Under the pieces are notes generated by a model, which saw only the letters and a program-made list of their open reading frames with translations, did no database searches and was not told the origin of the DNA. From Celeribacter indicus (GTDB taxonomy: Bacteria > Pseudomonadota > Alphaproteobacteria > Rhodobacterales > Rhodobacteraceae): a stretch of DNA of 64,000 bases. The stretch is from the NCBI RefSeq assembly GCF_000819565.1, contig NZ_CP004393.1:4464001-4528000 (forward strand), given 5' to 3'. The translations under genes were made by a program, and so were the position numbers. The stretch's first letter is position 1. Each line of letters opens with the position of its first letter. This document shows positions 1 to 64,000 of the stretch, piece after piece.

Positions 1-722
1 ATGTCCCTGTGCATCTGCACGGGATCGGAGCCACCGACATGGAGCGGCGCATAGCCCATACCGCGGAAGAACGCGTCCAGCGCATCGTCGCTCATCCTCG
101 CCAGCACCGTCGGCCCCGCGATCTTCCAGCCGTTCAGGTGCAGGATCGGCAGCACCGCCCCATCGCGACGGGGATCGACGAAATGGACCGACTGCCAGGA
201 GCCGGCAAGCGGCCCGGTCTCCGCCTCGCCGTCGCCGATCACGCAGGCGACCGTGAGATCGGGAGTGTCGAAGGCCGCGCCATGTGCATGGGCGAGCGAA
301 TAGCCGAGCTCTCCGCCCTCGTGCATCGAGCCGGGCGTTTCGGGCGCGGCATGGCTCGGCACCCCGCCCGGAAAGGAGAACTGGCGAAACAGCCGCCGCA
401 TCCCCGCCTCCGACCAGTCCACATCCGGATAGCGTTCGGGATAGCTGCCTTCGAGCCAGGCATTCGCGACCGGCGCAGGGCCGCCATGGCCCGGCCCGGT
501 GATCGTGAGCATCTGCATCTCCCGCGCGCGGATCAGCCGGTTGAGATGGGCGTGGACGAAGTTCAGCCCCGGCGTCGTCCCCCAATGCCCGAGCAGCCGC
601 GGCTTGATATGTTCCGGCCGGAGGGAATCGCGCAGGAGCGGGTTGTCCATGAGATAGATCTGCCCGACGGAAAGGTAATTCGCCGCGCGCCACCAGGCAT
701 CCACGGTTTGCAGATCGGTCAT
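1..722 (-). CDS. xfp: Phosphoketolase, N-terminal part (runs off left edge)
   Basis: This is the first 240 residues of a xylulose-5-phosphate/fructose-6-phosphate phosphoketolase (family length about 790). The enzyme is cytosolic and TPP-dependent; it splits the sugar phosphate with inorganic phosphate to give acetyl phosphate plus a triose or tetrose phosphate. Family motifs visible are [28 protein letters not shown], and the TPP-binding stretch GDGEAETG followed by LHLNGWKI. The ATG at 722 overlaps the ackA stop (ATGA), with a GAGGAGGA ribosome site inside the ackA end, so the two are translationally coupled. Acetyl phosphate made here is the substrate of the adjacent acetate kinase. The 3' part lies outside the window. 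Confidence 0.95.
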
Positions 723-1894
723 AGGTCCTCCTCCTCACTCAACTGGCAGGCGTCGCGCGCGATTTCCGTCTCCTCGTCCACCGGCAGGACCCAGGCTTCG
801 ATTCCGCTGTCGGGTGCGGAGATCCGGCTTCCCTGCGGCGCAACGCCTTGCTCGGTCAGCGCGGCATTTCCCTCCGCATCAAGGCGCAGGCCGGCCCAGT
901 CGAACGCTTCGGCGACCCGTTCGCGGATCAGCGGCTGTCCCGCCCCGGCTCCGCCCGTGAAGACGACGGCATCCATACCCCCGAGCCGCGCCACCATCGC
1001 GCCCGTGTGTCGCACGAGATCGGCGCAGAAGAGTTCGACCGCCGTCTCCGCCGCCGCGCTGCCGCTGCCGATCAGGTCGCGCAGATCGCTGCTTTCCTCG
1101 GATACCCCAAGCAGGCCGGACTTCTTCCAGAGCAGATCGGCCAGCCGCTCCGTGTCATGGCCACGCTCGAGCAGATGGAGCAGAACGCCCGGATCCACCG
1201 AGCCCGCGCGCGTGGTCATCATCGGGCCGGCGAGAGGTGTCGCCCCCATCGTCGTGTCAATGCTCCGCCCGTCCCGCATTGCGCAGACCGAGGCGCCTCC
1301 CCCGAGATGCAGTGCGACGATCCGCACAAACCCGTGCCCGGCCATGCGGCGGGCCACGGAGCGGAAGGAGAGGCCGTGGAAGCCATAGCGCCGCAACGTC
1401 TCCCCCGTCACCGAGGCGGGCAGCGGCAATTGCCGGGACGTCTCCGGCATGGTTTCGTGGAAACTGGTGTCGAAGCTGGCAGTCTGGAACAGATCCGGCC
1501 GCGCCTCCAGAAGTGCCTCCGCCGGGGCGAGATTGGCGATCTGGTGCAGCGGCGCGAGGGGGGCGAAGGCGCGCAGCCGATCGATGGTGCCGGCATCGAG
1601 CCGTACCGGCGCACCGGACAGGCGGCCGCCATGGACGACGCGATGTCCGACGACGAGGCGGCCCCCGAGCACCTCCCCGGCATGGGCCAGAAGGGCCAGC
1701 GCGCCCTCGCGATAGTCCTCGCCGGGCCTGCCCAGCGTATGCGCCGTACCGTTGCGATGCACGACGAGTTCGGTGTCACCCGCGGAGGCGTCGTGGGTGG
1801 CCGTGAAAACCTTCTTCAGCTCCGCGCCGGTCCTGACGAAACCGGCCGCCTTGAGGCTCGAGGAGCCGACATTGAGGGAGAGGACGGCGGTCAT
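719..1894 (-). CDS. ackA: Acetate kinase
   Basis: Acetate kinase (391 residues, normal length) interconverts acetyl phosphate plus ADP with acetate plus ATP in the cytosol. The N-terminus has the ASKHA phosphate-1 motif [11 protein letters not shown], and later motifs FDTSFH, GFHGLSF and HLGGGAS are intact. An upstream in-frame codon exists at 1924, but the ATG at 1894 has a GAGGAA ribosome site and starts directly at the conserved motif. Its stop overlaps the phosphoketolase start, giving a two-enzyme route from pentose/hexose phosphate to acetate and ATP. The operon appears to start at the stress-type promoter at 2506-2530. Confidence 0.96.
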
Positions 1895-1933
1895 CGTGTT
1901 CCTCGTCGTGTCGTCCTGGCGCACCGCCCGACC

Positions 1934-2197
1934 TCACGCCTCGTCGGCAAAGCGGGCGCGGGCAAGTTCGGCGATTTCCTTGAATTCCTCGGCGATGCTG
2001 AGGGAGAGCGCCTCCGTTCCCGTCGGCACGGCGCCGGGATCCTCCTGCCCGTCATGCAGGATTTCGCGGTCGGCGATCCAGCGGAGGTGTTCCTCCCGTG
2101 CTCCGGGATCCATGGCGCCCATCAGCCGCACCAGCAGGCGGCGATGCGCGATGATCCGGCCTTCCAGCTCGCAAAGCCTGTCCTCCTCACCCGGCAT
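1934..2197 (-). CDS. Small helical protein of unknown function
   Basis: An 87-residue, charged, probably all-helical protein with no signal peptide or membrane segment; I do not recognise the family. The start chosen (MPGEEDRL, 2197) has GGAGG five bases upstream and overlaps the end of the proline-rich gene before it by 11 bases, while the frame further upstream is arginine-rich shadow sequence. It sits 39 bases before ackA in the same operon, so it may assist or accompany the phosphoketolase/acetate kinase pathway, but nothing in its sequence shows how. Confidence 0.65.
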   Translation of the reverse strand: MPGEEDRLCELEGRIIAHRRLLVRLMGAMDPGAREEHLRWIADREILHDGQEDPGAVPTGTEALSLSIAEEFKEIAELARARFADEA

Positions 2198-2477
2198 GGA
2201 GACCTCCGGGCCACGCGGCTGCCGCAATGGCGCGTTGCGTCGGCAGTTCGGGCGGCGCGCCAGGCGGTCCCTCGGGCGGCGGCGACTGTTCGGGCACCTC
2301 CTGCGGATCGGGCGGCTCGTATTCCGGCACATCGGGCTGGTCGGGAGCCTCGGGCGGGGCGGGCGGCATGATGTCGGGGTCCGGCGTGGGGGGCACTTCG
2401 GTCGGCGGCTGCTGGGGCGGGATGGCGGCCTCCACCGGCAGAGGCGTCACGCGGGGCGAGAGGGCGGGAAACGGCAT
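2187..2477 (-). CDS. Proline-rich small protein
   Basis: A 96-residue protein, dominated from residue 15 to 80 by Pro, Glu and Asp (repeats such as PPTPDPD, PEYEPPDPQ, PPPEGPPG). No signal peptide or membrane helix is seen, and it is probably disordered. An excellent ribosome site (AAAAGGAGG) precedes the ATG at 2477, and it is the first gene after the GGAAC-type promoter at 2506-2530. It is the promoter-proximal gene of the ackA-xfp operon and its end overlaps the next gene. Function unknown. The codon bias and ribosome site favour a real gene, but low-complexity composition leaves some doubt. Confidence 0.6.
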   Translation of the reverse strand: MPFPALSPRVTPLPVEAAIPPQQPPTEVPPTPDPDIMPPAPPEAPDQPDVPEYEPPDPQEVPEQSPPPEGPPGAPPELPTQRAIAAAAWPGGLHAG

Positions 2478-2505
2478 GTGACCTCCTTTTCGTCTCTAGG
2501 CAGCC

Positions 2506-2530
2506 AACCCGCAACTGCGGCAAGTGTTCC
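2506..2530 (-). promoter_or_regulatory. EcfG-type promoter for the ackA-xfp operon
   Basis: On the minus strand the sequence reads GGAAC, 16 bases, GGTT. The -10 element ends about 28 bases before the ATG at 2477. It matches the general-stress sigma (EcfG) consensus GGAAC-N16/17-CGTT except at the first, poorly conserved -10 base. A divergent copy lies at 2554-2578. Confidence 0.65.
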
Positions 2531-2553
2531 CGCGCCCTCGCCGTGCCGGCCGG

Positions 2554-2578
2554 GGAACATTGCGCCCGAACGGCTGTT
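2554..2578 (+). promoter_or_regulatory. EcfG-type promoter for the 2604 gene
   Basis: GGAAC, 16 bases, TGTT on the plus strand, ending 25 bases before the ATG at 2604. It forms a divergent pair with the promoter at 2506-2530. Confidence 0.65.
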
Positions 2579-2603
2579 GGTCCCCGGAACACAGGAGGAC
2601 GCC

Positions 2604-2825
2604 ATGGCGAACCGAGACATCCATGAGAAGCCCGAGAACCTGAAGGCCCGCGCGCCCGAAAAGGGCGTGCTCGACCAGCGCCAGCAACAGATCGACCCTG
2701 CCGGACGGCACCGCGCGGATCTCAACGCGACGAGCATTCCGTCGATGAAACAACCCGGTGGCCCCCATCCTGCCCCCGCCACCGGCACGGCCGACGAGAC
2801 GGAGGCCCGCCGACGGAAGGACTGA
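2604..2825 (+). CDS. Small hydrophilic protein, unknown function
   Basis: A 73-residue, highly charged, probably disordered protein (MANRDIHEKPENLKARAPEK at the start, RRRKD at the end). There is no membrane segment or recognised domain. The ribosome site AGGAGG lies eight bases before the ATG, and a stress-type promoter lies just upstream. Proteins of this make-up (short, Lys/Glu/Pro/Gln-rich, stress-promoter driven) are common in alphaproteobacterial general-stress regulons, where they are usually uncharacterised. It is monocistronic and converges on the next gene with a 5-base gap. Confidence 0.65.
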   Translation: MANRDIHEKPENLKARAPEKGVLDQRQQQIDPAGRHRADLNATSIPSMKQPGGPHPAPATGTADETEARRRKD

Positions 2826-2830
2826 GCGGC

Positions 2831-3196
2831 TCAGCCCCCGAGGATGGCCCAGGCGATGATCGCGACGATCACCGCCACCACCACGCAGACGAGGAAGATC
2901 GAGCCCCAGCTCGCGGAGCCGCTTGCGAGGTCTGCGGGTGTGGCCTTGTCCCCCCTCTCGGCCGGGCGGGCGCGTTCGTGCCCCGCGGCGACCACGGCCT
3001 CCTCGGCCGTCGGGGAATGACCTGCGGCCTCGTCATCGGTTCCGAGCGGTGCGGCCGCCGGATCGACAAAGGCCACCTTGTCTCCGGTTCCGCCGCGGTC
3101 GATGTCGTCGCGCAGCCGATCGACGGCCGCAGCCCCGGATGCCTTCTGCTTCGGGGTCTTTGGAGTCTTTGCCTTTGGAGTCTTTGGTGGGGTCAT
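2831..3196 (-). CDS. Lys-rich protein with C-terminal membrane anchor
   Basis: A 121-residue protein. Residues 1-20 are Lys/Thr/Pro repeats (TPKAKTPKTPKQK). The middle is acidic and probably disordered. The last 24 residues form a single hydrophobic helix (from SIFLVCVVVAVIVAIIAWAI), so it should be tail-anchored in the inner membrane with a basic cytosolic N-terminus that could bind nucleic acid or phospholipid. AAGGAGGA precedes the ATG at 3196. A GGAAC-type promoter (3223-3247) sits 26 bases upstream. Function unknown. Confidence 0.7.
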   Translation of the reverse strand: MTPPKTPKAKTPKTPKQKASGAAAVDRLRDDIDRGGTGDKVAFVDPAAAPLGTDDEAAGHSPTAEEAVVAAGHERARPAERGDKATPADLASGSASWGSIFLVCVVVAVIVAIIAWAILGG

Positions 3197-3222
3197 GAAC
3201 GTCCTCCTTGTCCTGCACCTTC

Positions 3223-3247
3223 AACCCCGCCTGCCCGGCGATGTTCC
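3223..3247 (-). promoter_or_regulatory. EcfG-type promoter for the 2831-3196 gene
   Basis: Minus strand: GGAAC, 16 bases, GGTT; the -10 ends about 26 bases before the ATG at 3196. Divergent from the sodC promoter 30 bases away. Confidence 0.65.
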
Positions 3248-3276
3248 CGGCTCCGGGAGGACAGGCGAGTCGCCTC

Positions 3277-3301
3277 GGAACATCGGCGCCGACGGTTTGT
3301 T
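3277..3301 (+). promoter_or_regulatory. EcfG-type promoter for sodC
   Basis: Plus strand: GGAAC, 16 bases, TGTT; it ends 66 bases before the sodC ATG at 3368. Confidence 0.65.
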
Positions 3302-3367
3302 GTCTCCTCACTGCCCGCGAACGCGCCCCGGCGTCGGGCGGGCTTCATCCGGACAAAGGAGATTTTC

Positions 3368-3871
3368 ATGAAGACCCTCATGATTGCCGCACTCACAGGC
3401 ACCTTGCTCGCGCCGGCGGCCTATGCCGCCGAAGCGACGGCGGACGTGCAGGACCTCGAAGGCAATGCGCTCGGCGCGGTGCGCGTCTATGACACCCCCT
3501 CCGGTGTGGCGGTGGCGACGATCACGCTCACCGAGCTTCCCGAAGGCGTGCACGCCATCCACCTGCACGAGGTGGGCGACTGCGAATCCGAGGATTTCAG
3601 CTCCGCCGGCGGCCATATCGCCGGGGACCGCGAGCACGGCGTGCTGGCCGAAGGCGGGCCGCATCCGGGCGACATGCCCAATCTCACGGTCAAGGAGAAC
3701 GGCGTGGGAGAGGTGGAAGTCTTCCTCCCCGATATCGACGTGGAAAGAGATCTGCTCGACGAGGACGGGGCCGCTTTCGTGATGCATGAGGGCGTCGACG
3801 ATTACGAGTCACAGCCGGCGGGCGATGCCGGGGACCGCCTCGCCTGCGGCGCCTTCTCCGCGCCGGAATAG
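3368..3871 (+). CDS. sodC: Cu-Zn superoxide dismutase, periplasmic
   Basis: A 167-residue periplasmic Cu-Zn superoxide dismutase, disproportionating superoxide to oxygen and hydrogen peroxide. Residues 1-20 form a signal peptide ending AYA. All metal ligands can be placed: copper His65, His67 and His140, bridging His83, zinc His90, His99 and Asp102. The disulfide pair Cys72/Cys160 and the active-site Arg157 (motif AGDRLACG) are present, so the enzyme should be active. AAGGAG precedes the ATG. It is a single gene, driven by the stress-type promoter at 3277-3301 and closed by the hairpin at 3917-3954. Confidence 0.96.
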   Translation: MKTLMIAALTGTLLAPAAYAAEATADVQDLEGNALGAVRVYDTPSGVAVATITLTELPEGVHAIHLHEVGDCESEDFSSAGGHIAGDREHGVLAEGGPHPGDMPNLTVKENGVGEVEVFLPDIDVERDLLDEDGAAFVMHEGVDDYESQPAGDAGDRLACGAFSAPE

Positions 3872-3916
3872 GGTCGCGGACTGATGCGCTGGCCCTCCGG
3901 GCCGCCGCCAAATGAG

Positions 3917-3954
3917 AACCGGCGCCGACCTTCCGAAAGGCCGGCGCCGGTTTT
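3917..3954. terminator. Bidirectional terminator between sodC and 3974 gene
   Basis: AACCGGCGCC (3917-3926) pairs with GGCGCCGGTT (3943-3952), with inner pairing CCTT/AAGG, followed by TT; the other strand ends its stem in AA/TT likewise. It lies 45 bases after the sodC stop and 19 bases before the stop of the convergent gene, so it can serve both. Confidence 0.8.
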
Positions 3955-3973
3955 CACGATCGGGACCTCCCGC

Positions 3974-4183
<210 letters not shown>

Positions 4184-4456
4184 CTATCCGCCGTTACGGT
4201 CGATGAACTTGTTGAAGCGGCTCTGGCCGCCATCCGCGGTCTCGTCCTGGTAGAGGAAGGCGAGGTCCCGATCCTCGAAGACCTCGAAGAATTCGCTCCA
4301 GTCGATTGCTTCGAGCGTGTCCTCGGGCGGATCGAAGTCGATGCGGAGGATGCCGCCGCCTCCGCCGGTGTTCCGGACTCGTGCGGGACGTCCGTCGCGG
4401 GCCTCGGCCCAGGCGCGGATGGTCTCGTGATCCGTGGTCTGCATGGCTTCGCTCAT
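4184..4456 (-). CDS. Small conserved protein (TTDHETIRAWAEARDGRPA family)
   Basis: A 90-residue soluble protein. The N-terminal DHETIRAWAEARDGRPARV helix is followed by a Gly-rich turn, ILRIDFD, and WSEFFEVFEDRDLAFLYQ. This pattern belongs to a widespread alphaproteobacterial family that I recall being labelled, without good reason, 1,4-alpha-glucan branching enzyme in some databases; at 90 residues it cannot be that enzyme. A general-stress association is likely from its promoter (4525-4550) and neighbours. AGGAGGA lies ahead of the ATG. Function unknown. Confidence 0.75.
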   Translation of the reverse strand: MSEAMQTTDHETIRAWAEARDGRPARVRNTGGGGGILRIDFDPPEDTLEAIDWSEFFEVFEDRDLAFLYQDETADGGQSRFNKFIDRNGG

Positions 4457-4524
4457 GGTGTCGTCCTCCTGCGATTGGGGAGTGGGTCTGGCCGCCGGCG
4501 GCGGCGCGCGCCCGTCACCGGATC

Positions 4525-4550
4525 AACCGTTCCCACCCGTCCGGGGTTCC
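4525..4550 (-). promoter_or_regulatory. EcfG-type promoter for the 4184 and 3974 genes
   Basis: Minus strand: GGAAC, 17 bases, GGTT. It ends 68 bases before the ATG at 4456. The rest of the 4457-4713 intergenic stretch shows nothing else. Confidence 0.55.
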
Positions 4551-4713
4551 GCAACCGCCGCCTGGCCGTGTCGCCCCGGCGGTTCCTTGCCCGCGAAAAA
4601 TGCGGACGCGCTCGCAGCGGTCGGCAACGAACGCGTCCTGGGTCGGAGCGGGCCCTGAGGGTTGCGACCGCAGGGGCTGACGGTCTGGCCCGCTCCGGCT
4701 TTCCCTGCGCCGG

Positions 4714-7047
4714 CTAGGGCAGCGCGTAGGCGATCAGGTAATCCCCGACGGGCGTCTCCATGAAATGGTGCCCGACTGCGGCGACCATCACATATTGCTT
4801 GCCGTTCACCTCATAGGCGATCGGGTTGGCCTGACCGCCCGCGGGCAGCTTGTCGCTCCACACGGTTTCGCCGGTCTCGATGTCGATCGCACGGAACAGG
4901 TCATCGGTGGCGGCGGCGATGAAGATCAGCCCGCCCGCCGTGACCACGGCACCGCCGTTGTTCGGCGTGCCGATCTTGACCGGCAGCATGGAGGGAATTC
5001 CGAAAGGACCGTTCTTGCGCGCCGTGCCGAGCGGCGTATCCCACAACGTCTCTCCCGTTTCGAGATCGACGGCGCGGATGCCGCCATAGGGGGGCTCGAC
5101 GCAGGGCATGCCGGTCACGGTGTTGCGCCAGCCGGCATTCACGTCGATGGCATAGGGCGATCCGGCCTGCGGATCCCCCGCACCCTCTGCATTCTCGCCC
5201 GAGGTCTCACCGGATGCGAGTTCGTGGATCGCACGCAGGTTGCGTGCATCGGCTTCCTCGCGCGTCAGGAGTCGGTTGTAGTTGGGAACGTCGTTGTAAT
5301 TCGCCACCAGCACGCCGCGTTCCGGGTCGACGGCAACGGAGCCCCAGTCGGAACCGCCATTGTAGCCGGGATACTGGATCCAGGGCCGTTCGCTCGAGGG
5401 CGGGGTGAAATAGCCCTCGTAATTCGCGCGGTGGAACTGGATGCGGCACCAGAGCTGGTCGATGGGGGTGAAGCCCCAGGCGTCCTTCGGCTCCAGCGGC
5501 TCCATCCGCAGCGTGTGCCATTCCGAATAGGGTTGCGTATCGGAGATGTAGTCCGGTTCGACCTCCCCCTTCGGCAGGCCGGACAATTCGCCGACCGGCG
5601 TCAGCGGCTCGCCGGTCTCGCGGTCGAGGATATAGATGTCCCCCTGCTTGGAGGGCAGGATGATCGCCGGCGTGCCGTCGAAGTCGATCAGCGTCGGCTG
5701 GCTGCCGAGGTCGTAGTCCCAGACGTCGTGGCGGACGGTCTGGAAATGCCACACGGGCTCGCCGGTGGTCGCGTCGAGTGCGACGAGGGAGGTGGCATAT
5801 TCGTTTTCCGCCTCGAACCGGTTCGAGCCGTAATAATCCACCGAGGAGTTGCCCATCGGCAGATAGACATAGCCGAGTTCCTCGTCGGACACCGCCGTCG
5901 TCCACATGTTCGGCGTGCCGCGCGTGTAGATCTCGCCCTCCGGCGGCCCGTCCCGGTTCGCGTCTGGGGCGCCGAGGTCCCAGGCCCAGAGGAATTCGCC
6001 GGTGACGGCGTCGTAGCCGCGGATCACGCCGGAGGGGGCATCCTCGGCCTGACCGTCCTTCACCTGGGCGCCGGTCACGACGATGCCGCGCACCACGGCG
6101 GGCGGCGCGGTCACGGCATACCAGCCGGGCACCCGCTCCCCGATGTCCTGCCACAGATCGACGGTGCCGTTCTCACCGAACTCCTCGCAGGGTTCGCCGG
6201 TCTCGAGGTCGACCGCCACGAGCTTGGCGTCGAGCGTGCCCTCGATGACCTTGGTCGCACAGAGGTCGCCCTCGGCCGCGTCCGGGTTGGTGTAGGTGGA
6301 CACGCCACGGCAGGACGCGCCATAGGGGATCGCGTCGTTCGGGACGCCTGGATCGAAGCGCCAGTTCTCCTCGCCCGTGGCGGCGTCGATGGAGATCAGT
6401 ATGTTCATCGCCGAACACATCACGAGATCGTCGCCGATCTTGAGCGGTGTCGTCTCCGGCGAATACTTGCCCTCCGCGGTGCCTTCCGGCATGTCGCCGG
6501 TGCGATAGACGAAGGCGCGCTCGAGATCGCCGACATTGCTGCGGTCGATCTGGTCGAGGGGAGAATAGCGGGTCGCGTTCGCGCCGCCGCCGTAGAACGG
6601 CCAGTCCGCCCCCGCCTGCGCAGGAAGATCCGCCGCCGGACGTTCTGCCGGGGCGGGGGTCGTCGTGTCTGTTGTCGTGGTGTCTGTGCCGGTTTCGGGG
6701 GGAGCGGCCGGGGCGGCGGGTTCCGGGGCGTCCGTCTCATCATCTGCGGCAGGGCCGTCATCTGCGGGAGGCGCGGTATCTTCGGGAGGGGCCGGCTCCG
6801 CTCCGGGGGGCTCCTCTGCGGGCGCGGCGGGGGTTTCCCCAGGCTCCGAAACACCCGCATCGGGAGCTTCGGTATCGGTATCCGCGTCCGGTGCGGGCTC
6901 CGGGGCCTGCCCGGTTTCCGGCGGAGGGGCCGTGTCGGCGGGCGGCGGCGTATCCGGTGCCGGAGGGAGGGTATCGTCCTGCGCGAGCACGGGGGCAACG
7001 GTGCAACTCAGCGCCAGAAGGCAAACGACGGGCAAATTTGGGGTCAT
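4714..7047 (-). CDS. PQQ dehydrogenase, glucose/quinate type, no membrane domain
   Basis: A 777-residue periplasmic quinoprotein of the membrane-bound glucose/quinate/shikimate dehydrogenase family, which oxidises sugars or polyols and passes electrons to ubiquinone. Residues 1-22 are a signal peptide (ending VLA). Residues 23-146 are a Pro/Ala/Glu/Thr-rich disordered linker. From ADWPFYGGG (about 147) to the end is a complete beta-propeller catalytic domain, with ADWPFYGG, VRHDVWDYDLGSQPTL and the PQQ-lysine motif LPSKQGDIYILDRETG. The family normally starts with about five membrane helices; here they are absent, and a matching stand-alone anchor is encoded at 8953-9369. AAGGAGGA precedes the ATG, and a GGAAC-type promoter is at 7072-7097. 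The substrate cannot be told from sequence. Confidence 0.9.
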   Translation of the reverse strand: MTPNLPVVCLLALSCTVAPVLAQDDTLPPAPDTPPPADTAPPPETGQAPEPAPDADTDTEAPDAGVSEPGETPAAPAEEPPGAEPAPPEDTAPPADDGPAADDETDAPEPAAPAAPPETGTDTTTTDTTTPAPAERPAADLPAQAGADWPFYGGGANATRYSPLDQIDRSNVGDLERAFVYRTGDMPEGTAEGKYSPETTPLKIGDDLVMCSAMNILISIDAATGEENWRFDPGVPNDAIPYGASCRGVSTYTNPDAAEGDLCATKVIEGTLDAKLVAVDLETGEPCEEFGENGTVDLWQDIGERVPGWYAVTAPPAVVRGIVVTGAQVKDGQAEDAPSGVIRGYDAVTGEFLWAWDLGAPDANRDGPPEGEIYTRGTPNMWTTAVSDEELGYVYLPMGNSSVDYYGSNRFEAENEYATSLVALDATTGEPVWHFQTVRHDVWDYDLGSQPTLIDFDGTPAIILPSKQGDIYILDRETGEPLTPVGELSGLPKGEVEPDYISDTQPYSEWHTLRMEPLEPKDAWGFTPIDQLWCRIQFHRANYEGYFTPPSSERPWIQYPGYNGGSDWGSVAVDPERGVLVANYNDVPNYNRLLTREEADARNLRAIHELASGETSGENAEGAGDPQAGSPYAIDVNAGWRNTVTGMPCVEPPYGGIRAVDLETGETLWDTPLGTARKNGPFGIPSMLPVKIGTPNNGGAVVTAGGLIFIAAATDDLFRAIDIETGETVWSDKLPAGGQANPIAYEVNGKQYVMVAAVGHHFMETPVGDYLIAYALP

Positions 7048-7071
7048 AAACTAATCCTCCTTCTCTCGGAC

Positions 7072-7097
7072 AACTTCTTGACTCTTCAACCGGTTCC
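7072..7097 (-). promoter_or_regulatory. EcfG-type promoter for the PQQ dehydrogenase
   Basis: Minus strand: GGAAC, 17 bases, AGTT; the -10 ends about 25 bases before the ATG at 7047. The -10 is one base off the consensus, so it is weaker than most in this window. Confidence 0.5.
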
Positions 7098-7164
7098 AGG
7101 CCCCGGCGAAAAGCCGGGACCCGGCAGGCGTGTCAGGGCCGCGCGGGCCGAATCTCCGGGCGGC

Positions 7165-7803
7165 TCAGGACTCGGCCGCGCCCGACGCGGCGCGCCGGAC
7201 CCTCAGGTTGTTCTGGACGTGCTCCACGCCCAGCACGTCCTCCGCGCAATCCTCCGCCCGGCGTTTCTCCCGGCGCGATCCGACCTCCCCGTCGAGCGTC
7301 ACCTCGCGATCCGTGACGGAGACCACGATATCGAGCGCATCGACGATCGGATCGGCGGTGAGCTGGTCGTGGATATCCTCGAGGATCCGGTCGTCAGAAC
7401 GGCTGTAGCCGCGAGGCCCGCGGCCCCGGTGATCCTGCTCGCGCCGCTCCTGGGCGTCGTCATCGCCGAACCAAGAGGCCACTTCGTCTCCGGCCCTGTC
7501 CCAGAAGTCCCGGCGGTTGCCGCGATAGCGGTCGCGCCAGTCGCCCCGCCAGTCGCGCGGAGTGTCGTACATCCCCGCGCCATAGCCGCCGGGTCCATAG
7601 GGATAGCCGCCCGCCCAGCCGCCGAGGCCGACCCCCGGATAGCCATAGCCGGGGCCGCCATAGGAATAGTCGTCACGGTCGCGATATTCGCGGCCGGGGC
7701 TTCCGGCACCGGGCCAGACGTCGCGATCCTCGCGATAGTCATACCCGTAGTCCTGCGATGCCGCACCGCGGCGCTGACGCTGTCTTTCGTTGTCTCGTGC
7801 CAT
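7165..7803 (-). CDS. BON-domain protein with Gly/Tyr/Arg-rich N-terminus
   Basis: A 212-residue protein. Residues 1-105 are rich in Arg, Asp, Tyr and Gly (GYGYPGVGLGGWAGG and similar) and end in a SWFGDDDA motif. Residues about 135-205 form a BON domain (DDRILEDIHDQLT, VSVTDREVTLDGEV, VEHVQNNLRV), a small fold thought to bind phospholipid or envelope surfaces, as in OsmY. No classical signal peptide is visible. GGGAGGAAAG lies before the ATG. It follows the DUF892 gene by 87 bases and may be cotranscribed. It is plausibly an envelope or osmotic stress protein. Confidence 0.8.
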   Translation of the reverse strand: MARDNERQRQRRGAASQDYGYDYREDRDVWPGAGSPGREYRDRDDYSYGGPGYGYPGVGLGGWAGGYPYGPGGYGAGMYDTPRDWRGDWRDRYRGNRRDFWDRAGDEVASWFGDDDAQERREQDHRGRGPRGYSRSDDRILEDIHDQLTADPIVDALDIVVSVTDREVTLDGEVGSRREKRRAEDCAEDVLGVEHVQNNLRVRRAASGAAES

Positions 7804-7890
7804 TTGTCTTTCCTCCCGACAATCTGAAATTACTGGAGCGTTCCGCCCCTGCCGGCATGGCGGGGACGGTACGCGCGGGACAGTCCTGCC

Positions 7891-8391
7891 TCAGGACATC
7901 TCGTTGAGCCGACTTTCCGCGAGCCGCGTCAGCTTTTCGTCGGCGGCGTGTTCTTCGGAACTGGTCTGCGCCAGAAGCTCCGCGCAGTCGTTGCGCCCCA
8001 TCTCCTTCGACCATGCGATCAGCGTGCCGTAGCGGGTGATCTCGTAATGCTCGACCGCCTGCGCGGCCGCGGCGAGCGCCGCATCGAGCACATGACTGTC
8101 GGAAATGTCGCCGGCGATCTCGTCGGCCTCTTTGATGATGCCGTCGATGGCGGGACAGGTGACGCCCTTGGTCTGGGCGCCGATCATGTCGAAGACTCTT
8201 TCGAGACGCTGGACATGTCCGTGGGTCTCGTCGAGATGGACGGTAAACGCCTCCTTCAGCCTCTCGTCGGAGGCTTTGTCGATCATCTTGGGCAGAGCTT
8301 TCTCGATCTGTTTCTCCGCATAGTAGATGTCTCGCAGAGTGTGCAGGTACAGGTCTTCCATGGAATCGATATCTTTGGAGAAGAGTGCCAT
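7891..8391 (-). CDS. YciE/DUF892 ferritin-like stress protein
   Basis: A 166-residue four-helix ferritin-like protein of the DUF892/YciE family. The diagnostic start is SMEDLYLHTLRDIYYAEKQI, with Glu/His residues in FTVHLDETHGHVQRLERVF and HYEITRYGTLIAW that would form the di-metal site. Family members are induced by osmotic and general stress; their role is unproven. The chosen start at 8391 (MALFSKDID) has AAAGGAACAG upstream, and the in-frame extension further up is shadow sequence. A clear GGAAC-N16-TGTT promoter lies 62 bases upstream. Confidence 0.9.
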   Translation of the reverse strand: MALFSKDIDSMEDLYLHTLRDIYYAEKQIEKALPKMIDKASDERLKEAFTVHLDETHGHVQRLERVFDMIGAQTKGVTCPAIDGIIKEADEIAGDISDSHVLDAALAAAAQAVEHYEITRYGTLIAWSKEMGRNDCAELLAQTSSEEHAADEKLTRLAESRLNEMS

Positions 8392-8452
8392 TCGACTGTT
8401 CCTTTCATGGCGCTGCGGAGCCCTTTCGCCGGACCCGCTCCGTGGACCAAGC

Positions 8453-8477
8453 AACAGCGCCCCGAACGGATTGTTCC
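8453..8477 (-). promoter_or_regulatory. EcfG-type promoter for the DUF892 gene
   Basis: Minus strand: GGAAC, 16 bases, TGTT; the -10 ends 62 bases before the ATG at 8391. Confidence 0.65.
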
Positions 8478-8577
8478 CGCCCTCGTCCCATGAAATCCGC
8501 CGGATCCGTCGGCCCGCATCGGGAGTGCCACGCCCGGCGGACCGCCGCCGGCCGGACCCGTCCGCGGGCGTGCAAGG

Positions 8578-8602
8578 CGAACCTTTTCGCGGCCTGCGGG
8601 TT
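8578..8602 (+). promoter_or_regulatory. Possible degenerate EcfG-type promoter for DUF3008 gene
   Basis: Plus strand: CGAAC, 16 bases, GGTT, 34 bases before the ATG at 8637. The -35 has one mismatch, so this is only suggestive. Confidence 0.3.
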
Positions 8603-8636
8603 GTTCCCCTGTTCCCCAGGCAAGAGGAGGTTGACC

Positions 8637-8825
8637 ATGCCTGCAAAGTCGAAAGCCCAGCAAAAGGCCGCCGGAGCCGCCCTCTCCGCGAAGCGCGGCG
8701 ACACGCGCAAGGGAGATCTGCAAGGTGCGTCCAAGGGCATGTACGACTCGATGTCCGAAGATGAGCTTGAGGATCTCGCCTCGACCAAACGCAAGGGCAA
8801 GCCCGAGCACGTCAAGAAGGATTGA
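8637..8825 (+). CDS. DUF3008-type small stress protein
   Basis: A 62-residue basic protein (MPAKSKAQQKAAGAALSAKR..., then SKGMYDSMSEDELEDLASTK and a KGKPEHV tail). The pattern is that of the DUF3008 family, short soluble proteins found in many alpha- and gammaproteobacteria and often stress linked, with no biochemical role known. AGAGGAGG precedes the ATG at 8637. It is monocistronic, and a weak GGAAC-like promoter lies upstream. Confidence 0.85.
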   Translation: MPAKSKAQQKAAGAALSAKRGDTRKGDLQGASKGMYDSMSEDELEDLASTKRKGKPEHVKKD

Positions 8826-8891
8826 CGAAGGTGGCGGCGCGGACGCTCCGCGTTGATGCGGCGCGCGCGGTTCGGCGAGACCCGCGCGTCG

Positions 8892-8916
8892 GGAACATCC
8901 GGCGCGTGGCGGGGTT
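8892..8916 (+). promoter_or_regulatory. EcfG-type promoter for the PQQ-dehydrogenase anchor
   Basis: Plus strand: GGAAC, 16 bases, GGTT, ending 36 bases before the ATG at 8953. It shares its pattern with the promoter of the catalytic half at 7072-7097. Confidence 0.65.
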
Positions 8917-8952
8917 GGGGTGGCATGGAATTGCGCAAAAGAGGAGGCAGAC

Positions 8953-9369
8953 ATGACCGATCTACAGCCGGAGGCGCGCCGCACCCCCCAGTCAGCAACC
9001 CGCACCAGAAGCGGTGGATATATCGCCACGGTCGTTCTCGCCGTGGTGCTTGCCGTTTTCGGCCTCGTCCTCTTGGGGGGCGGCATATGGCTCATTACCC
9101 TCGGCGGAAGCTGGTACTATGCCATTGCTGGCCTCGGTCTCTGCATCACCGCGTGGCTGCTCGTGCGCGCGTCGATGGCCGCGCTCTGGATCTATCTTCT
9201 CACCTATGTGTTCACCGTGATTTGGGCGCTGTGGGAGAAGGGGTTCGACGGCTGGGCACAGGTGCCCCGGCTCGTGGCGCCCACGGTCGTCCTGATTCTC
9301 GTGCTCATCACCATCCCCGTCCTGCGTGGTCCGCGTCAGCCGCGCGGGACGGTGGCCGAGCCGGTGTGA
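8953..9369 (+). CDS. Stand-alone membrane anchor of glucose-type PQQ dehydrogenase
   Basis: A 138-residue membrane protein with four to five predicted helices (about residues 22-50, 54-71, 74-94 and 105-125). The helices carry the signature of the N-terminal membrane domain of membrane-bound glucose dehydrogenase: GGIWLITLGGSWYYAIAGLG, then LWIYLLTYVFTVIWALWEKG and a FDGWAQVPRLVAPTVV stretch. In Gluconobacter sorbitol dehydrogenase a similar small subunit (SldB) is encoded separately from the catalytic SldA, so a split form is known in another lineage. Here the catalytic half is at 4714-7047 on the other strand, 1.9 kb away. GAGGAGG precedes the ATG. A GGAAC-type promoter is upstream and a terminator follows at 9418-9444. 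Docking with the catalytic half and ubiquinone reduction are inferred. Confidence 0.85.
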   Translation: MTDLQPEARRTPQSATRTRSGGYIATVVLAVVLAVFGLVLLGGGIWLITLGGSWYYAIAGLGLCITAWLLVRASMAALWIYLLTYVFTVIWALWEKGFDGWAQVPRLVAPTVVLILVLITIPVLRGPRQPRGTVAEPV

Positions 9370-9417
9370 TCCCTCTTCGCGATCGCACCGGGGAGAGGAG
9401 AGAGACGGAGCGTGCAC

Positions 9418-9444
9418 AAGGCCCCGTCCCTGCGGCGGGGCTTT
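9418..9444 (+). terminator. Rho-independent terminator after anchor gene
   Basis: AAGGCCCCG (9418-9426) pairs with CGGGGCTTT (9436-9444) around a 9-base loop, 48 bases after the stop at 9369; a short T run ends the stem. Confidence 0.7.
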
Positions 9445-9481
9445 GCCATGTGCCGGCACGCGCCAAACGTTCTGCGGCATC

Positions 9482-10081
9482 TCAGATCACATAGATCCCG
9501 ACGCCGACGGCCACCCCGATCACCGAAAATCCGATGAGGGCGAAGAGGCCGTCCTGGACCAGAAGCGTGAGCGAGAGGAAGGCCACCGCCGTCCCGAGGA
9601 TCGAGGAGGTGAAGGGCACCAGTTCCAGCAGCGGCATGGTGAGGCCGCACAGCATGCAGATGAGGCTGATCACCCTGTCCATGGGCGGAGAGACGAGCGG
9701 GCGAAGGCGTTCCCCCGAGTTTCGGTCCAGCCAGCCCGCGGGTTTGCGAAGTGCGTCGGTTGCCGTCTTGAGTCGGGCGGCGGGGACAGTGCGGCGGCCG
9801 AGCCAGCGCGGCATCCATAGGCAATCCCGCCCGATCACCATCTGGGCGGAGATCAGGGCGATTGTGATGCCGCAAAGGCTCGAGAACAGCGGAATTCCGG
9901 AAAGCGGCGTCACCACCGCGAGCGCCGCCGCCATCAGCATCGGCACGAAGGAGGCCCTGCCGAGAGTGTCGAGAATATTTTCGAGGGCGACCTCCTCCCC
10001 CCGCTCCGCGGCATCTGCCAGCCGATCGACGATCTCGCCCACCGAGCTTGGTCCGTCTCCGCGTTCACTCCTGTCGGGCAT
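9482..10081 (-). CDS. exoD: ExoD family exopolysaccharide synthesis protein
   Basis: A 199-residue integral membrane protein of the ExoD family (normal length about 200). The typical start ILDTLGRASFVPMLMAAALA is followed by ALAVVTPLSGIPLFSSLCG and MVIGRDCLWMPRWLGRR, and there are hydrophobic helices in the second half (VISLICMLCGLTMPLLELVP; FALIGFSVIGVAVGVGIYVI). In Rhizobium ExoD affects exopolysaccharide and alkali tolerance, but its chemistry is unknown. The start at 10081 overlaps the end of the cytochrome gene by 17 bases, making this the last gene of the caa3 oxidase operon. Confidence 0.88.
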   Translation of the reverse strand: MPDRSERGDGPSSVGEIVDRLADAAERGEEVALENILDTLGRASFVPMLMAAALAVVTPLSGIPLFSSLCGITIALISAQMVIGRDCLWMPRWLGRRTVPAARLKTATDALRKPAGWLDRNSGERLRPLVSPPMDRVISLICMLCGLTMPLLELVPFTSSILGTAVAFLSLTLLVQDGLFALIGFSVIGVAVGVGIYVI

Positions 10082-11123
10082 CTGGCGCGCTCCCCTGCGG
10101 CGTCGGCTGACGCGAGAACCAGTCGGCCAGCTCCGCGATATCGCCGTCGGTGAGCGCCTGTGCGGCCGCGCTCATCTTGGGCGCGCCCTGCCGGATACCC
10201 TCCCGCCACAGCCGGAGCTGGATCTCCAGATAGGCGCGGTTCTGACCGGCGAGAGCGGGCGCGCCGGGATCCTCGCCCGCCGCTGTCCCCGTACCGTGAC
10301 AGGCGGTGCAGGCGGGCACATCGCGGGTGCCACGCATGGCGAGCGGCTGCTCTTCCCCCTCCCCCGGAAGGCTCGCGGCGGGATCGGGGTCCTGTCCGGT
10401 TTCCGTACCGCTCCGCGTGCGGCCCGCGAAGGTCTCGGCGAGGCTCGCGAGATCGGCCTCCGGCACTTCGCTCACCGCGTGCTGCATGATGCCGCTCGGC
10501 CGGGTGCCGTCGCGATAGGCGGCGAGGGCGGCGCCGATCTCCTCCTGCGTCAGGAGGTCGAGCCGCGGGACCTGTCCGCCCACGTCCCCGTGGCAGGTCC
10601 GGCAATAGGCGGTGCTGTCCTCGCGCGGCGACGCCTCGGGCAGCACCGGCGCCGCGTCGCGCCGCACCGCCTCGAGATAGGCGACGACCGGCCATGCCTC
10701 GTCCTCGCGCCCGGCCGCGGGCCAGGCCGGCATGCCGCTCATCTTGATGCCGTTGTAGACCACCCAGTGCAACTCGCCCGGCTCCCAGTCCTCTATCGCT
10801 TCGGTGATCGCGGGCGGTTCCGGTACCATCGCCCGCGCGGTGGCCGTCCGCGGCACTTCCGGTGCGGCATGGCAGGGGACGCAGGCGGTGGCATAATGCC
10901 CGGCCCCAAGCGCAATCATGTCGGGATCGGTCAGGTCCGGCACCTCCGTCGCCGGGGCGCGCAGCTTCACCGCATTGCGGTAGGTGCTGTGCAGCACCCA
11001 GCTCACGCCGGGGAAATGGCCGGCCAGGGCGGACACGTTGTAGAGGCCGAAGCCGACCACGGCGCTCGCGAAGGCGAGGCCCAGCACGGCAAGCGCGACG
11101 AGGGTGAGAACGACGTGCCTCAT
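10065..11123 (-). CDS. Tri-heme cytochrome c
   Basis: A 352-residue c-type cytochrome with three heme-binding motifs: CVPCH at 81-85, CRTCH at 174-178 and CTACH at 272-276. They sit in three successive cytochrome c domains, and residues 5-28 form an N-terminal signal anchor. It should face the periplasm and carry electrons, probably delivering them to the caa3 oxidase encoded upstream. Between domains two and three lies a disordered, acidic linker (residues 236-260). Start and stop overlap the neighbours (ATGA with ctaG; 17 bases with exoD), so it is cotranscribed with the oxidase. Which donor it accepts from is not visible. Confidence 0.9.
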   Translation of the reverse strand: MRHVVLTLVALAVLGLAFASAVVGFGLYNVSALAGHFPGVSWVLHSTYRNAVKLRAPATEVPDLTDPDMIALGAGHYATACVPCHAAPEVPRTATARAMVPEPPAITEAIEDWEPGELHWVVYNGIKMSGMPAWPAAGREDEAWPVVAYLEAVRRDAAPVLPEASPREDSTAYCRTCHGDVGGQVPRLDLLTQEEIGAALAAYRDGTRPSGIMQHAVSEVPEADLASLAETFAGRTRSGTETGQDPDPAASLPGEGEEQPLAMRGTRDVPACTACHGTGTAAGEDPGAPALAGQNRAYLEIQLRLWREGIRQGAPKMSAAAQALTDGDIAELADWFSRQPTPQGSAPDARQE

Positions 11124-11689
11124 GCCGGTTCCTCCGCCAGGGCGCGGCCGGTGAGGGCGATGCCGCCGAACAGATAGACCGGTGTGCCGATGGCGAGCAT
11201 GAGGATGCCACCGACCTGCTGGCCGTCGAGGTCGGGCGCGGTGCCGCAGATCTCGGCATAGAGATCGCGCGGCGCAAGGATCAGCAGCGCGCCCAGAAGG
11301 GTCATGTGCATGGAGGTCAGCAGGAGCCCGCCCGCTCCCGCGAGCGGATGCCCGGCCCTCAGGCAGCCGGCCCAGACGAGCACGCCGGCAAGCAGGAAGC
11401 TCGCCTGTTCCGCCGCGAAGCCCGCTCCGGAGAGCCGGCCGAGCGCATGGGCCGCCGGAAGGTGCCAGCCCCAGACGAGCAGGAATTCGATCACCGCCGC
11501 CAGAAGCGGCTGGATGGCGACCCGACCGGCATGGGGCGGCAGTCCGAGGACGAGGAGCGGCGCGGCCACCGCGACGAGCCCCATGTGACGCAGCATGTGC
11601 ACCGGAAAGGCCGGCAGCCAGTCGTCCAGCGGCGCGGCCCAGAGGAGCGCGAGAAGCGCGAGGGCGGGGAGGAGGAAGATCGGCCTCAT
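11120..11689 (-). CDS. ctaG: Cytochrome c oxidase assembly protein CtaG (caa3 type)
   Basis: A 189-residue integral membrane protein of the caa3-type CtaG family, with six or so hydrophobic segments and the conserved histidine patches FPVHMLRHMGLVAVAAPLL, LLVWGWHLPAAH and LLTSMHMTLLGALLILAPR. These proteins help insert copper into the oxidase. The MRPIFLLP start at 11689 overlaps the previous gene's stop (ATGA); the longer in-frame extension upstream is shadow sequence. It lies within the caa3 operon next to its client subunits. Confidence 0.88.
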   Translation of the reverse strand: MRPIFLLPALALLALLWAAPLDDWLPAFPVHMLRHMGLVAVAAPLLVLGLPPHAGRVAIQPLLAAVIEFLLVWGWHLPAAHALGRLSGAGFAAEQASFLLAGVLVWAGCLRAGHPLAGAGGLLLTSMHMTLLGALLILAPRDLYAEICGTAPDLDGQQVGGILMLAIGTPVYLFGGIALTGRALAEEPA

Positions 11690-12114
11690 CGGCAGCCCCC
11701 GAGCATCAGGAGCGGCAGGGATGTGTAGGTCGTGCCGATGCCGGAAATGATGGCGAGCAGAAAGGTGGCGTGTCCGAGGAAACGGTGCCGGTCCTCGTCT
11801 GTGCCTTCCTTGTGGACGAAGACGCCGCTGTTGCGAACATCCCATTGCCGCAGGGCACGCCGTCCTTCGAGGGCGATGAGACAGAGGGCAATCACGCTCG
11901 CGCCAAGCAGCCCGATCCGGACCAGCCCGATGGGCAGCAGGCCGCGGACGCAGGCAAGCGACACCGCGCTGTAGCACAGCACGAAATGCACCGCCCATGT
12001 CGCGGGCGGCAGGGTGAGGCGCCAGAGGCTGCCGGCTTCGGCGGCGAATTCCTGGCGGTCCTCGTCCGGCTGCGGCGGGTGTTGATGCTGCTGCTGTTGC
12101 TGGTCTTCGGTCAT
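11686..12114 (-). CDS. Small membrane protein of caa3 operon
   Basis: A 142-residue protein. Residues 1-25 are Gln/His/Pro-rich (MTEDQQQQQHQHPPQPDED), followed by three predicted membrane helices (about 40-58, 65-85 and 115-137). Proteins of this position and shape occur between subunit I/III and ctaG in alphaproteobacterial caa3 operons; a role in assembly or as an extra small subunit is inferred from position only. The Gln/His-rich N-terminus could bind metal. Both ends overlap neighbours by ATGA, showing tight coupling. Confidence 0.75.
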   Translation of the reverse strand: MTEDQQQQQHQHPPQPDEDRQEFAAEAGSLWRLTLPPATWAVHFVLCYSAVSLACVRGLLPIGLVRIGLLGASVIALCLIALEGRRALRQWDVRNSGVFVHKEGTDEDRHRFLGHATFLLAIISGIGTTYTSLPLLMLGGCR

Positions 12115-14681
12115 AGCACCCTCGCGACGGGTCCGATCACGGCGCAGGTCACGAGCGCCGATATCAGGAAGAAATGCCAGTAGAGAGAGATGTTCCACAG
12201 ATCCGCATCGTAGCGCGGCGTGAGTTTTCCGGTGAGGCTTCCGGCGAGGCAGTAGATCTGCATCACGAAGCCCGCGATGGAATGCGCCACGATCCACACG
12301 GCGAGGGCCCAGATGAGCGCCGGATAGACATGCGAGGTCGGTTCCAGCGGCAGGATCGCCGCGATCAGCGCAAGAGCGGCGACGAGCGTGAGGAGCGCGG
12401 CGACGAGCAGGGCCGCGCGCGCCGCGATGACCCGCCCACGCGTGTTGAGCCCGCGCGCCGAGAGCGTCAGCGCCCAGCTCACGGCATAGCCGGCCGCCGC
12501 GATCGCCACCGCGCCTCCCCCGGCATGCAGTGCATCCTCGGGGGGGAAGGACGCTCCGGTGGTCCAGTAGAAGAAGAAGCCGAAGACCAGGGAGGCGAAG
12601 GCAGTGGCGTCCCCGAGCATGGTGATCCACATCGCCCACCATCCGGTCGATTCCGGACCCGAGACATAGGTCGGCAGCGTCAGCCCCAGCCCGACGTCCT
12701 TTCGGTCCTTTTCCGGCGGCCGCGCCGTCAGGGTCCAGAGCCAGTAGAGGATGGCGGCGAGAGCCAGGCCGGCGCAGAGGATCGCGGGGGTGTAGAGGTG
12801 GAAGGTCGGGAAGATGAAGGCCCCGCCGGTGAAGAGCGCGGCGATATGGGTGATCCATGTCGGCTTGCCCACCCGCTGCACCATCACCGGTTCGCCGTCC
12901 ATGACGGAGGTGACGAACGTCTCGCGCAACCCCTCCTCGGCATCCGCCAGGTAAAAGCGCCCGGCGTCGATCCGCTCCACGAGCTTCGCCTGGTCCCAGA
13001 GCGGATAGCGGCTGGTGACATAGGGGATGGAGCGGATGCCCCATCCCTCCGCCGGTATTTCATGGGTCCATTCGAGCGTCCCGCCGCGCCAGGGGTTGCG
13101 TTCGACCGGCGGCTGGTCGCGTTTCGGCCGCACGAGATCCCAGACGAAGACGGCGAATCCCGCAGCGATCACCGCCGACCCGAGGGAGGACACGAGGTTC
13201 GGAACGTCCCAGCCGAGCCCGCCGGGATAGGTGAAGACGCGGCGCGGCATGCCCATGAGGCCGGTATAGTGCATGGGCAGGAAGGTCAGGTTGAACCCGG
13301 TGAAGATCAGCCAGAAGGCCCAGCGGCCGAGCCGCTCGGACAGCATCTTCTTGGCGATGAAGGGATAGTAGTAATAGATCCCGGCGATCACCGGAAAGAC
13401 CATCCCGCCGAACAGCGTGTAGTGCAGGTGCGCGACGACGAAATAGGTGTCGTGCACCTGCGAGTCGAACGGCGCGAGGGCGAGCATGACGCCGGTCAGC
13501 CCGCCCATGGTGAAGACCGCGAGCGCGCCGGCGATCCAGAGCATCGGCAGGATCATGCGGATGCGCCCGACCATCAGCGTCGCGAGAAAGGCGAAAAGCT
13601 GGATTCCCGTGGGGATGACCACCCCTTCGGAGGCGGCCGAAAAGAAGCCGAGGGAGAGTTCGGGCAGGCCGGTCGTGTACATGTGGTGCACCCAGAGGCC
13701 GAAACTCAGGAACCCGGTGCCGACGGCGGAGAGCACAATCCAGGAATAGCCGACGATGGGGCGCTGCGCGACGGTGGGCACGATCATCGCGGCGATGGCG
13801 ATCGAGGGCAGGAAGATGATGTAGACCTCCGGATGGCCGAAGATCCAGAACAGGTGCTGCCAGAGCAGCGGATCCCCGCCGCGCTCCGGGTCGAAGAACG
13901 GCCAGTCGAAGCTGCGTTCGAGTTCGAAGAGGAAATCCCCGGCGATCAGCGGCGGGAAGGCGAAGAGGATCATCCCGCCGACGACGAGCACGTACCACGC
14001 GTAGAGCGGCATGAGGTTCACGCGCATGCCCGGCGGGCGACATTTGAGCGTGCCGACGATCAACTCGACCGCGGCGGCGATGGAGGCGATCTCGATGAAC
14101 GACAGCCCCAGGAGCCAGATGTCGGAGCCCGGTCCCGGATCCTCGGTGGCGAGCGGCGGATACATGAACCATCCGGCGCGCGGCGCGGCATCGAACAGGA
14201 GCGAGCCCATGACGAAGACGCCGCCGATCACGAAGCACCAGTAGCCGAAGGCCGAGAGCCGCGGGAACGGCATGTCGCGGGCGCCGAGCATGCCGGGCAG
14301 CAGGAGGATCGAGATCGCCTCGAACATCGGGACGGCGAAGAGGAACATCATCGCCGAGCCGTGCATGGTGAAGAACTGGTTGAATCTGTCCGAGGACATC
14401 AGGTCGTTCTCCGGCAGGGCGAGCTGGGCGCGCATCACGAGCGCGAGGATCCCCGCCAGCAGCATGAAGGCGAAGGCCGTGGCCGAATACCACTTTCCTA
14501 CCTCCGTATTGTTCACCGCTGACCAGTAGCGCCAGCCTTTCGGCGCCTGCCAGACCTCGCGGAGACGGGCGGCCTGCGCGCGGGCGAGCTCGGGGGGGAC
14601 CGGCTCGGCGAGCATCTCCTCCTCCGGCGGATAGGTGCCGCGGGGTTCGCGGCGCGGATCGGGAGCGGCGGACCGGGTCAT
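12111..14681 (-). CDS. ctaD: caa3 cytochrome oxidase subunits I and III, fused
   Basis: An 856-residue fusion of heme-copper oxidase subunits I and III. In the subunit I part (to about residue 590) the active-site elements are intact: low-spin heme histidine in FTMHGSAMMFLF, the CuB/Tyr motif FGHPEVYIIFLP, the CuB pair WVHHMYT, and HLHYTLFGG for heme ligands. The C-terminal about 220 residues are subunit III-like (WWAMWITMLGDATAFASLVF and a closing YWHFFLISALVTCAVI). It reduces oxygen to water and pumps protons in the inner membrane. Fused I/III proteins are known in caa3 oxidases, so this is not an error. It starts inside the ctaC stop (ATGA overlap). Confidence 0.95.
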   Translation of the reverse strand: MTRSAAPDPRREPRGTYPPEEEMLAEPVPPELARAQAARLREVWQAPKGWRYWSAVNNTEVGKWYSATAFAFMLLAGILALVMRAQLALPENDLMSSDRFNQFFTMHGSAMMFLFAVPMFEAISILLLPGMLGARDMPFPRLSAFGYWCFVIGGVFVMGSLLFDAAPRAGWFMYPPLATEDPGPGSDIWLLGLSFIEIASIAAAVELIVGTLKCRPPGMRVNLMPLYAWYVLVVGGMILFAFPPLIAGDFLFELERSFDWPFFDPERGGDPLLWQHLFWIFGHPEVYIIFLPSIAIAAMIVPTVAQRPIVGYSWIVLSAVGTGFLSFGLWVHHMYTTGLPELSLGFFSAASEGVVIPTGIQLFAFLATLMVGRIRMILPMLWIAGALAVFTMGGLTGVMLALAPFDSQVHDTYFVVAHLHYTLFGGMVFPVIAGIYYYYPFIAKKMLSERLGRWAFWLIFTGFNLTFLPMHYTGLMGMPRRVFTYPGGLGWDVPNLVSSLGSAVIAAGFAVFVWDLVRPKRDQPPVERNPWRGGTLEWTHEIPAEGWGIRSIPYVTSRYPLWDQAKLVERIDAGRFYLADAEEGLRETFVTSVMDGEPVMVQRVGKPTWITHIAALFTGGAFIFPTFHLYTPAILCAGLALAAILYWLWTLTARPPEKDRKDVGLGLTLPTYVSGPESTGWWAMWITMLGDATAFASLVFGFFFYWTTGASFPPEDALHAGGGAVAIAAAGYAVSWALTLSARGLNTRGRVIAARAALLVAALLTLVAALALIAAILPLEPTSHVYPALIWALAVWIVAHSIAGFVMQIYCLAGSLTGKLTPRYDADLWNISLYWHFFLISALVTCAVIGPVARVL

Positions 14682-15691
14682 TTCAGATCCTTCAGATAGA
14701 GGGCGATGTCGCGGCTTTCCGCGTCCGTCAGGTCGGGATAGGCGGGCATGCGCACGTCGGGCTTGAACGCGCCGGCATCGCGGATCCAGGCCGCGATCTC
14801 CTCCGTGGAGGTGCCGATCCGCGCCGCGCCGATCGAATGGCGCGCGCCCAGGTGGGTGAGATCGGGTCCGACCTGTCCGATGGCGTCGGTGCCGCGGACC
14901 GCATGACAGGCGCCGCAGCCCTCGCGGCGAAAGAGCGCGGCGCCGCGCTCCGCGGCGGCACTGGCGGGCGGGCGGGCGTCCTCCGCCTCGGCGGCCAGCC
15001 AGTCCTCGAACTCCTCCTCCGGCATCACAACCGTCTCGAAGGCCATCCAGGCATGGCTCGTGCCGCAGAATTCGGCACATTGGCCGCGATAGACGCCCGG
15101 TGTCTCCGGATGCAGGCTCATGCGGGTCTCGCGGCCAGGAAACATGTCCATCTTGCCGCCCAGTGCAGGGATCCAGAAGGAATGGATGACCTGATCGGAA
15201 TCGAGCACGAATTCCGTGCGCCGTCCCGCAGGAAGGCGGATCTCATTGGCGGAGACGACGGGTTCCGCAGCACCGTCAGGCCAGTATTCCACCCGCCACC
15301 ACCATTGCTCGCCCGTCACGCGGACGCGCAGCCCCTCCCCCGGCAGCCGCTGGTCCGGCAGAAGCGACAGGCCCCAGACGAGGGTCGCGCCGATCAGGAG
15401 CGTCGGCGTCACAACCCCGCCATAGAAGATGACGAGGCGGCCGTAGCGTTCGGGCAGGGTGCCGAGCCTGCGGCGGATGAAGTAGTAGAACATCCCGTTC
15501 ATCGCGAGCCAGAGTACGACGGCTCCGATCAGCAGGCCGGTGAACAGTACCGACAGCGCCGCGGCGTCCGTCCCGGCAGGATCGAGCACGGATTGCCGTC
15601 CGGCGCAGCCCGACAGCACCACGACCGCGACCAGTCCGGCCGCAGGCCGCGGGCCGGGGCGCGCGGGGAGGAAGGAACGCGTGGCCCTCAC
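14678..15691 (-). CDS. ctaC: caa3 oxidase subunit II with cytochrome c domain
   Basis: A 337-residue lipoprotein-type subunit II. With the GTG start at 15691, residues 1-28 give a signal ending in the lipobox LSGC (lipid Cys29), followed by two membrane helices (about 45-65 and 84-107). The CuA site is complete: His170, Cys205, Glu207, Cys209, His213, Met216. A C-terminal cytochrome c domain has CGACH at 259-263 and an axial Met in VRMPAYPDL. It takes electrons from cytochrome c into the CuA centre. A longer in-frame GTG at 15796 is possible but has no ribosome site and would leave 63 residues before the lipobox. The chosen GTG overlaps the stop of a 30-codon leader. Confidence 0.9.
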   Translation of the reverse strand: MRATRSFLPARPGPRPAAGLVAVVVLSGCAGRQSVLDPAGTDAAALSVLFTGLLIGAVVLWLAMNGMFYYFIRRRLGTLPERYGRLVIFYGGVVTPTLLIGATLVWGLSLLPDQRLPGEGLRVRVTGEQWWWRVEYWPDGAAEPVVSANEIRLPAGRRTEFVLDSDQVIHSFWIPALGGKMDMFPGRETRMSLHPETPGVYRGQCAEFCGTSHAWMAFETVVMPEEEFEDWLAAEAEDARPPASAAAERGAALFRREGCGACHAVRGTDAIGQVGPDLTHLGARHSIGAARIGTSTEEIAAWIRDAGAFKPDVRMPAYPDLTDAESRDIALYLKDLK

Positions 15692-15780
15692 GGCGCGGAC
15701 GAGGATCGCGGCGGAAAGAGGGACGGACGAAGGGCGGCGAGGGCGGTCGGGGCTCGTGCGACGGTATCGAGCCGAGGCAT
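15688..15780 (-). CDS. Possible 30-residue leader peptide before ctaC
   Basis: An ATG at 15780 with a good ribosome site (GAAGGAG, seven bases away) opens a 30-codon frame (MPRLDTVARAPTALAALRPS...) that ends in TGA overlapping the GTG start of ctaC (GTGA). It may be a coupling leader for ctaC translation, or a sign that ctaC's true N-terminus lies in this frame with a sequencing or natural frameshift. The peptide itself has no recognised motif. Confidence 0.4.
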   Translation of the reverse strand: MPRLDTVARAPTALAALRPSLFPPRSSSAP

Positions 15781-15873
15781 GGCGGGTCTCCTTCACGCGT
15801 TCGGTTTTCGGCGAAACCGGTCAGTCTCGCTACGGCGGTCTGTGGGTCAGGGCGCGGCGCGCATCTGTTCACA

Positions 15874-15898
15874 AACTAGCGCGGGCTTCGATTGTTCC
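15874..15898 (-). promoter_or_regulatory. EcfG-type promoter for the caa3 oxidase operon
   Basis: Minus strand: GGAAC, 16 bases, AGTT, lying between the P450 stop and the oxidase operon; it ends 93 bases before the leader ATG at 15780. Confidence 0.55.
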
Positions 15899-15905
15899 AT
15901 TCCGT

Positions 15906-17159
15906 TCAACGCGAAAAGCCGAGGCGCATCCCGTCGCGCGGCCAGGGCGGGAAGCGGTCATGCGGGATTTGGAGATCCTGCGCAGGCACCTCGTAATCGA
16001 GCCCGAGGAAGAATCCGATCGCCTCGGTCAGCAGCGCGCGGGTGAGATCCTCTCCGGGGCAGCGATGTCCTTCCTCCATGTCACCCCCGCCCTGTGGCAC
16101 CATCGCGCCGGGCGGCGGCGGCCGCATGTGCCGCTCGGGATCGAACTGCGCGGGCGCGGGCCAGACCGATCCGTCGCGGCAGGTCCCATAGAGGTCGAGA
16201 AGGATCCAGTCGCCTTCCCCGAACCGTTCTCCCCGCCAGTCGAACGCCTCGCGCACCCGCCCGCCGATGACCGGGAAAAAGGGATAGACCCGCCGCACCT
16301 CCTCTCCGAAGGCGCGGCAGGCGGCCTCGTCGCCGCGGGCCTCGAGCCAGTGGGCCGCGCCGGTATGACAGGCGCGGGCATGGACGGCGAAGACGATGAA
16401 ACGTCCGATGGCGACGACGGGACGCAGGATGTTGAGCAACTCGACCGCCGCCACGGCATCGTCGAGGGCGCTGCCATCCGCGTCGCGATGAGCGATCAGC
16501 CGGTCGATCACCCAGCCTTGCCCGCCATGCCCCTGCCGCGCGGCGGCGATCCGGTCGCGCATCCGGCGTTCGGACCGTGCGCGCAGCAAGCCCGCGCGCA
16601 GCCGGTCCGGCCCGATCCTGCCCGCGCCCGCGATCATCGCCGACAGCTCGCGGGCGAGCGCGGCGATATCCTCGCCCTCGAGCGGCAGATCGCACCAGCG
16701 CAGGGCAGTCCGGCACATGATCCCGCCGATGGCGTCGCTCAGGACCACCTCCTTCCGACCGCGCCATTCCTCCGCCGCCGCGCGCGCCAGTTCCTCAGCC
16801 AGGATCGCCCGCGCCGCCTCCAGCCGTTCGGGGGTCATGAGGTCGAGGAACAAGGCTTTCCGGCGCCGGTGTGCCTCCCCGTCGAGCGTCTGGACGCTGC
16901 CGCGATCCTGAAGCAGGGTCATCACGCTTACCGGCATCGCTCCGCGCCGGCTCATCCGGCCGGGCGCATAGAAGGCCGCGACCGCCTCGGGGCCCCTGAC
17001 ACAGGTGACTTTCCGGAGCAGGATCCGCGTGCGAAACGCGTCGGTTCCGAGCGCGTCGCACCGGGTCGCAATGAAGTCGTAGCCGTCCCGCAGAAAGGCC
17101 AGGGTGCTGTCGGGCGCCGAGATGGCAGGAATTCGGGTCGGTCCGTCGGGGGAAGGCAT
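15906..17159 (-). CDS. Cytochrome P450 peroxygenase, CYP152 type
   Basis: A 417-residue P450, the same length as Bacillus P450 BS-beta, of the hydrogen-peroxide-using fatty-acid peroxygenase group (CYP152). The heme-thiolate motif is QGGGDMEEGHRCPGE with Cys367. The group-specific Arg-Pro pair that holds the fatty-acid carboxylate is Arg246-Pro247 (NILRPVVAIG). The substrate-side signature VMTLLQDRGSVQTLDGEAHR matches. It is cytosolic and hydroxylates or decarboxylates fatty acids using peroxide, with no reductase partner needed. AAGGAG precedes the ATG at 17159; a longer in-frame extension upstream is shadow. The promoter at 17254-17278 fits the EcfG consensus exactly. Confidence 0.92.
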   Translation of the reverse strand: MPSPDGPTRIPAISAPDSTLAFLRDGYDFIATRCDALGTDAFRTRILLRKVTCVRGPEAVAAFYAPGRMSRRGAMPVSVMTLLQDRGSVQTLDGEAHRRRKALFLDLMTPERLEAARAILAEELARAAAEEWRGRKEVVLSDAIGGIMCRTALRWCDLPLEGEDIAALARELSAMIAGAGRIGPDRLRAGLLRARSERRMRDRIAAARQGHGGQGWVIDRLIAHRDADGSALDDAVAAVELLNILRPVVAIGRFIVFAVHARACHTGAAHWLEARGDEAACRAFGEEVRRVYPFFPVIGGRVREAFDWRGERFGEGDWILLDLYGTCRDGSVWPAPAQFDPERHMRPPPPGAMVPQGGGDMEEGHRCPGEDLTRALLTEAIGFFLGLDYEVPAQDLQIPHDRFPPWPRDGMRLGFSR

Positions 17160-17251
17160 CGCAGCTCCTTTCCTATGGCTCCTGGTCCCCGGCCCCGGCG
17201 GCCGGGGCGACGCGGGATCGCCGCGCATCGCGGCAGGTTCCGGAGTGTAGA

Positions 17252-17276
17252 GGAACGGATTGCGCGGATTTATGTT
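17252..17276 (+). promoter_or_regulatory. EcfG-type promoter for NepR-like gene (overlapping divergent pair)
   Basis: Plus strand: GGAAC, 16 bases, TGTT. It occupies the same bases as the minus-strand P450 promoter at 17254-17278: the -35 of each is the -10 of the other. It ends 117 bases before the ATG at 17394. Confidence 0.55.
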
Positions 17277-17278
17277 CC
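17254..17278 (-). promoter_or_regulatory. EcfG-type promoter for P450 (perfect match)
   Basis: Minus strand: GGAAC, 16 bases, CGTT, a full match to the EcfG consensus. It ends about 94 bases before the P450 ATG at 17159. Confidence 0.7.
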
Positions 17279-17393
17279 TTCCGCGCAACCCTGTGCGAAA
17301 TTCTGGTGCGGCATCGCGAATTGTGATCCACCCACGCGGGCGCGTCATAATATCTGCGGGATACCGCCAGAACCAGAAAGAAAGAGGGGTGGC

Positions 17394-17561
17394 ATGATCA
17401 AGGAGCAACATCCGTCTGCCTCCGATGCCGGGGACATTCAGAAAGAGCTGGACGAGCAGCTCGAAAGAATCCGCGAGGAGGAGGTGCCCGAGCGGCTCCT
17501 CGAACTCGCGCGCCAGCTTCAGGCGCATCTGCGCCATCGCGGGACGACCGGGGAAAAATGA
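17394..17561 (+). CDS. NepR-like anti-sigma factor (small)
   Basis: A 55-residue, charged, two-helix protein. The core DIQKELDEQLERIREEEVPE followed by RLLELARQLQAHL resembles NepR, the anti-sigma factor that holds the general-stress sigma factor EcfG until phosphorylated PhyR releases it; the hallmark is a helix, then (V/L)P-x-R-(F/L)-x-x-L-x-x-x-L. NepR genes usually sit next to ecfG or phyR, but this one does not: the nearest ECF sigma gene is 11.7 kb away at 29285, and no phyR is in the window. It may be a paralogue that fine-tunes the response. AAAGAGGGGTGGC lies before the ATG. Its promoter is of EcfG type. Family assignment rests on a short match. Confidence 0.55.
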   Translation: MIKEQHPSASDAGDIQKELDEQLERIREEEVPERLLELARQLQAHLRHRGTTGEK

Positions 17562-17585
17562 CCGGGGACCGGACGGGGGCGCGTC

Positions 17586-18323
17586 CTAGCCGGCGCGGCG
17601 CGCGAGCGCCATTTCGGCTGTCTCCGCCTCCGTCACTTCGCACAGGTAGACCTCCGGTTCGGGATGGGCGACGATGCGGAATCCCGCGGTCCTGAGAAGC
17701 GCCTCGACGGCGGCGCGGTTCGGAATGAACCAGTTGGTCGGATCGCCCGCATAGCGATGTTCCACGAAATGCAGCACCGGCCAGTCCTTTCGTTCGAAGG
17801 GCGAGCTGTCGTCGAAATCGTAGTCCTCCTGTACGGGAGCGGCCTCGGTGGAGCCGCGCTGCATCGACTGGAACAGCATCCGGTCGCCAACGACGTGCTC
17901 GCGCAGCAGGTCGAGCGCCAGGAGCGGGTGGCGCAGGTGGTAGAACACGCCCATGAAGATGACGAAGTCGAACCGCTCGCCCAGACGGGCCACGTCGTAG
18001 ACCGACATCTGGCGCAGGTCGATGGAGACCCCGGCCACCTCCGCGGCGAGCGCGGCCTGGGCAAGATAGCGGGGATCGCTGTCGATACCGACGACGCGGG
18101 CCGCGCCGCGCCGGGCCATCTCGATCGCGTAGAAGCCCGCGTTGCAGCCGATGTCGAGGACGCTGCATCCGCTCAGATCCTCCGGCACGACATGACGGAA
18201 GCCTTCCCATTTGAAGCGCGGATAATCCCCCAGCGGGTGATCCGGCGCGGTTTCGATTCCCTCGAGGCGCAGGTTGTGAAACCAGGGCGCGAGGTCGGTG
18301 ATACGGCGGGAAAGATCGGTCAT
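17586..18323 (-). CDS. SAM-dependent methyltransferase of the sugar cassette
   Basis: A 245-residue class I methyltransferase. The SAM motif VLDIGCNAGFYAIEMARRGA (about 53-72) is followed by GIDSDPRYLAQA and the FDFVIFMGVFYHLRHPLLAL motif IV/V region. It resembles the wobble-uridine CmoB-like methyltransferases that recur in conserved alphaproteobacterial glycosyltransferase cassettes; I recall the family name Rta_06860 but cannot confirm it. The start at 18323 overlaps the stop of the decarboxylase gene (ATGA). It is the last gene of the eight-gene operon, converging on the NepR-like gene with a 24-base gap. It likely methylates a sugar or carboxyl group of the cassette product. Confidence 0.8.
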   Translation of the reverse strand: MTDLSRRITDLAPWFHNLRLEGIETAPDHPLGDYPRFKWEGFRHVVPEDLSGCSVLDIGCNAGFYAIEMARRGAARVVGIDSDPRYLAQAALAAEVAGVSIDLRQMSVYDVARLGERFDFVIFMGVFYHLRHPLLALDLLREHVVGDRMLFQSMQRGSTEAAPVQEDYDFDDSSPFERKDWPVLHFVEHRYAGDPTNWFIPNRAAVEALLRTAGFRIVAHPEPEVYLCEVTEAETAEMALARRAG

Positions 18324-19324
18324 TCTGCCGGCCTCGCCTGCGCTCCGTCGTCGAAACCGCGGTTCTGCGAGATGCCGAACCATGCCGCGGTGAGCGCGAG
18401 ACCGTCGCGCAACGGCACCTCCGGTTCCCAGCCGAGCCGCGCCTTCGCCTGCGCGATGTCGGGCTTGCGGCGACGCGGATCGTCCTGGGGCAGGTCGCAG
18501 AGCACGATCCTGGAAGCGGTCGGAATCGCCTTCTGCACGAGTTGCGCGAGTTCGAGCACCGTGATCTCGTCGGGATTTCCGAGGTTGATCGGCACCTCGG
18601 GTGTCTCCTCGGTCTCCATCAGCGCAACGAGGCCGCGCACCAGGTCCGAGACGTAGCAGAAGGAGCGGGTCTGGGATCCGTCGCCATAGATCGTGAGCGG
18701 CTTGCCCTCGAGCGACTGGACGATCAGGTTCGACACGATCCGCCCGTCGTCCGGGCGCATCCGCGGCCCGTAGGTGTTGAAGATCCGGGCGATGCGCACA
18801 TCCACCTGCCCCGCCCTGAGATAGTCGGAACACAGCGCCTCTGCCGCGCGCTTGCCCTCGTCATAGCAGGCACGCGGACCGATCGGATTGACGTTGCCGC
18901 AATAATCCTCGCGCTGCGGGTGGATTTCCGGATCGCCGTAGACCTCGCTGGTGGAGGCCTGCACGAAACGCGCGCCGTGGCGGCGGGCCAGATCCAGCAG
19001 GTTGTTGGTTCCGGCCACATTGGTCATCATCGTGCCGACGGGATTTTCCTGATAGTGCCGCGGCGAGGCGGGCGAGGCGAGGTTGAAGAGCCAGTCGAGC
19101 GCCTCGAGCGGTTCCTTGATCGCTTCGGTGACATCGGCCTCTATCAGCCGGAACCGGCGGTCGTTGAACAGCGGCGCCACGTTCTCGCGGCGGCCAGTGT
19201 GGAAATTGTCGACGCAGATCACCCGCATGTCGCGGGCAATCAGCGCGTCGCAGAGATGCGAGCCGACGAAACCGGCACCGCCGGCAACGAGAGCGACGGG
19301 ACGAGGGGATGAAGCGCTCCTCAT
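18320..19324 (-). CDS. UDP-glucuronate decarboxylase-like epimerase/dehydratase
   Basis: A 334-residue extended short-chain dehydrogenase with the NAD motif GGAGFVGSHL (14-23), FNLASPASPRHYQ, and the catalytic ACYDEGKRAAE (Tyr/Lys) that is typical of UDP-glucuronate decarboxylase, together with SNLIVQSLEGKPLTIYGDG. The likely reaction is UDP-glucuronate to UDP-xylose, providing xylosyl units for the glycosyltransferases next door; a xylosidase-like domain is encoded in the same operon. AAGGAGA precedes the ATG at 19324. It overlaps the next gene by ATGA. Confidence 0.88.
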   Translation of the reverse strand: MRSASSPRPVALVAGGAGFVGSHLCDALIARDMRVICVDNFHTGRRENVAPLFNDRRFRLIEADVTEAIKEPLEALDWLFNLASPASPRHYQENPVGTMMTNVAGTNNLLDLARRHGARFVQASTSEVYGDPEIHPQREDYCGNVNPIGPRACYDEGKRAAEALCSDYLRAGQVDVRIARIFNTYGPRMRPDDGRIVSNLIVQSLEGKPLTIYGDGSQTRSFCYVSDLVRGLVALMETEETPEVPINLGNPDEITVLELAQLVQKAIPTASRIVLCDLPQDDPRRRKPDIAQAKARLGWEPEVPLRDGLALTAAWFGISQNRGFDDGAQARPAE

Positions 19325-20403
19325 GCGGGGATCTCCTTTCGTGTGGGCAGGGTGTGAAGCATCCGGGCGAAATCGCGGGCGCGGGCTTCGCCGGTATGGC
19401 GGGACAGCACCGCCTCCTGTGCGGTGCGGGCGAGTTGCCTTCGCCGCGCGTCGGGCAGGGACAGGGCCGCGACCACATCGTCGGGCCCGTCGGCGACGAG
19501 CAGCGCCTCGCCCTCGGGAAGCACCTCGCCCAGTCCGGTCCAGCGATCCGAGAGGATCGCGGTGCCGCAGGCGCCGGCCTCGAAAAGTCGCACGGAGGGA
19601 GAATGCCCGAGCGCACGCATCGCCTGCCGCGTCACGTTGAGCGTGAATCTCTGCCGGTTGTAGAAGGCGGCATGATCGGCGGGCGGGACATGTTCGAAAT
19701 GTTCGACGTTGGCGGGCCAGTCGAGATCGTCGGGGAACTGCGCCCCGGCCACCACGAAGCGGCGGTCGGGCAGGCGACGCGCCGGTTCGAACAGCAGCGC
19801 CTCGAGCGTCTCCTGCCGGTCCGGACTGTAGGTGCCGAGATAGCCGAGATCCCAGCGCGGCGCCATGTCGAGCGGCCGGTAGAGATCGGGGTCGACGGAA
19901 CAATAGAGCGGCAGGGCCTTGCGCGCGCCCAGCGACTCCAGGCGGTCGAGCGCGGCCCCTCCGGCAAAGGAGAAGTAGAGATCGAACAGGCCGAGCTGCC
20001 GGGGGGCGAGATAATCGCAATCCCGCCGCGTGAGCGCGTCGAGGGTCACGGGCGTATCGATATCGTAGAAGGCGAAACGGCGCGGCGCGAGCCGGTGCAA
20101 CTCGTCGATCAGAGCGATGCCATCGGGCACGTAGGAGCCCACGATCACCGCATCCGCGGTTACGAGCCGGTCCGACCAGCGTGCGAGATCGCCGAAGCTC
20201 CGGTAGAGGCCGAAATCGCAGAACTGCGGATCGGGCAGGTCGCGGCGCGTGGCATACCAGGGCTTGTCGCATTCCAGGAAGAGAACGCGATGCCCCTCCC
20301 GCGCCAGCCCCTTGAGCAGGGCGCGGTAGGTGGTGGCATGGCCGTTGCCCCAGGAGGAGGACAGCGACAGGCCGAAGAAGACGAGATCGAGTGGCGGCGT
20401 CAT
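19321..20403 (-). CDS. Glycosyltransferase (CgeB/group 1 type)
   Basis: A 360-residue GT-B glycosyltransferase. The N-terminus LDLVFFGLSLSSSWGNGHAT is followed by LFLECDKPWYATR, and the C-terminal donor-binding part has FNRQRF-like FYNRQRFTLNVTRQ, SVRLFEAGACGTAILSDRW and GEALLVADGPDDV. The style is the CgeB-like family of bacterial glycan genes. There is no signal or membrane helix, so it acts in the cytosol. It has start and stop overlaps (ATGA) on both sides within the operon. Sugar and acceptor are unknown. Confidence 0.8.
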   Translation of the reverse strand: MTPPLDLVFFGLSLSSSWGNGHATTYRALLKGLAREGHRVLFLECDKPWYATRRDLPDPQFCDFGLYRSFGDLARWSDRLVTADAVIVGSYVPDGIALIDELHRLAPRRFAFYDIDTPVTLDALTRRDCDYLAPRQLGLFDLYFSFAGGAALDRLESLGARKALPLYCSVDPDLYRPLDMAPRWDLGYLGTYSPDRQETLEALLFEPARRLPDRRFVVAGAQFPDDLDWPANVEHFEHVPPADHAAFYNRQRFTLNVTRQAMRALGHSPSVRLFEAGACGTAILSDRWTGLGEVLPEGEALLVADGPDDVVAALSLPDARRRQLARTAQEAVLSRHTGEARARDFARMLHTLPTRKEIPA

Positions 20404-21500
20404 GACAGGACCTCCTTGTGCCTCTTGTGATCGCGCAAGCCCGCGAGCAGCGCGCCGACTTCGCGCGCGCGGTGGGCATAGGTGTGTCCCGCGAGCAGCC
20501 GGGCGCGGGCGGCACGGCCGATCTGCCGAGCCCGGTCGCGCGTCAGCCCGGACAGAAGCTCGATCACGTCCCGGCCATCGCGTGCCACGAGGACTTCGGA
20601 CCCCGGTGCAAGGAAGCGGTCGATACCTTCCCACGCGTCGGTGATGAGACACGCGCCCGCCCCGGCGGCCTCGAAGACCCGCGTCGCGGGGGAGAAGCCC
20701 ACCTCCGCCATGCTGTCCCGCGCGATGTTGAGCACCGCGAGAGGGGTGGCGTTGAAGGCGTTGTGGTCGCCGGTGCCGACATGGCCGAGGGCACGCACAT
20801 TCGCCGGAAGCGCGACATCCGCCCAGCCGGACCCGCCCAGCAGGAAGCAGCGCTCCGGCATGGCGGCGGCGGGATCGAGGAAATAGGATCGGACGCGCGC
20901 CTCGCGGTCGGGCAGCCGGTTGCCGAGAAAGGCGAGATCGGCTTCGAAGCGCGGATCGGGATCGACGGGGAAATGGGTCTCGGGATCGAGCGCGTTGTAG
21001 ATCGGCACACAGAGGGCGGCCCCCATCTCGCGATAGCCGCGCACCACCGGATCGCCCCCGCCATAGGTCAGCACCGCATCGAAACGCGGCAGATCGCGGC
21101 GCAGCGGGTGCAGCGGCTGTGCGCGCAACTCCGCCAGCGTGGCGGGCGCATCGACATCCCACCAGATGCAGGTCGCCGCAGGATGCGCCCGGTCGAGCAC
21201 CGCGCGGCGCAGCGCGTCATCCTCGTGACCGATGCCAGAGGCCACGACGACCACATCCGCCGCGGCCGCGCGGCTGGCCGCACATTCCAGCCCCTCGGAC
21301 GTGCCGGGATAGACGTTCACCCGGCACCATGGCGGCGGGTCCATGTCGCGATGCGCCTGCCGGTCCCAAACGTCGGGCTCGTGAAAGGTCACGTCCCAGC
21401 CCTCGGCCGCCAGAGCGCGGATGAGGCCGCGATAATAGGTCGCCGCGCCGTTCCAGTAGCTCGAGACGAGGCTCGATCCGTAAAAGGCCATGCGGGTCAT
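20400..21500 (-). CDS. Glycosyltransferase (CgeB/group 1 type)
   Basis: A 366-residue GT-B enzyme, clearly a paralogue of its neighbours. It starts MAFYGSSLVSSYWNGAATYY and has LGNRLPDREARVRSYF, FNATPLAVLNIARDSMAEVG, ATRVFEAAGAGACLITDAW and GSEVLVARDGRDV. The start MTRMAFYG at 21500 overlaps the upstream gene's stop. It is cytosolic with no membrane helix. Like the genes on each side it probably adds one sugar to a growing soluble or lipid-linked acceptor; the specific linkage cannot be read from sequence. Confidence 0.8.
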   Translation of the reverse strand: MTRMAFYGSSLVSSYWNGAATYYRGLIRALAAEGWDVTFHEPDVWDRQAHRDMDPPPWCRVNVYPGTSEGLECAASRAAAADVVVVASGIGHEDDALRRAVLDRAHPAATCIWWDVDAPATLAELRAQPLHPLRRDLPRFDAVLTYGGGDPVVRGYREMGAALCVPIYNALDPETHFPVDPDPRFEADLAFLGNRLPDREARVRSYFLDPAAAMPERCFLLGGSGWADVALPANVRALGHVGTGDHNAFNATPLAVLNIARDSMAEVGFSPATRVFEAAGAGACLITDAWEGIDRFLAPGSEVLVARDGRDVIELLSGLTRDRARQIGRAARARLLAGHTYAHRAREVGALLAGLRDHKRHKEVLS

Positions 21501-22606
21501 AGCGCCACCTCCCCGGCCGGCGTGCCGGTCGTCTCGAGGATCGCGATCAGTTCCTCCGCGCGATGCCGGCAGGTATGGCGCTGCGCGATCCGGTCGCGCC
21601 CGTTCCGGGCGAGTTCCTTCGCCCGCTCCGGATCGGAGAGCAGCGCGTGCAGCGTCCTGGTCATCTCCTCGCCGTCCTTCACGGCGAGATAGTCGGTGCC
21701 CGGACGAAACAGCCCCTCCCGGTCCTCCCATGGCGCACAGACCAGCGGAATGCCGCAGGCGAGTGCCTCGAAGACGCGGATCGTCGGGATGCCGGGAAGC
21801 GCCTCGACATAGGGCCGGCGCGGGACGTGCACGGTCACGCGATGGTCGGCGAAGCTTCGGGGCACGTCGACATTGGCAATGGGGCCGCGGTAGTCGATAC
21901 CGGCCGCAGTCAGCGCCTCGCGCGCCTCCGGCGGATAGCGCACCCCGTGCACCGTCGCCGCGAGGCCGAGATCGGCGACGGGGCGCACGAGGTATTCCAT
22001 CAGTTCCTCGCTGCGCTCGCCATCGCCCCAGTTGCCGACCCAGACGAGATCGCGCGGCGGCTGGCTTGCTGCACGGGGGCGGAACACCGTGTCATCGGCC
22101 GCCTCGTGCCATGTGAAGACCTGCGAGGACCAGCCGGCCTCGAGATAGCGTTCGCGCAGCGCTTCCCCGAATGCGAGGACGCCGTCGTAGGCCGACAGGT
22201 CGAGCCCGCGTATGTCGTCATCCGCGCTGACCGCCCGATGATGGGTGTCGTGGAACAGCAGGGTGAAACGGCCGCCCGCCGCCCGCCGCCCGCCGATGGC
22301 GGCGACGATCTCGGGCTCCGTCCATTCATGCACGATGACCACGTCGCTGTCCTCGAGCACCGGGTCGAGGTCTTCAGCGGAGGTGTAGATCTCCGAACGC
22401 AGGTCGGGGAAGGTCGCGTGGAAGGCGGCGATCGCCGCGGTGCCGCATTCGGCCAGCAGGTTCCGGCGCGACCAGCCGTCGGCGGGCTCCATCGCCCGGC
22501 AGACATGTCCCTGCGCCTGGAGCGCCCGCATGACGCCGCGCAGGAAATGGGCATTGCCGTGATTCCAGTCGGATACGAGAGAATGGGTGAAGAAGGTGAA
22601 GCGCAT
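21497..22606 (-). CDS. Glycosyltransferase (group 1 type)
   Basis: A 369-residue GT-B glycosyltransferase. It starts MRFTFFTHSLVSDWNHGNAH and contains VIVHEWTEPEIVAAIGGRRA, LLFHDTHHRAVS, LVWVGNWGDGERSEELMEYL, and the GT1-type IRVFEALACGIPLVCAPWED with YLAVKDGEEM. The opening segments of this and its two neighbours are alike (SLVSDWNHGNAH / SLVSSYWNGAATY / SLSSSWGNGHAT), pointing to tandem duplication within the cassette. It overlaps the next gene by ATGA; the gene before it ends four bases upstream. Confidence 0.82.
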   Translation of the reverse strand: MRFTFFTHSLVSDWNHGNAHFLRGVMRALQAQGHVCRAMEPADGWSRRNLLAECGTAAIAAFHATFPDLRSEIYTSAEDLDPVLEDSDVVIVHEWTEPEIVAAIGGRRAAGGRFTLLFHDTHHRAVSADDDIRGLDLSAYDGVLAFGEALRERYLEAGWSSQVFTWHEAADDTVFRPRAASQPPRDLVWVGNWGDGERSEELMEYLVRPVADLGLAATVHGVRYPPEAREALTAAGIDYRGPIANVDVPRSFADHRVTVHVPRRPYVEALPGIPTIRVFEALACGIPLVCAPWEDREGLFRPGTDYLAVKDGEEMTRTLHALLSDPERAKELARNGRDRIAQRHTCRHRAEELIAILETTGTPAGEVAL

Positions 22607-22610
22607 GATC

Positions 22611-23690
22611 CTATCCTTCGGCTCGGGCTGAAAGGGTTCGCAGGTAGACGGTTTCCATCGCGGCGGACTGGGCAGCCGGAATATGGTCTCGCGCGCGCAT
22701 CTGCGCAGCCGCCCCGAGCCGGAGCCGGGCCTCGGGATCGGCGGCGAGCGCGTCGATTTCCGCGGCGAGGGCCTCGGCGTCGCGCGGCGGAAAGAAGCGC
22801 GCGGCGCCCTCCCAGATCTCGCGATAGACCGGGATGTCCGCCAGCAGGAGCGGACGGCCGCTGCGGGCCGCCTCGAGCGCGGCGAGACCGAAGGGCTCGT
22901 AGATCGAGGGCGAGGCGAACAGGCTCGCCCCCGCGATCCGCGCGATCGTGTCGGCATGGGACAGCGCGCCGGTCGTCGCGGCGTTCCGCGCGGCAAAGGT
23001 CGATCCCTCGCCGCCCTCGCAGGCGCCGATCATCACCACCGGCACCTCGACCTGCCCCGCGGCACGGTCGAGCGTGGTGCCGTTCTTCGCGCCGTCCCAC
23101 CAGCGTGCCGCGGCGACGACGCTGCCGTCGCCCTCGGAAGGGGGGAGGGAGGCGGTGGCGGAGGCGTTCGGCACCACGGCCACCTCCCCGATCCCATAGA
23201 CCTCTTCGGTCAGCCGGGCGTGGGCCGCGCTCGGCGCGAGCACGACGGCGGCCCGGTCGATCCCGTCGCGGGTCAGCCGTGCGAGCCAGGACAGCCGGTC
23301 GGGAACGGAGCGGACCTCCACCGCGCGGAACCAGGTGGCGAGGCAGGAATGGCAGACGGTGACGACCGGCGGATGGTCCCCGAGGCCGGCCGCCTGGCTC
23401 GGCAGGTTGAGGTGCAGCACATCGGGCCGATAGGTCCGGACCAGCTCCTCGAGCCACGGCGCCACCCCTTCAAGGGCGCTCGCATCCCCCGCCATCCAGT
23501 CCAGCGGCGCCTCGCCCCATTCGAGCCGGCCGACGGCCTCGGCCTCGGCACGCTGCGCGGCGGTCGGACGCGGGCCAAGGCCGGCGAGGATCACCTCGTG
23601 GCTGCGCGCATGCAGCGCGGCGGCGAGATCTATGGCATAACGCCAGACCCCGCCGGCGGCATCGAGCGTCATCAGGATCCGCAGGCTCAT
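22611..23690 (-). CDS. Glycosyltransferase family 4
   Basis: A 359-residue GT4-type retaining glycosyltransferase: ILMTLDAAGGVWRYAIDLAA at the start, DVLHLNLPSQAAGLG and TVCHSCLATWF mid-way, and the donor-site motif SPSIYEPFGLAALEAARSGR near residue 280 (E-x7-E). It is cytosolic. The start at 23690 overlaps the preceding fusion gene's stop. It is the fourth glycosyltransferase of the operon; together the set suggests an oligosaccharide of at least four transfer steps. Confidence 0.85.
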   Translation of the reverse strand: MSLRILMTLDAAGGVWRYAIDLAAALHARSHEVILAGLGPRPTAAQRAEAEAVGRLEWGEAPLDWMAGDASALEGVAPWLEELVRTYRPDVLHLNLPSQAAGLGDHPPVVTVCHSCLATWFRAVEVRSVPDRLSWLARLTRDGIDRAAVVLAPSAAHARLTEEVYGIGEVAVVPNASATASLPPSEGDGSVVAAARWWDGAKNGTTLDRAAGQVEVPVVMIGACEGGEGSTFAARNAATTGALSHADTIARIAGASLFASPSIYEPFGLAALEAARSGRPLLLADIPVYREIWEGAARFFPPRDAEALAAEIDALAADPEARLRLGAAAQMRARDHIPAAQSAAMETVYLRTLSARAEG

Positions 23691-25672
23691 GCACGCATCC
23701 TTTCCGGCTCGACGGGCACCCGATGCGCACGAAGCCAGTCCGTGAGCTGGCGCAGCCCGTCCCGCCATCCGGTGCGCGGGGTCCAGCCGCAACAGGCGCG
23801 CAGGGCGCTGCTGTCGGCCACGAACCACGGCTGGTCGCCCTCCCGCCAGTCGGCATACTCCACCTCGGGCTCGGCGCCGACGAGACTGGAGATTTCCGCA
23901 AGCACCTGCCGCAGGCTCACCGCATTCCGTGGGCCGCCACCGAGGTTGAAGGCGCGCCCGGACAGGCGGTCGATCCGGTCGAGCAGGAGCCGGTAGGCCG
24001 CCACGGCATCGCTGATCTCGCAGAGATCGCGCACCTGCCGGCCGGTGCCGTAGATCGTGATGCGCTCGCCGCGCAGCGCGCGGATGAGGAAATGCGCGAC
24101 CCAGCCCTGATCCTCCGTACCGAACTGGCGCGGGCCATAGATGCAGGACATGCGCAGCACTGCCGCGGGAAAGCCGTAGCTGTGGGCGTAGTCGAGCACG
24201 TATTGATCCGCGACCCCCTTGGAACAGCCATAGGGCGTCGCGAACTGAAGCGGACGGGTTTCGTCGATACCCGCCGCGAGCGCCGGATCGTCGGGTGCGA
24301 CCGCCTCGCCGGTCTCCGTCAGGGCGATGTCGTCGAGGGGCCCGTAGACCTTGTTGGTGGAGGCGAAGATCACAGGCACCTGCCGTCCGGTCGCCCGGAT
24401 CGCCTCGAGCAGGTTGAGCGTCCCGCGGGCGTTGACCTCGAAATCCTCCGTCGGTGAGAGAAGGCTCGTGGTGACGGCGGTTTGCGCGGCGAGGTGAAAG
24501 ACCGCCTCGGCATCGCGCACCGCCTCCCCCAACCCCTGCTCGTCGCGCAGGTCGATGGTGACCGGGTGTACCCGTCCGGGGTGACGCTCGGTGAGCCAGG
24601 CGAGGTTTTCCTCGACGCCGGGACGGGAGAGGTTGTCGAGCACGATGACCTCGCGCCCTTCGGAAAGGCAGGCGTCGGCAAGGTTCGAACCGACGAAGCC
24701 CGCTCCGCCGGTGATCAGAAGCGGCTTTGCGCCGGGCGAGAGCGCGGGGGCGGACAGGCGGGTAACCTCGCTCACGCGGGAGAGGCCGCCCTCGCCCAGG
24801 AGCCGGGCGAGCAGCTTCGGCTGGCCGTCGGCACCGACCGCCCCGAGATGGTAGTGGCGCGGATCGAACCAGAGCCCCTCCTGCACCGCCACGTCGGGCT
24901 GAATATCCTGCCAGCCGTACCAGTAAAGCCGGTCGGCAGGCGCACGGGCCGCACGCATGAACCGGCGCGCCTGTTCCATCTGGTCGTTGCGCCATGTCGA
25001 ATAGCCGGTCTCGGTGATCCAGATCTCGGCCCCGGTGTTGTAGCGGTCGAGCACCGCGCGCATTTCCCCGAGGTGCATATCCCAGCCCGCCCAAGAGCTT
25101 TCCTCGCTGTCCCAGGTTCCGGGAAATCCATGGAAGCCCACCGCGTGCATGAGTTCGAGCAGCCCGCGCTGCCCCATCAGATCGAGCCAGTAGGGATCGA
25201 ACGGGGCAGGACCGCCGAGCACCGGTTTCCAGCCACGCTCCCGCGTCCAGAAGGCGGCCTTGCCGATCATGTCGCAGAAGATTTCGAACCCCGGATCCAC
25301 ACGCCAGTCCCAGTCGAGCAGGTTGTTCGGCTCGTTCCACAGCTCGACATGCTCGAAATGGCGGCCATAGCGGCTCAGCACCGTATCGGTGAAATCCGCG
25401 AAATCCTTCGGGTTCACCGGCGGACCAGAGCTCTTGCCGGTGCGCGAGAGGGAGGGCGGCGTGTAGTGCAGGCAGGGCAGGAGCTCCATCGTGCCGGCCA
25501 GCCGGGGGATCAGCCAGTCGTACCACTCCTGCCCGCCGGGCGCGTGGAAATCCGCCCATGACAGGTGGGTCCGCAGCCAGGAGGCGCCGGACCGCGACAG
25601 CGCGGGGAGCACCTCCTCGACGCGGACCGCGTCGCCGGGGCGGAACCATTCGACGAAGCCATAGCCGGTCAT
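23687..25672 (-). CDS. Fusion: GH clan-A (xylosidase-like) domain plus NAD epimerase
   Basis: A 661-residue two-domain protein. Residues 1-310 form a (beta/alpha)8 glycosidase domain with the acid/base in VELWNEPNNLLDWDW and nucleophile in IWITETGYSTW, as in GH39/GH5-like enzymes (beta-xylosidase type). Residues about 318-650 are an NAD(P)-dependent epimerase/dehydratase: LLITGGAGFVGSNLADACL, FHLAAQTAVTTSL, catalytic Tyr/Lys in ATPYGCSKGVADQY, and SCIYGPRQFGTEDQG typical of CDP-paratose-2-epimerase-like enzymes. There is no signal peptide, so the glycosidase half is cytosolic, where it may act as a transglycosidase or editor. It overlaps neighbours by ATGA on both sides. The fusion makes sense only if both act on the same glycan. 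Confidence 0.85.
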   Translation of the reverse strand: MTGYGFVEWFRPGDAVRVEEVLPALSRSGASWLRTHLSWADFHAPGGQEWYDWLIPRLAGTMELLPCLHYTPPSLSRTGKSSGPPVNPKDFADFTDTVLSRYGRHFEHVELWNEPNNLLDWDWRVDPGFEIFCDMIGKAAFWTRERGWKPVLGGPAPFDPYWLDLMGQRGLLELMHAVGFHGFPGTWDSEESSWAGWDMHLGEMRAVLDRYNTGAEIWITETGYSTWRNDQMEQARRFMRAARAPADRLYWYGWQDIQPDVAVQEGLWFDPRHYHLGAVGADGQPKLLARLLGEGGLSRVSEVTRLSAPALSPGAKPLLITGGAGFVGSNLADACLSEGREVIVLDNLSRPGVEENLAWLTERHPGRVHPVTIDLRDEQGLGEAVRDAEAVFHLAAQTAVTTSLLSPTEDFEVNARGTLNLLEAIRATGRQVPVIFASTNKVYGPLDDIALTETGEAVAPDDPALAAGIDETRPLQFATPYGCSKGVADQYVLDYAHSYGFPAAVLRMSCIYGPRQFGTEDQGWVAHFLIRALRGERITIYGTGRQVRDLCEISDAVAAYRLLLDRIDRLSGRAFNLGGGPRNAVSLRQVLAEISSLVGAEPEVEYADWREGDQPWFVADSSALRACCGWTPRTGWRDGLRQLTDWLRAHRVPVEPERMRA

Positions 25673-26781
25673 GACACCAGCCCCCGCTCCTCGAGTTCGC
25701 GCCGCATGGTCTGGCTTCGGTCGACCACGCCGGCCCCGCCGACCCAGTCGACGAATTCGTCCAGCGAAGCCTCGAGCCGATGCTCCGGCACGAAGCCGAG
25801 ACCGTCGCGGGCCTTGTCGATTGCGGCGAAACAGTTGCGGATGTCCCCCGCACGGGACCGGCCAAGGATCTCCGGCGTCAGGTCCGGCCGCCCCATCGCC
25901 GTGGCGAGAAGTTCGGCGACCTGCCGGATCGTGTAGGCCCGCCCGGAGCCGATGTTGTAGACTTCTCCGCCGGCGTCCCCCGCCTCGAGCGCGAGGCGGA
26001 AGGCACGGGCGACATCGCGCACATGGACGAAGTCGCGCCGCTGCGCGCCATCCTCGAAGATGAGCGGACGCTCGCCCGACGCCAGACGGGAGGCGAAATT
26101 CGCGAGCACGCCGGTATACGGGTTGGACAGGGCCTGTCCGGGGCCGAAGACGTTGAACAGCCGGAGCGCGGTCGCCGGAATGCCATAGGCCGCGCCAAAG
26201 ATCAGCGTGGCCTGTTCCTGGGCGTATTTGGTGAGCGCGTAGATCGAGGCGAGATCGGGACGCTTCGTCTCGTCGGTCGCCATCGGCTCGAGCGCCTCGC
26301 CCTCCGGGCCGCGCGGCTCCCAGCGCCCCGCACGCAGATCCGCGGCCCGGCGGCGCGCGGAGTCGTAGCGGTCGCCGGTCTCGAGGGCATAGGCGCCCTC
26401 GCCGTAGATGCTCATCGAGGAGGCGACGACCAGCCGCTTCACCGGATGATCCGCGATCGCCTCGAGCAGCACCGCCGTGCCGAGGTCGTTCACCCCCACG
26501 TAGCGCGAGATCTCGTACATCGACTGGCCGACCCCGACCTCGGCGGCGAGATGAATCACCGCATCGCAGCCCTCGAGCGCGCTGCGCAGGCTTTCGGCGA
26601 AGCGGATATCGCCACGGATGACGGCCGCCTCGGGCGGGATATCGGTCACCTCTCCGGCGCCGTCGTGAACCTGGTCGATCATCGCGTCGTAAAGGCGGAC
26701 TCCGTATCCGGCCCGGATCAGTTCGCTTGCGACATGGCGTCCGATGAAGCCGCAGCCGCCGGTGATGAGGACGAGGGGCAT
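25669..26781 (-). CDS. NAD-dependent epimerase/dehydratase, first gene of operon
   Basis: A 370-residue extended short-chain dehydrogenase. The start is VLITGGCGFIGRHVASELIR; then AVIHLAAEVGVGQSMYEISR, catalytic YALTKYAQEQ (Tyr/Lys), FNVFGPGQALSNPYTGVLAN and FVHVRDVARAFRLAL. These features fit a nucleotide-sugar 4-epimerase or related sugar-modifying enzyme. It is promoter-proximal in the eight-gene operon, with AAAGGAGAGCACC before the ATG and a GGAAC-N16-TGTT promoter 35 bases upstream. The exact sugar is unknown. Confidence 0.85.
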   Translation of the reverse strand: MPLVLITGGCGFIGRHVASELIRAGYGVRLYDAMIDQVHDGAGEVTDIPPEAAVIRGDIRFAESLRSALEGCDAVIHLAAEVGVGQSMYEISRYVGVNDLGTAVLLEAIADHPVKRLVVASSMSIYGEGAYALETGDRYDSARRRAADLRAGRWEPRGPEGEALEPMATDETKRPDLASIYALTKYAQEQATLIFGAAYGIPATALRLFNVFGPGQALSNPYTGVLANFASRLASGERPLIFEDGAQRRDFVHVRDVARAFRLALEAGDAGGEVYNIGSGRAYTIRQVAELLATAMGRPDLTPEILGRSRAGDIRNCFAAIDKARDGLGFVPEHRLEASLDEFVDWVGGAGVVDRSQTMRRELEERGLVS

Positions 26782-26815
26782 GGTGCTCTCCTTTTCGGGT
26801 TGCGTTGCGGTGATG

Positions 26816-26840
26816 AACAGCAGGCGGACACGTATGTTCC
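26816..26840 (-). promoter_or_regulatory. EcfG-type promoter for the eight-gene sugar operon
   Basis: Minus strand: GGAAC, 16 bases, TGTT, ending 35 bases before the ATG at 26781. It is divergent from the promoter at 26953-26977. Confidence 0.65.
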
Positions 26841-26952
26841 AGAAATTGTTGAAGGAAAGTCCCGGATCATCTTCTTTGACTATGTCTTCGATGACTTCTT
26901 CAACAATATCAGCAGCTTCCGCTGCCGGTGCCGGGCAAGTCCCTCAACAGGC

Positions 26953-26977
26953 GGAACAAACGGACGTTGCTGCTGTT
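26953..26977 (+). promoter_or_regulatory. EcfG-type promoter for the bi-domain oxidoreductase
   Basis: Plus strand: GGAAC, 16 bases, TGTT, ending 37 bases before the ATG at 27014. With 26816-26840 it forms a divergent stress-promoter pair that would co-induce all nine cassette genes. Confidence 0.65.
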
Positions 26978-27013
26978 GCTGGAGCTGCGATGACAGCAGA
27001 AAGGACCAGGACC

Positions 27014-29005
27014 ATGGACGGAGCACAGCTCACCACGACACGACTTGCGGCGCAGATCGTCGAACCGGGACGGGTGGCGATGGTCGAGGACGCGATCGGA
27101 CAGCCGGGTCAGGGCGAGGTGCGGGTCAGGCTCGAAGGCTGCGGTGTCTGTGCGTCCAACCTCGGTCCGTGGTCGGGACCGGAGTGGATGGAGTTCCCCC
27201 TGCCCGCCGGCGATCTCGGACACGAGGCGTGGGGCCGGATCGAGGCGACAGGCCCCGGCGTCGATCCCGCGCGCCGTGGAGAGCGGGTGGCGGTGTTCGG
27301 CAGCCGTGGCTATGCCACGGAGGAGATCGTGCCCGCCGATGCGGCGCTGGCCATTCCACCGGAGCTCGCAGGACGTCCGGTCCCCGCAGAACCCGTAGCC
27401 TGCGCGCTGTCGATCTTCCGCAAGGCGCGGATCGGCGCCGGCGATCGCGTCGCGATCATCGGCATCGGATTTCTCGGCGCGCTGCTGACGCAGATGGCGG
27501 TGCGCGCCGGGGCCGAGGTGATTGCGATCTCGCGCCGCGACGACAGTCTCGCGTTGGCGCAGAACCATGGCGCGGTGGCGACGGTCCCGCTTCGCGACCA
27601 CGGCGACGTGATCGCGCGGGTCGGGGAGCTCACCGGAGGCACGCTTTGCGACGTCACGATCGAATGCACCGGGCATCAATGGCCGCTCGACCTGGCCGCC
27701 GAAATCACCCGCGAAAGCGGGCGGCTCGTCATCGCCGGCTATCACCAGGACGGTCCCCGACAGGTGAACATGCAGCTCTGGAACTGGCGCGCCTTCGAGA
27801 TCGTGAACGCACATGAGCGCGACCGGGCGATGAACCTGGCGACCATGCGCGAGGCGCTCGAGGCCTGGGCGAAGGGTCATATCGACCCCGAACCGCTGTT
27901 TACGCATGTCTATCCGCTCGACCGGCTGGGCGCGGCGCTCGACGCCACTCGCGACAAGCCCGACGGCTTCGTGAAGGCGCTGGTCCGGATGCCGCCGTCG
28001 CACGCGCTGCCGCGGCTCGGCTTTCTCGGGCTCGGCTGGATCGGGCGCAACCGGATGGAGGCGCTCGCGGCGAGCGGCGGATGCGACATCGTCGCGCTCT
28101 CCGATGCCGATCCCGAGGCGCTCGCCGTCTGTGCCGACAGCGCGTCTGGCGCGGTCACGGCACGGGATCTCGGCGCCGTTCTGGGCACGAAGCCCGACGG
28201 CGTCGTCATCGCGACGCCCTCCGCCCTCCATGCCGAGCAGGCCATCGCCGCGCTCGACGCCGGGGCCGCCGTCTTCTGTCAAAAACCGCTCGGGCGCACG
28301 GCGGAGGAGGTGCGTCGGGTGGTCGCGGCGGCGAAGCGGGCGGACCGGCTGCTCGACGTCGATCTGTGCTATCGCCAGACCGCCGCGGGACGGGCGCTGC
28401 GGGCCGAGCTTGCCAGCGGACGGATCGGTCGCCCCGGTTTCGTCGATCTGGTGTTCCACAATGCCTATGGGCCCGACAAGCCGTGGTTCTACGACCGCAG
28501 CCAGTCGGGCGGTGGGTGCCTCACCGATCTCGGCACCCATCTCGTCGATCTCGCGATGTGGCTGCTCGACTGGCCGGAACTGAAGGTCCTCTCTGCCCAG
28601 CTCCGGTGCGGCGGAGCGCCCGTCTCCGGCGAAGGCAACGGCGTGGAGGATTTCGCCGTCGCCACGCTGGAGACGGCGGAGGGCGTTCCGGTCAGGATTT
28701 GCTGTTCCTGGAATCTGCCTGCCGGTCAGGACGCGCTCATATCGGCGGAAATCTATGGCGAGGCAGGCGGAGCGAGCCTGCGCAACGTCGGTGGGTCCTT
28801 CTACGATTTCGAGGCGCGTCGGATGGATGGATGCCGGTCGGAGCTGCTGTCCTCCCCGCCGGACGCGTGGGGAGGACGGGCTGCGCTGGACTGGCTCGGC
28901 CGGCTGTCGCAAGGCGGGGGGTACGATCCGGCCTGCGAGCATCTGGTCGCGGTGGCGCAGGTGCTGGACCAAGTCTATGAGACGGCCGGTGTCCCGCACA
29001 ATTGA
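27014..29005 (+). CDS. Bi-domain oxidoreductase: alcohol dehydrogenase plus Gfo/Idh/MocA
   Basis: A 663-residue fusion. Residues 1-335 are a zinc-type medium-chain dehydrogenase (LEGCGVCASNLGPW, GDLGHEAWGRI, NAD loop GIGFLGALLTQMA) that lacks the four-cysteine structural-zinc loop. Residues 338-663 are a Gfo/Idh/MocA oxidoreductase (LGFLGLGWIGRNRMEAL, VFCQKPLGRTAEEV, CLTDLGTHLVDLAMWLLDW). Such bi-domain oxidoreductases occur in sugar gene clusters and could oxidise and reduce the same sugar in turn, for example in epimerisation through a keto intermediate. An earlier ATG at 26990 would start within a few bases of the predicted transcript start, so 27014 is preferred. It is divergent from the sugar operon. 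Confidence 0.85.
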   Translation: MDGAQLTTTRLAAQIVEPGRVAMVEDAIGQPGQGEVRVRLEGCGVCASNLGPWSGPEWMEFPLPAGDLGHEAWGRIEATGPGVDPARRGERVAVFGSRGYATEEIVPADAALAIPPELAGRPVPAEPVACALSIFRKARIGAGDRVAIIGIGFLGALLTQMAVRAGAEVIAISRRDDSLALAQNHGAVATVPLRDHGDVIARVGELTGGTLCDVTIECTGHQWPLDLAAEITRESGRLVIAGYHQDGPRQVNMQLWNWRAFEIVNAHERDRAMNLATMREALEAWAKGHIDPEPLFTHVYPLDRLGAALDATRDKPDGFVKALVRMPPSHALPRLGFLGLGWIGRNRMEALAASGGCDIVALSDADPEALAVCADSASGAVTARDLGAVLGTKPDGVVIATPSALHAEQAIAALDAGAAVFCQKPLGRTAEEVRRVVAAAKRADRLLDVDLCYRQTAAGRALRAELASGRIGRPGFVDLVFHNAYGPDKPWFYDRSQSGGGCLTDLGTHLVDLAMWLLDWPELKVLSAQLRCGGAPVSGEGNGVEDFAVATLETAEGVPVRICCSWNLPAGQDALISAEIYGEAGGASLRNVGGSFYDFEARRMDGCRSELLSSPPDAWGGRAALDWLGRLSQGGGYDPACEHLVAVAQVLDQVYETAGVPHN

Positions 29006-29074
29006 CAAATGTTAGGGGAGTGACATCCCTCTGGGCTGCTTCCCGCGCAGGGCCGGATTTGCACCGTTCATTTC

Positions 29075-29102
29075 TTGACCGATGACAGGCCGACCCTACT
29101 GT
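29075..29102 (+). promoter_or_regulatory. Possible housekeeping promoter for the ECF sigma gene
   Basis: TTGACC, 16 bases, TACTGT, about 180 bases before the TTG start at 29285. No GGAAC-type element was found in the 29006-29284 gap, which holds no gene that I can see. Confidence 0.3.
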
Positions 29103-29284
29103 CTAGCAGGTCAAAAGGCCCGGTTTCCCTAGCGCCGCTCGTTACATCAGGGGAGGTCGGACCGAACTGTAGCGAGTTCCGAGTTTGGGTCTGTTGCCGC
29201 CCCGCCCTCCTCTTGGACGCGGGAGCCAGCGATTGCTCTGCCCCCCAGTTGCGGAACTCAATTTTCACAGAAGGGGGATTACCA

Positions 29285-29797
29285 TTGGCTCAAGTGACTG
29301 AACGCGACCCGGCATCGGAGGGCGTCCTCGACTATATCCCCGCCCTGCGCGCCTATGCCTGGAGCCTCACCCGGCGGCATCAGGAGGTCGACGATCTCGT
29401 GCAGGAAACCCTCATGAAGGCGATTGCCAATATCGACCGCTTCCAGATGGGTACGAACCTGCGCGCATGGCTCATGACCATCATGCGCAACACGTTCTAC
29501 AACCAGATTGCCAAGAGAAAGAGGGAGACCTTCGGCGAAAAGGACTGTGCCTCGGGCATGGCCTGGGTGCCCGGCACCCAGGAATGGACACTCCATGGCA
29601 CGGAGATCATGGGGGCGGTCGAACGCCTGCCGCCGCATTACCGCGAAACGCTGATCCTCGTCGTCATGCTCGGGGAAAGCTACGAAACCACGGCGGAGAT
29701 CTGCGGTGTGGCGACGGGCACGATCAAGAGCCGCGTCAACCGGGCACGGGCGATGGTTCTCGAACAGCTCGGGGAGGTCGAGATGACGCGGATGTGA
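29285..29797 (+). CDS. ECF sigma factor, EcfG-like
   Basis: A 170-residue sigma-70 family ECF factor. Region 2 reads LRAYAWSLTRRHQEVDDLVQ, then NIDRFQMGTNLRAWLMTIMR and NTFYNQIAKRKRE; region 4 has LPPHYRETLILVVMLGESYE and the helix-turn-helix ICGVATGTIKSRVNRARAMV. The layout, especially RFQxGTNLRAWL and GTIKSRVNRAR, is that of EcfG-group sigma factors, which direct the alphaproteobacterial general stress response from GGAAC-N16-CGTT promoters. The start is TTG at 29285 with AAGGGGGA six bases upstream; the frame upstream is open but lacks any conserved residue. No phyR or nepR lies beside it. It probably reads many of the promoters in this window. Confidence 0.8.
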   Translation: MAQVTERDPASEGVLDYIPALRAYAWSLTRRHQEVDDLVQETLMKAIANIDRFQMGTNLRAWLMTIMRNTFYNQIAKRKRETFGEKDCASGMAWVPGTQEWTLHGTEIMGAVERLPPHYRETLILVVMLGESYETTAEICGVATGTIKSRVNRARAMVLEQLGEVEMTRM

Positions 29798-29871
29798 CCC
29801 GTCCCGACCGGAGACGGGAACCACCGGCGACGGCGGGGGTTAGTGCAATAGGAACGAATTTGGAGGTTCTC

Positions 29872-30384
29872 ATGCCGAAGGTTCTGCCGCACATCCTCGC
29901 ACCGCTTCTGCTCACCGCCGCTCTCGGCGCACAGGCCGTTCAGGCACAGGAACAGGACCAGTCGCGGGACACTCTGGCACTCGCCGCGACGGAGGACCAA
30001 GGCACCTATCTGGTCGGCCCGGATGGCCGGCCGGTCTATATCATGATCACCGAGCACGGGGCAGGCGACGATCTCGACCCGCTCCAGTCCTGCGAGGAAC
30101 AGTGCCGCGTCGAATGGCCGGTGGTTACCATCGACGACGATATCACCACGGGCGAGGGGGTCGAGAGCGATCTCGCCGATACCGTGGAATGGCGGGGAGA
30201 GCAGGCGCTCACCTATCGCGGCCAGCCGCTTTTCTATTTCTACCGCGACAGCGCCGGCGAAGCCCCGGAAGGACAGGGTATCTTCAGCCATGGCGGGCAC
30301 TGGGCGCTTCTGGCACCGGACGGCACACCGTTCGAGGACGAGATCGCACCGGACCCGGAACAGACGGAAGGAGAGTTCCAGTGA
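29872..30384 (+). CDS. Secreted protein with YLVGPDGRPVY repeats (COG4315-like)
   Basis: A 170-residue exported protein. Residues 1-25 are a signal peptide (ending VQA). Two repeat-like units follow: TYLVGPDGRPVYIM...CEEQCRVEWPVV and the later LTYRGQPLFYFYRDSAGEAPEGQG with HWALLAPDGTPF. This arrangement is that of the small periplasmic/lipoprotein family of secreted repeats with a Yx4D pattern, unknown in function. Two cysteines (CEEQC) could form a disulfide. GGAGG precedes the ATG. It is probably in an operon with the sigma gene 74 bases upstream and the BON gene, with which it overlaps by GTGA. Confidence 0.78.
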   Translation: MPKVLPHILAPLLLTAALGAQAVQAQEQDQSRDTLALAATEDQGTYLVGPDGRPVYIMITEHGAGDDLDPLQSCEEQCRVEWPVVTIDDDITTGEGVESDLADTVEWRGEQALTYRGQPLFYFYRDSAGEAPEGQGIFSHGGHWALLAPDGTPFEDEIAPDPEQTEGEFQ

Positions 30385-30749
30385 CGCAGGAGACCGAGAA
30401 GCGACCGGCGGGAAGCGAGAAGGTGGTGCATGTGCGGTCCGACCTCGCGGAACCGAGCCGCCCGGAAGGCCATTTCGGCGTCCACCAGCCGATCCCGGCG
30501 CAGACGCCCACCTATCGCCCGCCGGAGCCGCCGGCCTCTGACGCGGAACTCGCCGAACGGGTCCGTGCCGCGCTTGACGACGACGGGCGGGCGGGTGCCG
30601 GTGATGTCACCGTGTCGGTCAACGGCGCGGTGGTGGATCTGCACGGCGAGGTCGAGCGGGAATTCCACCGCACGCTCGTGGCCGCGCTCGCCCAGTCGGT
30701 TCCCGGCGTGCTGAGCGTCAACAACCACCTCGCGATCCGCGTGCTCTGA
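30381..30749 (+). CDS. BON-domain protein
   Basis: A 122-residue protein. Residues 1-55 are a Pro/Glu-rich tail and residues about 58-122 a BON domain (SDAELAERVRAALDDDGRAG, VTVSVNGAVVDLHGEVE, VPGVLSVNNHLAIRVL). BON domains bind membrane lipid; this one lacks a signal peptide. It starts with GTG overlapping the previous stop (GTGA), with GAAGGAG upstream. It belongs to the sigma-factor-linked operon and is a second BON protein in the window after 7165-7803. Confidence 0.8.
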   Translation: MTQETEKRPAGSEKVVHVRSDLAEPSRPEGHFGVHQPIPAQTPTYRPPEPPASDAELAERVRAALDDDGRAGAGDVTVSVNGAVVDLHGEVEREFHRTLVAALAQSVPGVLSVNNHLAIRVL

Positions 30750-30805
30750 ACCCGCTGCGGGACAGCGGCAAATGCACGCCGGCGGAGGATGAAAGGAGAA
30801 CGATC

Positions 30806-31075
30806 ATGTCCGCACCCGACACCAACACCAAGAAACAGGCCCGGCGCCACTGGCCGCCGTTGCTCGCCTTCCTGCTCGTCGTGTGTTTCGGCGTGGGGAT
30901 CATCCTTTACTGGACGATGGAAGAAACCGCAACGGCGCCTGAAACAGAACAAACCGCGCCCGCGATGCAACCGCCCAGCGCCGAGGAGATGAACGAAGGC
31001 GATGTCGATGCGCCCCCCTCCGCGCCTCAGACCGAAATCACCCCGGATCCGGTCAACCCCGGCCTCGACGAGTAA
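30806..31075 (+). CDS. Small single-pass membrane protein, acidic tail
   Basis: An 89-residue protein. A basic N-terminus (NTKKQARRHW) precedes one membrane helix (residues 17-38, PLLAFLLVVCFGVGIILYW). The remaining 50 residues are Pro/Glu/Thr-rich and probably disordered on the periplasmic side. AAAGGAG precedes the ATG. It is the last gene of the sigma-linked operon and is followed by a hairpin at 31088-31118. Function unknown. Confidence 0.7.
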   Translation: MSAPDTNTKKQARRHWPPLLAFLLVVCFGVGIILYWTMEETATAPETEQTAPAMQPPSAEEMNEGDVDAPPSAPQTEITPDPVNPGLDE

Positions 31076-31087
31076 GGAAGACCGAGA

Positions 31088-31118
31088 GGGAGTGGCCCGG
31101 CGTGATCGGGCCATTCCC
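31088..31118 (+). terminator. Hairpin after sigma-factor operon
   Basis: A stem of about 12 pairs (GGGAGTGGCCCG, 31088-31099, with CGGGCCATTCCC, 31107-31118) around a seven-base loop, 13 bases after the stop at 31075. No T run follows, so it is only a candidate. The 31119-31284 stretch shows nothing else. Confidence 0.45.
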
Positions 31119-31284
31119 ATCGGCTTGACGGGTTTGCGATTGTTGGCTGCCTCTGTGCCGCACGGGCATCGGCCTCATGGGACACGGATCTTCAGCGGGT
31201 CGACAAGGCGCTTAATGACGGTCTCGCCGGCGTTCTGTGTCCAGACGCGCCGGTGCGAACCGGAGCTCGGTCGGATTGGGGGGG

Positions 31285-31866
31285 TCAAACCTTCTTCTGT
31301 GCGAGGAGCCATGCGGGATAACTCCGGTTCTCGCGCCCGCTGAGGCCGAGTTCCTCTCGCACCTGCTCCAGCGCCGAGACATCCTCCCCTTCCAGGGCAA
31401 TACTGTCGATGCCGCTGGCGCCGGGAATGCCGATATCGCCCTCGATCGCGACGGTCTCGACCAGGCCGCCCGGCGCGCGATATTGCGCCCGCGCCTTGTG
31501 CAATCGGAAGGCGCGGTATCCTTCGCGGCGAAATGCCTCCACGAACGCCGCGGCATCGTGGACTTCCATCGGCTCGAAAGGCGGCAGGGCCTCCGGCGCG
31601 TCGAGCGCTCCTGTGATCTCCACGCCCGTCGCTGGCAGACGCACGCGGCCGCGTGGCGCCCATCGTTCGAAGTCCCCCTCGCGCCCGAGCAGCACCTTCA
31701 GGTCGAGTTCCACCCCGTCGCGCAGCTTGAGGGCAGAGGTACCGGGATCGCGCAACAGGTAGATATCGGTGCGGTGATCGCGGCCGCACAGCTCGAAACG
31801 CGCATCGATCCGCCGCCGGAGCGCGGCGCTGTCTTGCTCGAATATGCGAAATTCCACGCGGGACAT
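31285..31866 (-). CDS. CYTH-like domain protein
   Basis: A 193-residue soluble protein with alternating charged strands as in the CYTH fold (class IV adenylate cyclase, thiamine triphosphatase): VEFRIFEQDSAALRRRID, DIYLLRDPGTSALKLRDGVE followed by LDLKVLLGR, FRLHKARAQYRAP, and VAIEGDIGIPG. The exact ExExK start motif is degenerate (EFR), so the substrate is uncertain; triphosphate or phosphate-chain binding is the family norm. It lies in a stress-promoter unit with the 47-residue gene upstream (32081), from which it is separated by 71 bases. Confidence in fold is moderate, in reaction low. Confidence 0.55.
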   Translation of the reverse strand: MSRVEFRIFEQDSAALRRRIDARFELCGRDHRTDIYLLRDPGTSALKLRDGVELDLKVLLGREGDFERWAPRGRVRLPATGVEITGALDAPEALPPFEPMEVHDAAAFVEAFRREGYRAFRLHKARAQYRAPGGLVETVAIEGDIGIPGASGIDSIALEGEDVSALEQVREELGLSGRENRSYPAWLLAQKKV

Positions 31867-31937
31867 GGCGACTCCTTTCCGTGTCGTGACGGCGCTGCCC
31901 CGGACATGCCGACGCGGGCAGACCGACGTTGCGCCAC

Positions 31938-32081
31938 CTATCGGGCGCGCTTGTGCAGCAGCGTGTCAAGCCGTCGGGCGAGCATGCGGAGTTTGCCGGT
32001 CATCTCCGACGCTTCGAAATGTTCCATTTGCTCGTGCAACTGCCGCGTCAGGGTGCGTCCTGCGGTCGTATGGCGGGTCAT
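31938..32081 (-). CDS. Short basic protein
   Basis: A 47-residue protein (MTRHTTAGRTLTRQLHEQME..., ending RMLARRLDTLLHKRAR), probably a helical hairpin. The start at 32081 has TGAGGAA seven bases upstream. It is preceded by a GGAAC-N16-TGTT promoter (32154-32178), which strengthens the call. It stands ahead of the CYTH-like gene. Nothing is known of its function, and a shorter or absent product cannot be excluded. Confidence 0.45.
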   Translation of the reverse strand: MTRHTTAGRTLTRQLHEQMEHFEASEMTGKLRMLARRLDTLLHKRAR

Positions 32082-32153
32082 TGGACGATTCCTCATTGCG
32101 CGGTACAGGCGGGAGCAGGTCCCCATCTGCCCCACGCTTTCCCTGTCGTCCTG

Positions 32154-32178
32154 AACAATCGTCTCCCCGTCCTGTTCC
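32154..32178 (-). promoter_or_regulatory. EcfG-type promoter for the 32081 gene and CYTH-like gene
   Basis: Minus strand: GGAAC, 16 bases, TGTT, ending 73 bases before the ATG at 32081; it lies in the gap after the GH13 operon. Confidence 0.6.
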
Positions 32179-32187
32179 CGCACGCGC

Positions 32188-33876
32188 TCAGGCCTCCTCG
32201 ATCAGCAGGGCGAAGCTTTCGAATGGAGCCAGCCGCAGATCCGGCCCGATCCGCTCGCGCGCGCTATGGGAGGCGATGAGGCAACTGCCCTCGCCGTGGA
32301 CCGTATCCGGGAGGTTCACGTGCTGCTCCTCCCCCGTGAAATTGCCCGCCACCAACACGCGCGTGCCGCCCAGCCGGCGCTGGAACGCCATGATCGCGGG
32401 GTCGTCCATCAGAAGCGGCTCGGTCTCTCCGAAGGAGATCACGTCATGGTCGCGACGCAGCCGCACGAGATGACGGTAGTGGGCAAAGACGCTTTCCGGG
32501 TGCAGCATATCCTGTTCCACGTTGATCCGCTCGGCATTGGGATTCATCTCGATCCAGGGCGTGCCCGAAGAAAACCCCGCGTTCGCGCCCGAACTCCATT
32601 GCATCGGCGTGCGTGAATTGTCCCGGCTGTTGCGGTTCGCGCCGAGGATGAACTCCTCGGGCGGCACGCCCAGTGCGATCTGTTCCTCGAAATGGTTGAG
32701 CGTCTCGAGATCGCGGTACTGGTCGATCCGGTCGAACCGGGCGTTCGTCATGCCGATTTCCTCGCCCTGGTAAATGAATGGCGTACCCTTCAGCAGATGC
32801 AGCACCGTGGCGAGCATGCGCGCGGCGGCACGGCGGTGTTCCTGATCGTCGGCGTAGAAGGAGACCTGGCGTGGCAGATCGTGGTTCGATAGGAACAGCG
32901 CATGCCAGCCATCGTGGCGCGTCAGGTCCTGCCAGGCGAAGAGCGCCCGCTTGAAGCCCGCTAGCTCGAACGGTTTGGGCGCGAACTTGCCGCGTTCGGG
33001 ATGCCAGCCCTCGCGGATATGGGAAAACTCGAAGACCATGTCGAGCTCCTTGCGGTCGCGGCCGCAATAAAGCAGGCCGGTATCCGGCGAGACCGACCAA
33101 CTCTCCCCGATGGTGACGATGTCGCGCCCGGCCAGCACCTCGCGGTGCATTTCCTGAAGGAAACGGTGCAGGTCCGGCCCCTCCTCGTAGACGCGCGCGT
33201 CCACGTCCTTGCCGATCAGGCTGATGACATCCATGCGAAAGCCCGCAATGCCCCGGTCGAGCCACCAGCGCATCATGTCGTAGACTTCTTCGCGCAGGGC
33301 GCGAGTCTGCCAGTTGAGATCGGGCTGGGCGGGGCTGAAATAGTGGAAGTAGTACCGGCCGACCTCCTCGACAAAGGTCCAGGCGGGACCGCCGAAGGCG
33401 GCTCTCTGGTCATCGGGCGGGCCGCCGTCCGGGGCCGGATCGCGCCAGATGTAATAATCGTGCTCCGGCGCCTCACGCGATCTCCGCGCCGCCTGGAACC
33501 AGGCATGAAGCGAAGAGCTGTGGTTCACCACGAGATCCATGACGATGCCGATCCCGCGCTCGCGTGCCTCGGCAATCAACCGGTCCATGTCCGCAAGCGT
33601 TCCGAATTCCGGCGCGATGTCGCGGTAGTCCGCAATGTCATAGCCGTTGTCGACCATGGGCGAGGCGTAGACCGGAGAAAGCCAGACGAAGCCCACTCCG
33701 AGATCGGCAAGATGGCCGAGCCTCGAGATGATGCCGGGAATGTCGCCGACGCCGTCTCCGTTGCTGTCAGCGAAGCTGCGCGGATAGATCTGGTAACCGG
33801 TGGCCCTGTGCCACCAGCGTTCCGTGCGTTCGCGGGCTTTTGCGGGGGCGGGTTGGGGAGACTCAAATAGGGTCAT
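32188..33876 (-). CDS. GH13 glucosidase (oligo-1,6-glucosidase/trehalose-linked type)
   Basis: A 562-residue cytosolic alpha-amylase-family enzyme. Conserved GH13 regions are clear: IVMDLVVNHSSSLHAWF, GFRMDVISLIGKD (nucleophile Asp), TIGESWSVS (acid/base Glu) and FLSNHDLPRQVS. The opening WWHRATGYQIYPRSFADSNG is like oligo-1,6-glucosidase and trehalose-6-phosphate hydrolase relatives. It hydrolyses or transfers alpha-glucosyl units, which would link to the trehalose genes downstream of this region. An ATG at 33891 overlaps the ribosome site AAAGGAGC, so 33876 is preferred. It is second gene after the 33900-35588 GH13. Confidence 0.88.
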   Translation of the reverse strand: MTLFESPQPAPAKARERTERWWHRATGYQIYPRSFADSNGDGVGDIPGIISRLGHLADLGVGFVWLSPVYASPMVDNGYDIADYRDIAPEFGTLADMDRLIAEARERGIGIVMDLVVNHSSSLHAWFQAARRSREAPEHDYYIWRDPAPDGGPPDDQRAAFGGPAWTFVEEVGRYYFHYFSPAQPDLNWQTRALREEVYDMMRWWLDRGIAGFRMDVISLIGKDVDARVYEEGPDLHRFLQEMHREVLAGRDIVTIGESWSVSPDTGLLYCGRDRKELDMVFEFSHIREGWHPERGKFAPKPFELAGFKRALFAWQDLTRHDGWHALFLSNHDLPRQVSFYADDQEHRRAAARMLATVLHLLKGTPFIYQGEEIGMTNARFDRIDQYRDLETLNHFEEQIALGVPPEEFILGANRNSRDNSRTPMQWSSGANAGFSSGTPWIEMNPNAERINVEQDMLHPESVFAHYRHLVRLRRDHDVISFGETEPLLMDDPAIMAFQRRLGGTRVLVAGNFTGEEQHVNLPDTVHGEGSCLIASHSARERIGPDLRLAPFESFALLIEEA

Positions 33877-33899
33877 CTGTGCTCCTTTCATCGACGGTT

Positions 33900-35588
33900 T
33901 CAGGCGAGGGCGGCTACGGCGAGCGGGCCGAGCGTCAGCGTCTCACCCTCCACCGCGATCTCGCCGTTGCTGAACTGTTCGCGCAGCGCCGCGCGGGGCA
34001 GTGCGATCTCCTTCGGCTTGAGCGCGAAATTGGCGAAGCACATCAGGCTTTCTCCGCTCTTCTCCCGCTCGAAGGCGATCACCTCGCTCGTGGCGTCCGA
34101 CAGGATCATTTCCGGCGCCGTCTTCAGGAGCGGCACGTCACGCCGCCAGCGCAGAAGGCGACGGGTGAAGTGCAGCACCGACTCCGGGTCGTCTTCCTGC
34201 CGGTCGACGGCCGAGGCGCGATGGGTTTCCGGCACTTTCTGCCATGTCTCGTCGGCGTCGGAAAAGCCGCAATGCGGCGCGCCGGCCTCCCAGGGCAGCG
34301 GGCAGCGCACGCCGTCGCGACCGTTGAAATCCGGCCAGAGCGCCTTGGCCCACGGGTCCTTGATGTCTTCGCGGCAGAGTTCGGGCTGTTCGAGACCAAG
34401 CTCCTCGCCCTGGAACAGGATTGCCCCGCCGGCAAGCGTGCCCTGGAGAAACAGGAGGAGCTTCGCGCCCTCCCGCGCCTGCCCGGCCTCGCAGGCCCGC
34501 CGCATCAGCTTGGACACGGAGCGCTCGGAATCGTGGTTGGTGAAGACATTGAGGCTCGACCCCGGCACGAGGTAGCGCGAGCGGATCTCGAGCATCTCTA
34601 TCCAGTCCATGAGGGTTTCGCAGCGATTGATGATGTCGAAATCGTAGACCGCGTGCAGCCGGTCGTTTCCGACGGTGTATTTCGGGGCGAGTCGGGAGCT
34701 GTCGACATCCGCGAGCTCCCCGATCAGCACGCGGGGCGGATCGTATTCCTCCGCGATGCGCCGGACATGGTGAAGGATCGGGATGGCCTCCGGCACATCC
34801 CGGTCGAAAAGGTGGATCTGCTTCTTGAACGGATTGTTGGGACCGCCCCCGACCGAGGGATTGTCGCTGGCCCGCGCGGGCGGGTTGGAGCGCAGGTCGC
34901 GGTCGTAGGCCAGGCATTGCACCGCGTCGAGGCGGAAGCCGTCGAGCCCCATGTCGAGCCAGAAGCGCATGGCGTCGATCATCTCCGCCATGACCTGCTG
35001 GTTGGCGAGGTTGAGCGCGGGCTGGCTTCGCAGGAAGGGGCGGTAGCAGAATTGCGCCCGCTGCGGCACCCAGCGCCACGCCCGCCCGCCGAAGGAGCTG
35101 ATCCAGTTGTTCGGCGGTCCGCCGTCGGGCGCCGGATCGGCCCAGACATACCAGTCCACCTTGTCATTGTCCCGCGAGGCGCTGCTTTCGAGGAACCAGG
35201 GATGCTCCTCGGACGTGTGGCCGAGGACGAAGTCGAACATGATCTTCAGCCCGCGGCGATGCGACTCCCCGATCAGGTCCCGCACATCGTCGAGCGTGCC
35301 GAAGGGCGGATAGACGGCGCGGAAATCGCGCACGTCATATCCGTTGTCGCTTTGCGGGGAATCGTAGATCGGGGTGAGCCACAGCCCGTCGACGCCGAGG
35401 GAATGGATGTAATCGAGCTTTTCGATGATGCCGCGGATGTCCCCCAGGCCGTTGCCGGTGGTGTCGTTGAAGGAGTGGACGTAGACCTCGTAGAAAACGG
35501 CACCGCGCCACCATTCCGGCGGTTCGGGCGGCTGACCGAGATGGGTGATTGCATAAACGAGTTCCGCGTCGCGTTCCGTGGCCGACAT
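33900..35588 (-). CDS. GH13 alpha-glucosidase
   Basis: A 562-residue cytosolic GH13 enzyme: WWRGAVFYEVYVHSFNDTTG at the start, GFRLDAVQCLAYD (nucleophile Asp), LIGELADVD (acid/base Glu), and FTNHDSERSVS. The first conserved region reads FDFVLGHTSEEHPWF, with Gly in place of the usual Asn or Ser before His. Probable alpha-glucosidase acting on maltose-like or sucrose-like glucosides. GAGGAG precedes the ATG. It is the promoter-proximal gene of a two-gene GH13 operon with 32188-33876, 23 bases apart, driven by the promoter at 35681-35706. Confidence 0.88.
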   Translation of the reverse strand: MSATERDAELVYAITHLGQPPEPPEWWRGAVFYEVYVHSFNDTTGNGLGDIRGIIEKLDYIHSLGVDGLWLTPIYDSPQSDNGYDVRDFRAVYPPFGTLDDVRDLIGESHRRGLKIMFDFVLGHTSEEHPWFLESSASRDNDKVDWYVWADPAPDGGPPNNWISSFGGRAWRWVPQRAQFCYRPFLRSQPALNLANQQVMAEMIDAMRFWLDMGLDGFRLDAVQCLAYDRDLRSNPPARASDNPSVGGGPNNPFKKQIHLFDRDVPEAIPILHHVRRIAEEYDPPRVLIGELADVDSSRLAPKYTVGNDRLHAVYDFDIINRCETLMDWIEMLEIRSRYLVPGSSLNVFTNHDSERSVSKLMRRACEAGQAREGAKLLLFLQGTLAGGAILFQGEELGLEQPELCREDIKDPWAKALWPDFNGRDGVRCPLPWEAGAPHCGFSDADETWQKVPETHRASAVDRQEDDPESVLHFTRRLLRWRRDVPLLKTAPEMILSDATSEVIAFEREKSGESLMCFANFALKPKEIALPRAALREQFSNGEIAVEGETLTLGPLAVAALA

Positions 35589-35680
35589 CGCTGCTCCTCT
35601 CCTGTTCCGGCTGAAGGCGCGACGGGACCGGAGGATCTCGCGCCGCGCCGTGGGGCGGACGCCCCCGAGGTCACTGAGCC

Positions 35681-35706
35681 AACGACCGCCTTGCGGCTTG
35701 GGTTCC
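35681..35706 (-). promoter_or_regulatory. EcfG-type promoter for the GH13 pair
   Basis: Minus strand: GGAAC, 17 bases, CGTT, ending 93 bases before the ATG at 35588. Confidence 0.6.
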
Positions 35707-35728
35707 GAGAAGAGGCAAGGCTAGCGGA

Positions 35729-36682
35729 TCAGGCGTCGTCGGGCGCGTAGGCATCCGCCTTCACCGCGCCACGCGCGCCGCGCGGCAGCGGCCGTCCCGT
35801 CGTGGTGTCGATATAGGTCTGCGCCTCGAGCTCTCCGTTCAGCTCCGCACCCAGAAGCACGACATAGGCGGAGATCCAGAGCCAGATCATCAGGATGATG
35901 ACGCCGGCAAGGGTGCCGAAGCTTTCCTGATAGCTGCCGAAATTCTCGGCATAGAGCGCGAAGAGCAGCGAGCTTCCGATCCAGAGCAGGCAGGAGAGCA
36001 GCGCCCCCGGCAGCACCCAGCGCCATTGCGCCGGTTCACGATCCGCGCCGAAGCGGTACATCGCCGCGATCGACAGGACCGCCAGCACGAGCAGGAAGGC
36101 CCAGCGCACGACCGTGATCACCATTTCCGTCACCGGTCCGAGGTCGAGGATCGCAAGGAGGCCGGGCAGGACGACAATGGCAGCGATGGCCACGACCACT
36201 CCGACGATCAGGAGAAGCGTGAGGCCAAGGGTCAGGGCCTTCAGCCGGATGAACCCCCGTGTCTCGGACTGGTTGTAGGCGACATTGATCCCCTCGATGA
36301 GATTGGCGACGCCCTTCGAGGCGGAATAGAGCGCGATGGCGAGACCGAGTATGGCGGCAAGGCCGAGCCCGCCGTCCCGCGTTCCGGCCACCGCGGTCGC
36401 CTGATCGAGGATGATCTGGGCGGCACGTTCCGGCATCGCGGCGCTGATGCTGCGGATCGGTTCCGTGATCTCGCTCGGTTCGAAGAGCAGGCCCCCCAGA
36501 GCGATCACTGCGGTGATCGCGGGAAAGAGTGCAAGCAGCCCGAAGAAGGCGACGCCGGCGGCGACGAGGCCGACCCTGTCCTGCCGCAACGCGTCCTTCA
36601 CCCGCAGCAGCGCAGCTTTCCAACCGCTCCAGCCAAGCTCCAGCGGGCGGGAAGCCATCTCCGTCGATCCTGTGGTGGTCAT
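35729..36682 (-). CDS. YihY/BrkB family membrane protein
   Basis: A 317-residue integral membrane protein of the YihY/virulence factor BrkB family (formerly misnamed ribonuclease BN). It has about six helices: VGLVAAGVAFFGLLALFPA, LGLAAILGLAIALYSASKGV, LTLGLTLLLIVGVVVAIAAI and others, with the conserved YSASKGVANLIEGINVAYN. The role is unknown; some relatives affect envelope and stress survival. It lies downstream of the membrane stress operon (39010-36779) but beyond its terminator at 36746-36769, so separate or read-through expression is open. No stress-type promoter was found directly before it. Confidence 0.85.
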   Translation of the reverse strand: MTTTGSTEMASRPLELGWSGWKAALLRVKDALRQDRVGLVAAGVAFFGLLALFPAITAVIALGGLLFEPSEITEPIRSISAAMPERAAQIILDQATAVAGTRDGGLGLAAILGLAIALYSASKGVANLIEGINVAYNQSETRGFIRLKALTLGLTLLLIVGVVVAIAAIVVLPGLLAILDLGPVTEMVITVVRWAFLLVLAVLSIAAMYRFGADREPAQWRWVLPGALLSCLLWIGSSLLFALYAENFGSYQESFGTLAGVIILMIWLWISAYVVLLGAELNGELEAQTYIDTTTGRPLPRGARGAVKADAYAPDDA

Positions 36683-36745
36683 CGTCGCCTCTTGTTCTGT
36701 TGCGGGACGTGCCCGCGCCGGTCGGCACGGGGAGAAACGGAAAGA

Positions 36746-36769
36746 GGCGGCCCCGCGAGAGGGGCCGCC
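36746..36769 (-). terminator. Terminator after the DUF3618 operon
   Basis: On the minus strand GGCGGCCCC pairs perfectly with GGGGCCGCC around a six-base loop and is followed by TCTTTCC, 10 bases after the stop at 36779. Confidence 0.7.
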
Positions 36770-36778
36770 AGATTGCCG

Positions 36779-38080
36779 TCAGCTGCCGGAGGAACCGGGC
36801 GAGGTCTTCTCCTCGACGAGACCCTGCTCGCGCGCCTCCTCGCGCGCGGCGGCCTCGATGCGTTCGGCGGCCCCACGCACCGCATCTGCCGCCGCGTATT
36901 CGGCGCTCTTGTCGCCGGGCGTGCGGGCATCGGCCTCGGCACGGGCGTCGCGGGCGATCTCCTCGCCCTCGTCCTTCACCGCCTCGGCCACCGCGCGGAA
37001 CTTGCGACGCTCTTCACGGTAGATCCGTTCGGCATCGTCGAAGAGCGCATCGCTGTAGTCGCCCACATACTTGTCCTCCGCACGGGTCCGGGGCAGCGCG
37101 CCCCCGATAGCCGCGCCGAGGGCGAGGGCGATGGCGCCGGCGACGAGCGGATGCTCCTCGAAGTAATCCGTCGCCTCGCGCTGTCCGCGTTTCGCGGCAC
37201 GTTTCGCGCGGCGCCCGGCGATGATTGCCCGTTCGCGTGCGGCGATGACGCGCTCGCGGGCCTCCTCGCTCATCTTCTCGGTTCCGGCGGCGATGTTGTC
37301 ATACCCGTCCTGAAGCGTGGAATAGACCCGGTCGCGCGCCTGTCCGAGACGGTCAGCCCCCGCGGCTGCGGCCGCGCCAACCCTCTCACCGGCGTGTCCC
37401 GCCGCGTCCGAGGCGGACCCCGCCGCGTCGCTCACCGCGCCGCGGGAGGCGTGGTAGCGGTCGCGCAGGCGAGACTGAACGTCGGAGACCCGATCACCGA
37501 AGGCGCGGTCGGTCTCCTCCTCGTCGTCGAAGTCGATCGCCTCGAGATCATCGTAATAATCCGGGCGATAGATCTCCCCGAGACCGGCGCGCGGACGCGC
37601 CCAGACCGGCTCCTCCTCCGCCGTGTAATCGTCGCGATAGGTGCGTCGCGACGCGAGGCGCTGCGAAGGCGGAACAGAGGACGCGGCATAGGCCTCCGCA
37701 TCCTCATAGGTGTCGTAATCGTAGGGATCATAATCGTCCTCGAGTCCGCCCTCCGGATCGTCCGCACGGTGCCTGGCGCGGAGACGGCGGCTGACAGGAT
37801 CGCCGGCGAGGCGGCTGTCGCCCTCCTCCTCGTAGGAGCGGCCGAAGACGAGCCAGGCGAGGCCCACCGCGGTCAGCGTGAGACCCACCGGGTTCTGCTT
37901 CACCGACTTGGAGATGGAGCGGCCGATGTCGCCGCCGTGAAGCTGCACCTCCCGGCTGACCTGGCGGATCACCGCCTCGGGCGTGAAGCGGCTCTGGATT
38001 TGCTGGAGCGTGTCCGCAAGCTCGCTGCGCTCCCGCTCGATATCGCGTTCGATGGCGTTCGGATTGCGGCTGTCAGACAT
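36779..38080 (-). CDS. DUF3618-type membrane-associated stress protein
   Basis: A 433-residue protein. The N-terminal DUF3618-like segment ERDIERERSELADTLQQIQS is followed by a first hydrophobic stretch (NPVGLTLTAVGLAWLVFG). A long acidic, Tyr/Asp-rich disordered region comes next (about 85-200), then an Ala-rich apolipoprotein-like helix (SDAAGSASDAAGHAGERVGA...) and a second membrane hairpin (HPLVAGAIALALGAAIGGAL, near 318). AAGGAGG precedes the ATG. It overlaps the holin-like gene by eight bases, forming a three-gene membrane stress operon. Function unknown; proteins of this kind are typical general-stress genes in alphaproteobacteria. Confidence 0.75.
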   Translation of the reverse strand: MSDSRNPNAIERDIERERSELADTLQQIQSRFTPEAVIRQVSREVQLHGGDIGRSISKSVKQNPVGLTLTAVGLAWLVFGRSYEEEGDSRLAGDPVSRRLRARHRADDPEGGLEDDYDPYDYDTYEDAEAYAASSVPPSQRLASRRTYRDDYTAEEEPVWARPRAGLGEIYRPDYYDDLEAIDFDDEEETDRAFGDRVSDVQSRLRDRYHASRGAVSDAAGSASDAAGHAGERVGAAAAAGADRLGQARDRVYSTLQDGYDNIAAGTEKMSEEARERVIAARERAIIAGRRAKRAAKRGQREATDYFEEHPLVAGAIALALGAAIGGALPRTRAEDKYVGDYSDALFDDAERIYREERRKFRAVAEAVKDEGEEIARDARAEADARTPGDKSAEYAAADAVRGAAERIEAAAREEAREQGLVEEKTSPGSSGS

Positions 38081-38477
38081 TTCCGGCCTCCTTGATCACG
38101 TTGACGTCGCGCTGCACGTTCTCCGCGGTGCGGGACGGGGCGATACTGGACAGTTTGAGTTTCGCCCGTCCGCTCCGGTGGAGCACGAAGGCGACGACAA
38201 GGCCGGCGATGCCGACCAAAAGCGCGGCCACGCCGGGATGCATTCCGAGTTCGGCGATCCAGGCGACGAGCGCGCCGGCGAGCACATTGAGCGATACCAG
38301 GACGAAGACGATGGCGCCGACGATCAGGCCAAGGCCTCCCGCCGCGCTCCTGAGATTTTCATTCACCTCGGCACGGGCGAGATCGACCTCCTTGCGCAAC
38401 AGGCCGCTGATATGGTTGAGGGCGCTCGTGAACAGCGAGGCGGTGCTTTCGCTCCGGGGATCCTGATCGGGGGTCAT
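38073..38477 (-). CDS. Phage-holin-like superfamily membrane protein
   Basis: A 134-residue protein of the holin-like family (DUF1469/Phage_holin_3_6). An amphipathic N-terminal helix (SLFTSALNHISGLLRKEVDLA) is followed by two adjacent membrane helices (about 50-73 and 82-100) and a basic tail. Despite the name these are chromosomal, stress-linked proteins and there is no phage here. It overlaps the genes on both sides (ATGA upstream with 38474-39010). It likely associates with the DUF3618 protein at the inner membrane. Confidence 0.82.
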   Translation of the reverse strand: MTPDQDPRSESTASLFTSALNHISGLLRKEVDLARAEVNENLRSAAGGLGLIVGAIVFVLVSLNVLAGALVAWIAELGMHPGVAALLVGIAGLVVAFVLHRSGRAKLKLSSIAPSRTAENVQRDVNVIKEAGNV

Positions 38478-39010
38478 GGGCGGGCCTCCTTCGTTGTCGC
38501 GGCCGGTTCGCCCGGCGTGGTCGCGGCGCTGCCCGGCCTGGACCCGAACGCCTCCCGCGAGGAGGATCCGTAGGAGCCGGCGGACAGGCGCGGATTGCGC
38601 GCACTCGCCTTGGCGAAACGCGCGGCGGTCGCCCCGAGGAGCATCGCTCCCCCGAGGAAGACGAGCGGATTGCGGCGCGCGAAGCCGGAGAGGTCGCGGG
38701 CCATCTCGCCAAAGTCCTTGTCGCGCACCGTCTCGGACGCGTCCGCGATGCTGTCTGCGATCTGGGCCATCGTGCGCTCCTGCGGCGATCCCGACCGCAT
38801 GTCCTCGGCGGCCTTGCGCAACGAGGCGGCAATGGACGCCCCCTCCTCGGCCAGATGCGCCTTCTGGTCATGCGCTGCGTCGGACAGGCGTTCGCGCACC
38901 TCTCCGGCGGTTTCCTGTGTCTTCGCGGACAGGTCGTCCCGGAGCGATTTGGCCGCCCTGGCCATATCGGACCCCGAGCCCTCTGTTTGGCCGGTCTCTG
39001 CTGTGGTCAT
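38474..39010 (-). CDS. Helical membrane-anchored stress protein, operon start
   Basis: A 178-residue protein. Residues 1-105 form long charged helices with LEA/apolipoprotein-like heptads (AAKSLRDDLSAKTQETAGEV; LRKAAEDMRSGSPQERTMAQ). A single hydrophobic helix follows (about 117-135, NPLVFLGGAMLLGATAARFA), then a Ser/Ala/Gly-rich tail. It resembles the nutrient-deprivation-induced proteins described in Rhizobium. The start at 39010 follows a GGAAC-type promoter by 70 bases. It is coupled to the holin-like gene by ATGA. Confidence 0.72.
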   Translation of the reverse strand: MTTAETGQTEGSGSDMARAAKSLRDDLSAKTQETAGEVRERLSDAAHDQKAHLAEEGASIAASLRKAAEDMRSGSPQERTMAQIADSIADASETVRDKDFGEMARDLSGFARRNPLVFLGGAMLLGATAARFAKASARNPRLSAGSYGSSSREAFGSRPGSAATTPGEPAATTKEARP

Positions 39011-39079
39011 GATTGTTCTCCCTTTGCGCATCGGCCTCATGGAGCGTCCGCGCGTCACTCTTACTTCGACTGGGAGACC

Positions 39080-39105
39080 AACATGGTCATCGGCGGGAAT
39101 GTTCC
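39080..39105 (-). promoter_or_regulatory. EcfG-type promoter for the membrane stress operon
   Basis: Minus strand: GGAAC, 17 bases, TGTT, ending 70 bases before the ATG at 39010. Confidence 0.6.
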
Positions 39106-39200
39106 ACGCCGTCCTGCAGCCTTTTTGCCCCCTCCCCCTGCGCAGCCGGCGGCGGCGCGCTAGCTTGCCGTGCAGATCCCGAAACGACCGAGTATCGCCC

Positions 39201-39938
39201 ATGCCAGACCTGCCCTGCCATCCCCCGCTGCCCCTCGCCTGGGGAAACCATGCGCTGTTTCTCGATTTCGACGGGGTGGTGGCGCCCATCGTCTCGCGGC
39301 CCGAGGACGTCGTCGTGGCGCCGGAGACACTCCGTCTCGTCGAGGCGCTGATCGAGCGCACGGAAGGGGCCGTCGCGATGATCTCCGGCCGCGCGCTCGA
39401 GAACCTGCGCAGCGTGACGGGCGATCCGGCGGTGTGGATGTCAGGCTCCCACGGACTCGAGATCAAGCGCGCCGACGGGACGGTGGAAGAGACCGCGCCC
39501 GGCGCGGCGCTGACGGCGCCGCACGATACCCTCGCGGATTTCGCCGCGCGGCACGATCTCCTGCTCGAGCGCAAGCCGGGTGCGCTCGCGCTGCATTATC
39601 GCGGACGCGACGACCTCGAAGCCGCCTGCCGCGGCGCGGTGGATTCGGCCGCCGCATCGGAGGGGCTGCGTGCGCTGCATGGCAACAAGGTCAGCGAGGT
39701 CGCGCTTGCGGGCGTCGACAAGGGCACTGCCCTGCGGCGGCTGATGGAGGAGGCACCGTTTCGCGACCGCATCCCGGTGATGATCGGCGATGACGTGACC
39801 GATGAGGACGGGTTCGTCGCGGCGCAGGATCTCGGTGGTTTCGGGCTGCGGATCGGGACGGTGGAGACGGCCGCCCGCTACCGGGTAGACCGGATGCAAC
39901 AGGCGCATGACTGGCTGCGCGCCACCCTGTCGGACTGA
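39201..39938 (+). CDS. otsB: Trehalose-6-phosphate phosphatase
   Basis: A 245-residue HAD phosphatase that removes phosphate from trehalose 6-phosphate. The nucleophile motif is LFLDFDGVVAPI (DxDG), then MISGRALENL, SGSHGLEIKR, KVSEVALAGVDKGTALRRL (motif III Lys) and IGDDVTDEDGF (motif IV). All catalytic acidic residues are present. The ribosome site is weak and no stress-type promoter was seen in the 190 bases upstream, where the divergent membrane operon starts. otsA follows 140 bases downstream. Confidence 0.94.
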   Translation: MPDLPCHPPLPLAWGNHALFLDFDGVVAPIVSRPEDVVVAPETLRLVEALIERTEGAVAMISGRALENLRSVTGDPAVWMSGSHGLEIKRADGTVEETAPGAALTAPHDTLADFAARHDLLLERKPGALALHYRGRDDLEAACRGAVDSAAASEGLRALHGNKVSEVALAGVDKGTALRRLMEEAPFRDRIPVMIGDDVTDEDGFVAAQDLGGFGLRIGTVETAARYRVDRMQQAHDWLRATLSD

Positions 39939-39991
39939 CCCTGCGGCCTGCGCGAAGTCCCGCGCATCGGGAGACGGAATGCGCGGGCGCG

Positions 39992-40016
39992 GGAACGGAT
40001 CCGCCGGACAATGGTT
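39992..40016 (+). promoter_or_regulatory. EcfG-type promoter for otsA
   Basis: Plus strand: GGAAC, 16 bases, GGTT, ending 62 bases before the ATG at 40079 and lying between otsB and otsA, so otsA can be induced on its own. Confidence 0.6.
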
Positions 40017-40078
40017 GATCAGGGTTCATGTGGCGCATCCCCCGCGACGCTGCGACAGCATATCCCGGAGAAAATTTG

Positions 40079-41503
40079 ATGCCTGGCAGACTCTTGGTCG
40101 TATCCAACCGAATCCCCACGGGCGAGGCCCCATCGGGCGGGCTGGTCGTGGCGCTTCATGACGCGCTCGCGGAGCGCGGAGGCGTCTGGATCGGCGCGGG
40201 ACCGGAACCGGGAGAGGCGAGCGAGGCCCTCGAGGTGATCGGGCGCGATCCCTATGTCCGGCTCGCCTTCACCCTCACCGAGACGGAACAGCACGACTAT
40301 TACCTCGGATTTTCCAATTCGGTGCTCTGGCCGCTTTGCCATCGCCGGGGCGATCTCGTCGATCTCGATCCCGATTTCGAGGCGGCCTATCGCGCGGTCA
40401 ACGCGCGGCTGGCGCGGGCCATCGCGAAGGTGCTCGAGGCGGATGACGTGCTCTGGGTACACGACTACCACCTCTTTCCCCTGGCGCAGGCGCTGCGCAG
40501 ACTCGGCGTGACGAACCGGATCGGATTTTTCCTGCACATCCCCTTTCCGACGCTCACCGACCTGGCCGTGCTGCCGAAACCGAGCGATTTCGCCCGCTGG
40601 CTCGCCAGCTATAATCTCGTCGGCTTCCAGACCCGCGCCGACACGGCCCGCTGTCTGGAAATGTTCCGCGCCGATCCCCGTGCCGAGTTCATGACGGACG
40701 GAACGGTGAAGTTCGAGGACAAGATCGTGCGCCTCGGTGCCTTCCCGATCGGGATCGACACGGAGACCTTCGCGCGCGATGCGGAAGGATCGGAGGAAAG
40801 CCCCTTCCGCCGCGATGCGCCGGAGGAATACCTGATCGGCGTCGATCGACTGGATTACTCCAAGGGTCTGCCCAACCGCTTCAACGCCTTCGCCCGCTAT
40901 CTCGAGGAACGCACCGATCCGGAACGGCGTCCCTGCCTCGTGCAGATCGCGCCGCCCACGCGGGAAGCGGTGCAGGCCTATCAGGACATCCGCCGGGAGC
41001 TCGAGGAGATCTCCGGCCATATCAACGGTGCCTATGCCGAACTCGACTGGACGCCGATCCGCTACATCCATCGCGCCGTCGACCGCAGTCGGCTGGCGCG
41101 GATCTATCGCCACGCGCGCGCTTGTCTGGTGACCTCGCTCGCGGACGGGATGAATCTCGTGGCCAAGGAATATGTCGCCGCGCAGCAGCCGGATGATCCC
41201 GGCGTGCTGATCCTGTCGCGCTTCGCCGGTGCGGCGGAGGACCTGACTGATGCGTTGCTCGTCAACCCCTATGACGAAGCGGACATCGCGCGCGCCATCG
41301 CAGTAGCGCTCGACATGCCCCTTGAGGAGCGGGTGGATCGCTATGAGAGCTGCATCCAGGCGGTGCGCGACACGGATGTCCGCCGCTGGAGCAAGCAGTT
41401 CCTCGCCGGACTCGATCGCACCCTTCCGTCCTTCGAATGGCCGAAGGACGAATTCTCCGCCGGCTGGCCGCTCTCCGCGCCGGACGATCCGCTGATCGCC
41501 TGA
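40079..41503 (+). CDS. otsA: Trehalose-6-phosphate synthase
   Basis: A 474-residue GT20 enzyme making trehalose 6-phosphate from UDP-glucose and glucose 6-phosphate in the cytosol. Signature stretches: LLVVSNRIPTGEAPSGGLVV, WVHDYHLFPLAQALR, GVDRLDYSKGLPNRFNAF, and VNPYDEADIARAIAVAL. The start MPGRLLVVSNR at 40079 is the conserved family start and has GGAG eight bases upstream; the in-frame extension is ignored. With otsB it forms the OtsAB pathway for a compatible solute, consistent with osmotic or desiccation stress. It converges on the short-chain dehydrogenase across a hairpin. Confidence 0.95.
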   Translation: MPGRLLVVSNRIPTGEAPSGGLVVALHDALAERGGVWIGAGPEPGEASEALEVIGRDPYVRLAFTLTETEQHDYYLGFSNSVLWPLCHRRGDLVDLDPDFEAAYRAVNARLARAIAKVLEADDVLWVHDYHLFPLAQALRRLGVTNRIGFFLHIPFPTLTDLAVLPKPSDFARWLASYNLVGFQTRADTARCLEMFRADPRAEFMTDGTVKFEDKIVRLGAFPIGIDTETFARDAEGSEESPFRRDAPEEYLIGVDRLDYSKGLPNRFNAFARYLEERTDPERRPCLVQIAPPTREAVQAYQDIRRELEEISGHINGAYAELDWTPIRYIHRAVDRSRLARIYRHARACLVTSLADGMNLVAKEYVAAQQPDDPGVLILSRFAGAAEDLTDALLVNPYDEADIARAIAVALDMPLEERVDRYESCIQAVRDTDVRRWSKQFLAGLDRTLPSFEWPKDEFSAGWPLSAPDDPLIA

Positions 41504-41529
41504 GCTGTCCGGAAACGGCGGAAAGGTCT

Positions 41530-41561
41530 GGGAGCAGGCGCGCAATGCGCCTCCCGCTCCC
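41530..41561. terminator. Hairpin between otsA and SDR gene
   Basis: GGGAGC (41530-41535) pairs with GCTCCC (41556-41561), with inner GGCGC/GCGCC. There is no T run. It sits in the 71-base gap between convergent genes and may act for both. Confidence 0.45.
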
Positions 41562-41574
41562 ATGGTTTGCACCA

Positions 41575-42432
41575 TCAGGCGCCGACGATCTTTCCGCCGT
41601 TGGGATGCAGGGTCTGTCCCGTATAATAGCTTCCGTCGGACGACGCGAGGAAGAGATAGGCCGTCGCCACTTCCCAGGGCTGGCCGGGCCGCTCCATGGG
41701 CGCCTGGCTGCCGAAACCCTCGACCTTCTCCTCCGGCATGGAACCGGGGATGAAGGGCGTCCAGATCGGCCCCGGCGCGACCGCGTTCACGCGGATGCCG
41801 CGGTCCATCAGGTTCTTCGCCATCGAGCGGGAAAAGGTGAGGGTCGCGCCACGCGTCGTGGAATAGGCGATCAGCGTGTCGTTACCCTTGAAGGCATTCA
41901 CCGAGCTCGTGTTGATGATCACGCCGCCCTCCTTCAGATGCGGGAGCGCCGCCTGGGTGCAGAACATGGGAGCGAGGATGTTCGTCTCCATGATCCGGCG
42001 CAGCCGCTCCTCGGGTTCGTTGGCGAAATCCCCATCCTCCCATTGCAGCGCGGCGTGATTGACGAGGATGTCGAGCTGTCCGAAGCGCTCGACCGTCTGC
42101 GCGACGGCGGAAAAGGCATGATCGCGTTTGCCGAGATCGCCGCGGATCAGGAGCGCTTCGCCGCCTTCCTCTTCTTCGACGATGCGCTTCGTCTCCTCGG
42201 CGTCGCGATCCTCCTCGAGATAGGCGATGGCGAGTTTCGCCCCTTCGCGGGCGAAGAGCACGGACACGGCCCGACCGATGCCGCTGTCGCCGCCGGAAAT
42301 GAATGCCACCTTGCCCTTGAGCTTTCCGGTTCCGGCATGGCGCGGCGTGTAATCCGGGGCGGGGTGCATCTTGTATTCGTCGGCCGGCATGCTGTCCTGG
42401 TGTTGCGGCGGGATGTCGGGTTTGTCGGTCAT
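41575..42432 (-). CDS. Short-chain dehydrogenase, YhdG-type, with altered active site
   Basis: A 285-residue classical-type SDR with a leader typical of the YhdG/YmgG-like glucose dehydrogenase group (PPQHQDSMPADEYKMHPAPD), the NAD(P) motif AFISGGDSGIGRAVSVLF, and DILVNHAALQ. The catalytic Tyr-x-x-x-Lys is changed: the sequence at the position reads AYSTTRGATL, so the lysine is an arginine (codon CGT). All else looks intact. Reduced or altered activity, or a structural role, is possible. It is second gene after the SDR at 42469-43263, 36 bases away, in the unit driven by the promoter at 43327-43351. Confidence 0.88.
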   Translation of the reverse strand: MTDKPDIPPQHQDSMPADEYKMHPAPDYTPRHAGTGKLKGKVAFISGGDSGIGRAVSVLFAREGAKLAIAYLEEDRDAEETKRIVEEEEGGEALLIRGDLGKRDHAFSAVAQTVERFGQLDILVNHAALQWEDGDFANEPEERLRRIMETNILAPMFCTQAALPHLKEGGVIINTSSVNAFKGNDTLIAYSTTRGATLTFSRSMAKNLMDRGIRVNAVAPGPIWTPFIPGSMPEEKVEGFGSQAPMERPGQPWEVATAYLFLASSDGSYYTGQTLHPNGGKIVGA

Positions 42433-42468
42433 GGACGTCTCCTTTTGCGCTTGGAAATGAGCGGCAGC

Positions 42469-43263
42469 TCAGGTGTTCATTGCGGCGACGGATCCGCCGT
42501 CGACCCGGTAGGACGCGCCACTGACGAAGGAGGCCCGCTCCGAACACAGCAGCGCGATGACGGCGGCGACCTCCTCGGGCTGGCCGCGGCGATCAAGGGT
42601 GAGATAGGGGCGTTCTTCCTTCAGAAAGCTGTCGACCGCCTCCTCGACGGTCTCCCCGCGCTCCCCGGCCCGCTGTCGCATCATCCCCTCGGTCATCGGT
42701 GTCTCGATGAAGGCGGGCGCCACCGCATTGACGAGCACGCCCTTCGGCCCGTAGGCCAGGGCGGCGGATTTGGTGAAGTTGAGCAAGGCGGCTTTCGAGG
42801 CGTTATAGACCGCCTCCTCCGGATAGGGCTGGACCGCGTTCTCGGACACGATGAACACGATCCGTCCCCAGCCGCGTTCGGCCATCGGTCCGACGAGCGC
42901 GCGGGCGAGGCGCACGGGACCAAGGAAATTCGTCTCGAAGCAATCGCGGAAGGCGGCGTCCGTCATCGCGAAGGGATCGCCCTTCTCCCCGGTGATCCCC
43001 GCGGCCTCCACGAGGATATCGGCTCCGCCCTTGGCGCGGGCCGCACGCGCGATCGCAGCGGCACCCTTCTCGCGGGTGAGGTCGGCGGCGACGCGTTCGA
43101 GCACGTTCGGCACGTCCTCCGTTCCGCGACGGAGCGCCTCCGCCCCCAGATCGGACAGGACGAGCCGCGCGCCTTCCGCCGCCAGCGCACGCGCAGTCGC
43201 CCGGCCGATCCCCGAAGACGCACCGGTCACGACGGCAAGCTTGCCCTGAAGTCCGAGATCCAA
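42469..43263 (-). CDS. Short-chain dehydrogenase/reductase
   Basis: A 264-residue SDR with the cofactor motif VVTGASSGIGRATARALA, ILVEAAGITGEKGDPF, and an intact catalytic site (IVSENAVQPYPEEAVYNASK; Tyr and Lys present), followed by VLVNAVAPAFIETPM. It starts with TTG at 43263, with AAGGAGG upstream. It is probably an NAD(P)-dependent oxidoreductase of an alcohol or keto sugar, substrate unknown. It is the promoter-proximal gene of a two-gene unit, and a clear GGAAC-N16-TGTT element lies 64 bases ahead. Confidence 0.85.
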   Translation of the reverse strand: MDLGLQGKLAVVTGASSGIGRATARALAAEGARLVLSDLGAEALRRGTEDVPNVLERVAADLTREKGAAAIARAARAKGGADILVEAAGITGEKGDPFAMTDAAFRDCFETNFLGPVRLARALVGPMAERGWGRIVFIVSENAVQPYPEEAVYNASKAALLNFTKSAALAYGPKGVLVNAVAPAFIETPMTEGMMRQRAGERGETVEEAVDSFLKEERPYLTLDRRGQPEEVAAVIALLCSERASFVSGASYRVDGGSVAAMNT

Positions 43264-43326
43264 GATGAGCCTCCTTTTTCCTGAACGCGGGCGCCGGACC
43301 GAAACCCGCCGCGCCTGTGCAGTAGC

Positions 43327-43351
43327 AACACGGGCACCGTGGGATTGTTCC
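43327..43351 (-). promoter_or_regulatory. EcfG-type promoter for the SDR pair
   Basis: Minus strand: GGAAC, 16 bases, TGTT, ending 64 bases before the TTG at 43263. The remaining part of the 43264-43521 gap shows no gene. Confidence 0.65.
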
Positions 43352-43521
43352 GCGCGGCGGACCGGAGAGGCCGGCGCGCCGGTTTGTCGCATCGCGGAAA
43401 GGTGGACCCTCCGCGCGCGCGCCCTAATTCGACCGGCAAGGAGATCCGCGGGAGGCACCACGCCGCCGCCACGCGGATCCGGTCGCCGGCCCGAGAGGGA
43501 AACGCATAGCCGGGGGATGCC

Positions 43522-44919
43522 ATGCTCGATGCCGAACTGCTGGCACGGTTCCAGTTCGCCTTCACCGTGTCGTTTCACATCATCTTCCCGGCCTTTTCGA
43601 TCGGGCTTGCCAGCTATCTCGCGGTGCTCAACGGTCTGTGGCTGACCACGCGGCGCGACGTCTTCCTCGAGCTTTTCGACCATTGGAAAAAGATCTTTGC
43701 CGTCGCCTTCGGCATGGGCGTCGTCTCCGGCATCGTCATGTCCTACCAGTTCGGCACCAACTGGTCGGTCTTTTCCGACCGCGCCGGGCCGGTGATCGGG
43801 CCGCTCATGGCCTATGAGGTGCTCACCGCCTTCTTCCTCGAGGCGGGCTTCCTCGGCATCATGCTCTTCGGGCGCAGCCGCGTGGGGGACGGGCTGCACA
43901 TGATCGCGACGCTGATGGTGGCGATCGGCACGCTGATCTCCGCCACATGGATCCTGTCGGTGAACAGCTGGATGCACACGCCGGTGGGGTTCGACATCGC
44001 GGAGAACGGGCAGTTCGTTCCCGTCGACTGGTGGGCCATCGTCTTTTCTCCCTCCTTCCCCTACCGGCTCGTGCACATGGTGCTCGCCGCCTATCTCACC
44101 ACCGCGCTTGTGGTGGGCGGGGCGGGTGGCTACCACCTGCTGCGCGACCGGGCCAATCACGGCGCGCGCATGATGTTCTCCATGGCGATGTGGATGCTCG
44201 TCCTCGTCGCCCCGATCCAGATCCTCGCGGGCGACCAGCACGGGCTCAATACGCTCGAACATCAGCCGGCAAAGGTGATGGCGATGGAGGGGCATTTCGA
44301 AAGTCATCCGGAGGGCGCGCCGCTCATCCTCTTCGGCATTCCCGACCAGGCGGCGGGAGAGATGAGATACGCGATCCAGATCCCGAAACTCTCCTCCCTC
44401 ATCCTCAGGCACGACCTGAACGCGCCGCTCGACGGGCTCGACACCATTCCCGACGACGAGGAGCCCCCGGTCGCCATCGTGTTCTGGTCCTTCCGCGTGA
44501 TGGTCGCGCTCGGCTTCGGCTTCCTCGGGCTCGGCCTCTGGGGGCTCTGGGCGCGCTGGCGCGGGCGGCTCTACGACACCCGCTGGCTGCACGGGGTGGC
44601 GATACTCTTCGGTCCCACGGGGTTCATCGCGGTCCTCGCCGGCTGGATCACCACGGAGGTGGGACGGCAACCCTGGACCGTCTACGGCCATATGCGCACC
44701 TCCGAGAGCCATTCGCCACTCGACGCCGGCACGGTCGCGACATCGCTCGTCGCCTTCATCGTCGTCTATTTCTTCGTCTTCGGGGCGGGCACCTATTACC
44801 TGCTTCGAATGATGCGGACCGCACCGGGCACGGCGCGGCTCGGGCTGCGCGACGGGCCGATCCGCACGGCGGGCATCACCCCCGGCCCCGCCGAAGACCC
44901 CGACGACAGGGAGGAATGA
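43522..44919 (+). CDS. cioA: Cytochrome bd-type quinol oxidase subunit I (CIO)
   Basis: A 465-residue integral membrane subunit I of a cyanide-insensitive bd-type oxidase. It carries the His of heme b595 in FQFAFTVSFHIIFPAFSIGL, the quinol-loop and heme region GDQHGLNTLEHQPAKVMAME, and the GWITTEVGRQPWTVYG motif. The Q-loop is short, as in the CIO group that lacks the d-heme spectrum of E. coli CydA. It oxidises ubiquinol and reduces oxygen without proton pumping and tolerates cyanide, sulfide or peroxide. It lies before cioB, three bases apart. No clear EcfG-type promoter lies before it. Confidence 0.94.
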   Translation: MLDAELLARFQFAFTVSFHIIFPAFSIGLASYLAVLNGLWLTTRRDVFLELFDHWKKIFAVAFGMGVVSGIVMSYQFGTNWSVFSDRAGPVIGPLMAYEVLTAFFLEAGFLGIMLFGRSRVGDGLHMIATLMVAIGTLISATWILSVNSWMHTPVGFDIAENGQFVPVDWWAIVFSPSFPYRLVHMVLAAYLTTALVVGGAGGYHLLRDRANHGARMMFSMAMWMLVLVAPIQILAGDQHGLNTLEHQPAKVMAMEGHFESHPEGAPLILFGIPDQAAGEMRYAIQIPKLSSLILRHDLNAPLDGLDTIPDDEEPPVAIVFWSFRVMVALGFGFLGLGLWGLWARWRGRLYDTRWLHGVAILFGPTGFIAVLAGWITTEVGRQPWTVYGHMRTSESHSPLDAGTVATSLVAFIVVYFFVFGAGTYYLLRMMRTAPGTARLGLRDGPIRTAGITPGPAEDPDDREE

Positions 44920-44922
44920 AAG

Positions 44923-45930
44923 ATGTTCGGACTTGAGCTTTCCTTCATCTGGGCGGGGATCATCGCCTTTGCCGTCATCACCTATGTCGTGCTCGACGGC
45001 TTCGACCTCGGCGTCGGCATCCTGTTCCCGCTGGCACGCGACGAGGCGGAGCGGGACCAGATGATGAATTCCGTCGCCCCCGTGTGGGACGGCAACGAGA
45101 CCTGGCTGGTGCTCGGCGGCGGCGGGCTTTTCGCGGTGTTCCCGCTGGCCTATGCCGTCGTGATGCCCGCGCTCTACATCCCGATCATCGTCATGCTGCT
45201 TGCGCTGATCTTCCGAGGAGTCGCCTTCGAATACCGCTGGCGCACGGTGCGGTGGAAGCGGATCTGGGACCACGCCTTCTTCGGCGGTTCGCTCGCGGCG
45301 GCGATGATGCAGGGCTTCGCGCTCGGACGGCTCGTGCAGGGGATCGAGATGTCCGGCCGCGCCGCCGCCGCAGGGCCCTTCGACTGGATCACGCCCTTCT
45401 CGGTGCTGACCGCCATCGCCGTGCCGGTCGGATACGCCCTTCTCGGGGCGACCTGGCTCAATCTCAAGCTCGTCGGCCGGGTCCAGGCGCATATGCGCGG
45501 GCTTGCAAAGCCGCTTTCCGTGGCGACCCTCGCCTTTCTCGGCCTCGTTTCCGTCTTCACCCCGTTCCTGAACGCGGAATACTGGACGCGCTGGTTCACC
45601 TTCCCGGCGGCGGCCTATTCCTATGTGGTGCCGCTTCTCGTCCTGCTGGCAGCGGCGCGTCTGTGGATCGGACTCACGCGCGGGGACGAACTCTGGCCGT
45701 TCCTCATGTCGCTGTCGCTTTTCGTGCTGGCCTTCGTGGGGATCGGGATCAGCTTCTATCCGATGATGGTGCCGCCCCACCTCACCATCGTCGAGGCCGC
45801 CGCGCCCGACGACAGCCTGAAATTCGCCCTCGTGGGCACGCTCGTCCTCGTGCCGATCATCCTCGCCTATACCGCCTACGCCTATTGGGTGTTCCGCGGC
45901 AAGATCAATCCCGACGAGGGTTACCATTGA
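44923..45930 (+). CDS. cioB: Cytochrome bd-type quinol oxidase subunit II (CIO)
   Basis: A 335-residue subunit II of the same oxidase: ITYVVLDGFDLGVGILFPLA, then DGNETWLVLGGGGLFAVFPL, FRGVAFEYRWR and nine or so predicted membrane helices. It stabilises the heme pair of subunit I. GAGG precedes the ATG. Its end overlaps the DUF2474 gene (TGA within TTGA), showing coupling. Confidence 0.94.
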   Translation: MFGLELSFIWAGIIAFAVITYVVLDGFDLGVGILFPLARDEAERDQMMNSVAPVWDGNETWLVLGGGGLFAVFPLAYAVVMPALYIPIIVMLLALIFRGVAFEYRWRTVRWKRIWDHAFFGGSLAAAMMQGFALGRLVQGIEMSGRAAAAGPFDWITPFSVLTAIAVPVGYALLGATWLNLKLVGRVQAHMRGLAKPLSVATLAFLGLVSVFTPFLNAEYWTRWFTFPAAAYSYVVPLLVLLAAARLWIGLTRGDELWPFLMSLSLFVLAFVGIGISFYPMMVPPHLTIVEAAAPDDSLKFALVGTLVLVPIILAYTAYAYWVFRGKINPDEGYH

Positions 45931-46031
45931 GACGCTGGGCCATGAGGATCGGCTGGTTCGCGCTGCTGTGGATCGCAGGCGTCGCCGCGGTGGGGGCGGT
46001 TGCCTACGCGATCCGGCTCGCGATCCTGTGA
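45927..46031 (+). CDS. DUF2474-type third small subunit of CIO oxidase
   Basis: A 34-residue single-helix membrane protein (MRRWAMRIGWFALLWIAGVA...), beginning with TTG overlapping the cioB stop, and with GAGG upstream. Such short proteins follow cioB in many genomes (DUF2474) and are the functional counterpart of CydX, which is needed for assembly or stability of the bd oxidase. The helix has the typical RRW...IGWFALLW pattern. Too short for default gene finders. Confidence 0.75.
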   Translation: MRRWAMRIGWFALLWIAGVAAVGAVAYAIRLAIL

Positions 46032-46037
46032 CCGAGG

Positions 46038-48356
46038 TCAGGCCGCGGACGAACGCAGGATCTGCACCGGAGTCCCCTTGTAGGCCGGCGTCTTCGAGTT
46101 CTTTTCGTGATAGGCCAGCGGCACGAGCGGGTTGAGCTCGGGATAATAGCCCGCAACGCAGCCCTCCGGCAGGTCGTAGGGCGTCACCACCAGTCCCTCC
46201 ACCCTGCGCTCCACCCCATCTTCGATGGCACAGCGCAGGCTGATCGTCTCCCCTTCCCCGAGTCCGAGACGCGCCATCTCGTCGCGGTTCACGAGCATCA
46301 CCATACGACTGCCCTCGAGCCCGCGCAGGCGGTCGCGATAGCCGTAGATCGTGGTGTTGAACTGGTCGTTCGAGCGCAGGGTGACGAGCGTCATCACATC
46401 CGCACCCTCCGGCGAGTCACCGAGCGCGCTGAGCGTCGTCGGCGTCGTGAACTGTGCCTTGCCGCTCTCCGTCTTCCAGATGCGCTCGCGCGCCGGATTG
46501 CCGCGGTAGAAGCCGCCGGGCTGGAACAGCCGTTCGTTGAAACCGGCGAAATCGTCGGGAAATGTCTGCTCGATCAGGTCGCGCACGAGGCCGTAATCGG
46601 CCACCCAATCGTCCCATTTCAGCTTCGGATTCTCGGGCAAGGTCGCCTTGGCGATTCCGGCGACGATGTCGGTTTCGGATTTCAGATGTTCCGAGGCAGG
46701 TTCCGCCCGGCCGACGGAACCGTAGATATGCGAAAACGTGTCCTCCATCGAAATCGCCTGCCTGCCGGTGGCCTGGATGTCCTCGTCGGTGCGCCCGAGA
46801 CAGGGAAGAAGATAGGAAACCTCGCCGGGCGTGAGATGCGAGCGGTTGGGCTTCGTCGCAATATAGACGGTGAGCCGCATCTTCGGCCAGGCCTCTTCCA
46901 TGCGCGCGCGGTCGGGCAGGGCGCGCACGAGGTTGCCGCCGAGGGAGATCAGCGCCTTCATCCGGCCCTCGAGCAGCGCCTCGCAGGCCTCGACCGCGTT
47001 CATCCCGTCCTCCTCCGGCGGCTCGATGTCGAAGAGCGTTCGGAGCTTGTCCGCGGGCATATGGGAGGACTTCTCTCCGATGCCAACGGTGCGCTGCCCC
47101 TGCACGTTCGAATGGCCGCGCACGGGCGAGATCCCGGCGCCGAGGCGGCCGATATTGCCGCGCAGCATGAGGAAATTGCAATACATCCCCAGATTGAGCC
47201 AACCGTTGACATGCTGGGTGAGACCCATGCCATAGATGCCGATGACCTTCTCGGCCGCCAGATAGACACCCGCCGCCTCCTCGATCATCGCGCGGGCCAG
47301 GCCCGACTGACGCTCGATCTCCTCCCAACTCAGGGCGACGAGCGCCGCCTCCAGTTCCGCGAAGCCGGTCGTGTGATCCGCGATGAAATCGTGATCGAGC
47401 ACTGTGCCGGGCGCGGCCTCCTCTGCGGCGAGCACGCATTTCATCAGCCCCGCGAGGACCGCGACATCGCCGCCGGGGCGCAGCTGGTAATAGTGATCCG
47501 AGATCCTGGTCGGTTTACCCACCGTCATCTGCACCGGATTTTGCGGATCGACGAATTCGATCAGCCCGCGTTCGCGCAGCGGGTTGAAGGTCACGATCTT
47601 GCAGCCGCGCTTTACCGCAGCCTTCAGCGTGTGCAGGAAACGCGGGCTGTTCGAGCCGGTGTTCTGCCCGAAAAAGAAGATCGCGTCGCAATGGTCGAAA
47701 TCCTCGAGCGTGCAGGTGCCGACGGGCGTGCCGATGGTGTTCTTGAGGTTCACGCTGGTCGTCTCGTGGCACATGTTCGACGATTGCGGCAGGTTCTGGT
47801 GGCCCATCGCACGGGCGAAAAGCGCATAGAGATAGGAGGTCTCCAGCCCGGCATGGCCGGAGGAATAGAACACCGCTTCCTTCGGCGCGAGCTTTGAGAG
47901 TTCCGCGCCGATCTCCTCGAAGGCGGTGTCCCAGTCGACCGGGCGATAAGCATCGCTTTCGGCGTCGTAGCGCATCGGTTCGGTGATCCTGCCGGCCTTT
48001 TCCAGATCGTGGTCGGGCCAGCCTCGCAGCTCGGCCAGGGTGTGCGCGGCAAAGAAATCGGGATCGGCGCGGCGGCGGTCGAGTTCCCACATCACCGATT
48101 TCGCGCCGTTCTCGCAGAATTCGGCCGTATGCGGAGTGGCTGGCTTTGCCCAGGCGCAGGAGGAACACATCACGCCGCCGGGCTTGTTGTGCCGCGCCAG
48201 GACCTCGAAGACGTCGCCCTGCGGTGCGGCCTCCGCGAAGTTCCGCCTCAGGCTGTTCACCGAACCCCAGCCGCCGGTCGGGGCGTCGTAGAACGGCGTG
48301 TCGGGATCCTGGGTTTCGGCATCGTGCTGGCGGGTCCGGGGGGAGGGCTTGCGCAT
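46038..48356 (-). CDS. FdhF/YdeP family molybdopterin oxidoreductase
   Basis: A 772-residue molybdopterin-type oxidoreductase of the FdhF/YdeP family, related to formate dehydrogenase but with an N-terminal cysteine-containing segment (VMCSSCAWAKPATPHTAEFC) in place of the usual four-cysteine cluster set. The core carries FFGQNTGSNSPRFL, GGNLVRALPDRARM, MGLTQHVNGWLNLGMY and MTLVTLRSNDQFNTTIYGYR for the cofactor. YdeP helps acid resistance in E. coli; the reaction is unsettled. The start at 48356 has AAAGGAG upstream; the frame further up is not used. The promoter at 48396-48420 fits the EcfG consensus exactly. Confidence 0.9.
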   Translation of the reverse strand: MRKPSPRTRQHDAETQDPDTPFYDAPTGGWGSVNSLRRNFAEAAPQGDVFEVLARHNKPGGVMCSSCAWAKPATPHTAEFCENGAKSVMWELDRRRADPDFFAAHTLAELRGWPDHDLEKAGRITEPMRYDAESDAYRPVDWDTAFEEIGAELSKLAPKEAVFYSSGHAGLETSYLYALFARAMGHQNLPQSSNMCHETTSVNLKNTIGTPVGTCTLEDFDHCDAIFFFGQNTGSNSPRFLHTLKAAVKRGCKIVTFNPLRERGLIEFVDPQNPVQMTVGKPTRISDHYYQLRPGGDVAVLAGLMKCVLAAEEAAPGTVLDHDFIADHTTGFAELEAALVALSWEEIERQSGLARAMIEEAAGVYLAAEKVIGIYGMGLTQHVNGWLNLGMYCNFLMLRGNIGRLGAGISPVRGHSNVQGQRTVGIGEKSSHMPADKLRTLFDIEPPEEDGMNAVEACEALLEGRMKALISLGGNLVRALPDRARMEEAWPKMRLTVYIATKPNRSHLTPGEVSYLLPCLGRTDEDIQATGRQAISMEDTFSHIYGSVGRAEPASEHLKSETDIVAGIAKATLPENPKLKWDDWVADYGLVRDLIEQTFPDDFAGFNERLFQPGGFYRGNPARERIWKTESGKAQFTTPTTLSALGDSPEGADVMTLVTLRSNDQFNTTIYGYRDRLRGLEGSRMVMLVNRDEMARLGLGEGETISLRCAIEDGVERRVEGLVVTPYDLPEGCVAGYYPELNPLVPLAYHEKNSKTPAYKGTPVQILRSSAA

Positions 48357-48395
48357 GGAAAACTCCTTTGCCCCTGCGAGGGGCGTTTGCGGGTC

Positions 48396-48420
48396 AACGG
48401 ATCGCCTCTCCAATTGTTCC
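48396..48420 (-). promoter_or_regulatory. EcfG-type promoter for FdhF/YdeP gene (perfect match)
   Basis: Minus strand: GGAAC, 16 bases, CGTT, ending 40 bases before the ATG at 48356; the full EcfG consensus. Confidence 0.7.
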
Positions 48421-48489
48421 GGCCCGCCGGCGTTTGACATTCGACCGGCGTGAAACAGCTTCTTCGCGAAGGATGATCTTCAGCAGCGA

Positions 48490-49728
48490 ATGAATGACGA
48501 CGCCAGACTTGCCGGGGACAGTGACGTGAAGACGCTCCGGGACGCAGATCCGCTATCGCCACGCGACAGCCAGGCCCGGCGCCTCGGCCGCGGGCGGCTG
48601 GTGATCGGCCTCTGCGTGGCAAGCGTCTTGCTGACAGGCTGCCTGCCGGCGCGGGGCCTGCTGGCCCCGGAAGGCGAGGTGGCCGCGCGGCAGTCGGCAC
48701 ATCTGATCCAGACCGACCCACTCAATGCCGTTTTCGGCATCGCCACCATGCTGATCGGCGTTCCGACCGGGGTGAAGGTTTATGACTGGCTGCTCACCAT
48801 GTGGCGCGGGCGCATCCGCTTTACCGCGCCGATGCTGTTCGCGGCGGGGTTCATCTTCTCCTTCGTGATCGGCGGCGTCACCGGCGTGATCCTCGCCAAT
48901 CCCCCCGTCGATTTCGCGGTCCACAACTCCCTGTTCCTCGTCGCGCATTTCCACAACATGCTCATCCCCGGCCTGCTCTTCGGCATGATCGCCGGAATGC
49001 AGTTCTGGTTTCCGAAAGCCTTCGGCTTCCGGCTCGAGGAGCGCTTCGGCATCGTCGCCTTCTTCCTGTTCTTCCTCGGCTTCCATCTCGCCTTCCTGCC
49101 GCTCTACATCCTCGGGCTCATGGGCGCGCCCCGGCGTGTCGCGATCTGGCACGACGCGGATTTCACACCCTGGCTCCATGCCGCCGGACTGGGGGCGCTG
49201 TTCGTCGCGGGGGGCTTCGCGGCACTGATCGTGCAGATCCGGCGCAGCGTCGCCCGACGCGCGTCGCTTGCCGTGCCGGTCGGCGATCCGTGGGACGGGC
49301 GCAGTCTCGAATGGGCTCTGCCCTGCCCGGCCCCCGACTACAACTTCGCCCGCCGGCCGCAGGTGAGCGGGCAGGACACGTTCTGGCAGGACAAGGCCCA
49401 GGGCATCGCCTATGATCGCGCGGGCCCGGTCGCCGCCATCGAAATGCCCGCACGGTCCGCCGCAGCTCCTCTGATCGGACTTGCCGCCTTCCTCACGGGC
49501 TTCGGCCTGACCTGGCATATCTGGTGGCTCGCGGTGGTCGCCACGTCAGCAGGCATCATGGCCTGGATCGGCCACAGTTTCCGGCGCGACACGATGGAAC
49601 GGATCCCGGTGGCACGGATCGAGGCAAATCTGGCCGCCTGGCACGATCAAATCTCCGCGGCCAGCCCCGTCGATCGCCACGGAGAGACGAGCGCCCGCAA
49701 CACGGGTCTCGCGAAGAGGCCGACATGA
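48490..49728 (+). CDS. Chimera: start of CyoA fused to the C-terminal half of CyoB
   Basis: A 412-residue frame with no counterpart among intact oxidase subunits. Residues 1-72 are the lipoprotein signal and first residues of CyoA, the bo3 quinol oxidase subunit II (lipobox LTGC, Cys51, then LPARGLLAPEGEVAARQSAH). From about residue 74 the sequence is CyoB from mid-protein to its end: TDPLNAVFGIATMLIGVPTG, HNSLFLVAHFHNM (heme histidines), PWDGRSLEWALPCPAPDYNF. The missing parts (most of CyoA; CyoB from its start to just before that point) include the CuB histidines and the proton-pump D-channel. It is followed by intact cyoC and cyoD. The product should be inactive as an oxidase. Confidence 0.8.
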   Translation: MNDDARLAGDSDVKTLRDADPLSPRDSQARRLGRGRLVIGLCVASVLLTGCLPARGLLAPEGEVAARQSAHLIQTDPLNAVFGIATMLIGVPTGVKVYDWLLTMWRGRIRFTAPMLFAAGFIFSFVIGGVTGVILANPPVDFAVHNSLFLVAHFHNMLIPGLLFGMIAGMQFWFPKAFGFRLEERFGIVAFFLFFLGFHLAFLPLYILGLMGAPRRVAIWHDADFTPWLHAAGLGALFVAGGFAALIVQIRRSVARRASLAVPVGDPWDGRSLEWALPCPAPDYNFARRPQVSGQDTFWQDKAQGIAYDRAGPVAAIEMPARSAAAPLIGLAAFLTGFGLTWHIWWLAVVATSAGIMAWIGHSFRRDTMERIPVARIEANLAAWHDQISAASPVDRHGETSARNTGLAKRPT

Positions 49729-50351
49729 ACGGAAACCTCCATCCCGGCCTCAACCTTCACGGCACCGATCCCGGAACGCATCTGGAGGCGGAGGCGACGA
49801 TCTTCGGCTTCTGGGTGTTCCTCATGGCCGACCTCGTGCTCTTCGCGCTGCTGCTTGCGGTCTATGCCTCGATGTCCATTCACGGCACCGGCGGCGGTCC
49901 TGGTCCCGCGGATCTGTTCGAGCTGAGGATGCCGTTCCTCCAGACCCTCACCCTGCTCGCCTCGAGCTTCACGGTCGGGCTCGCAATGCTGCGCGTCAAA
50001 TATGACGACGACGCGCGCGGACTTGCGCTCTGGCTCGGTCTCACCGGCGTCCTGGGCCTTCTGTTCCTCGGGCTCGAGGCAAGGGACTTTCATGAACTCG
50101 CCGTCACGAAATCCGCCCCGCCGACCCGCAGCGGGTTCCTGTCCGCCTATTTCCTGCTGACAGGCATCCACTGGCTTCACATCGCCGGCGGCCTCGTCTG
50201 GATGGTCGTGCTCGGCATCCAGCGCACCCTCTTCGGCGCCTGGCGACCGGTGAAGCTGCGGCTCATGCGCTTCGGCCTCTACTGGCACCTGCTCGACGTG
50301 GTCTGGGTCGGCATCTTTTCCTTCGCCTACCTGTTCGGGGTGATCGCATGA
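49725..50351 (+). CDS. cyoC: bo3 quinol oxidase subunit III
   Basis: A 208-residue membrane subunit III of cytochrome bo3 with five helices: TIFGFWVFLMADLVLFALLL, LTLLASSFTVGLAMLRVKY, LGLLFLGLEARDFHEL, GIHWLHIAGGLVWMVVLG and WHLLDVVWVGIFSFAYLFGV. It starts overlapping the chimera stop (ATGA). It is intact, but its main partner subunit I is damaged here, so it may no longer have a role unless complete cyoAB lies elsewhere. Confidence 0.9.
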   Translation: MNGNLHPGLNLHGTDPGTHLEAEATIFGFWVFLMADLVLFALLLAVYASMSIHGTGGGPGPADLFELRMPFLQTLTLLASSFTVGLAMLRVKYDDDARGLALWLGLTGVLGLLFLGLEARDFHELAVTKSAPPTRSGFLSAYFLLTGIHWLHIAGGLVWMVVLGIQRTLFGAWRPVKLRLMRFGLYWHLLDVVWVGIFSFAYLFGVIA

Positions 50352-50674
50352 CCCGCCGCCCCCCGGAAAGCGAAGACGTCGGGCGCGCGCGGGAACGGCG
50401 GCGCTACCTGACGGGCGCGGCGGTCACGCTCGTCACCACCGCTCTCGCCTTCGCGCTCGTCGCCTGGAGCGGGCTTTCTTCCGGGGTGCTCATGCCGGGT
50501 ATCGCCGGCCTCGCGCTGATCCAGATCGCGGCGCATTTCCACTATTTCCTGCACATCGACATTCGCCGCTCCCACCGTGACGACCTGTTGCTCGTCCTCT
50601 TCACCGCGCTCATCGTCCTGCTCATGGTCGGCGGCACGTTGTGGATCCTGGCCGATCAGTGGAGCCGGATGTAG
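50348..50674 (+). CDS. cyoD: bo3 quinol oxidase subunit IV
   Basis: A 108-residue membrane subunit of cytochrome bo3 with three helices and the family motif GLALIQIAAHFHYFLHID. It assists heme-copper assembly. The start overlaps the cyoC stop (ATGA). Like cyoC it is intact but belongs to a damaged operon. Confidence 0.88.
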   Translation: MTRRPPESEDVGRARERRRYLTGAAVTLVTTALAFALVAWSGLSSGVLMPGIAGLALIQIAAHFHYFLHIDIRRSHRDDLLLVLFTALIVLLMVGGTLWILADQWSRM

Positions 50675-50677
50675 CGC

Positions 50678-51709
50678 TCAGGCCTCCGCCCCGAACCGCA
50701 GCGCGAGCCGGCCCCGCACCTCCCCGCGCGCGAGGCGTTCGAGACCGGTTCCGACCTCCTCGAAGGGAAGGACCTCGACAGGCACGGAAAACGGATGATC
50801 CGCGGCAAAATCGAGAAAGGCGCGCAGTTCGGCACGGGTGCCGACGGAGGATCCCGTGACCCGGTGGCCGCCGTTGATGAGCCACATCATCGACAGCGGC
50901 ACGGGATCATGGACGAGCGCGACGGCGACGATCTGGCTCAGCGGATTGGCGACGGCGGCGATCAGATCCCAGACCTTCGGCGTCGGTGCGAAATTCAGCG
51001 TGATATCGGCCCCGCCCCAGTCGCGGATCGTGTCCGCGCGTCCCGGACCGACGGCGAGGGAGGCGCCGTGACGCCGGGCCTCCGCACGTTTCTCCGCATC
51101 CGGCTCGACCACGGCCACCTTCAGCCCGCGCGCAAGGCCGATGGCGATGGCATACTGACCGAGCCCGCCCGCACCGATGACCAGAAGCCGCTGGCCGGCA
51201 TGCACGTCGCACCGCTCGAGCGCCGACCATGCGGTGAGGCCCGCACAAAGGAGCGGTCCACCCGCCACCGGGTCGATGCCCTCGGGTATCCTGGTCGCGA
51301 AGGCGGCCTCGACGAGCGCATATTCCGCGAAGGCTCCGAAGGCATCGAGGCCACGGGCCTTCTGATGCGGACAGAAGGTCTCCCGCCCGGTGAGACAGGG
51401 ATCGCAGGCAAGACAGGTCTCGTAGAGCCACGGCAGCCCGACCCGTGTACCGTGCGGCAGAGGCCCCTCCCCCGCGACGATCCGGCCGATCCCCTCATGC
51501 CCCAGCAAGAGGGGAAATGCCTCCGGCGGCAGCGGTTCCTCACCGCGCTGCACATGCAGGTCGGAATGGCAGATGCCGCAGGACTCGAGCCGCACGAGAT
51601 ACTGTCCTGGACCGGGGACGGGCACCGCAATCTCCGCGATACGCAGCGGCGCGCCGGGCGCATCGCAGAGCGCGGCCTTCATCATGGCGGGGAGGTGCTT
51701 GTCAGTCAC
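50678..51709 (-). CDS. Zinc-dependent alcohol dehydrogenase
   Basis: A 343-residue medium-chain alcohol dehydrogenase. The catalytic zinc Cys is in ESCGICHSDLH; the GHEGIGRIVAGEG segment follows; the structural-zinc loop CLACDPCLTGRETFC (Cys-x2-Cys-x2-Cys-x7-Cys) is intact; the NAD loop is IGAGGLGQYAIAIG. It oxidises a primary alcohol or reduces an aldehyde using NAD. It starts with GTG at 51709 with AAGGAGC upstream; the start overlaps the permease end by eight bases. It is the last gene of the transporter unit on this strand. Confidence 0.92.
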   Translation of the reverse strand: MTDKHLPAMMKAALCDAPGAPLRIAEIAVPVPGPGQYLVRLESCGICHSDLHVQRGEEPLPPEAFPLLLGHEGIGRIVAGEGPLPHGTRVGLPWLYETCLACDPCLTGRETFCPHQKARGLDAFGAFAEYALVEAAFATRIPEGIDPVAGGPLLCAGLTAWSALERCDVHAGQRLLVIGAGGLGQYAIAIGLARGLKVAVVEPDAEKRAEARRHGASLAVGPGRADTIRDWGGADITLNFAPTPKVWDLIAAVANPLSQIVAVALVHDPVPLSMMWLINGGHRVTGSSVGTRAELRAFLDFAADHPFSVPVEVLPFEEVGTGLERLARGEVRGRLALRFGAEA

Positions 51710-52502
51710 GATTGCTCCTTTCGGCCCCCAGAAGCCGCGGCAGGTTTCCGAACCGGCCGATCAGGCCGAAGATCAGAGCGGACAGAACGGCAAAGATTAC
51801 CGAGACCACGGCGAGGATCGGCGTATAGCCGTAGCGCAGGGCATTGAAGATCTTGATCGGCAGGGTTTCCACGGTGAAGCCTGCGACCATATAGGCGATG
51901 ATGTATTCGTTGAGGCTCAGCACGAAGGCGAAGGCATAGCCCGAGACGATATAGGGCACGAGCAACGGCAGCAGGACGGTCCGGAAGACGTTCCAGCGCC
52001 CGGCGCCCATGACCCGCGCGGCCTCGATCAGAGACTTGTCGATCCCCTTGAGCCCGAGCGAGACGGTGACGAACGGAAGGGTGACGAGGAAGATCCCGTG
52101 GGAGACGATCGTCGCCCAGATCCGGCCGTAGCCGCCGAGCGTCATCCAGAAGATCATGAAACCCAGCGCGGAAATCACCGGCGGCAAGGCAAAAGGCGCG
52201 AGGCCGATGCCGGCGAGCACACGCACCGCGGGTCCGCGCCTCTGCCAGGCAAAAAGGGCAAGCGGCAGGGCGACGGCGACAGCGAGGGCGGCCGCGCAGG
52301 CGGCGATGACAAGGGAGTGGCGCAGCGGCACGAGCCATTCGTCCTGCCGGAACAGTTCGCCGTACCAGCGCAGCGACGGATCGACCGGCGGGAAGCGCAG
52401 CGTCTGCGGTCCGTTGAGCGACACCGCGGCCACCACCACGAGCGGCGCGACGAGCAGGGCGAGGATCACGAACACGTAGGTGGTCTTCAGCATCCGCGTC
52501 AT
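51702..52502 (-). CDS. ABC transporter permease (spermidine/putrescine type)
   Basis: A 266-residue inner-membrane permease of the PotC-like group: six predicted helices and the ATPase-coupling EAA loop EAARVMGAGRWNVFRTVLLP near the C-terminus. It pairs with the 52499-53353 permease, which overlaps it by ATGA. Their ATPase gene is truncated by an insertion and no substrate-binding protein is in the window, so the transporter is unlikely to work as encoded here. Confidence 0.88.
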   Translation of the reverse strand: MTRMLKTTYVFVILALLVAPLVVVAAVSLNGPQTLRFPPVDPSLRWYGELFRQDEWLVPLRHSLVIAACAAALAVAVALPLALFAWQRRGPAVRVLAGIGLAPFALPPVISALGFMIFWMTLGGYGRIWATIVSHGIFLVTLPFVTVSLGLKGIDKSLIEAARVMGAGRWNVFRTVLLPLLVPYIVSGYAFAFVLSLNEYIIAYMVAGFTVETLPIKIFNALRYGYTPILAVVSVIFAVLSALIFGLIGRFGNLPRLLGAERSNRD

Positions 52503-53353
52503 GCCGCCCCCCTGTCTCTGCCTGCCAGCGAGGCGAGGCCGACGAGCGCCAGGGCGACCAGCATGAGAAACACGGACATCGCGGCGGCGAAGGGCAGGTT
52601 CGACTGGTAGATCGCCTGGTCCGTGATGTGCACGGACAGGGTCCAGTGCTCGGATCGCCCGAGAAGCTGCGGCAACAGGTAGGAGCCAAGGGTGAAAACG
52701 AAGACGAGGATGAAGGCGCCGACGATCGCGCCGCGCAGGTTCGGCACGATCACTCCGAAGAACGCGCGCGGGCCGGAGGCGCCCATGACACGCGCGGCCT
52801 CGACGATCTCCGGATCGAGCCGAGAGACGGGCGGGTAGAGCACCAGCACGGCGAAGGGAAAGCCGATATAGCACAGCCCGGTCACGAGCGCGAAGAGCGA
52901 GGGCGTGTAGGCGCGCGGGTCGGAGACGAGACCGAACCAGTGGAACAGGTTGCCGACCCCGGCGGTCCGGGACAGGAGCGTGGAGAGGGAAAAACCGATG
53001 ATGACTTCGGACAGTGCGAGGACGGAGAGCAGCACGACGAGGATTCGCGTCTGGGTCCTGTGTCCCATCGAGGCGAGAAACACCGTGAAGGGAAAGCCGA
53101 GCGCGACGCAGATCGCCGCTGCGGCGAGCGAGACCGAGAGGGACACGGCCATGACCTTGCCGAAAAAGGCCGAGAGGAAGCGGGCGTAGCTGTCCGGTTC
53201 GAAGCCCCATTCGTAGAACCCGCTCACATCGCGGTGGGCGACAGAAACCGCGAGCATGATGCAGAAGGGGACGAGGAAGAACAAGCAGAGCATCGCTGCG
53301 GGCCAGAGCCCGAGCCAGCGCGGCGTCGCGGCGTGCGTAACTTCGTCACTCAT
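52499..53353 (-). CDS. ABC transporter permease (spermidine/putrescine type)
   Basis: A 284-residue permease of the PotB-like group: six helices and the EAA loop EAARVMGASGPRAFFGVIVP, plus FALVTGLCYIGFPFAVLVLY. Its start overlaps the remains of the ATPase gene (53350-53352), which shows the usual ATPase-permease-permease order. It is intact but separated from its ATPase by the insertion. Confidence 0.88.
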   Translation of the reverse strand: MSDEVTHAATPRWLGLWPAAMLCLFFLVPFCIMLAVSVAHRDVSGFYEWGFEPDSYARFLSAFFGKVMAVSLSVSLAAAAICVALGFPFTVFLASMGHRTQTRILVVLLSVLALSEVIIGFSLSTLLSRTAGVGNLFHWFGLVSDPRAYTPSLFALVTGLCYIGFPFAVLVLYPPVSRLDPEIVEAARVMGASGPRAFFGVIVPNLRGAIVGAFILVFVFTLGSYLLPQLLGRSEHWTLSVHITDQAIYQSNLPFAAAMSVFLMLVALALVGLASLAGRDRGAA

Positions 53354-53492
53354 CGCACCACCACCCGTTCGCCGTCGCGGAACGCGATGCCGACACGCTC
53401 GCCCGGCGTGAAGCGCAGCGACGGCCCCGGTGGCAGATGAGCCGTGATCTGCCGCTCCCCGGCCTGCATCAGGACGTGAAGGCTTTCACCTA
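53350..53492 (-). pseudogene. 3' fragment of ABC transporter ATPase gene
   Basis: About 47 codons remain: GESLHVLMQAGERQITAHLP, then PGPSLRFTPGERVGIAFRDG to the TGA at 53350. This is the end of a PotA-like ATPase (TOBE domain). The frame runs into the IS element at 53493, and the sequence on the far side of the IS (55775 onward) does not continue the ATPase: its frame there gives no Walker or signature motif. So the rest of the gene was lost or moved with the insertion. Confidence 0.8.
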
Positions 53493-53502
53493 GGCTCAGG
53501 AC
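53493..53502 (+). repeat. IS427-like left inverted repeat
   Basis: GGCTCAGGAC, the reverse complement of 55765-55774. Confidence 0.8.
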
Positions 53503-53553
53503 CCATTGATTTGTCGGGCTTGTCGTGATTCACGGCTCCGCAAGGAGGCCGAT

Positions 53554-53928
53554 ATGACGAGCAACTTGTTCTGGTTGACGGAGGCGCAGATGGAGCGCCT
53601 TCGGCCCTTCTTCCCAAAGAGCCATGGGCGCCCTCGCGTTGATGATCGTCGTGTCCTGAGCGGCATTATCTTCATCAATCGCAACGGCTTGAGGTGGTGT
53701 GACGCGCCTTCGGAGTATGGGCCTCCAAAGACGCTCTACAACCGCTGGAAGCGATGGAGCGAGCTCGGTGTCTTTGCCAGGATCTTCGAGGGGCTGGCCG
53801 CGGAGGCCCCTGAGCCCGAGACCATCATGATCGATGCAACCTACCTGAAGGCGCATCGCACGGCATCCAGCCTGCGAGCAAAAAAGGGGGGCGCGGACGC
53901 CTCATCGGCCGAACGAAAGGCGGAATGA
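53554..53928 (+). CDS. IS5/IS427 transposase, first frame
   Basis: Frame A of the transposase (124 codons): FWLTEAQMERLRPFFPKSHG, VDDRRVLSGIIFINRNGLRW and MIDATYLKAHRTASSLRAKK (first catalytic Asp in IMIDATY). AAGGAGG precedes the ATG. At 53880-53886 a slippery A AAA AAG precedes six G, the classical -1 frameshift heptamer; slipping there joins this frame to frame B (53925-54314), giving one full transposase of the IS427 type. Reading straight on ends at 53928. Confidence 0.85.
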   Translation: MTSNLFWLTEAQMERLRPFFPKSHGRPRVDDRRVLSGIIFINRNGLRWCDAPSEYGPPKTLYNRWKRWSELGVFARIFEGLAAEAPEPETIMIDATYLKAHRTASSLRAKKGGADASSAERKAE

Positions 53929-54314
53929 ACACAAAGCTCCACGCGGTCACTGACGGCGAGGGCCGCCCCCTGCGCTTCTTCATGTCCGCGGGCCAAGTGA
54001 GCGACTATACCGGCGCACGGGCGATGCTGCGCGATCTCCCACCTGCGAAGTGGTTTCTCGGCGATCGCGGCTATGATGCCGATTGGCTCAGAGAAAGTCT
54101 GCAAGACAAGGGCTTGCGGGTCTGCATCCCGGGCCGAAAGGGACGGAAGACACCAGTCCGATACGATCGGCGACGCTACAAGCGCCGCAACCGGATCGAG
54201 ATCATGTTCGGCAGACTGAAGGACTGGAGGCGCGTTGCAACCCGCTACGACAGGTGCCCGAAGGTTTTTCTCTCAGCCATCGCCCTCGCCGCAACCGTCC
54301 TTTTCTGGCTATGA
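53925..54314 (+). CDS. IS5/IS427 transposase, second frame
   Basis: Frame B (catalytic part). In the -1 frame after the slippery site the sequence continues through a GRLIGRTKGG linker into MNTKLHAVTDGEGRPLRFFM, FLGDRGYDADWLRESL (second Asp) and NRIEIMFGRLKDWRRVATRY (the catalytic Glu). It ends at 54314, next to where the right inverted repeat should be, but an IS110-type element intervenes. It is probably made only as part of the frameshift fusion with frame A. Confidence 0.85.
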   Translation: MNTKLHAVTDGEGRPLRFFMSAGQVSDYTGARAMLRDLPPAKWFLGDRGYDADWLRESLQDKGLRVCIPGRKGRKTPVRYDRRRYKRRNRIEIMFGRLKDWRRVATRYDRCPKVFLSAIALAATVLFWL

Positions 54315-54416
54315 GATGCTGTAACGGGGCCTGCGTCACGCACGACCGTTGCCACTTGTCAGATCAGCACCGCGCTGTCGCCATTCCCGTATTGAACCCA
54401 GATGGAGGATGACGGG

Positions 54417-55445
54417 ATGAAGCTATTTATTGGATTGGATGTGTCGTTGGCGAAGACCGCAGTTTGTGTGGTCAGCGAGCATGGCCAGATCGTCAAAGAG
54501 GCGGAGACTGAAAGTGAACCGGAAGCTTTGGCGCATTGGTTGGACGAACTTGACGGCAGTATCGCAGCGATTGGCCTGGAGGCCGGGCCACTGTCGCAAT
54601 GGCTGCACAGAGGGCTGACCGAAGCTGGACTGGAAGCGGTGCTCATGGAAACGCGCCAGGTGAAAGGAGCGTTGAAGGCGATGCCGATCAAGACGGATCG
54701 CCGCGATGCAGAAGGGATTGCACGCCTTCTTCATCTCGGCTGGTTCCGCCCGGTTCACTGTAAATCCGTCTCTGCTCAGGAAACCCGGGCAGTTCTCGGC
54801 GCTCGAAAGGCTATCCAGCAGAACATGATCGCTCTGGAAATGTCGGTGCGCGGATTGCTGCGGAACTTTGGCCTCAAGGTCGGTGCGATCTCCCGCGGCA
54901 AGTTCGAGACACGCATTCGGGAATTGGCAGATGGCAATCCGATGCTGGAAGCCGCGACTGAACCGATGCTGCGGGCCCGAGCGTCCCTACGACAGGAACT
55001 GGCCGATCTCGAAAAGTGCGTGCGGCGGTTGGCCTGGGATGATCCGGTTTGCCAACGCCTTATGTCGATGCCAGGAATCGGTGTCGTCGTAGCACTGACA
55101 TTTCGTGCTGCGGTCGATGATCCGGCCCGCTTTCGGTCTTCGAAAAGGGTCGGACCCTGGGTTGGTTTGACGCCTTCACGCAACCAGTCCGGTGAACGGG
55201 ACGTGTCGGGTGGTATAACCAAAGCTGGCGATGTCAATCTGAGAAGGGCGTTGTGCCAGGCTGCAACTGTCATGATGAACCGTGGCCGATCGACTTGGCT
55301 GAGAACGTGGGGAGCCCAACTCGTGCAGCGGCGCGGACGCAAAGTTGCGATGGTCGCCCTCGCACGCCGCATCGCTGTCATACTGCATCGGATTTGGGTC
55401 GATGGCACAACCTTCCAATCAGATGCGGCGCCAAACCCTGCCTAA
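54417..55445 (+). CDS. IS110 family transposase
   Basis: A 342-residue DEDD recombinase: the N-terminal RuvC-like domain (KLFIGLDVSLAKTAVCVVSE, GLEAGPLSQWL, MPIKTDRRDAEGIARLLHLG with the DEDD acidic residues) and the C-terminal serine-recombinase-like domain (LMSMPGIGVVVALTFRAAV, GLTPSRNQSGERDVSGGITK). It is full length and looks intact. The start at 54417 has GGAGG eight bases upstream; an ATG at 54402 overlaps that site. Confidence 0.92.
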   Translation: MKLFIGLDVSLAKTAVCVVSEHGQIVKEAETESEPEALAHWLDELDGSIAAIGLEAGPLSQWLHRGLTEAGLEAVLMETRQVKGALKAMPIKTDRRDAEGIARLLHLGWFRPVHCKSVSAQETRAVLGARKAIQQNMIALEMSVRGLLRNFGLKVGAISRGKFETRIRELADGNPMLEAATEPMLRARASLRQELADLEKCVRRLAWDDPVCQRLMSMPGIGVVVALTFRAAVDDPARFRSSKRVGPWVGLTPSRNQSGERDVSGGITKAGDVNLRRALCQAATVMMNRGRSTWLRTWGAQLVQRRGRKVAMVALARRIAVILHRIWVDGTTFQSDAAPNPA

Positions 55446-55764
55446 CAGGATGACACCCCACCCGTTGCCTGCCTGATCGCAGGCCTTTGAGGTCCCGCAG
55501 GGACGTGGTTCCGATGATGCCGTGGTCAGGACTGTCGCTGGTTTTTGCCAAGCACGCCTATGAGATGGGCACATCGGAATTACATCGAACCAGCATCATG
55601 TTGGCAGCCATCGCGCTGACCACGAACCGAAGCATGTTCCCCAAGGATCTCAGCTATAGGCCGCGAAGGAAGCCAGGACCGGCACCAAGTATATCAAAGT
55701 AACCTCTACGGCGGGTCAATTGTTGTGCGCAAAACCGCTTGACTGGGACGCCCCCGTTACCGAA
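55446..55764 (+). ncRNA. Candidate guide RNA (seekRNA) region of the IS1111-like element
   Basis: 319 bases after the transposase with no open frame longer than 72 codons and no protein-like composition. In the IS1111 group the guide RNA is transcribed from this position. No fold was computed; the position is the only evidence. Confidence 0.35.
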
Positions 55765-55774
55765 GTCCTGAGCC
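55765..55774 (-). repeat. IS427-like right inverted repeat
   Basis: GTCCTGAGCC, the reverse complement of 53493-53502, followed by TA. Confidence 0.8.
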
Positions 55775-55870
55775 TAGGCACTTTCCCGAGTCGTACCCCG
55801 ATCCGGTAAAGAAGCGGTAACTCTCGGCGAAGATACTGGGGCTGCGACAAAGAAACCTGCGGGTACACAA

Positions 55871-58207
55871 ATGCAAACGAACATGACCGGCTTCCTCATC
55901 CTTCCCGCCCTTGCGGACCAAGGTCAGGCACGCGCCGCTCCGGTGCTGCCGATTGCGGATGGGATCTCTCCGGGAGCAGGGTCGGATCCGTTCGCACAGG
56001 TCTTTTCGGCGAGGCTGACGACGTCCTGGGACGAAGGGACCCAAGCGGAGACGACGCCCGTGCTGTCCGGGAGAGACCTGCCGTTGGCGGACGATACGGG
56101 TGCGGAGAGCCTAGCGGCGGCACGCACGACGGAGGCGGGACCATTCGCAACCTTCCTGTCCCCGCTTCTGTCCGATGTGGTGAGGCCGGAGCCTGCGACG
56201 CCACCCGGAGAGGCGCCGATAGACGAGTTGATCGAGAAGAAAATTTTCCCCCTGCCGTCAGGCGCCTTGCCGGAGACGGGCCGGCCCGACGGGGAGGAGC
56301 GTGGGACAGAGGCCGCCGGTGTCCAGGAAACCGCTGAGGAACGCGCCCCGGTTGCGCCGACCGTCGCCATGACGGTATCGCTTCCGCGGGACCAGGCGGG
56401 GCAGAGGGGTGCGGACATGGAACGGATGCCGCGCGTTTCGTCTGACGCATCTCCGCGCCGGCCCGCGCCACATGGCGACAGGAGCGCCGATTCTGTTTCT
56501 ATGCAGGATGCCTTCGCGACGGCTGGTATGACACCGGATGTGTCGGATCGGGCGGCGAGGGAGATATCGCATAGCCGTGCCATTTCTGCCTCCGAAGCTT
56601 CGGACACCCGCATGACGTCCGCAGCGGTGGACAGGCTGAAGGAAGGGCCGGAGCGGAGAGACGTGGCGCGCATAGGTCCATTGAGGACGTATCCGGGGCA
56701 GGGTGATCAGGTGGCCTCTCACATCATCGTTTCCGTGTCAGAGCCGGAGAACGCGGTCGCATCGCCCGTGCAGTCCAAACAACAGGGGCAGTTTATCCGT
56801 ATGGATCATCCGTCTGCGACTGTATCGACCGCTGTCCCGCTTCAGCCCAGCGCGGTGTCGCCGGTCAGTTTCGCCGTCTCCACGGAGGGCAGCGGAACGG
56901 ACCTCGTCGCGACGACGAAGGAGATCGCTTCGTCCTCCGTTGCCCGGCCCGTGCAGGGAGCCGGTGCTGCTTCGAGGATGCCGGACGCCGGTGGCGTGGT
57001 GACATCCGATGTCGGTCCCGCCGGCGATCAGGACCGCAACGGACTGCCACAGGATCCGCGGTCGGGGCTGACGCGCGAAGGTGCCGCACCGACCATGGAT
57101 CTCGTACAGCCTCCCGCTTCACCCTTCGGACTGGCTACCTCCGCAACGTTTTCGGCGTTTCCCCTGCCTGCGAGCCTGAGGGAAGGACCGGCGGAAAGTA
57201 ACGGTCCGACAGCTTCATCGGTAGAAAATCTGCCAGCGGAGGCACTTCCGATTCCTCATGCGGCAGTCCCGCGACTACGTGGGGAGACCTCGCCGCCGGA
57301 GCGGTTGGTCGTGTTGGAGCGGCCTGCACCGCGCCACGTACCCGCCGGGAGCGACACCGATCCAGCGCCGGGTGAGGAGAGTATGCCTCCGGAGGGGGCA
57401 GAACGGCATCCCTTGCGTGACGCGTCGGCCACCGGCGCCGTCGAACCTCCCCCGCGCACGATGACAAGCGTGCCCCCGGAGCGGCACCCATTGCGTGAGG
57501 TGCCGGCGCGGAGCACTCCCGATCCGGCGTGGCTCGGGGAAACCATGCTTACGGAACGGCCAGAGTGGCATCCGCCGGGCGAGACGCTGGCGCGGAGCGA
57601 TGGCGACCCGATGCTGCGAGAAGGAATCGTATCCTTGGACCGCCCAAACATGCTGGAGCCTAACACATCGCGTGAGGCGCCGGTCGGCGGCGAAATCGAT
57701 GCTGCCGCTGGTGAGATGATGGCGGCGACCGGAGCACCGGAGCGCAAGGCGGAAGTTTCCGCCATCCCCATCCCGCAAATGCGGCCGGACCTGCCGAACC
57801 GTGTCGCGGTCCAGATCGCCGAGCTGGCACGCGAGTTGCCGGAGCGGCCGGTCGAAATCACGCTGAACCCGAAGGAGCTTGGCCGCGTGCGCCTGTCGTT
57901 CCATCTTTCTGAGACCGGCGCGATCCAGGTCGTCGTGGCGGCGGAACGCCCCGAAACGCTCGATTTGCTTCGGCGTAACATTGATGTCTTGGGCTCTGAA
58001 TTCAGGCAGCTCGGGTATCAGAACAGCGGTTTCTCCTTCCAGAACTTTGGCCAGGGCAACCGCAACGACACGCCGCGTCGCCCCTCGGATCGGGACAGCC
58101 TTCAGTCCGGCCGGATCGCCGAGACCGGCGGGATTTCCGACACCGTTTCCGTCACGCCGGCGCGACTCTCGCTCGGCACCGACAGCAGTATGGACCTTCG
58201 CCTCTGA
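55871..58207 (+). CDS. fliK: Flagellar hook-length control protein FliK
   Basis: A 778-residue FliK, the molecular ruler exported through the flagellar type III apparatus that stops hook growth. The conserved C-terminal domain is at about 645-715: PVEITLNPKELGRVRLSFHL, then GAIQVVVAAERPETLDLLRR and LGSEFRQLGYQNSGFSF. The N-terminal two-thirds is disordered and low complexity, with a set of about five degenerate 28-residue repeats at 483-622 (motif ERHPLRE..DP..GE). It starts at ATG 55871 (alternative Met at 55883); no clear ribosome site precedes either. The flgD gene follows, 11 bases downstream. Confidence 0.88.
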   Translation: MQTNMTGFLILPALADQGQARAAPVLPIADGISPGAGSDPFAQVFSARLTTSWDEGTQAETTPVLSGRDLPLADDTGAESLAAARTTEAGPFATFLSPLLSDVVRPEPATPPGEAPIDELIEKKIFPLPSGALPETGRPDGEERGTEAAGVQETAEERAPVAPTVAMTVSLPRDQAGQRGADMERMPRVSSDASPRRPAPHGDRSADSVSMQDAFATAGMTPDVSDRAAREISHSRAISASEASDTRMTSAAVDRLKEGPERRDVARIGPLRTYPGQGDQVASHIIVSVSEPENAVASPVQSKQQGQFIRMDHPSATVSTAVPLQPSAVSPVSFAVSTEGSGTDLVATTKEIASSSVARPVQGAGAASRMPDAGGVVTSDVGPAGDQDRNGLPQDPRSGLTREGAAPTMDLVQPPASPFGLATSATFSAFPLPASLREGPAESNGPTASSVENLPAEALPIPHAAVPRLRGETSPPERLVVLERPAPRHVPAGSDTDPAPGEESMPPEGAERHPLRDASATGAVEPPPRTMTSVPPERHPLREVPARSTPDPAWLGETMLTERPEWHPPGETLARSDGDPMLREGIVSLDRPNMLEPNTSREAPVGGEIDAAAGEMMAATGAPERKAEVSAIPIPQMRPDLPNRVAVQIAELARELPERPVEITLNPKELGRVRLSFHLSETGAIQVVVAAERPETLDLLRRNIDVLGSEFRQLGYQNSGFSFQNFGQGNRNDTPRRPSDRDSLQSGRIAETGGISDTVSVTPARLSLGTDSSMDLRL
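57317..57735 (+). repeat. Degenerate 28-residue tandem repeats within FliK
   Basis: Five imperfect units starting ERPAPRHVPAG, ERHPLRDASAT, ERHPLREVPAR, EWHPPGETLAR and NMLEPNTSREA, each with a DP or GE near the middle. In-frame changes in repeat number would alter ruler length. Confidence 0.55.
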
Positions 58208-58218
58208 CAGGAGCTTTT

Positions 58219-58893
58219 ATGACACATGCCGTTTCCTCCGCCCCATCCGCCTCTCCCGCGACCAGTCAGAAAACTGGCGGCGCGCCGGCTGCGTCAGGTG
58301 CCCTGAGTTCGGATTTCGACACGTTTCTCAAGATGCTGACGGTCCAGTTGCAAAACCAGGATCCTCTCAATCCGATAGACTCCACGGACTATGCGGTGCA
58401 ACTGGCGACATTCTCCTCCGTGGAGCAGGCGGTGCTGACCAATGACCTGCTCGAAAACCTTTCCGCGAAACTCGGCCTCCTCGGGTTCTCGCAGCTCTCC
58501 GGATGGGTCGGGATGGAGGCCCGCAGCGAAGCCGCGGCCTGGTTCGATGGAAGTCCGATCCTGCTCAAGGCGGATCGGGAGGGGTCGGCCAACGTCGCCC
58601 GACTCGTCGTCCGTGATGCGACAGGGGAGGTCGTCCAGACGCTCGACATGGAACCGGCGGACACGGTCATCGAATGGACCGGGGTCGACGGCGAAGGCAG
58701 GGCCTTCAAGACCGGGCTCTACAGTTTCGAGCTGGAGAATTATTATGGCGACGATTATCTCTCGACGACCCCGGTCGAGACCTATTCTCGGATCATCGAG
58801 GCGCGGGCGGACGACGGGGAGATCGTGCTCGTGCTCGAGGGCGGCAACGAGATCTCGTCGCATGACGTGACTGCCTTGCGCGATCCCGACTGA
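58219..58893 (+). CDS. flgD: Flagellar hook assembly (capping) protein FlgD
   Basis: A 224-residue FlgD. The N-terminal conserved motif is FLKMLTVQLQNQDPLNPIDS, then TDYAVQLATFSSVEQAVLTN; the C-terminal FlgD Ig/tudor-like part has VRDATGEVVQTLDMEPADTV and GLYSFELENYY. It caps the growing hook during assembly. AGGAGC precedes the ATG. It is coupled with fliK in a short flagellar operon; no other flagellar genes are in the window. Confidence 0.93.
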   Translation: MTHAVSSAPSASPATSQKTGGAPAASGALSSDFDTFLKMLTVQLQNQDPLNPIDSTDYAVQLATFSSVEQAVLTNDLLENLSAKLGLLGFSQLSGWVGMEARSEAAAWFDGSPILLKADREGSANVARLVVRDATGEVVQTLDMEPADTVIEWTGVDGEGRAFKTGLYSFELENYYGDDYLSTTPVETYSRIIEARADDGEIVLVLEGGNEISSHDVTALRDPD

Positions 58894-58965
58894 ACATCCG
58901 GTCAGAACTTGCAGCGTGGGGCGGTGGGGCTTTAGATATGCACAGGAACACTCCGGAGGCCTGCC

Positions 58966-59850
58966 ATGTCGACCGCCGATCCTGCCGCGCCGCCCGAAGA
59001 CATCCGGGTTCAAGCCCGCCGCCTCTTCGGACCGGTGACGTGGCTGCCGCTCGCGGGCGGGCGCAGCAATCGGCTTTGGCGGGCGCGGGGGACGAGCGGC
59101 GATTACGTTTTCAAACTTTACGACGTGGCGCGGGCGAATCCACTGTTCCCCAATGACGGCGCCGCCGAAGCCCATGTGCTTTCTGCCCTCTCCGGGCGCG
59201 ACCTTGCGCCGAGGCTGGTGACTCGCTTCGACACCCCGGCCGGCACCTGCCTTGTCTATCGCTTCCTGCCGGGCAGGAGGCTGGGCAAGGTTACCGGGAC
59301 GGCCATGATCGCGCTGTCCCGCCTGCATGGGGTGAGCCCGCCGAAAGGATTGCGCCGCCTCGATCTCCGCCCCGCGGCCTTGATCGCGCAGGGTCGAAAC
59401 TTCATTGCAGGGCTCGAAACGGAGATCGCGCGGGAACTGCTGGCCTCCGTCCCCTCTCCGGAAGACCATGCGCCTGGGCCGGCGGTTTTCCTGCATGGCG
59501 ACCCGACACCGGCCAACATGATCCGCGACGGACGTCATGTCCGCTTCGTCGATTGGCAGTGCCCCGCGCTCGGCGATCCGGTCGCGGACCTTGCGATCGC
59601 CCTGTCGCCCGCGATGCATCAGGTCTATGGTGACGGACCGCTTGCGGAGGCGGAGGAGGAGCAGGTGCTGGCGGCCTATCCGGACGCCGCGACGCGGGCG
59701 CGATATCGCGCGATGCGAGGCGTGTTCCGTTGGCGGATGGCCTGCTACTGTGCCTGGAAGGCGGCGGCGGGGGAGGCGCCTTATGACAGTGCCGCCCGCG
59801 CGGAGATCAGCTCAGCAGGAGCGCCAGCGTCGTCCCGAGCGCTGTCGTGA
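58966..59850 (+). CDS. Choline kinase/aminoglycoside phosphotransferase-like protein
   Basis: A 294-residue protein-kinase-like phosphotransferase. The ATP-lysine is in DYVFKLYDV; the catalytic loop is VFLHGDPTPANMIRDG (HGD..N) and the metal-binding Asp is in VRFVDWQCPALGDPVADLA. The family phosphorylates small molecules such as choline, ethanolamine or aminoglycosides; the substrate here is unknown. GGAGG precedes the ATG. Its end overlaps that of the convergent ubiB gene by 44 bases. Confidence 0.85.
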   Translation: MSTADPAAPPEDIRVQARRLFGPVTWLPLAGGRSNRLWRARGTSGDYVFKLYDVARANPLFPNDGAAEAHVLSALSGRDLAPRLVTRFDTPAGTCLVYRFLPGRRLGKVTGTAMIALSRLHGVSPPKGLRRLDLRPAALIAQGRNFIAGLETEIARELLASVPSPEDHAPGPAVFLHGDPTPANMIRDGRHVRFVDWQCPALGDPVADLAIALSPAMHQVYGDGPLAEAEEEQVLAAYPDAATRARYRAMRGVFRWRMACYCAWKAAAGEAPYDSAARAEISSAGAPASSRALS

Positions 59851-61342
59851 GCGCCCCCGCGAAGAACACCGCGATCCCCCACCAGCGCGGCGCCGGCCGA
59901 ACCACCGGAACGGCGGGTCGGGATTGGGCGATCAGCGCGGCTTCGGCAAGCTGGGGCAGCTTCGGCCCAAAGCGCGCCAGCACCTGCGCCGTGCGCCAGA
60001 GATCGCGGGTCAGGGCCCTCGGCCCGATATTGGACCGGATGTAATCCTCGACCACCGGCTTGGCGACCTCCCAGATGTTGATATGCGGGTCGAGCGAGCG
60101 CGCAACGCCTTCCACCACGACCATCGTGCGTTGCAGCAGGATGAGTTCCGTCCGCGTCTCCATCCCGAACCGTTCGGTCACCTCGAAGAGATAAGACAGG
60201 AGCCGCGCCATGGAGATGCGGCTGGCATCCATACCGAAGATCGGATCGCCGACCGCACGCAGCGCGCGGGCGAATTCGTCGACGTCGCGATTGGCCGGCA
60301 CATAGCCCGCCTCGAAATGGACCTCCGCGACACGTTTGTAGTCTTTCTTGATGAAACCGTAGAGAATTTCCGCATAAACACGTCGTGTATATTCATCGAG
60401 CACGCCCATGATGCCGAAGTCGAGGGCGATGATGTCGCCATCAGGCGCGATCTTGAGATTGCCCTGGTGCATGTCGGCGTGAAAGAAACCATCGCGCAGG
60501 GCGTGGCGCAGGAACATTTGCAGCACACGTTGTCCGAGCAGCGCGCGATCATGGCCGGCGGCGGTGATTTCCTCGATATTCGAGGCGCTGATACCCTCCG
60601 CCCATTCGAGCGTCATGACGCGCCGCGAGGACAACGCCCAGTCGATGGCTGGAACGCGGAACCCTTCGTCGCCGGCGGTATTGGCAAGGAATTCGGAGGC
60701 AGAGGCGCTTTCCAGCCGCAGATCAAGCTCGCCGTGCACGACCCCCTCGAAATGCGCGATCACGTCGGTGGGGCGCAGACGGCGGGAGGCCGGCGACAGT
60801 TTCTCGATCATCCAGGCGGCGAAATAGAAGGCGTCGATGTCCCTGCGGAAGGCGCGCTCGATCCCCGGCCGGAGCACCTTCACCGCGACCGCCTGCCCGG
60901 TGTCGGCACGCACCGCCTTGTGCACCTGGGCGATGGAGGCGGCTGCGACGGGTTCGGAGACGTCGGAAAAGGCCTCGGCCAAAGGCAGGCCGAGCTCTGC
61001 CTCGATCGTGCGGATCGCCACCTCGCGGGGGAAGGGCGGCAGCTTGTCCTGGAGCATCTGCAACTGGCCCGCGAGTTCGGGGCCGACCACGTCCGGGCGG
61101 GTCGACAGGATCTGTCCGAATTTGATATATGCGGGCCCCAAGGCGGTCAAAGCGCGTGGTACGGGCGGAACCGTTTCGTCCCCCCTGTAGCCGAGCCACT
61201 GAACGGGCCAGACCACCGCACGGGCGAGAAGGCGAAACGCCTTCGGTGCCTCGAGCGCGTCCATCGCCACCCGCATCGCGCCGGTGCGCTCCATGGTCGC
61301 GCCCGTGCGTACCAGCCGCCAGATGTTATGGGGGCCGCGCAT
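59807..61342 (-). CDS. ubiB: UbiB, ubiquinone biosynthesis accessory kinase-like protein
   Basis: A 511-residue UbiB/ADCK protein supporting ubiquinone synthesis at the inner membrane. The signature PAYIKFGQILSTRPDVVG (KxGQ), AAASIAQVHKAV, VAVKVLRPGI, DGFFHADMHQGNLKI and IALDFGIMG are present, and two C-terminal hydrophobic helices anchor it. The start MRGPHN at 61342 forms TGATG with the ubiE stop; a GTG four codons earlier is possible. It is in operon with ubiE. Confidence 0.94.
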   Translation of the reverse strand: MRGPHNIWRLVRTGATMERTGAMRVAMDALEAPKAFRLLARAVVWPVQWLGYRGDETVPPVPRALTALGPAYIKFGQILSTRPDVVGPELAGQLQMLQDKLPPFPREVAIRTIEAELGLPLAEAFSDVSEPVAAASIAQVHKAVRADTGQAVAVKVLRPGIERAFRRDIDAFYFAAWMIEKLSPASRRLRPTDVIAHFEGVVHGELDLRLESASASEFLANTAGDEGFRVPAIDWALSSRRVMTLEWAEGISASNIEEITAAGHDRALLGQRVLQMFLRHALRDGFFHADMHQGNLKIAPDGDIIALDFGIMGVLDEYTRRVYAEILYGFIKKDYKRVAEVHFEAGYVPANRDVDEFARALRAVGDPIFGMDASRISMARLLSYLFEVTERFGMETRTELILLQRTMVVVEGVARSLDPHINIWEVAKPVVEDYIRSNIGPRALTRDLWRTAQVLARFGPKLPQLAEAALIAQSRPAVPVVRPAPRWWGIAVFFAGALTTALGTTLALLLS

Positions 61343-62091
61343 CAGATTTTCCACCCCGAATGCAGCGCCGCGATGCCCATGCTCAAATTACGATACTTCA
61401 CCTTGGAAAAGCCGGCATCCCGGATCATATTGGCAAATGTGTCCTGATCGGGGAATTTGCGGATGCTTTCCACGAGATATTGATAGCTGTCGCGATCTCC
61501 CGCGATCACCTGCCCCATCCGGGGTATGACGTTGAAGGAATAGAGATCATAGGCCTTCTGCATCATCGGGTTCGGGAGCTGGGAGAATTCCAGCACCATC
61601 AGGCGCCCGCCGGGACGCAGCACGCGGTAGGCTTCCGCCAGCGCGTCCTCGATCCGCGTCACGTTCCGGATGCCGAAGGAGATCGTATAGACATCGAACT
61701 GGCCGGCCTCGAAGGGCAGGCGCATCGCGTCGCCCGTCACCCAGTCGAGACTGTCGGCCATCTTCTCGGCCTCGGCGCGCTTGCGCCCCTCGACCAGCAT
61801 GGATTCCGTCATGTCGAGCACGACGGCGCGCGCGCCCGGCGCACGTCTGAGGAAGCGGAAGGAAATGTCGCCCGTACCGCCCGCCACGTCGAGGAGTCTC
61901 TGGCCCGGCCTGGGGGCGAGCCAGTCCATCATCGCATCTTTCCAGATCCGGTGAATGCCCATGGACATCGCGTCATTCATGACGTCGTATTTGGACGCGA
62001 CAGAGGTGAACACTCCGTGCACGAGCCCGGCCTTCTGATCCTCCGCCACGTCCCTGAAGCCGAAATGGGTGGTCTTGCCGTTCTCGCTCAT
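61342..62091 (-). CDS. ubiE: UbiE, demethylmenaquinone/2-octaprenyl-benzoquinol methyltransferase
   Basis: A 249-residue SAM-dependent C-methyltransferase of ubiquinone synthesis. Motifs: [36 protein letters not shown] (SAM motif I), [20 protein letters not shown] and [11 protein letters not shown]. Normal length. The start MSENGKT at 62091 is family-typical; the frame beyond is the reverse of mutM. It is divergent from mutM, 87 bases apart, with no stress-type promoter in between. Confidence 0.96.
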
Positions 62092-62178
62092 CGCTCTTGA
62101 ACCTTTCTCGAAACTCACCCTTCTTATAGGCCCCATGCCGGGCGTGACAATCGCATGTGAAATCACCGGAGGATCAAA

Positions 62179-63030
62179 ATGCCGGAATTGCCAGAGGTCG
62201 AGACGGTTCGCCGCGGGCTCGAGCCGTCGATGGCGGGGGCGCAGATCGCGCGGGCGGAGGTGAACCGACCGGATCTGCGCTGGCCGCTGCCCCTGAACAT
62301 GGCGGAGCGGCTGACGGGGGCGCGGGTGGAGCGGCTGCGGCGTCGGTCGAAATACATCCTCGCCGACCTCGATCGGGGTGAAACGCTGCTCATCCATCTT
62401 GGGATGTCGGGGCGAATGACGGTGTCGGGCGATCCGCTCGGGCAATTCGTGCACGACCATCCGGCGGCACAGAAACACGACCATGTTGTGTTCCACATGG
62501 ACAACGGCGCGCGCATCACCTTCAACGATCCGCGGCGCTTCGGCGCGATGGACCTGATGGAGACGGGGCGGGAGGCGCTCCATCCGCTGCTGGCCCGTCT
62601 CGGGCCGGAGCCGCTCGGCAACGCCTTTTCCGAGGCGCATCTGATCGCCGCCTTCGACGGAAAGAACACGCCGGTCAAATCCGCGCTGCTCGACCAGCGC
62701 ATCGTTGCGGGCCTCGGCAACATCTATGTCTGCGAGGTGCTGTTTCGCGCCGGGATCCATCCCGCGCGCAAGGCCGGGCGCATCGCGAAGGCGCGGGTCG
62801 CCGGGCTGGTCCCGATCATCCGCGACGTGCTCGGGGAGGCGATCGAGGCCGGCGGCTCCTCGCTCAGGGATTTCCGGCAGGCGGACGGGGAGCTGGGCTA
62901 TTTCCAGCACAGCTTCCGCGTCTACGGGCGCGAGGGGGCACACTGCGTGACGCCCGGCTGCGCCGGCCGGGTGCGACGGATCGTGCAGGCGGGACGCTCG
63001 ACTTTCTTTTGCGCCCTATGCCAAAGATGA
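62179..63030 (+). CDS. mutM: Formamidopyrimidine-DNA glycosylase
   Basis: A 283-residue Fpg/MutM that excises 8-oxoguanine and nicks DNA at the site. Catalytic Pro2 and Glu3 are present ([17 protein letters not shown]), along with [15 protein letters not shown], the lesion-recognition [18 protein letters not shown], and a closing zinc finger ([18 protein letters not shown], then [10 protein letters not shown]). GGAGG precedes the ATG. It is followed 65 bases later by the crotonase gene, as in many Rhodobacterales. Confidence 0.96.
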
Positions 63031-63095
63031 CTTGATCCCTCGCGGCCTCCTGCTACCACTTCCGACATCCCTCATCCCAGCCGAAGGAGGTGCCC

Positions 63096-63872
63096 GTGGC
63101 CTACAAGACGCTCATCACCGAGATCGAAGACGGTGTCGAACTCATCCGGTTGAACCGTCCCGATGCGTTGAACGCGCTGAATTCGGAACTCCTCGGCGAA
63201 CTTGCCGACGCGCTGCGCAAGGCCGATGCCGATCCGAAGGTCAGGGCCGTCGTGATCACCGGCTCGGAAAAGGCCTTTGCTGCCGGTGCCGATATCCGGG
63301 AAATGTCCGAGAAGAGCTTCGCGGAAGCGAAGAGCGAGAATTTCTTTGCCGGGGAGGCCGACGTCATCGCCGCGACGCGCAAGCCGGTGATCGCGGCCGT
63401 GGCGGGCTATGCGCTCGGCGGCGGCTGTGAACTGGCCATGATGTGCGACATCATTCTCGCCGCGGACACCGCAAGGTTCGGCCAGCCGGAGATCAATCTC
63501 GGGATCATTCCGGGCCTTGGCGGTACGCAGCGCCTGGCGCGTGCCGTGGGCAAGGCGAAGGCGATGGAAATGATCCTGACCGGTCGCTTCATGGAAGCCG
63601 AGGAGGCGGAGCGCACGGGGCTCGTGTCGCGCGTCGTGCCGGCCAAGAAGCTCCTCGAGGAGGCGCTGACCGCCGCCGGCAAGATCGCGGAGAAGAGCGC
63701 GATCTCCGTCCTGGCGGCGAAGGAGGCGGTGAACCGCGTCTACGAAAGCCCGCTGGCCGAAGGCATCCGCTTCGAACGCGCCAGTTTCCATGGCCTGTTT
63801 GCCACCGAGGACCAGAAGGAGGGCATGGAAGCCTTCCTCGAGAAGCGCGAGCCGCAATTCCGGGACAAGTGA
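63096..63872 (+). CDS. Enoyl-CoA hydratase/crotonase
   Basis: A 258-residue crotonase-family enzyme, probably a short-chain enoyl-CoA hydratase: [20 protein letters not shown], oxyanion-hole residues in [11 protein letters not shown] and [15 protein letters not shown], and both catalytic glutamates in GCELAMMCD and [15 protein letters not shown]. It starts with GTG at 63096, seven bases after AAGGAGG; a GTG at 63090 overlaps the ribosome site. A hairpin follows the stop. Position beside mutM is typical for the order. Confidence 0.93.
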
Positions 63873-63892
63873 AGGAAAGAAAGGCTTTCCTT
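63872..63892 (+). terminator. Candidate terminator after crotonase gene
   Basis: AAGGAAAG (63872-63879) pairs perfectly with CTTTCCTT (63885-63892) around a five-base loop, right at the stop codon, with a T-rich descending arm. The last 108 bases of the window hold no gene that I can see. Confidence 0.6.
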
Positions 63893-64000
63893 TCGCGCGA
63901 TTCTCGCCTAAAGGAACGCCTCACATGCGCGTGGAGCCCGCTTTAGGCTGTGATTGCCCGCCCCGGTCGAGGGGTGTGTGAGGCGCGTGCGCGAGAGAAT

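Follow-up and report, generated by a model that had tools for sequence, protein, structure and literature searches.

A stress-gene island in Celeribacter indicus with a diverged EcfG-type sigma factor and a shifted class of EcfG-like promoter elements

Gene content and promoter elements of the island

The sequence examined here is a 64-kb window from Celeribacter indicus (NZ_CP004393.1), the whole stretch of DNA that was analysed, and positions are given within it. An island of about 46 kb (2506-48420) carries genes for respiration, trehalose, a sugar cassette, a peroxygenase, a ferritin-like protein and membrane stress, together with a 167-aa sigma factor (29294..29797, + strand) that Pfam and tree grouping assign as an EcfG paralogue of the EcfG2 group. 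A scan of both strands for GGAAC-N16/17-NGTT found 21 elements in the window, 16 with spacer 16 and 5 with spacer 17, all of them within the island.

At the left-hand end, predicted variant promoters at 2506..2530 (-) and 2554..2578 (+) head, respectively, a putative operon of 2477-2187, 2197-1934, ackA and xfp, and the gene 2604-2825. A second pair, 3223..3247 (-) and 3277..3301 (+), heads 3196-2831 and sodC (3368-3871, Sod_Cu). Two spacer-17 elements follow, at 4525..4550 (-) ahead of 4456-4184 and at 7072..7097 (-) ahead of a PQQ dehydrogenase gene (7047-4714), which is a single intact gene of 777 aa and not the two halves described in the first-pass annotation. Variant promoters are then predicted at 8453..8477 (-), heading DUF892 (8391-7891) and perhaps a BON gene (7803-7165), at 8892..8916 (+), heading 8953-9369, and at 15874..15898 (-), heading a caa3-type oxidase operon (15796-9482; COX1, COX2 and CtaG). 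The element at 17254..17278 (-) lies before a CYP152-type P450 gene (corrected start 17159, end 15906) and scores nearly equally in the two element classes discussed below; the match at 17252 (+) is the opposite-strand reading of this near-palindrome.

Variant promoters also lie ahead of the sugar/glycosyltransferase cassette (26781-17586, headed from 26816..26840, -) and of an ADH - Gfo/Idh/MocA fusion gene (27014-29005, headed from 26953..26977, +). Past the sigma gene, an element at 29817..29841 (+) heads 29872-31075 (lipoprotein, BON and small protein genes), and a variant promoter at 32154..32178 (-) heads 32081-31938 and perhaps 31866-31285. A GH13 pair (35588-32188) is headed by a spacer-17 CGTT element at 35681..35706 (-); the element inside a GH13 gene at 33578..33603 (-) is probably due to chance. 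The remaining units are 39010-36779 with Holin-X and DUF3618 genes (spacer-17 element at 39080..39105, -), otsA at 40079-41503 (element at 39992..40016, +), an SDR pair at 43263-42469, its start corrected to 43263, and 42432-41575 (variant promoter at 43327..43351, -), and an FdhF/YdeP oxidoreductase at 48356-46038 (CGTT element at 48396..48420, -).

The 19 elements originally claimed are these 21 minus 17252 (+) and 33578 (-), and with the two gene starts corrected all 19 do point to a start codon, 24-94 bp downstream with a median of 61. The label "CYTH-like" given to one protein fell away, as neither Pfam nor NCBIfam gave it a family match at E 0.001. An Rfam search at gathering cut-offs gave no match. 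Of the usual marks of a recently mobile island, no tRNA genes were found in the window or in stretches L033 and L034, the G+C of the island is similar to that elsewhere in the window, and IS genes are present at 53.5-55.4 kb, beyond the last element of the island.

Density of the elements

The 48.5 kb up to the end of the island contain 16 spacer-16 elements. A 320-kb control, assembled from sixteen 20-kb stretches elsewhere on the chromosome, contains 11, and one of its stretches (L044) was deliberately placed over two known matches. The Poisson expectation is 1.67, giving p 4e-11. Two such elements lie in the 60 kb to the left and none in the last 15.5 kb. All other spacers, 8-15 and 18-29, returned 0-7 elements each in the 64-kb window, and spacers 15 and 18 did not reach an equal density. 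Chance or base composition as the source of the cluster was rejected on the element excess and the spacing-specific peak.

The high density also held when matches were scored with a matrix trained on other genomes only. At a cut-off of at least 13 bits the island gave 17 matches, the 60 kb to the left and the last 15.5 kb gave none, and the 320-kb control gave 10 (7 in 300 kb once L044 is set aside). In 4.97 Mb there are 20 copies of the narrower pattern GGAACA-N15/16-TGTT, 8 of them inside the window versus 0.26 expected, and none of its backwards control. GGAAC and GTT are kept throughout the window elements, and the -10 box is CGTT in 3 of 21. The first-pass annotation stands in that EcfG-type promoters are packed densely, beyond chance, among the stress genes that surround an EcfG-like sigma gene, and is probably wrong in treating them as ordinary EcfG promoters.

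The sigma paralogue and the core EcfG

The island sigma matches Pfam Sigma70_r2, Sigma70_r4_2 and PhyR_sigma2 above cut-off, an ECF architecture with similarity to the sigma-like part of PhyR. It had been taken for the general-stress EcfG itself, but the core phyR/nepR/ecfG locus lies at C1:1,500,983-1,501,662, 3 Mb from the island, with GGAACC-N17-CGTT promoters. The sole NepR match in the genome (E up to 1) and the best PhyR match both lie at C1:1.50 Mb. The 64-kb window has no NepR match, which removes the NepR-like gene proposed for the island, and the island sigma gene has no adjoining nepR or phyR. The same division is seen across the stretches compared, with a full-length PhyR match in 20/20 core stretches versus 0/43 paralogue stretches.

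On the basis of sequence comparison, the island sigma is a diverged EcfG paralogue in a group separate from core EcfG. In a FastTree analysis of 67 sequences, 46 paralogues group without any core sequence (low support, 0.389), and the clade of 44 paralogues that leaves out RpoE5 and the R. etli protein has support of 0.865. The plasmid proteins of S. meliloti (pSymB) and R. etli CIAT 652 sit at the base of the paralogue side, also with the low support of 0.389; the latter presumably corresponds to the EcfG2 on which the work in strain CFN42 was done. Paralogues and core EcfG differ in a region-2.4 stretch, the linker and the C-terminus. Counting against separate codes, the residues of the -35 recognition helix are identical between the groups. 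In relatives, sigma and stress genes are plasmid-borne.

Two classes of element

Core ecfG neighbourhoods from 19 other genomes, each stretch with a full-length PhyR match, contain 132 elements, of which 93 have CGTT. The sixth base is C in 78 and A in 12, so that the usual form is GGAACC. Five of the 19 genomes also carry a paralogue; without them the counts are CGTT 70/100, with sixth base C 56 and A 11. Around the paralogue, in 33 loci from other genomes and leaving its own promoters uncounted, CGTT drops to 40/176 and the sixth base becomes A in 112 and C in 29, a difference from the core neighbourhoods with Fisher values of 3e-17 for CGTT and 5e-24 for the sixth base among relatives that are not independent samples. 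L083 (Bacteroidales, 26% identity) was left out of the analysis, and the duplicates L106, L109, L111 and L112 (of L069, L081, L080 and L072) are counted once. The elements of the window and of the paralogue neighbourhoods are mostly GGAACA-N16-(T/G)GTT.

Twelve plasmid loci, hand-picked among the matches listed of 299 records and fetched after the first comparison, gave 98 spacer-16 and 16 spacer-17 elements. In these 114 the sixth base is A in 70 and the box CGTT in 14 (Fisher versus core 6e-19 and 3e-21). The ten loci other than S. meliloti and R. etli have A in 64/96 and CGTT in 12/96; mixed sixth bases are seen around S. meliloti RpoE5 and R. etli (C in 10 and A in 6 of 18). Spacer, sixth base and -10 base shift in concert, again in these later loci, and the shift is common to two orders and several genera. 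The codes do overlap, since 40/176 neighbour elements have CGTT and 5/21 window elements have spacer 17.

The promoters of DUF892 genes show the same tendency, with sixth base A in 8/11 from paralogue genomes vs 2/10 from core-only genomes (p 0.03). This count uses 21 of 30 loci, 11 from 10 paralogue genomes (G021 and G022 included) and 10 core-only. Six loci without an element within 500 bp (L126, L129, L130, L140, L142 and L139) and three of unassignable orientation (L131, L135 and L138) were left out.

Proposed control of the island

Elements also precede the paralogue gene itself in 27/33 loci of other genomes, and 24/29 of these have CGTT (p 7e-10 vs the elements of its neighbours), with L063 and L082 sharing a near-identical own promoter. 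No core-type promoter was found ahead of the sigma gene in the window or in Salipiger marinus, and alignment of this region between the two gave no common promoter. Neither a sigma-70 promoter nor a terminator was found ahead of the window's sigma gene, and no terminator-like site was found between it and the 27014-29005 gene. In C. indicus, transcription that starts at the variant promoter at 26953 and reads on may supply the sigma.

We infer, with a probability of roughly 0.7, that a relay from core EcfG to the paralogue controls a regulon which is clustered, often lies on plasmids and is marked by a promoter code of its own. The island sigma, a second and diverged EcfG type of the EcfG2 group, would have its home regulon in this block. 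Core EcfG, encoded with NepR and PhyR, would read GGAACC-N16/17-CGTT, and the paralogue would read the shifted form GGAACA(A/T)-N16-(T/G)GTT and therefore drive most transcription units around its own gene. Because the paralogue gene has a core-type promoter in most relatives, the stress signal would pass there from PhyR/NepR to EcfG, then to EcfG2 and the island. In this view the island has a stress master switch to itself, plus promoters seemingly tuned to that switch and not to the standard one. A broader reading, to which we give an even chance, is that EcfG2-group sigmas act as a control key that can be passed on. Their private code would have evolved through three co-shifted features (A after GGAAC, a fixed 16-base spacer, and T/G replacing C in the -10 box). 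An entire stress programme could then be gathered in one block, be mobile on plasmids across orders, and plug into any host whose core EcfG activates a single core-type promoter before the key.

Relation to known systems

The region around PA2130-PA2190 of Pseudomonas aeruginosa is a large RpoS-dependent general-stress block whose content overlaps that of the island, and it is read by RpoS, not by a block-encoded ECF sigma. Second EcfG copies within one cell are also represented by Caulobacter SigU, Methylobacterium EcfG2-6 and Sphingopyxis EcfG1/EcfG2, which we compared by description, outside the tree; these reportedly have promoters or targets in common with the main EcfG, and for Methylobacterium the promoters recognised by the paralogues are described as similar (PMC4814048). 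R. etli EcfG2 and S. meliloti RpoE5 (both non-canonical EcfG, ECF15) are likewise second copies, plasmid-borne in those two, but the available text of PMC3892343 and PMC6180224 does not describe a clustered stress island for them. For RpoE5 a single target is reported, and rpoE5 is itself controlled directly by RpoE2, which makes a relay from core sigma to paralogue (PMC6180224). The R. etli subgroup is described as plasmid-borne, and the study reports finding no promoter motif for EcfG2 (PMC3892343). Among the matches listed in the open PMC literature, titles and abstract openings named no general-stress island or paralogue-specific EcfG motif.

Extra EcfG copies occur in half of completed alphaproteobacterial genomes, and their occurrence is described as not satisfactorily explained (PMC3892343). 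A predicted code with its list of targets, together with a seemingly conserved relay, opens their role to direct testing. If the reading is true, bacteria could pass on a stress programme along with the key that controls it, and a global stress regulon would be divisible into one part that stays fixed as a core and another that is portable.

Alternative explanations

The strongest alternative, which we consider unlikely, is that all elements are ordinary core-EcfG promoters, that A as the sixth base and T/G in the -10 box merely tune strength, and that the island is a target cluster. According to the available text of PMC7083833, the two EcfG paralogues of Sphingopyxis granuli transcribe a common set of promoters, both of them use the TGTT and GGTT boxes that occur in the regulon, and CGTT is strongest with both; the CGTT boxes that persist beside the paralogue fit as well. 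However, the distribution of the elements across genomes speaks against this alternative. These were grouped into eight with the paralogue, 55 with core-level EcfG only (four of them with two core-level matches) and 84 with no match, a group that may hide weaker EcfG genes because it is defined as no match at E 1e-30. The variant GGAACAWN13YKGTT averages 7.75, 2.76 and 3.01 per genome, respectively (paralogue over core-only p 1e-4; core-only vs no match p 0.62). The paralogue group omits two low-completeness genomes, G021 and G022, with 1 and 2 variant matches, and including both brings its mean to 6.5 (p 0.0019). The positive control GGAACCN15/16CGTT averages 26.5, 21.5 and 11.1 (core-only vs no match p 2e-12). 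Core elements thus track core EcfG and variant elements do not, and the joint movement of spacer, sixth base and -10 base, repeated in the later loci, also argues against mere tuning. With spacer 17 the groups do not differ in the variant pattern (1.5 vs 2.05, p 0.52), and the looser GGAACAN15KGTT separates 149 genomes weakly (23.8, 15.6 and 17.6; paralogue over core-only p 0.006, over no match p 0.03). In G091, 14/16 variant matches lie off the sigma gene's contig.

That both sigmas share every target and the paralogue merely amplifies, as proposed for Caulobacter SigU, is improbable. No separate regulon is reported for SigU, as stated in PMC4814048, and the overlap of the codes would agree with amplification. 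Against this, the element classes are distinct by neighbourhood and by genome content, and R. etli EcfG2 is described as preferring its own promoter, with a small regulon overlap with EcfG1 (PMC3892343). Least credible is a residue of a foreign donor's base composition, or chance, to which the plasmid-borne genes of relatives and the nearby IS genes might point, given the spacing-specific and significant peak, the recurrence of the shift across two orders and several genera, and an island G+C of 0.65-0.71 vs 0.62-0.68 in the rest of the window.

A probable clustered home regulon in the stress-gene block

The best reading of the stress-gene block of about 46 kb (2506-48420) is that it forms the home regulon of an EcfG paralogue, clustered in one place and using a shifted promoter code. 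The paralogue, an EcfG2-group sigma gene at 29294-29797 on the forward strand, would read this code and drive the units clustered around its own gene. The window represents C1:4,464,001-4,528,000 (C1 being the chromosome contig) of a 4.97-Mb genome in six contigs. Scanning both of its strands for GGAAC-N16/17-NGTT gave 21 elements, every one within the block. The spacer is 16 in 16 elements and 17 in five, while spacers of 8-15 and 18-29 gave 0-7 apiece. The first-pass annotation had described 19 promoter-like elements facing start codons, and 19 of the 21 do so, at 24-94 bp (median 61, using corrected starts of 17159 for the P450 and 43263 for the SDR gene). The other two are a near-palindrome read from the opposite strand (17252) and an element within a GH13 gene (33578).

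The clustering that had been described for this stretch is real. Only 11 spacer-16 elements occur in 320 kb of the same chromosome (sixteen 20-kb control stretches, one of them sited over two known matches), with 2 in the 60 kb left of the window and 0 in its last 15.5 kb; 16 were observed in 48.5 kb where 1.67 were expected (Poisson p 4e-11). A matrix built from other genomes only found 17 matches scoring 13 bits or more within the block, 10 in the 320 kb of controls, and 0 in both the left 60 kb and the last 15.5 kb.

Annotation with Pfam and NCBIfam placed in the block xfp, ackA, Cu/Zn SOD and a PQQ dehydrogenase, which is intact and not in two halves as first described. There are also BON, DUF892, DUF3008 and ExoD genes, a caa3-type oxidase operon, cytochrome bd, and a CYP152-type P450 (369 bits, short of the 600 that its family model requires). 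A sugar and glycosyltransferase cassette includes a TIGR04290 methyltransferase, and an ADH - Gfo/Idh/MocA fusion is present. The sigma gene is followed by a lipoprotein and BON operon; two GH13 genes, BrkB, DUF3618, Holin-X, otsB, otsA, an SDR pair and FdhF/YdeP complete the set. Between the block and the flagellar genes (fliK, flgD), at 53554-55445, are IS4/5-type and IS110-type transposases, the former split over two overlapping reading frames.

Relatives of these genes were sought by tblastn (E 1e-12) in the flanks of 38 other paralogue loci, as far as retrieved, and occur near 16 (DUF892), 11 (BON), 10 (SDR), 5 (SOD), 4 (P450) and, for parts of the sugar cassette, 4-7 of them. On plasmid pAK1 of Paracoccus sp. 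AK26 (L143 8510-19947), the sugar and glycosyltransferase cassette adjoins the paralogue sigma gene, and its proteins are 51-73% identical to those in the window.

Two classes of promoter element

Elements were compared between 20-kb neighbourhoods of core ecfG, the standard gene encoded with nepR and phyR (19 other genomes, 132 elements), and those of the paralogue (205 elements at 33 loci in other genomes). Of the latter, 29 lie no more than 260 bp ahead of the sigma gene and were treated as its own promoters, the rest as neighbours. Core elements have CGTT in 93 of 132 and mostly C as the sixth base, that following GGAAC (C 78, A 12), with spacers of 16 and 17 in 74 and 58. In contrast, paralogue neighbours have CGTT in 40 of 176, mostly A as the sixth base (A 112, C 29) and spacers of 16 and 17 in 129 and 47 (Fisher p 3e-17 for CGTT and 5e-24 for the sixth base). 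Removing five genomes that also hold the paralogue leaves CGTT in 70 of 100 core elements. An EcfG-like sigma gene amid dense elements was correctly recognized, but these are probably not ordinary EcfG promoters: CGTT is present in 3/21 window elements and the sixth base is A in 14 and C in 4 (p 1e-6 and 1e-7 vs core).

A second set, collected after this comparison, comprised twelve paralogue-bearing plasmid loci from Paracoccus, Roseivivax, Roseinatronobacter, Martelella, Mesorhizobium, Chelatococcus, S. meliloti and R. etli, hand-picked among the matches listed, of 299 matching records. Their 114 elements (98 with spacer 16, 16 with spacer 17) have A as the sixth base in 70 and CGTT in 14 (Fisher vs core 6e-19 and 3e-21). 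Excluding S. meliloti and R. etli, the ten remaining loci hold 83 and 13 elements with spacers of 16 and 17, while the other spacers between 10 and 24 give 2-10 each. In those two species the sixth base is mixed (C 10, A 6 of 18) and CGTT is infrequent (2/18).

The paralogue and its control

The island system is distinct from the core system. An ecfG gene at C1:1.501 Mb is accompanied by the sole NepR match of the genome and its best PhyR match, and no NepR match was found in the window, to which a NepR-like gene had once been assigned. Two divergent GGAACC-N17-CGTT promoters overlap between phyR and nepR-ecfG, shifted against each other by seven bases (L053 1215-1247). The island sigma is 49% identical to this core EcfG, and a full-length PhyR match is present in 20/20 core stretches (own genome counted) and 0/43 paralogue stretches. 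In a tree of 67 sequences, 46 paralogues cluster with no core sequence among them; support is 0.865 for 44 and 0.389 after adding S. meliloti RpoE5 and the R. etli protein. ECF sigma factors read the -10 through region 2.4 plus the adjoining loop. The paralogues retain the -35 helix (GTIKSRVNRAR-like) but, compared with core EcfG, lack the conserved serine and basic RRK run after RNTFY, differ in the linker and have no C-terminal extension, a pattern that would fit an altered -10 with GGAAC unaltered.

At 27 of the 33 other loci an EcfG-type element lies upstream of the sigma gene, and because 24 of the 29 such elements have CGTT (sixth base C 18, A 5; Fisher p 7e-10 and 1e-7 vs paralogue neighbours), core EcfG probably turns on the paralogue there. 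In S. meliloti, rpoE5 has been reported to be under such control by core EcfG (PMC6180224). No such element was found upstream of the sigma gene in the window or in Salipiger marinus, source of the closest named match to the island protein (78% identity). The window gene starts 288 bp past a gene that has a variant promoter ahead of it, and no terminator-like site turned up in the interval, so one might guess that the sigma feeds itself by read-through.

Distribution among genomes

The family sample of 149 genomes contains 8 with a close paralogue (at least 167 bits), 2 of low completeness with a weaker one, 55 with core-level matches only and 84 without a match at E 1e-30. The variant pattern GGAACAWN13YKGTT averages 7.75 in the 8 paralogue genomes, 2.76 in core-only and 3.01 in no-match genomes, and has 1 and 2 matches in the two weak-paralogue genomes. 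Paralogue genomes exceed core-only ones (p 1e-4; p 0.0019 once the two weak genomes are included), and core-only and no-match genomes do not differ (p 0.62). The core pattern GGAACCN15/16CGTT averages 26.5, 21.5 and 11.1 in paralogue, core-only and no-match genomes (p 2e-12 for the last two). From these contrasting means, core elements track core EcfG whereas variant ones do not. With a looser variant pattern the groups are set only weakly apart (23.8, 15.6, 17.6), and a control with one added spacer base shows no difference (1.5 vs 2.05, p 0.52). In one genome (G091), 14 of 16 variant matches are off the sigma's contig.

DUF892 is present in 10/10 paralogue, 17/55 core-only and 1/84 no-match genomes. 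Upstream elements, obtained at 21 of 30 DUF892 loci, have A as the sixth base in 8/11 from paralogue genomes vs 2/10 from core-only ones (p 0.03), CGTT in 2/11 vs 6/10 (p 0.08) and spacer 16 in 10/11 vs 5/10 (p 0.06). Together, neighbourhoods and genome content point to the paralogue as the probable reader of the variant elements.

Related systems and further elements

In R. etli, EcfG2 belongs to a plasmid-borne subgroup, and both it and EcfG1 show a preference for their respective promoters; a motif for EcfG2 was not found (PMC3892343). Promoters common to EcfG paralogues are described in Sphingopyxis (PMC7083833) and Methylobacterium (PMC4814048). Neither a private paralogue code nor a clustered EcfG stress island is named in titles and abstract openings among the matches listed.

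Near-palindromes of the form GGAAC...NGTTCC, which can be read as a promoter on either strand with a two-base offset, occur at 17252-17278 and in three compared stretches (L055 6578, L060 396, L064 12058). Divergent variant promoter pairs lie between head-to-head units at 2506/2554, 3223/3277 and 26816/26953. Two further strong variant promoters, 2.7 kb apart, are in the control stretch placed over known matches (L044 7107-7131 and 9843-9867; C1:2.582 and 2.585 Mb). They precede a gene for a polyketide-cyclase-like protein and a DUF2934 gene, and are perhaps a satellite of the regulon outside the island.
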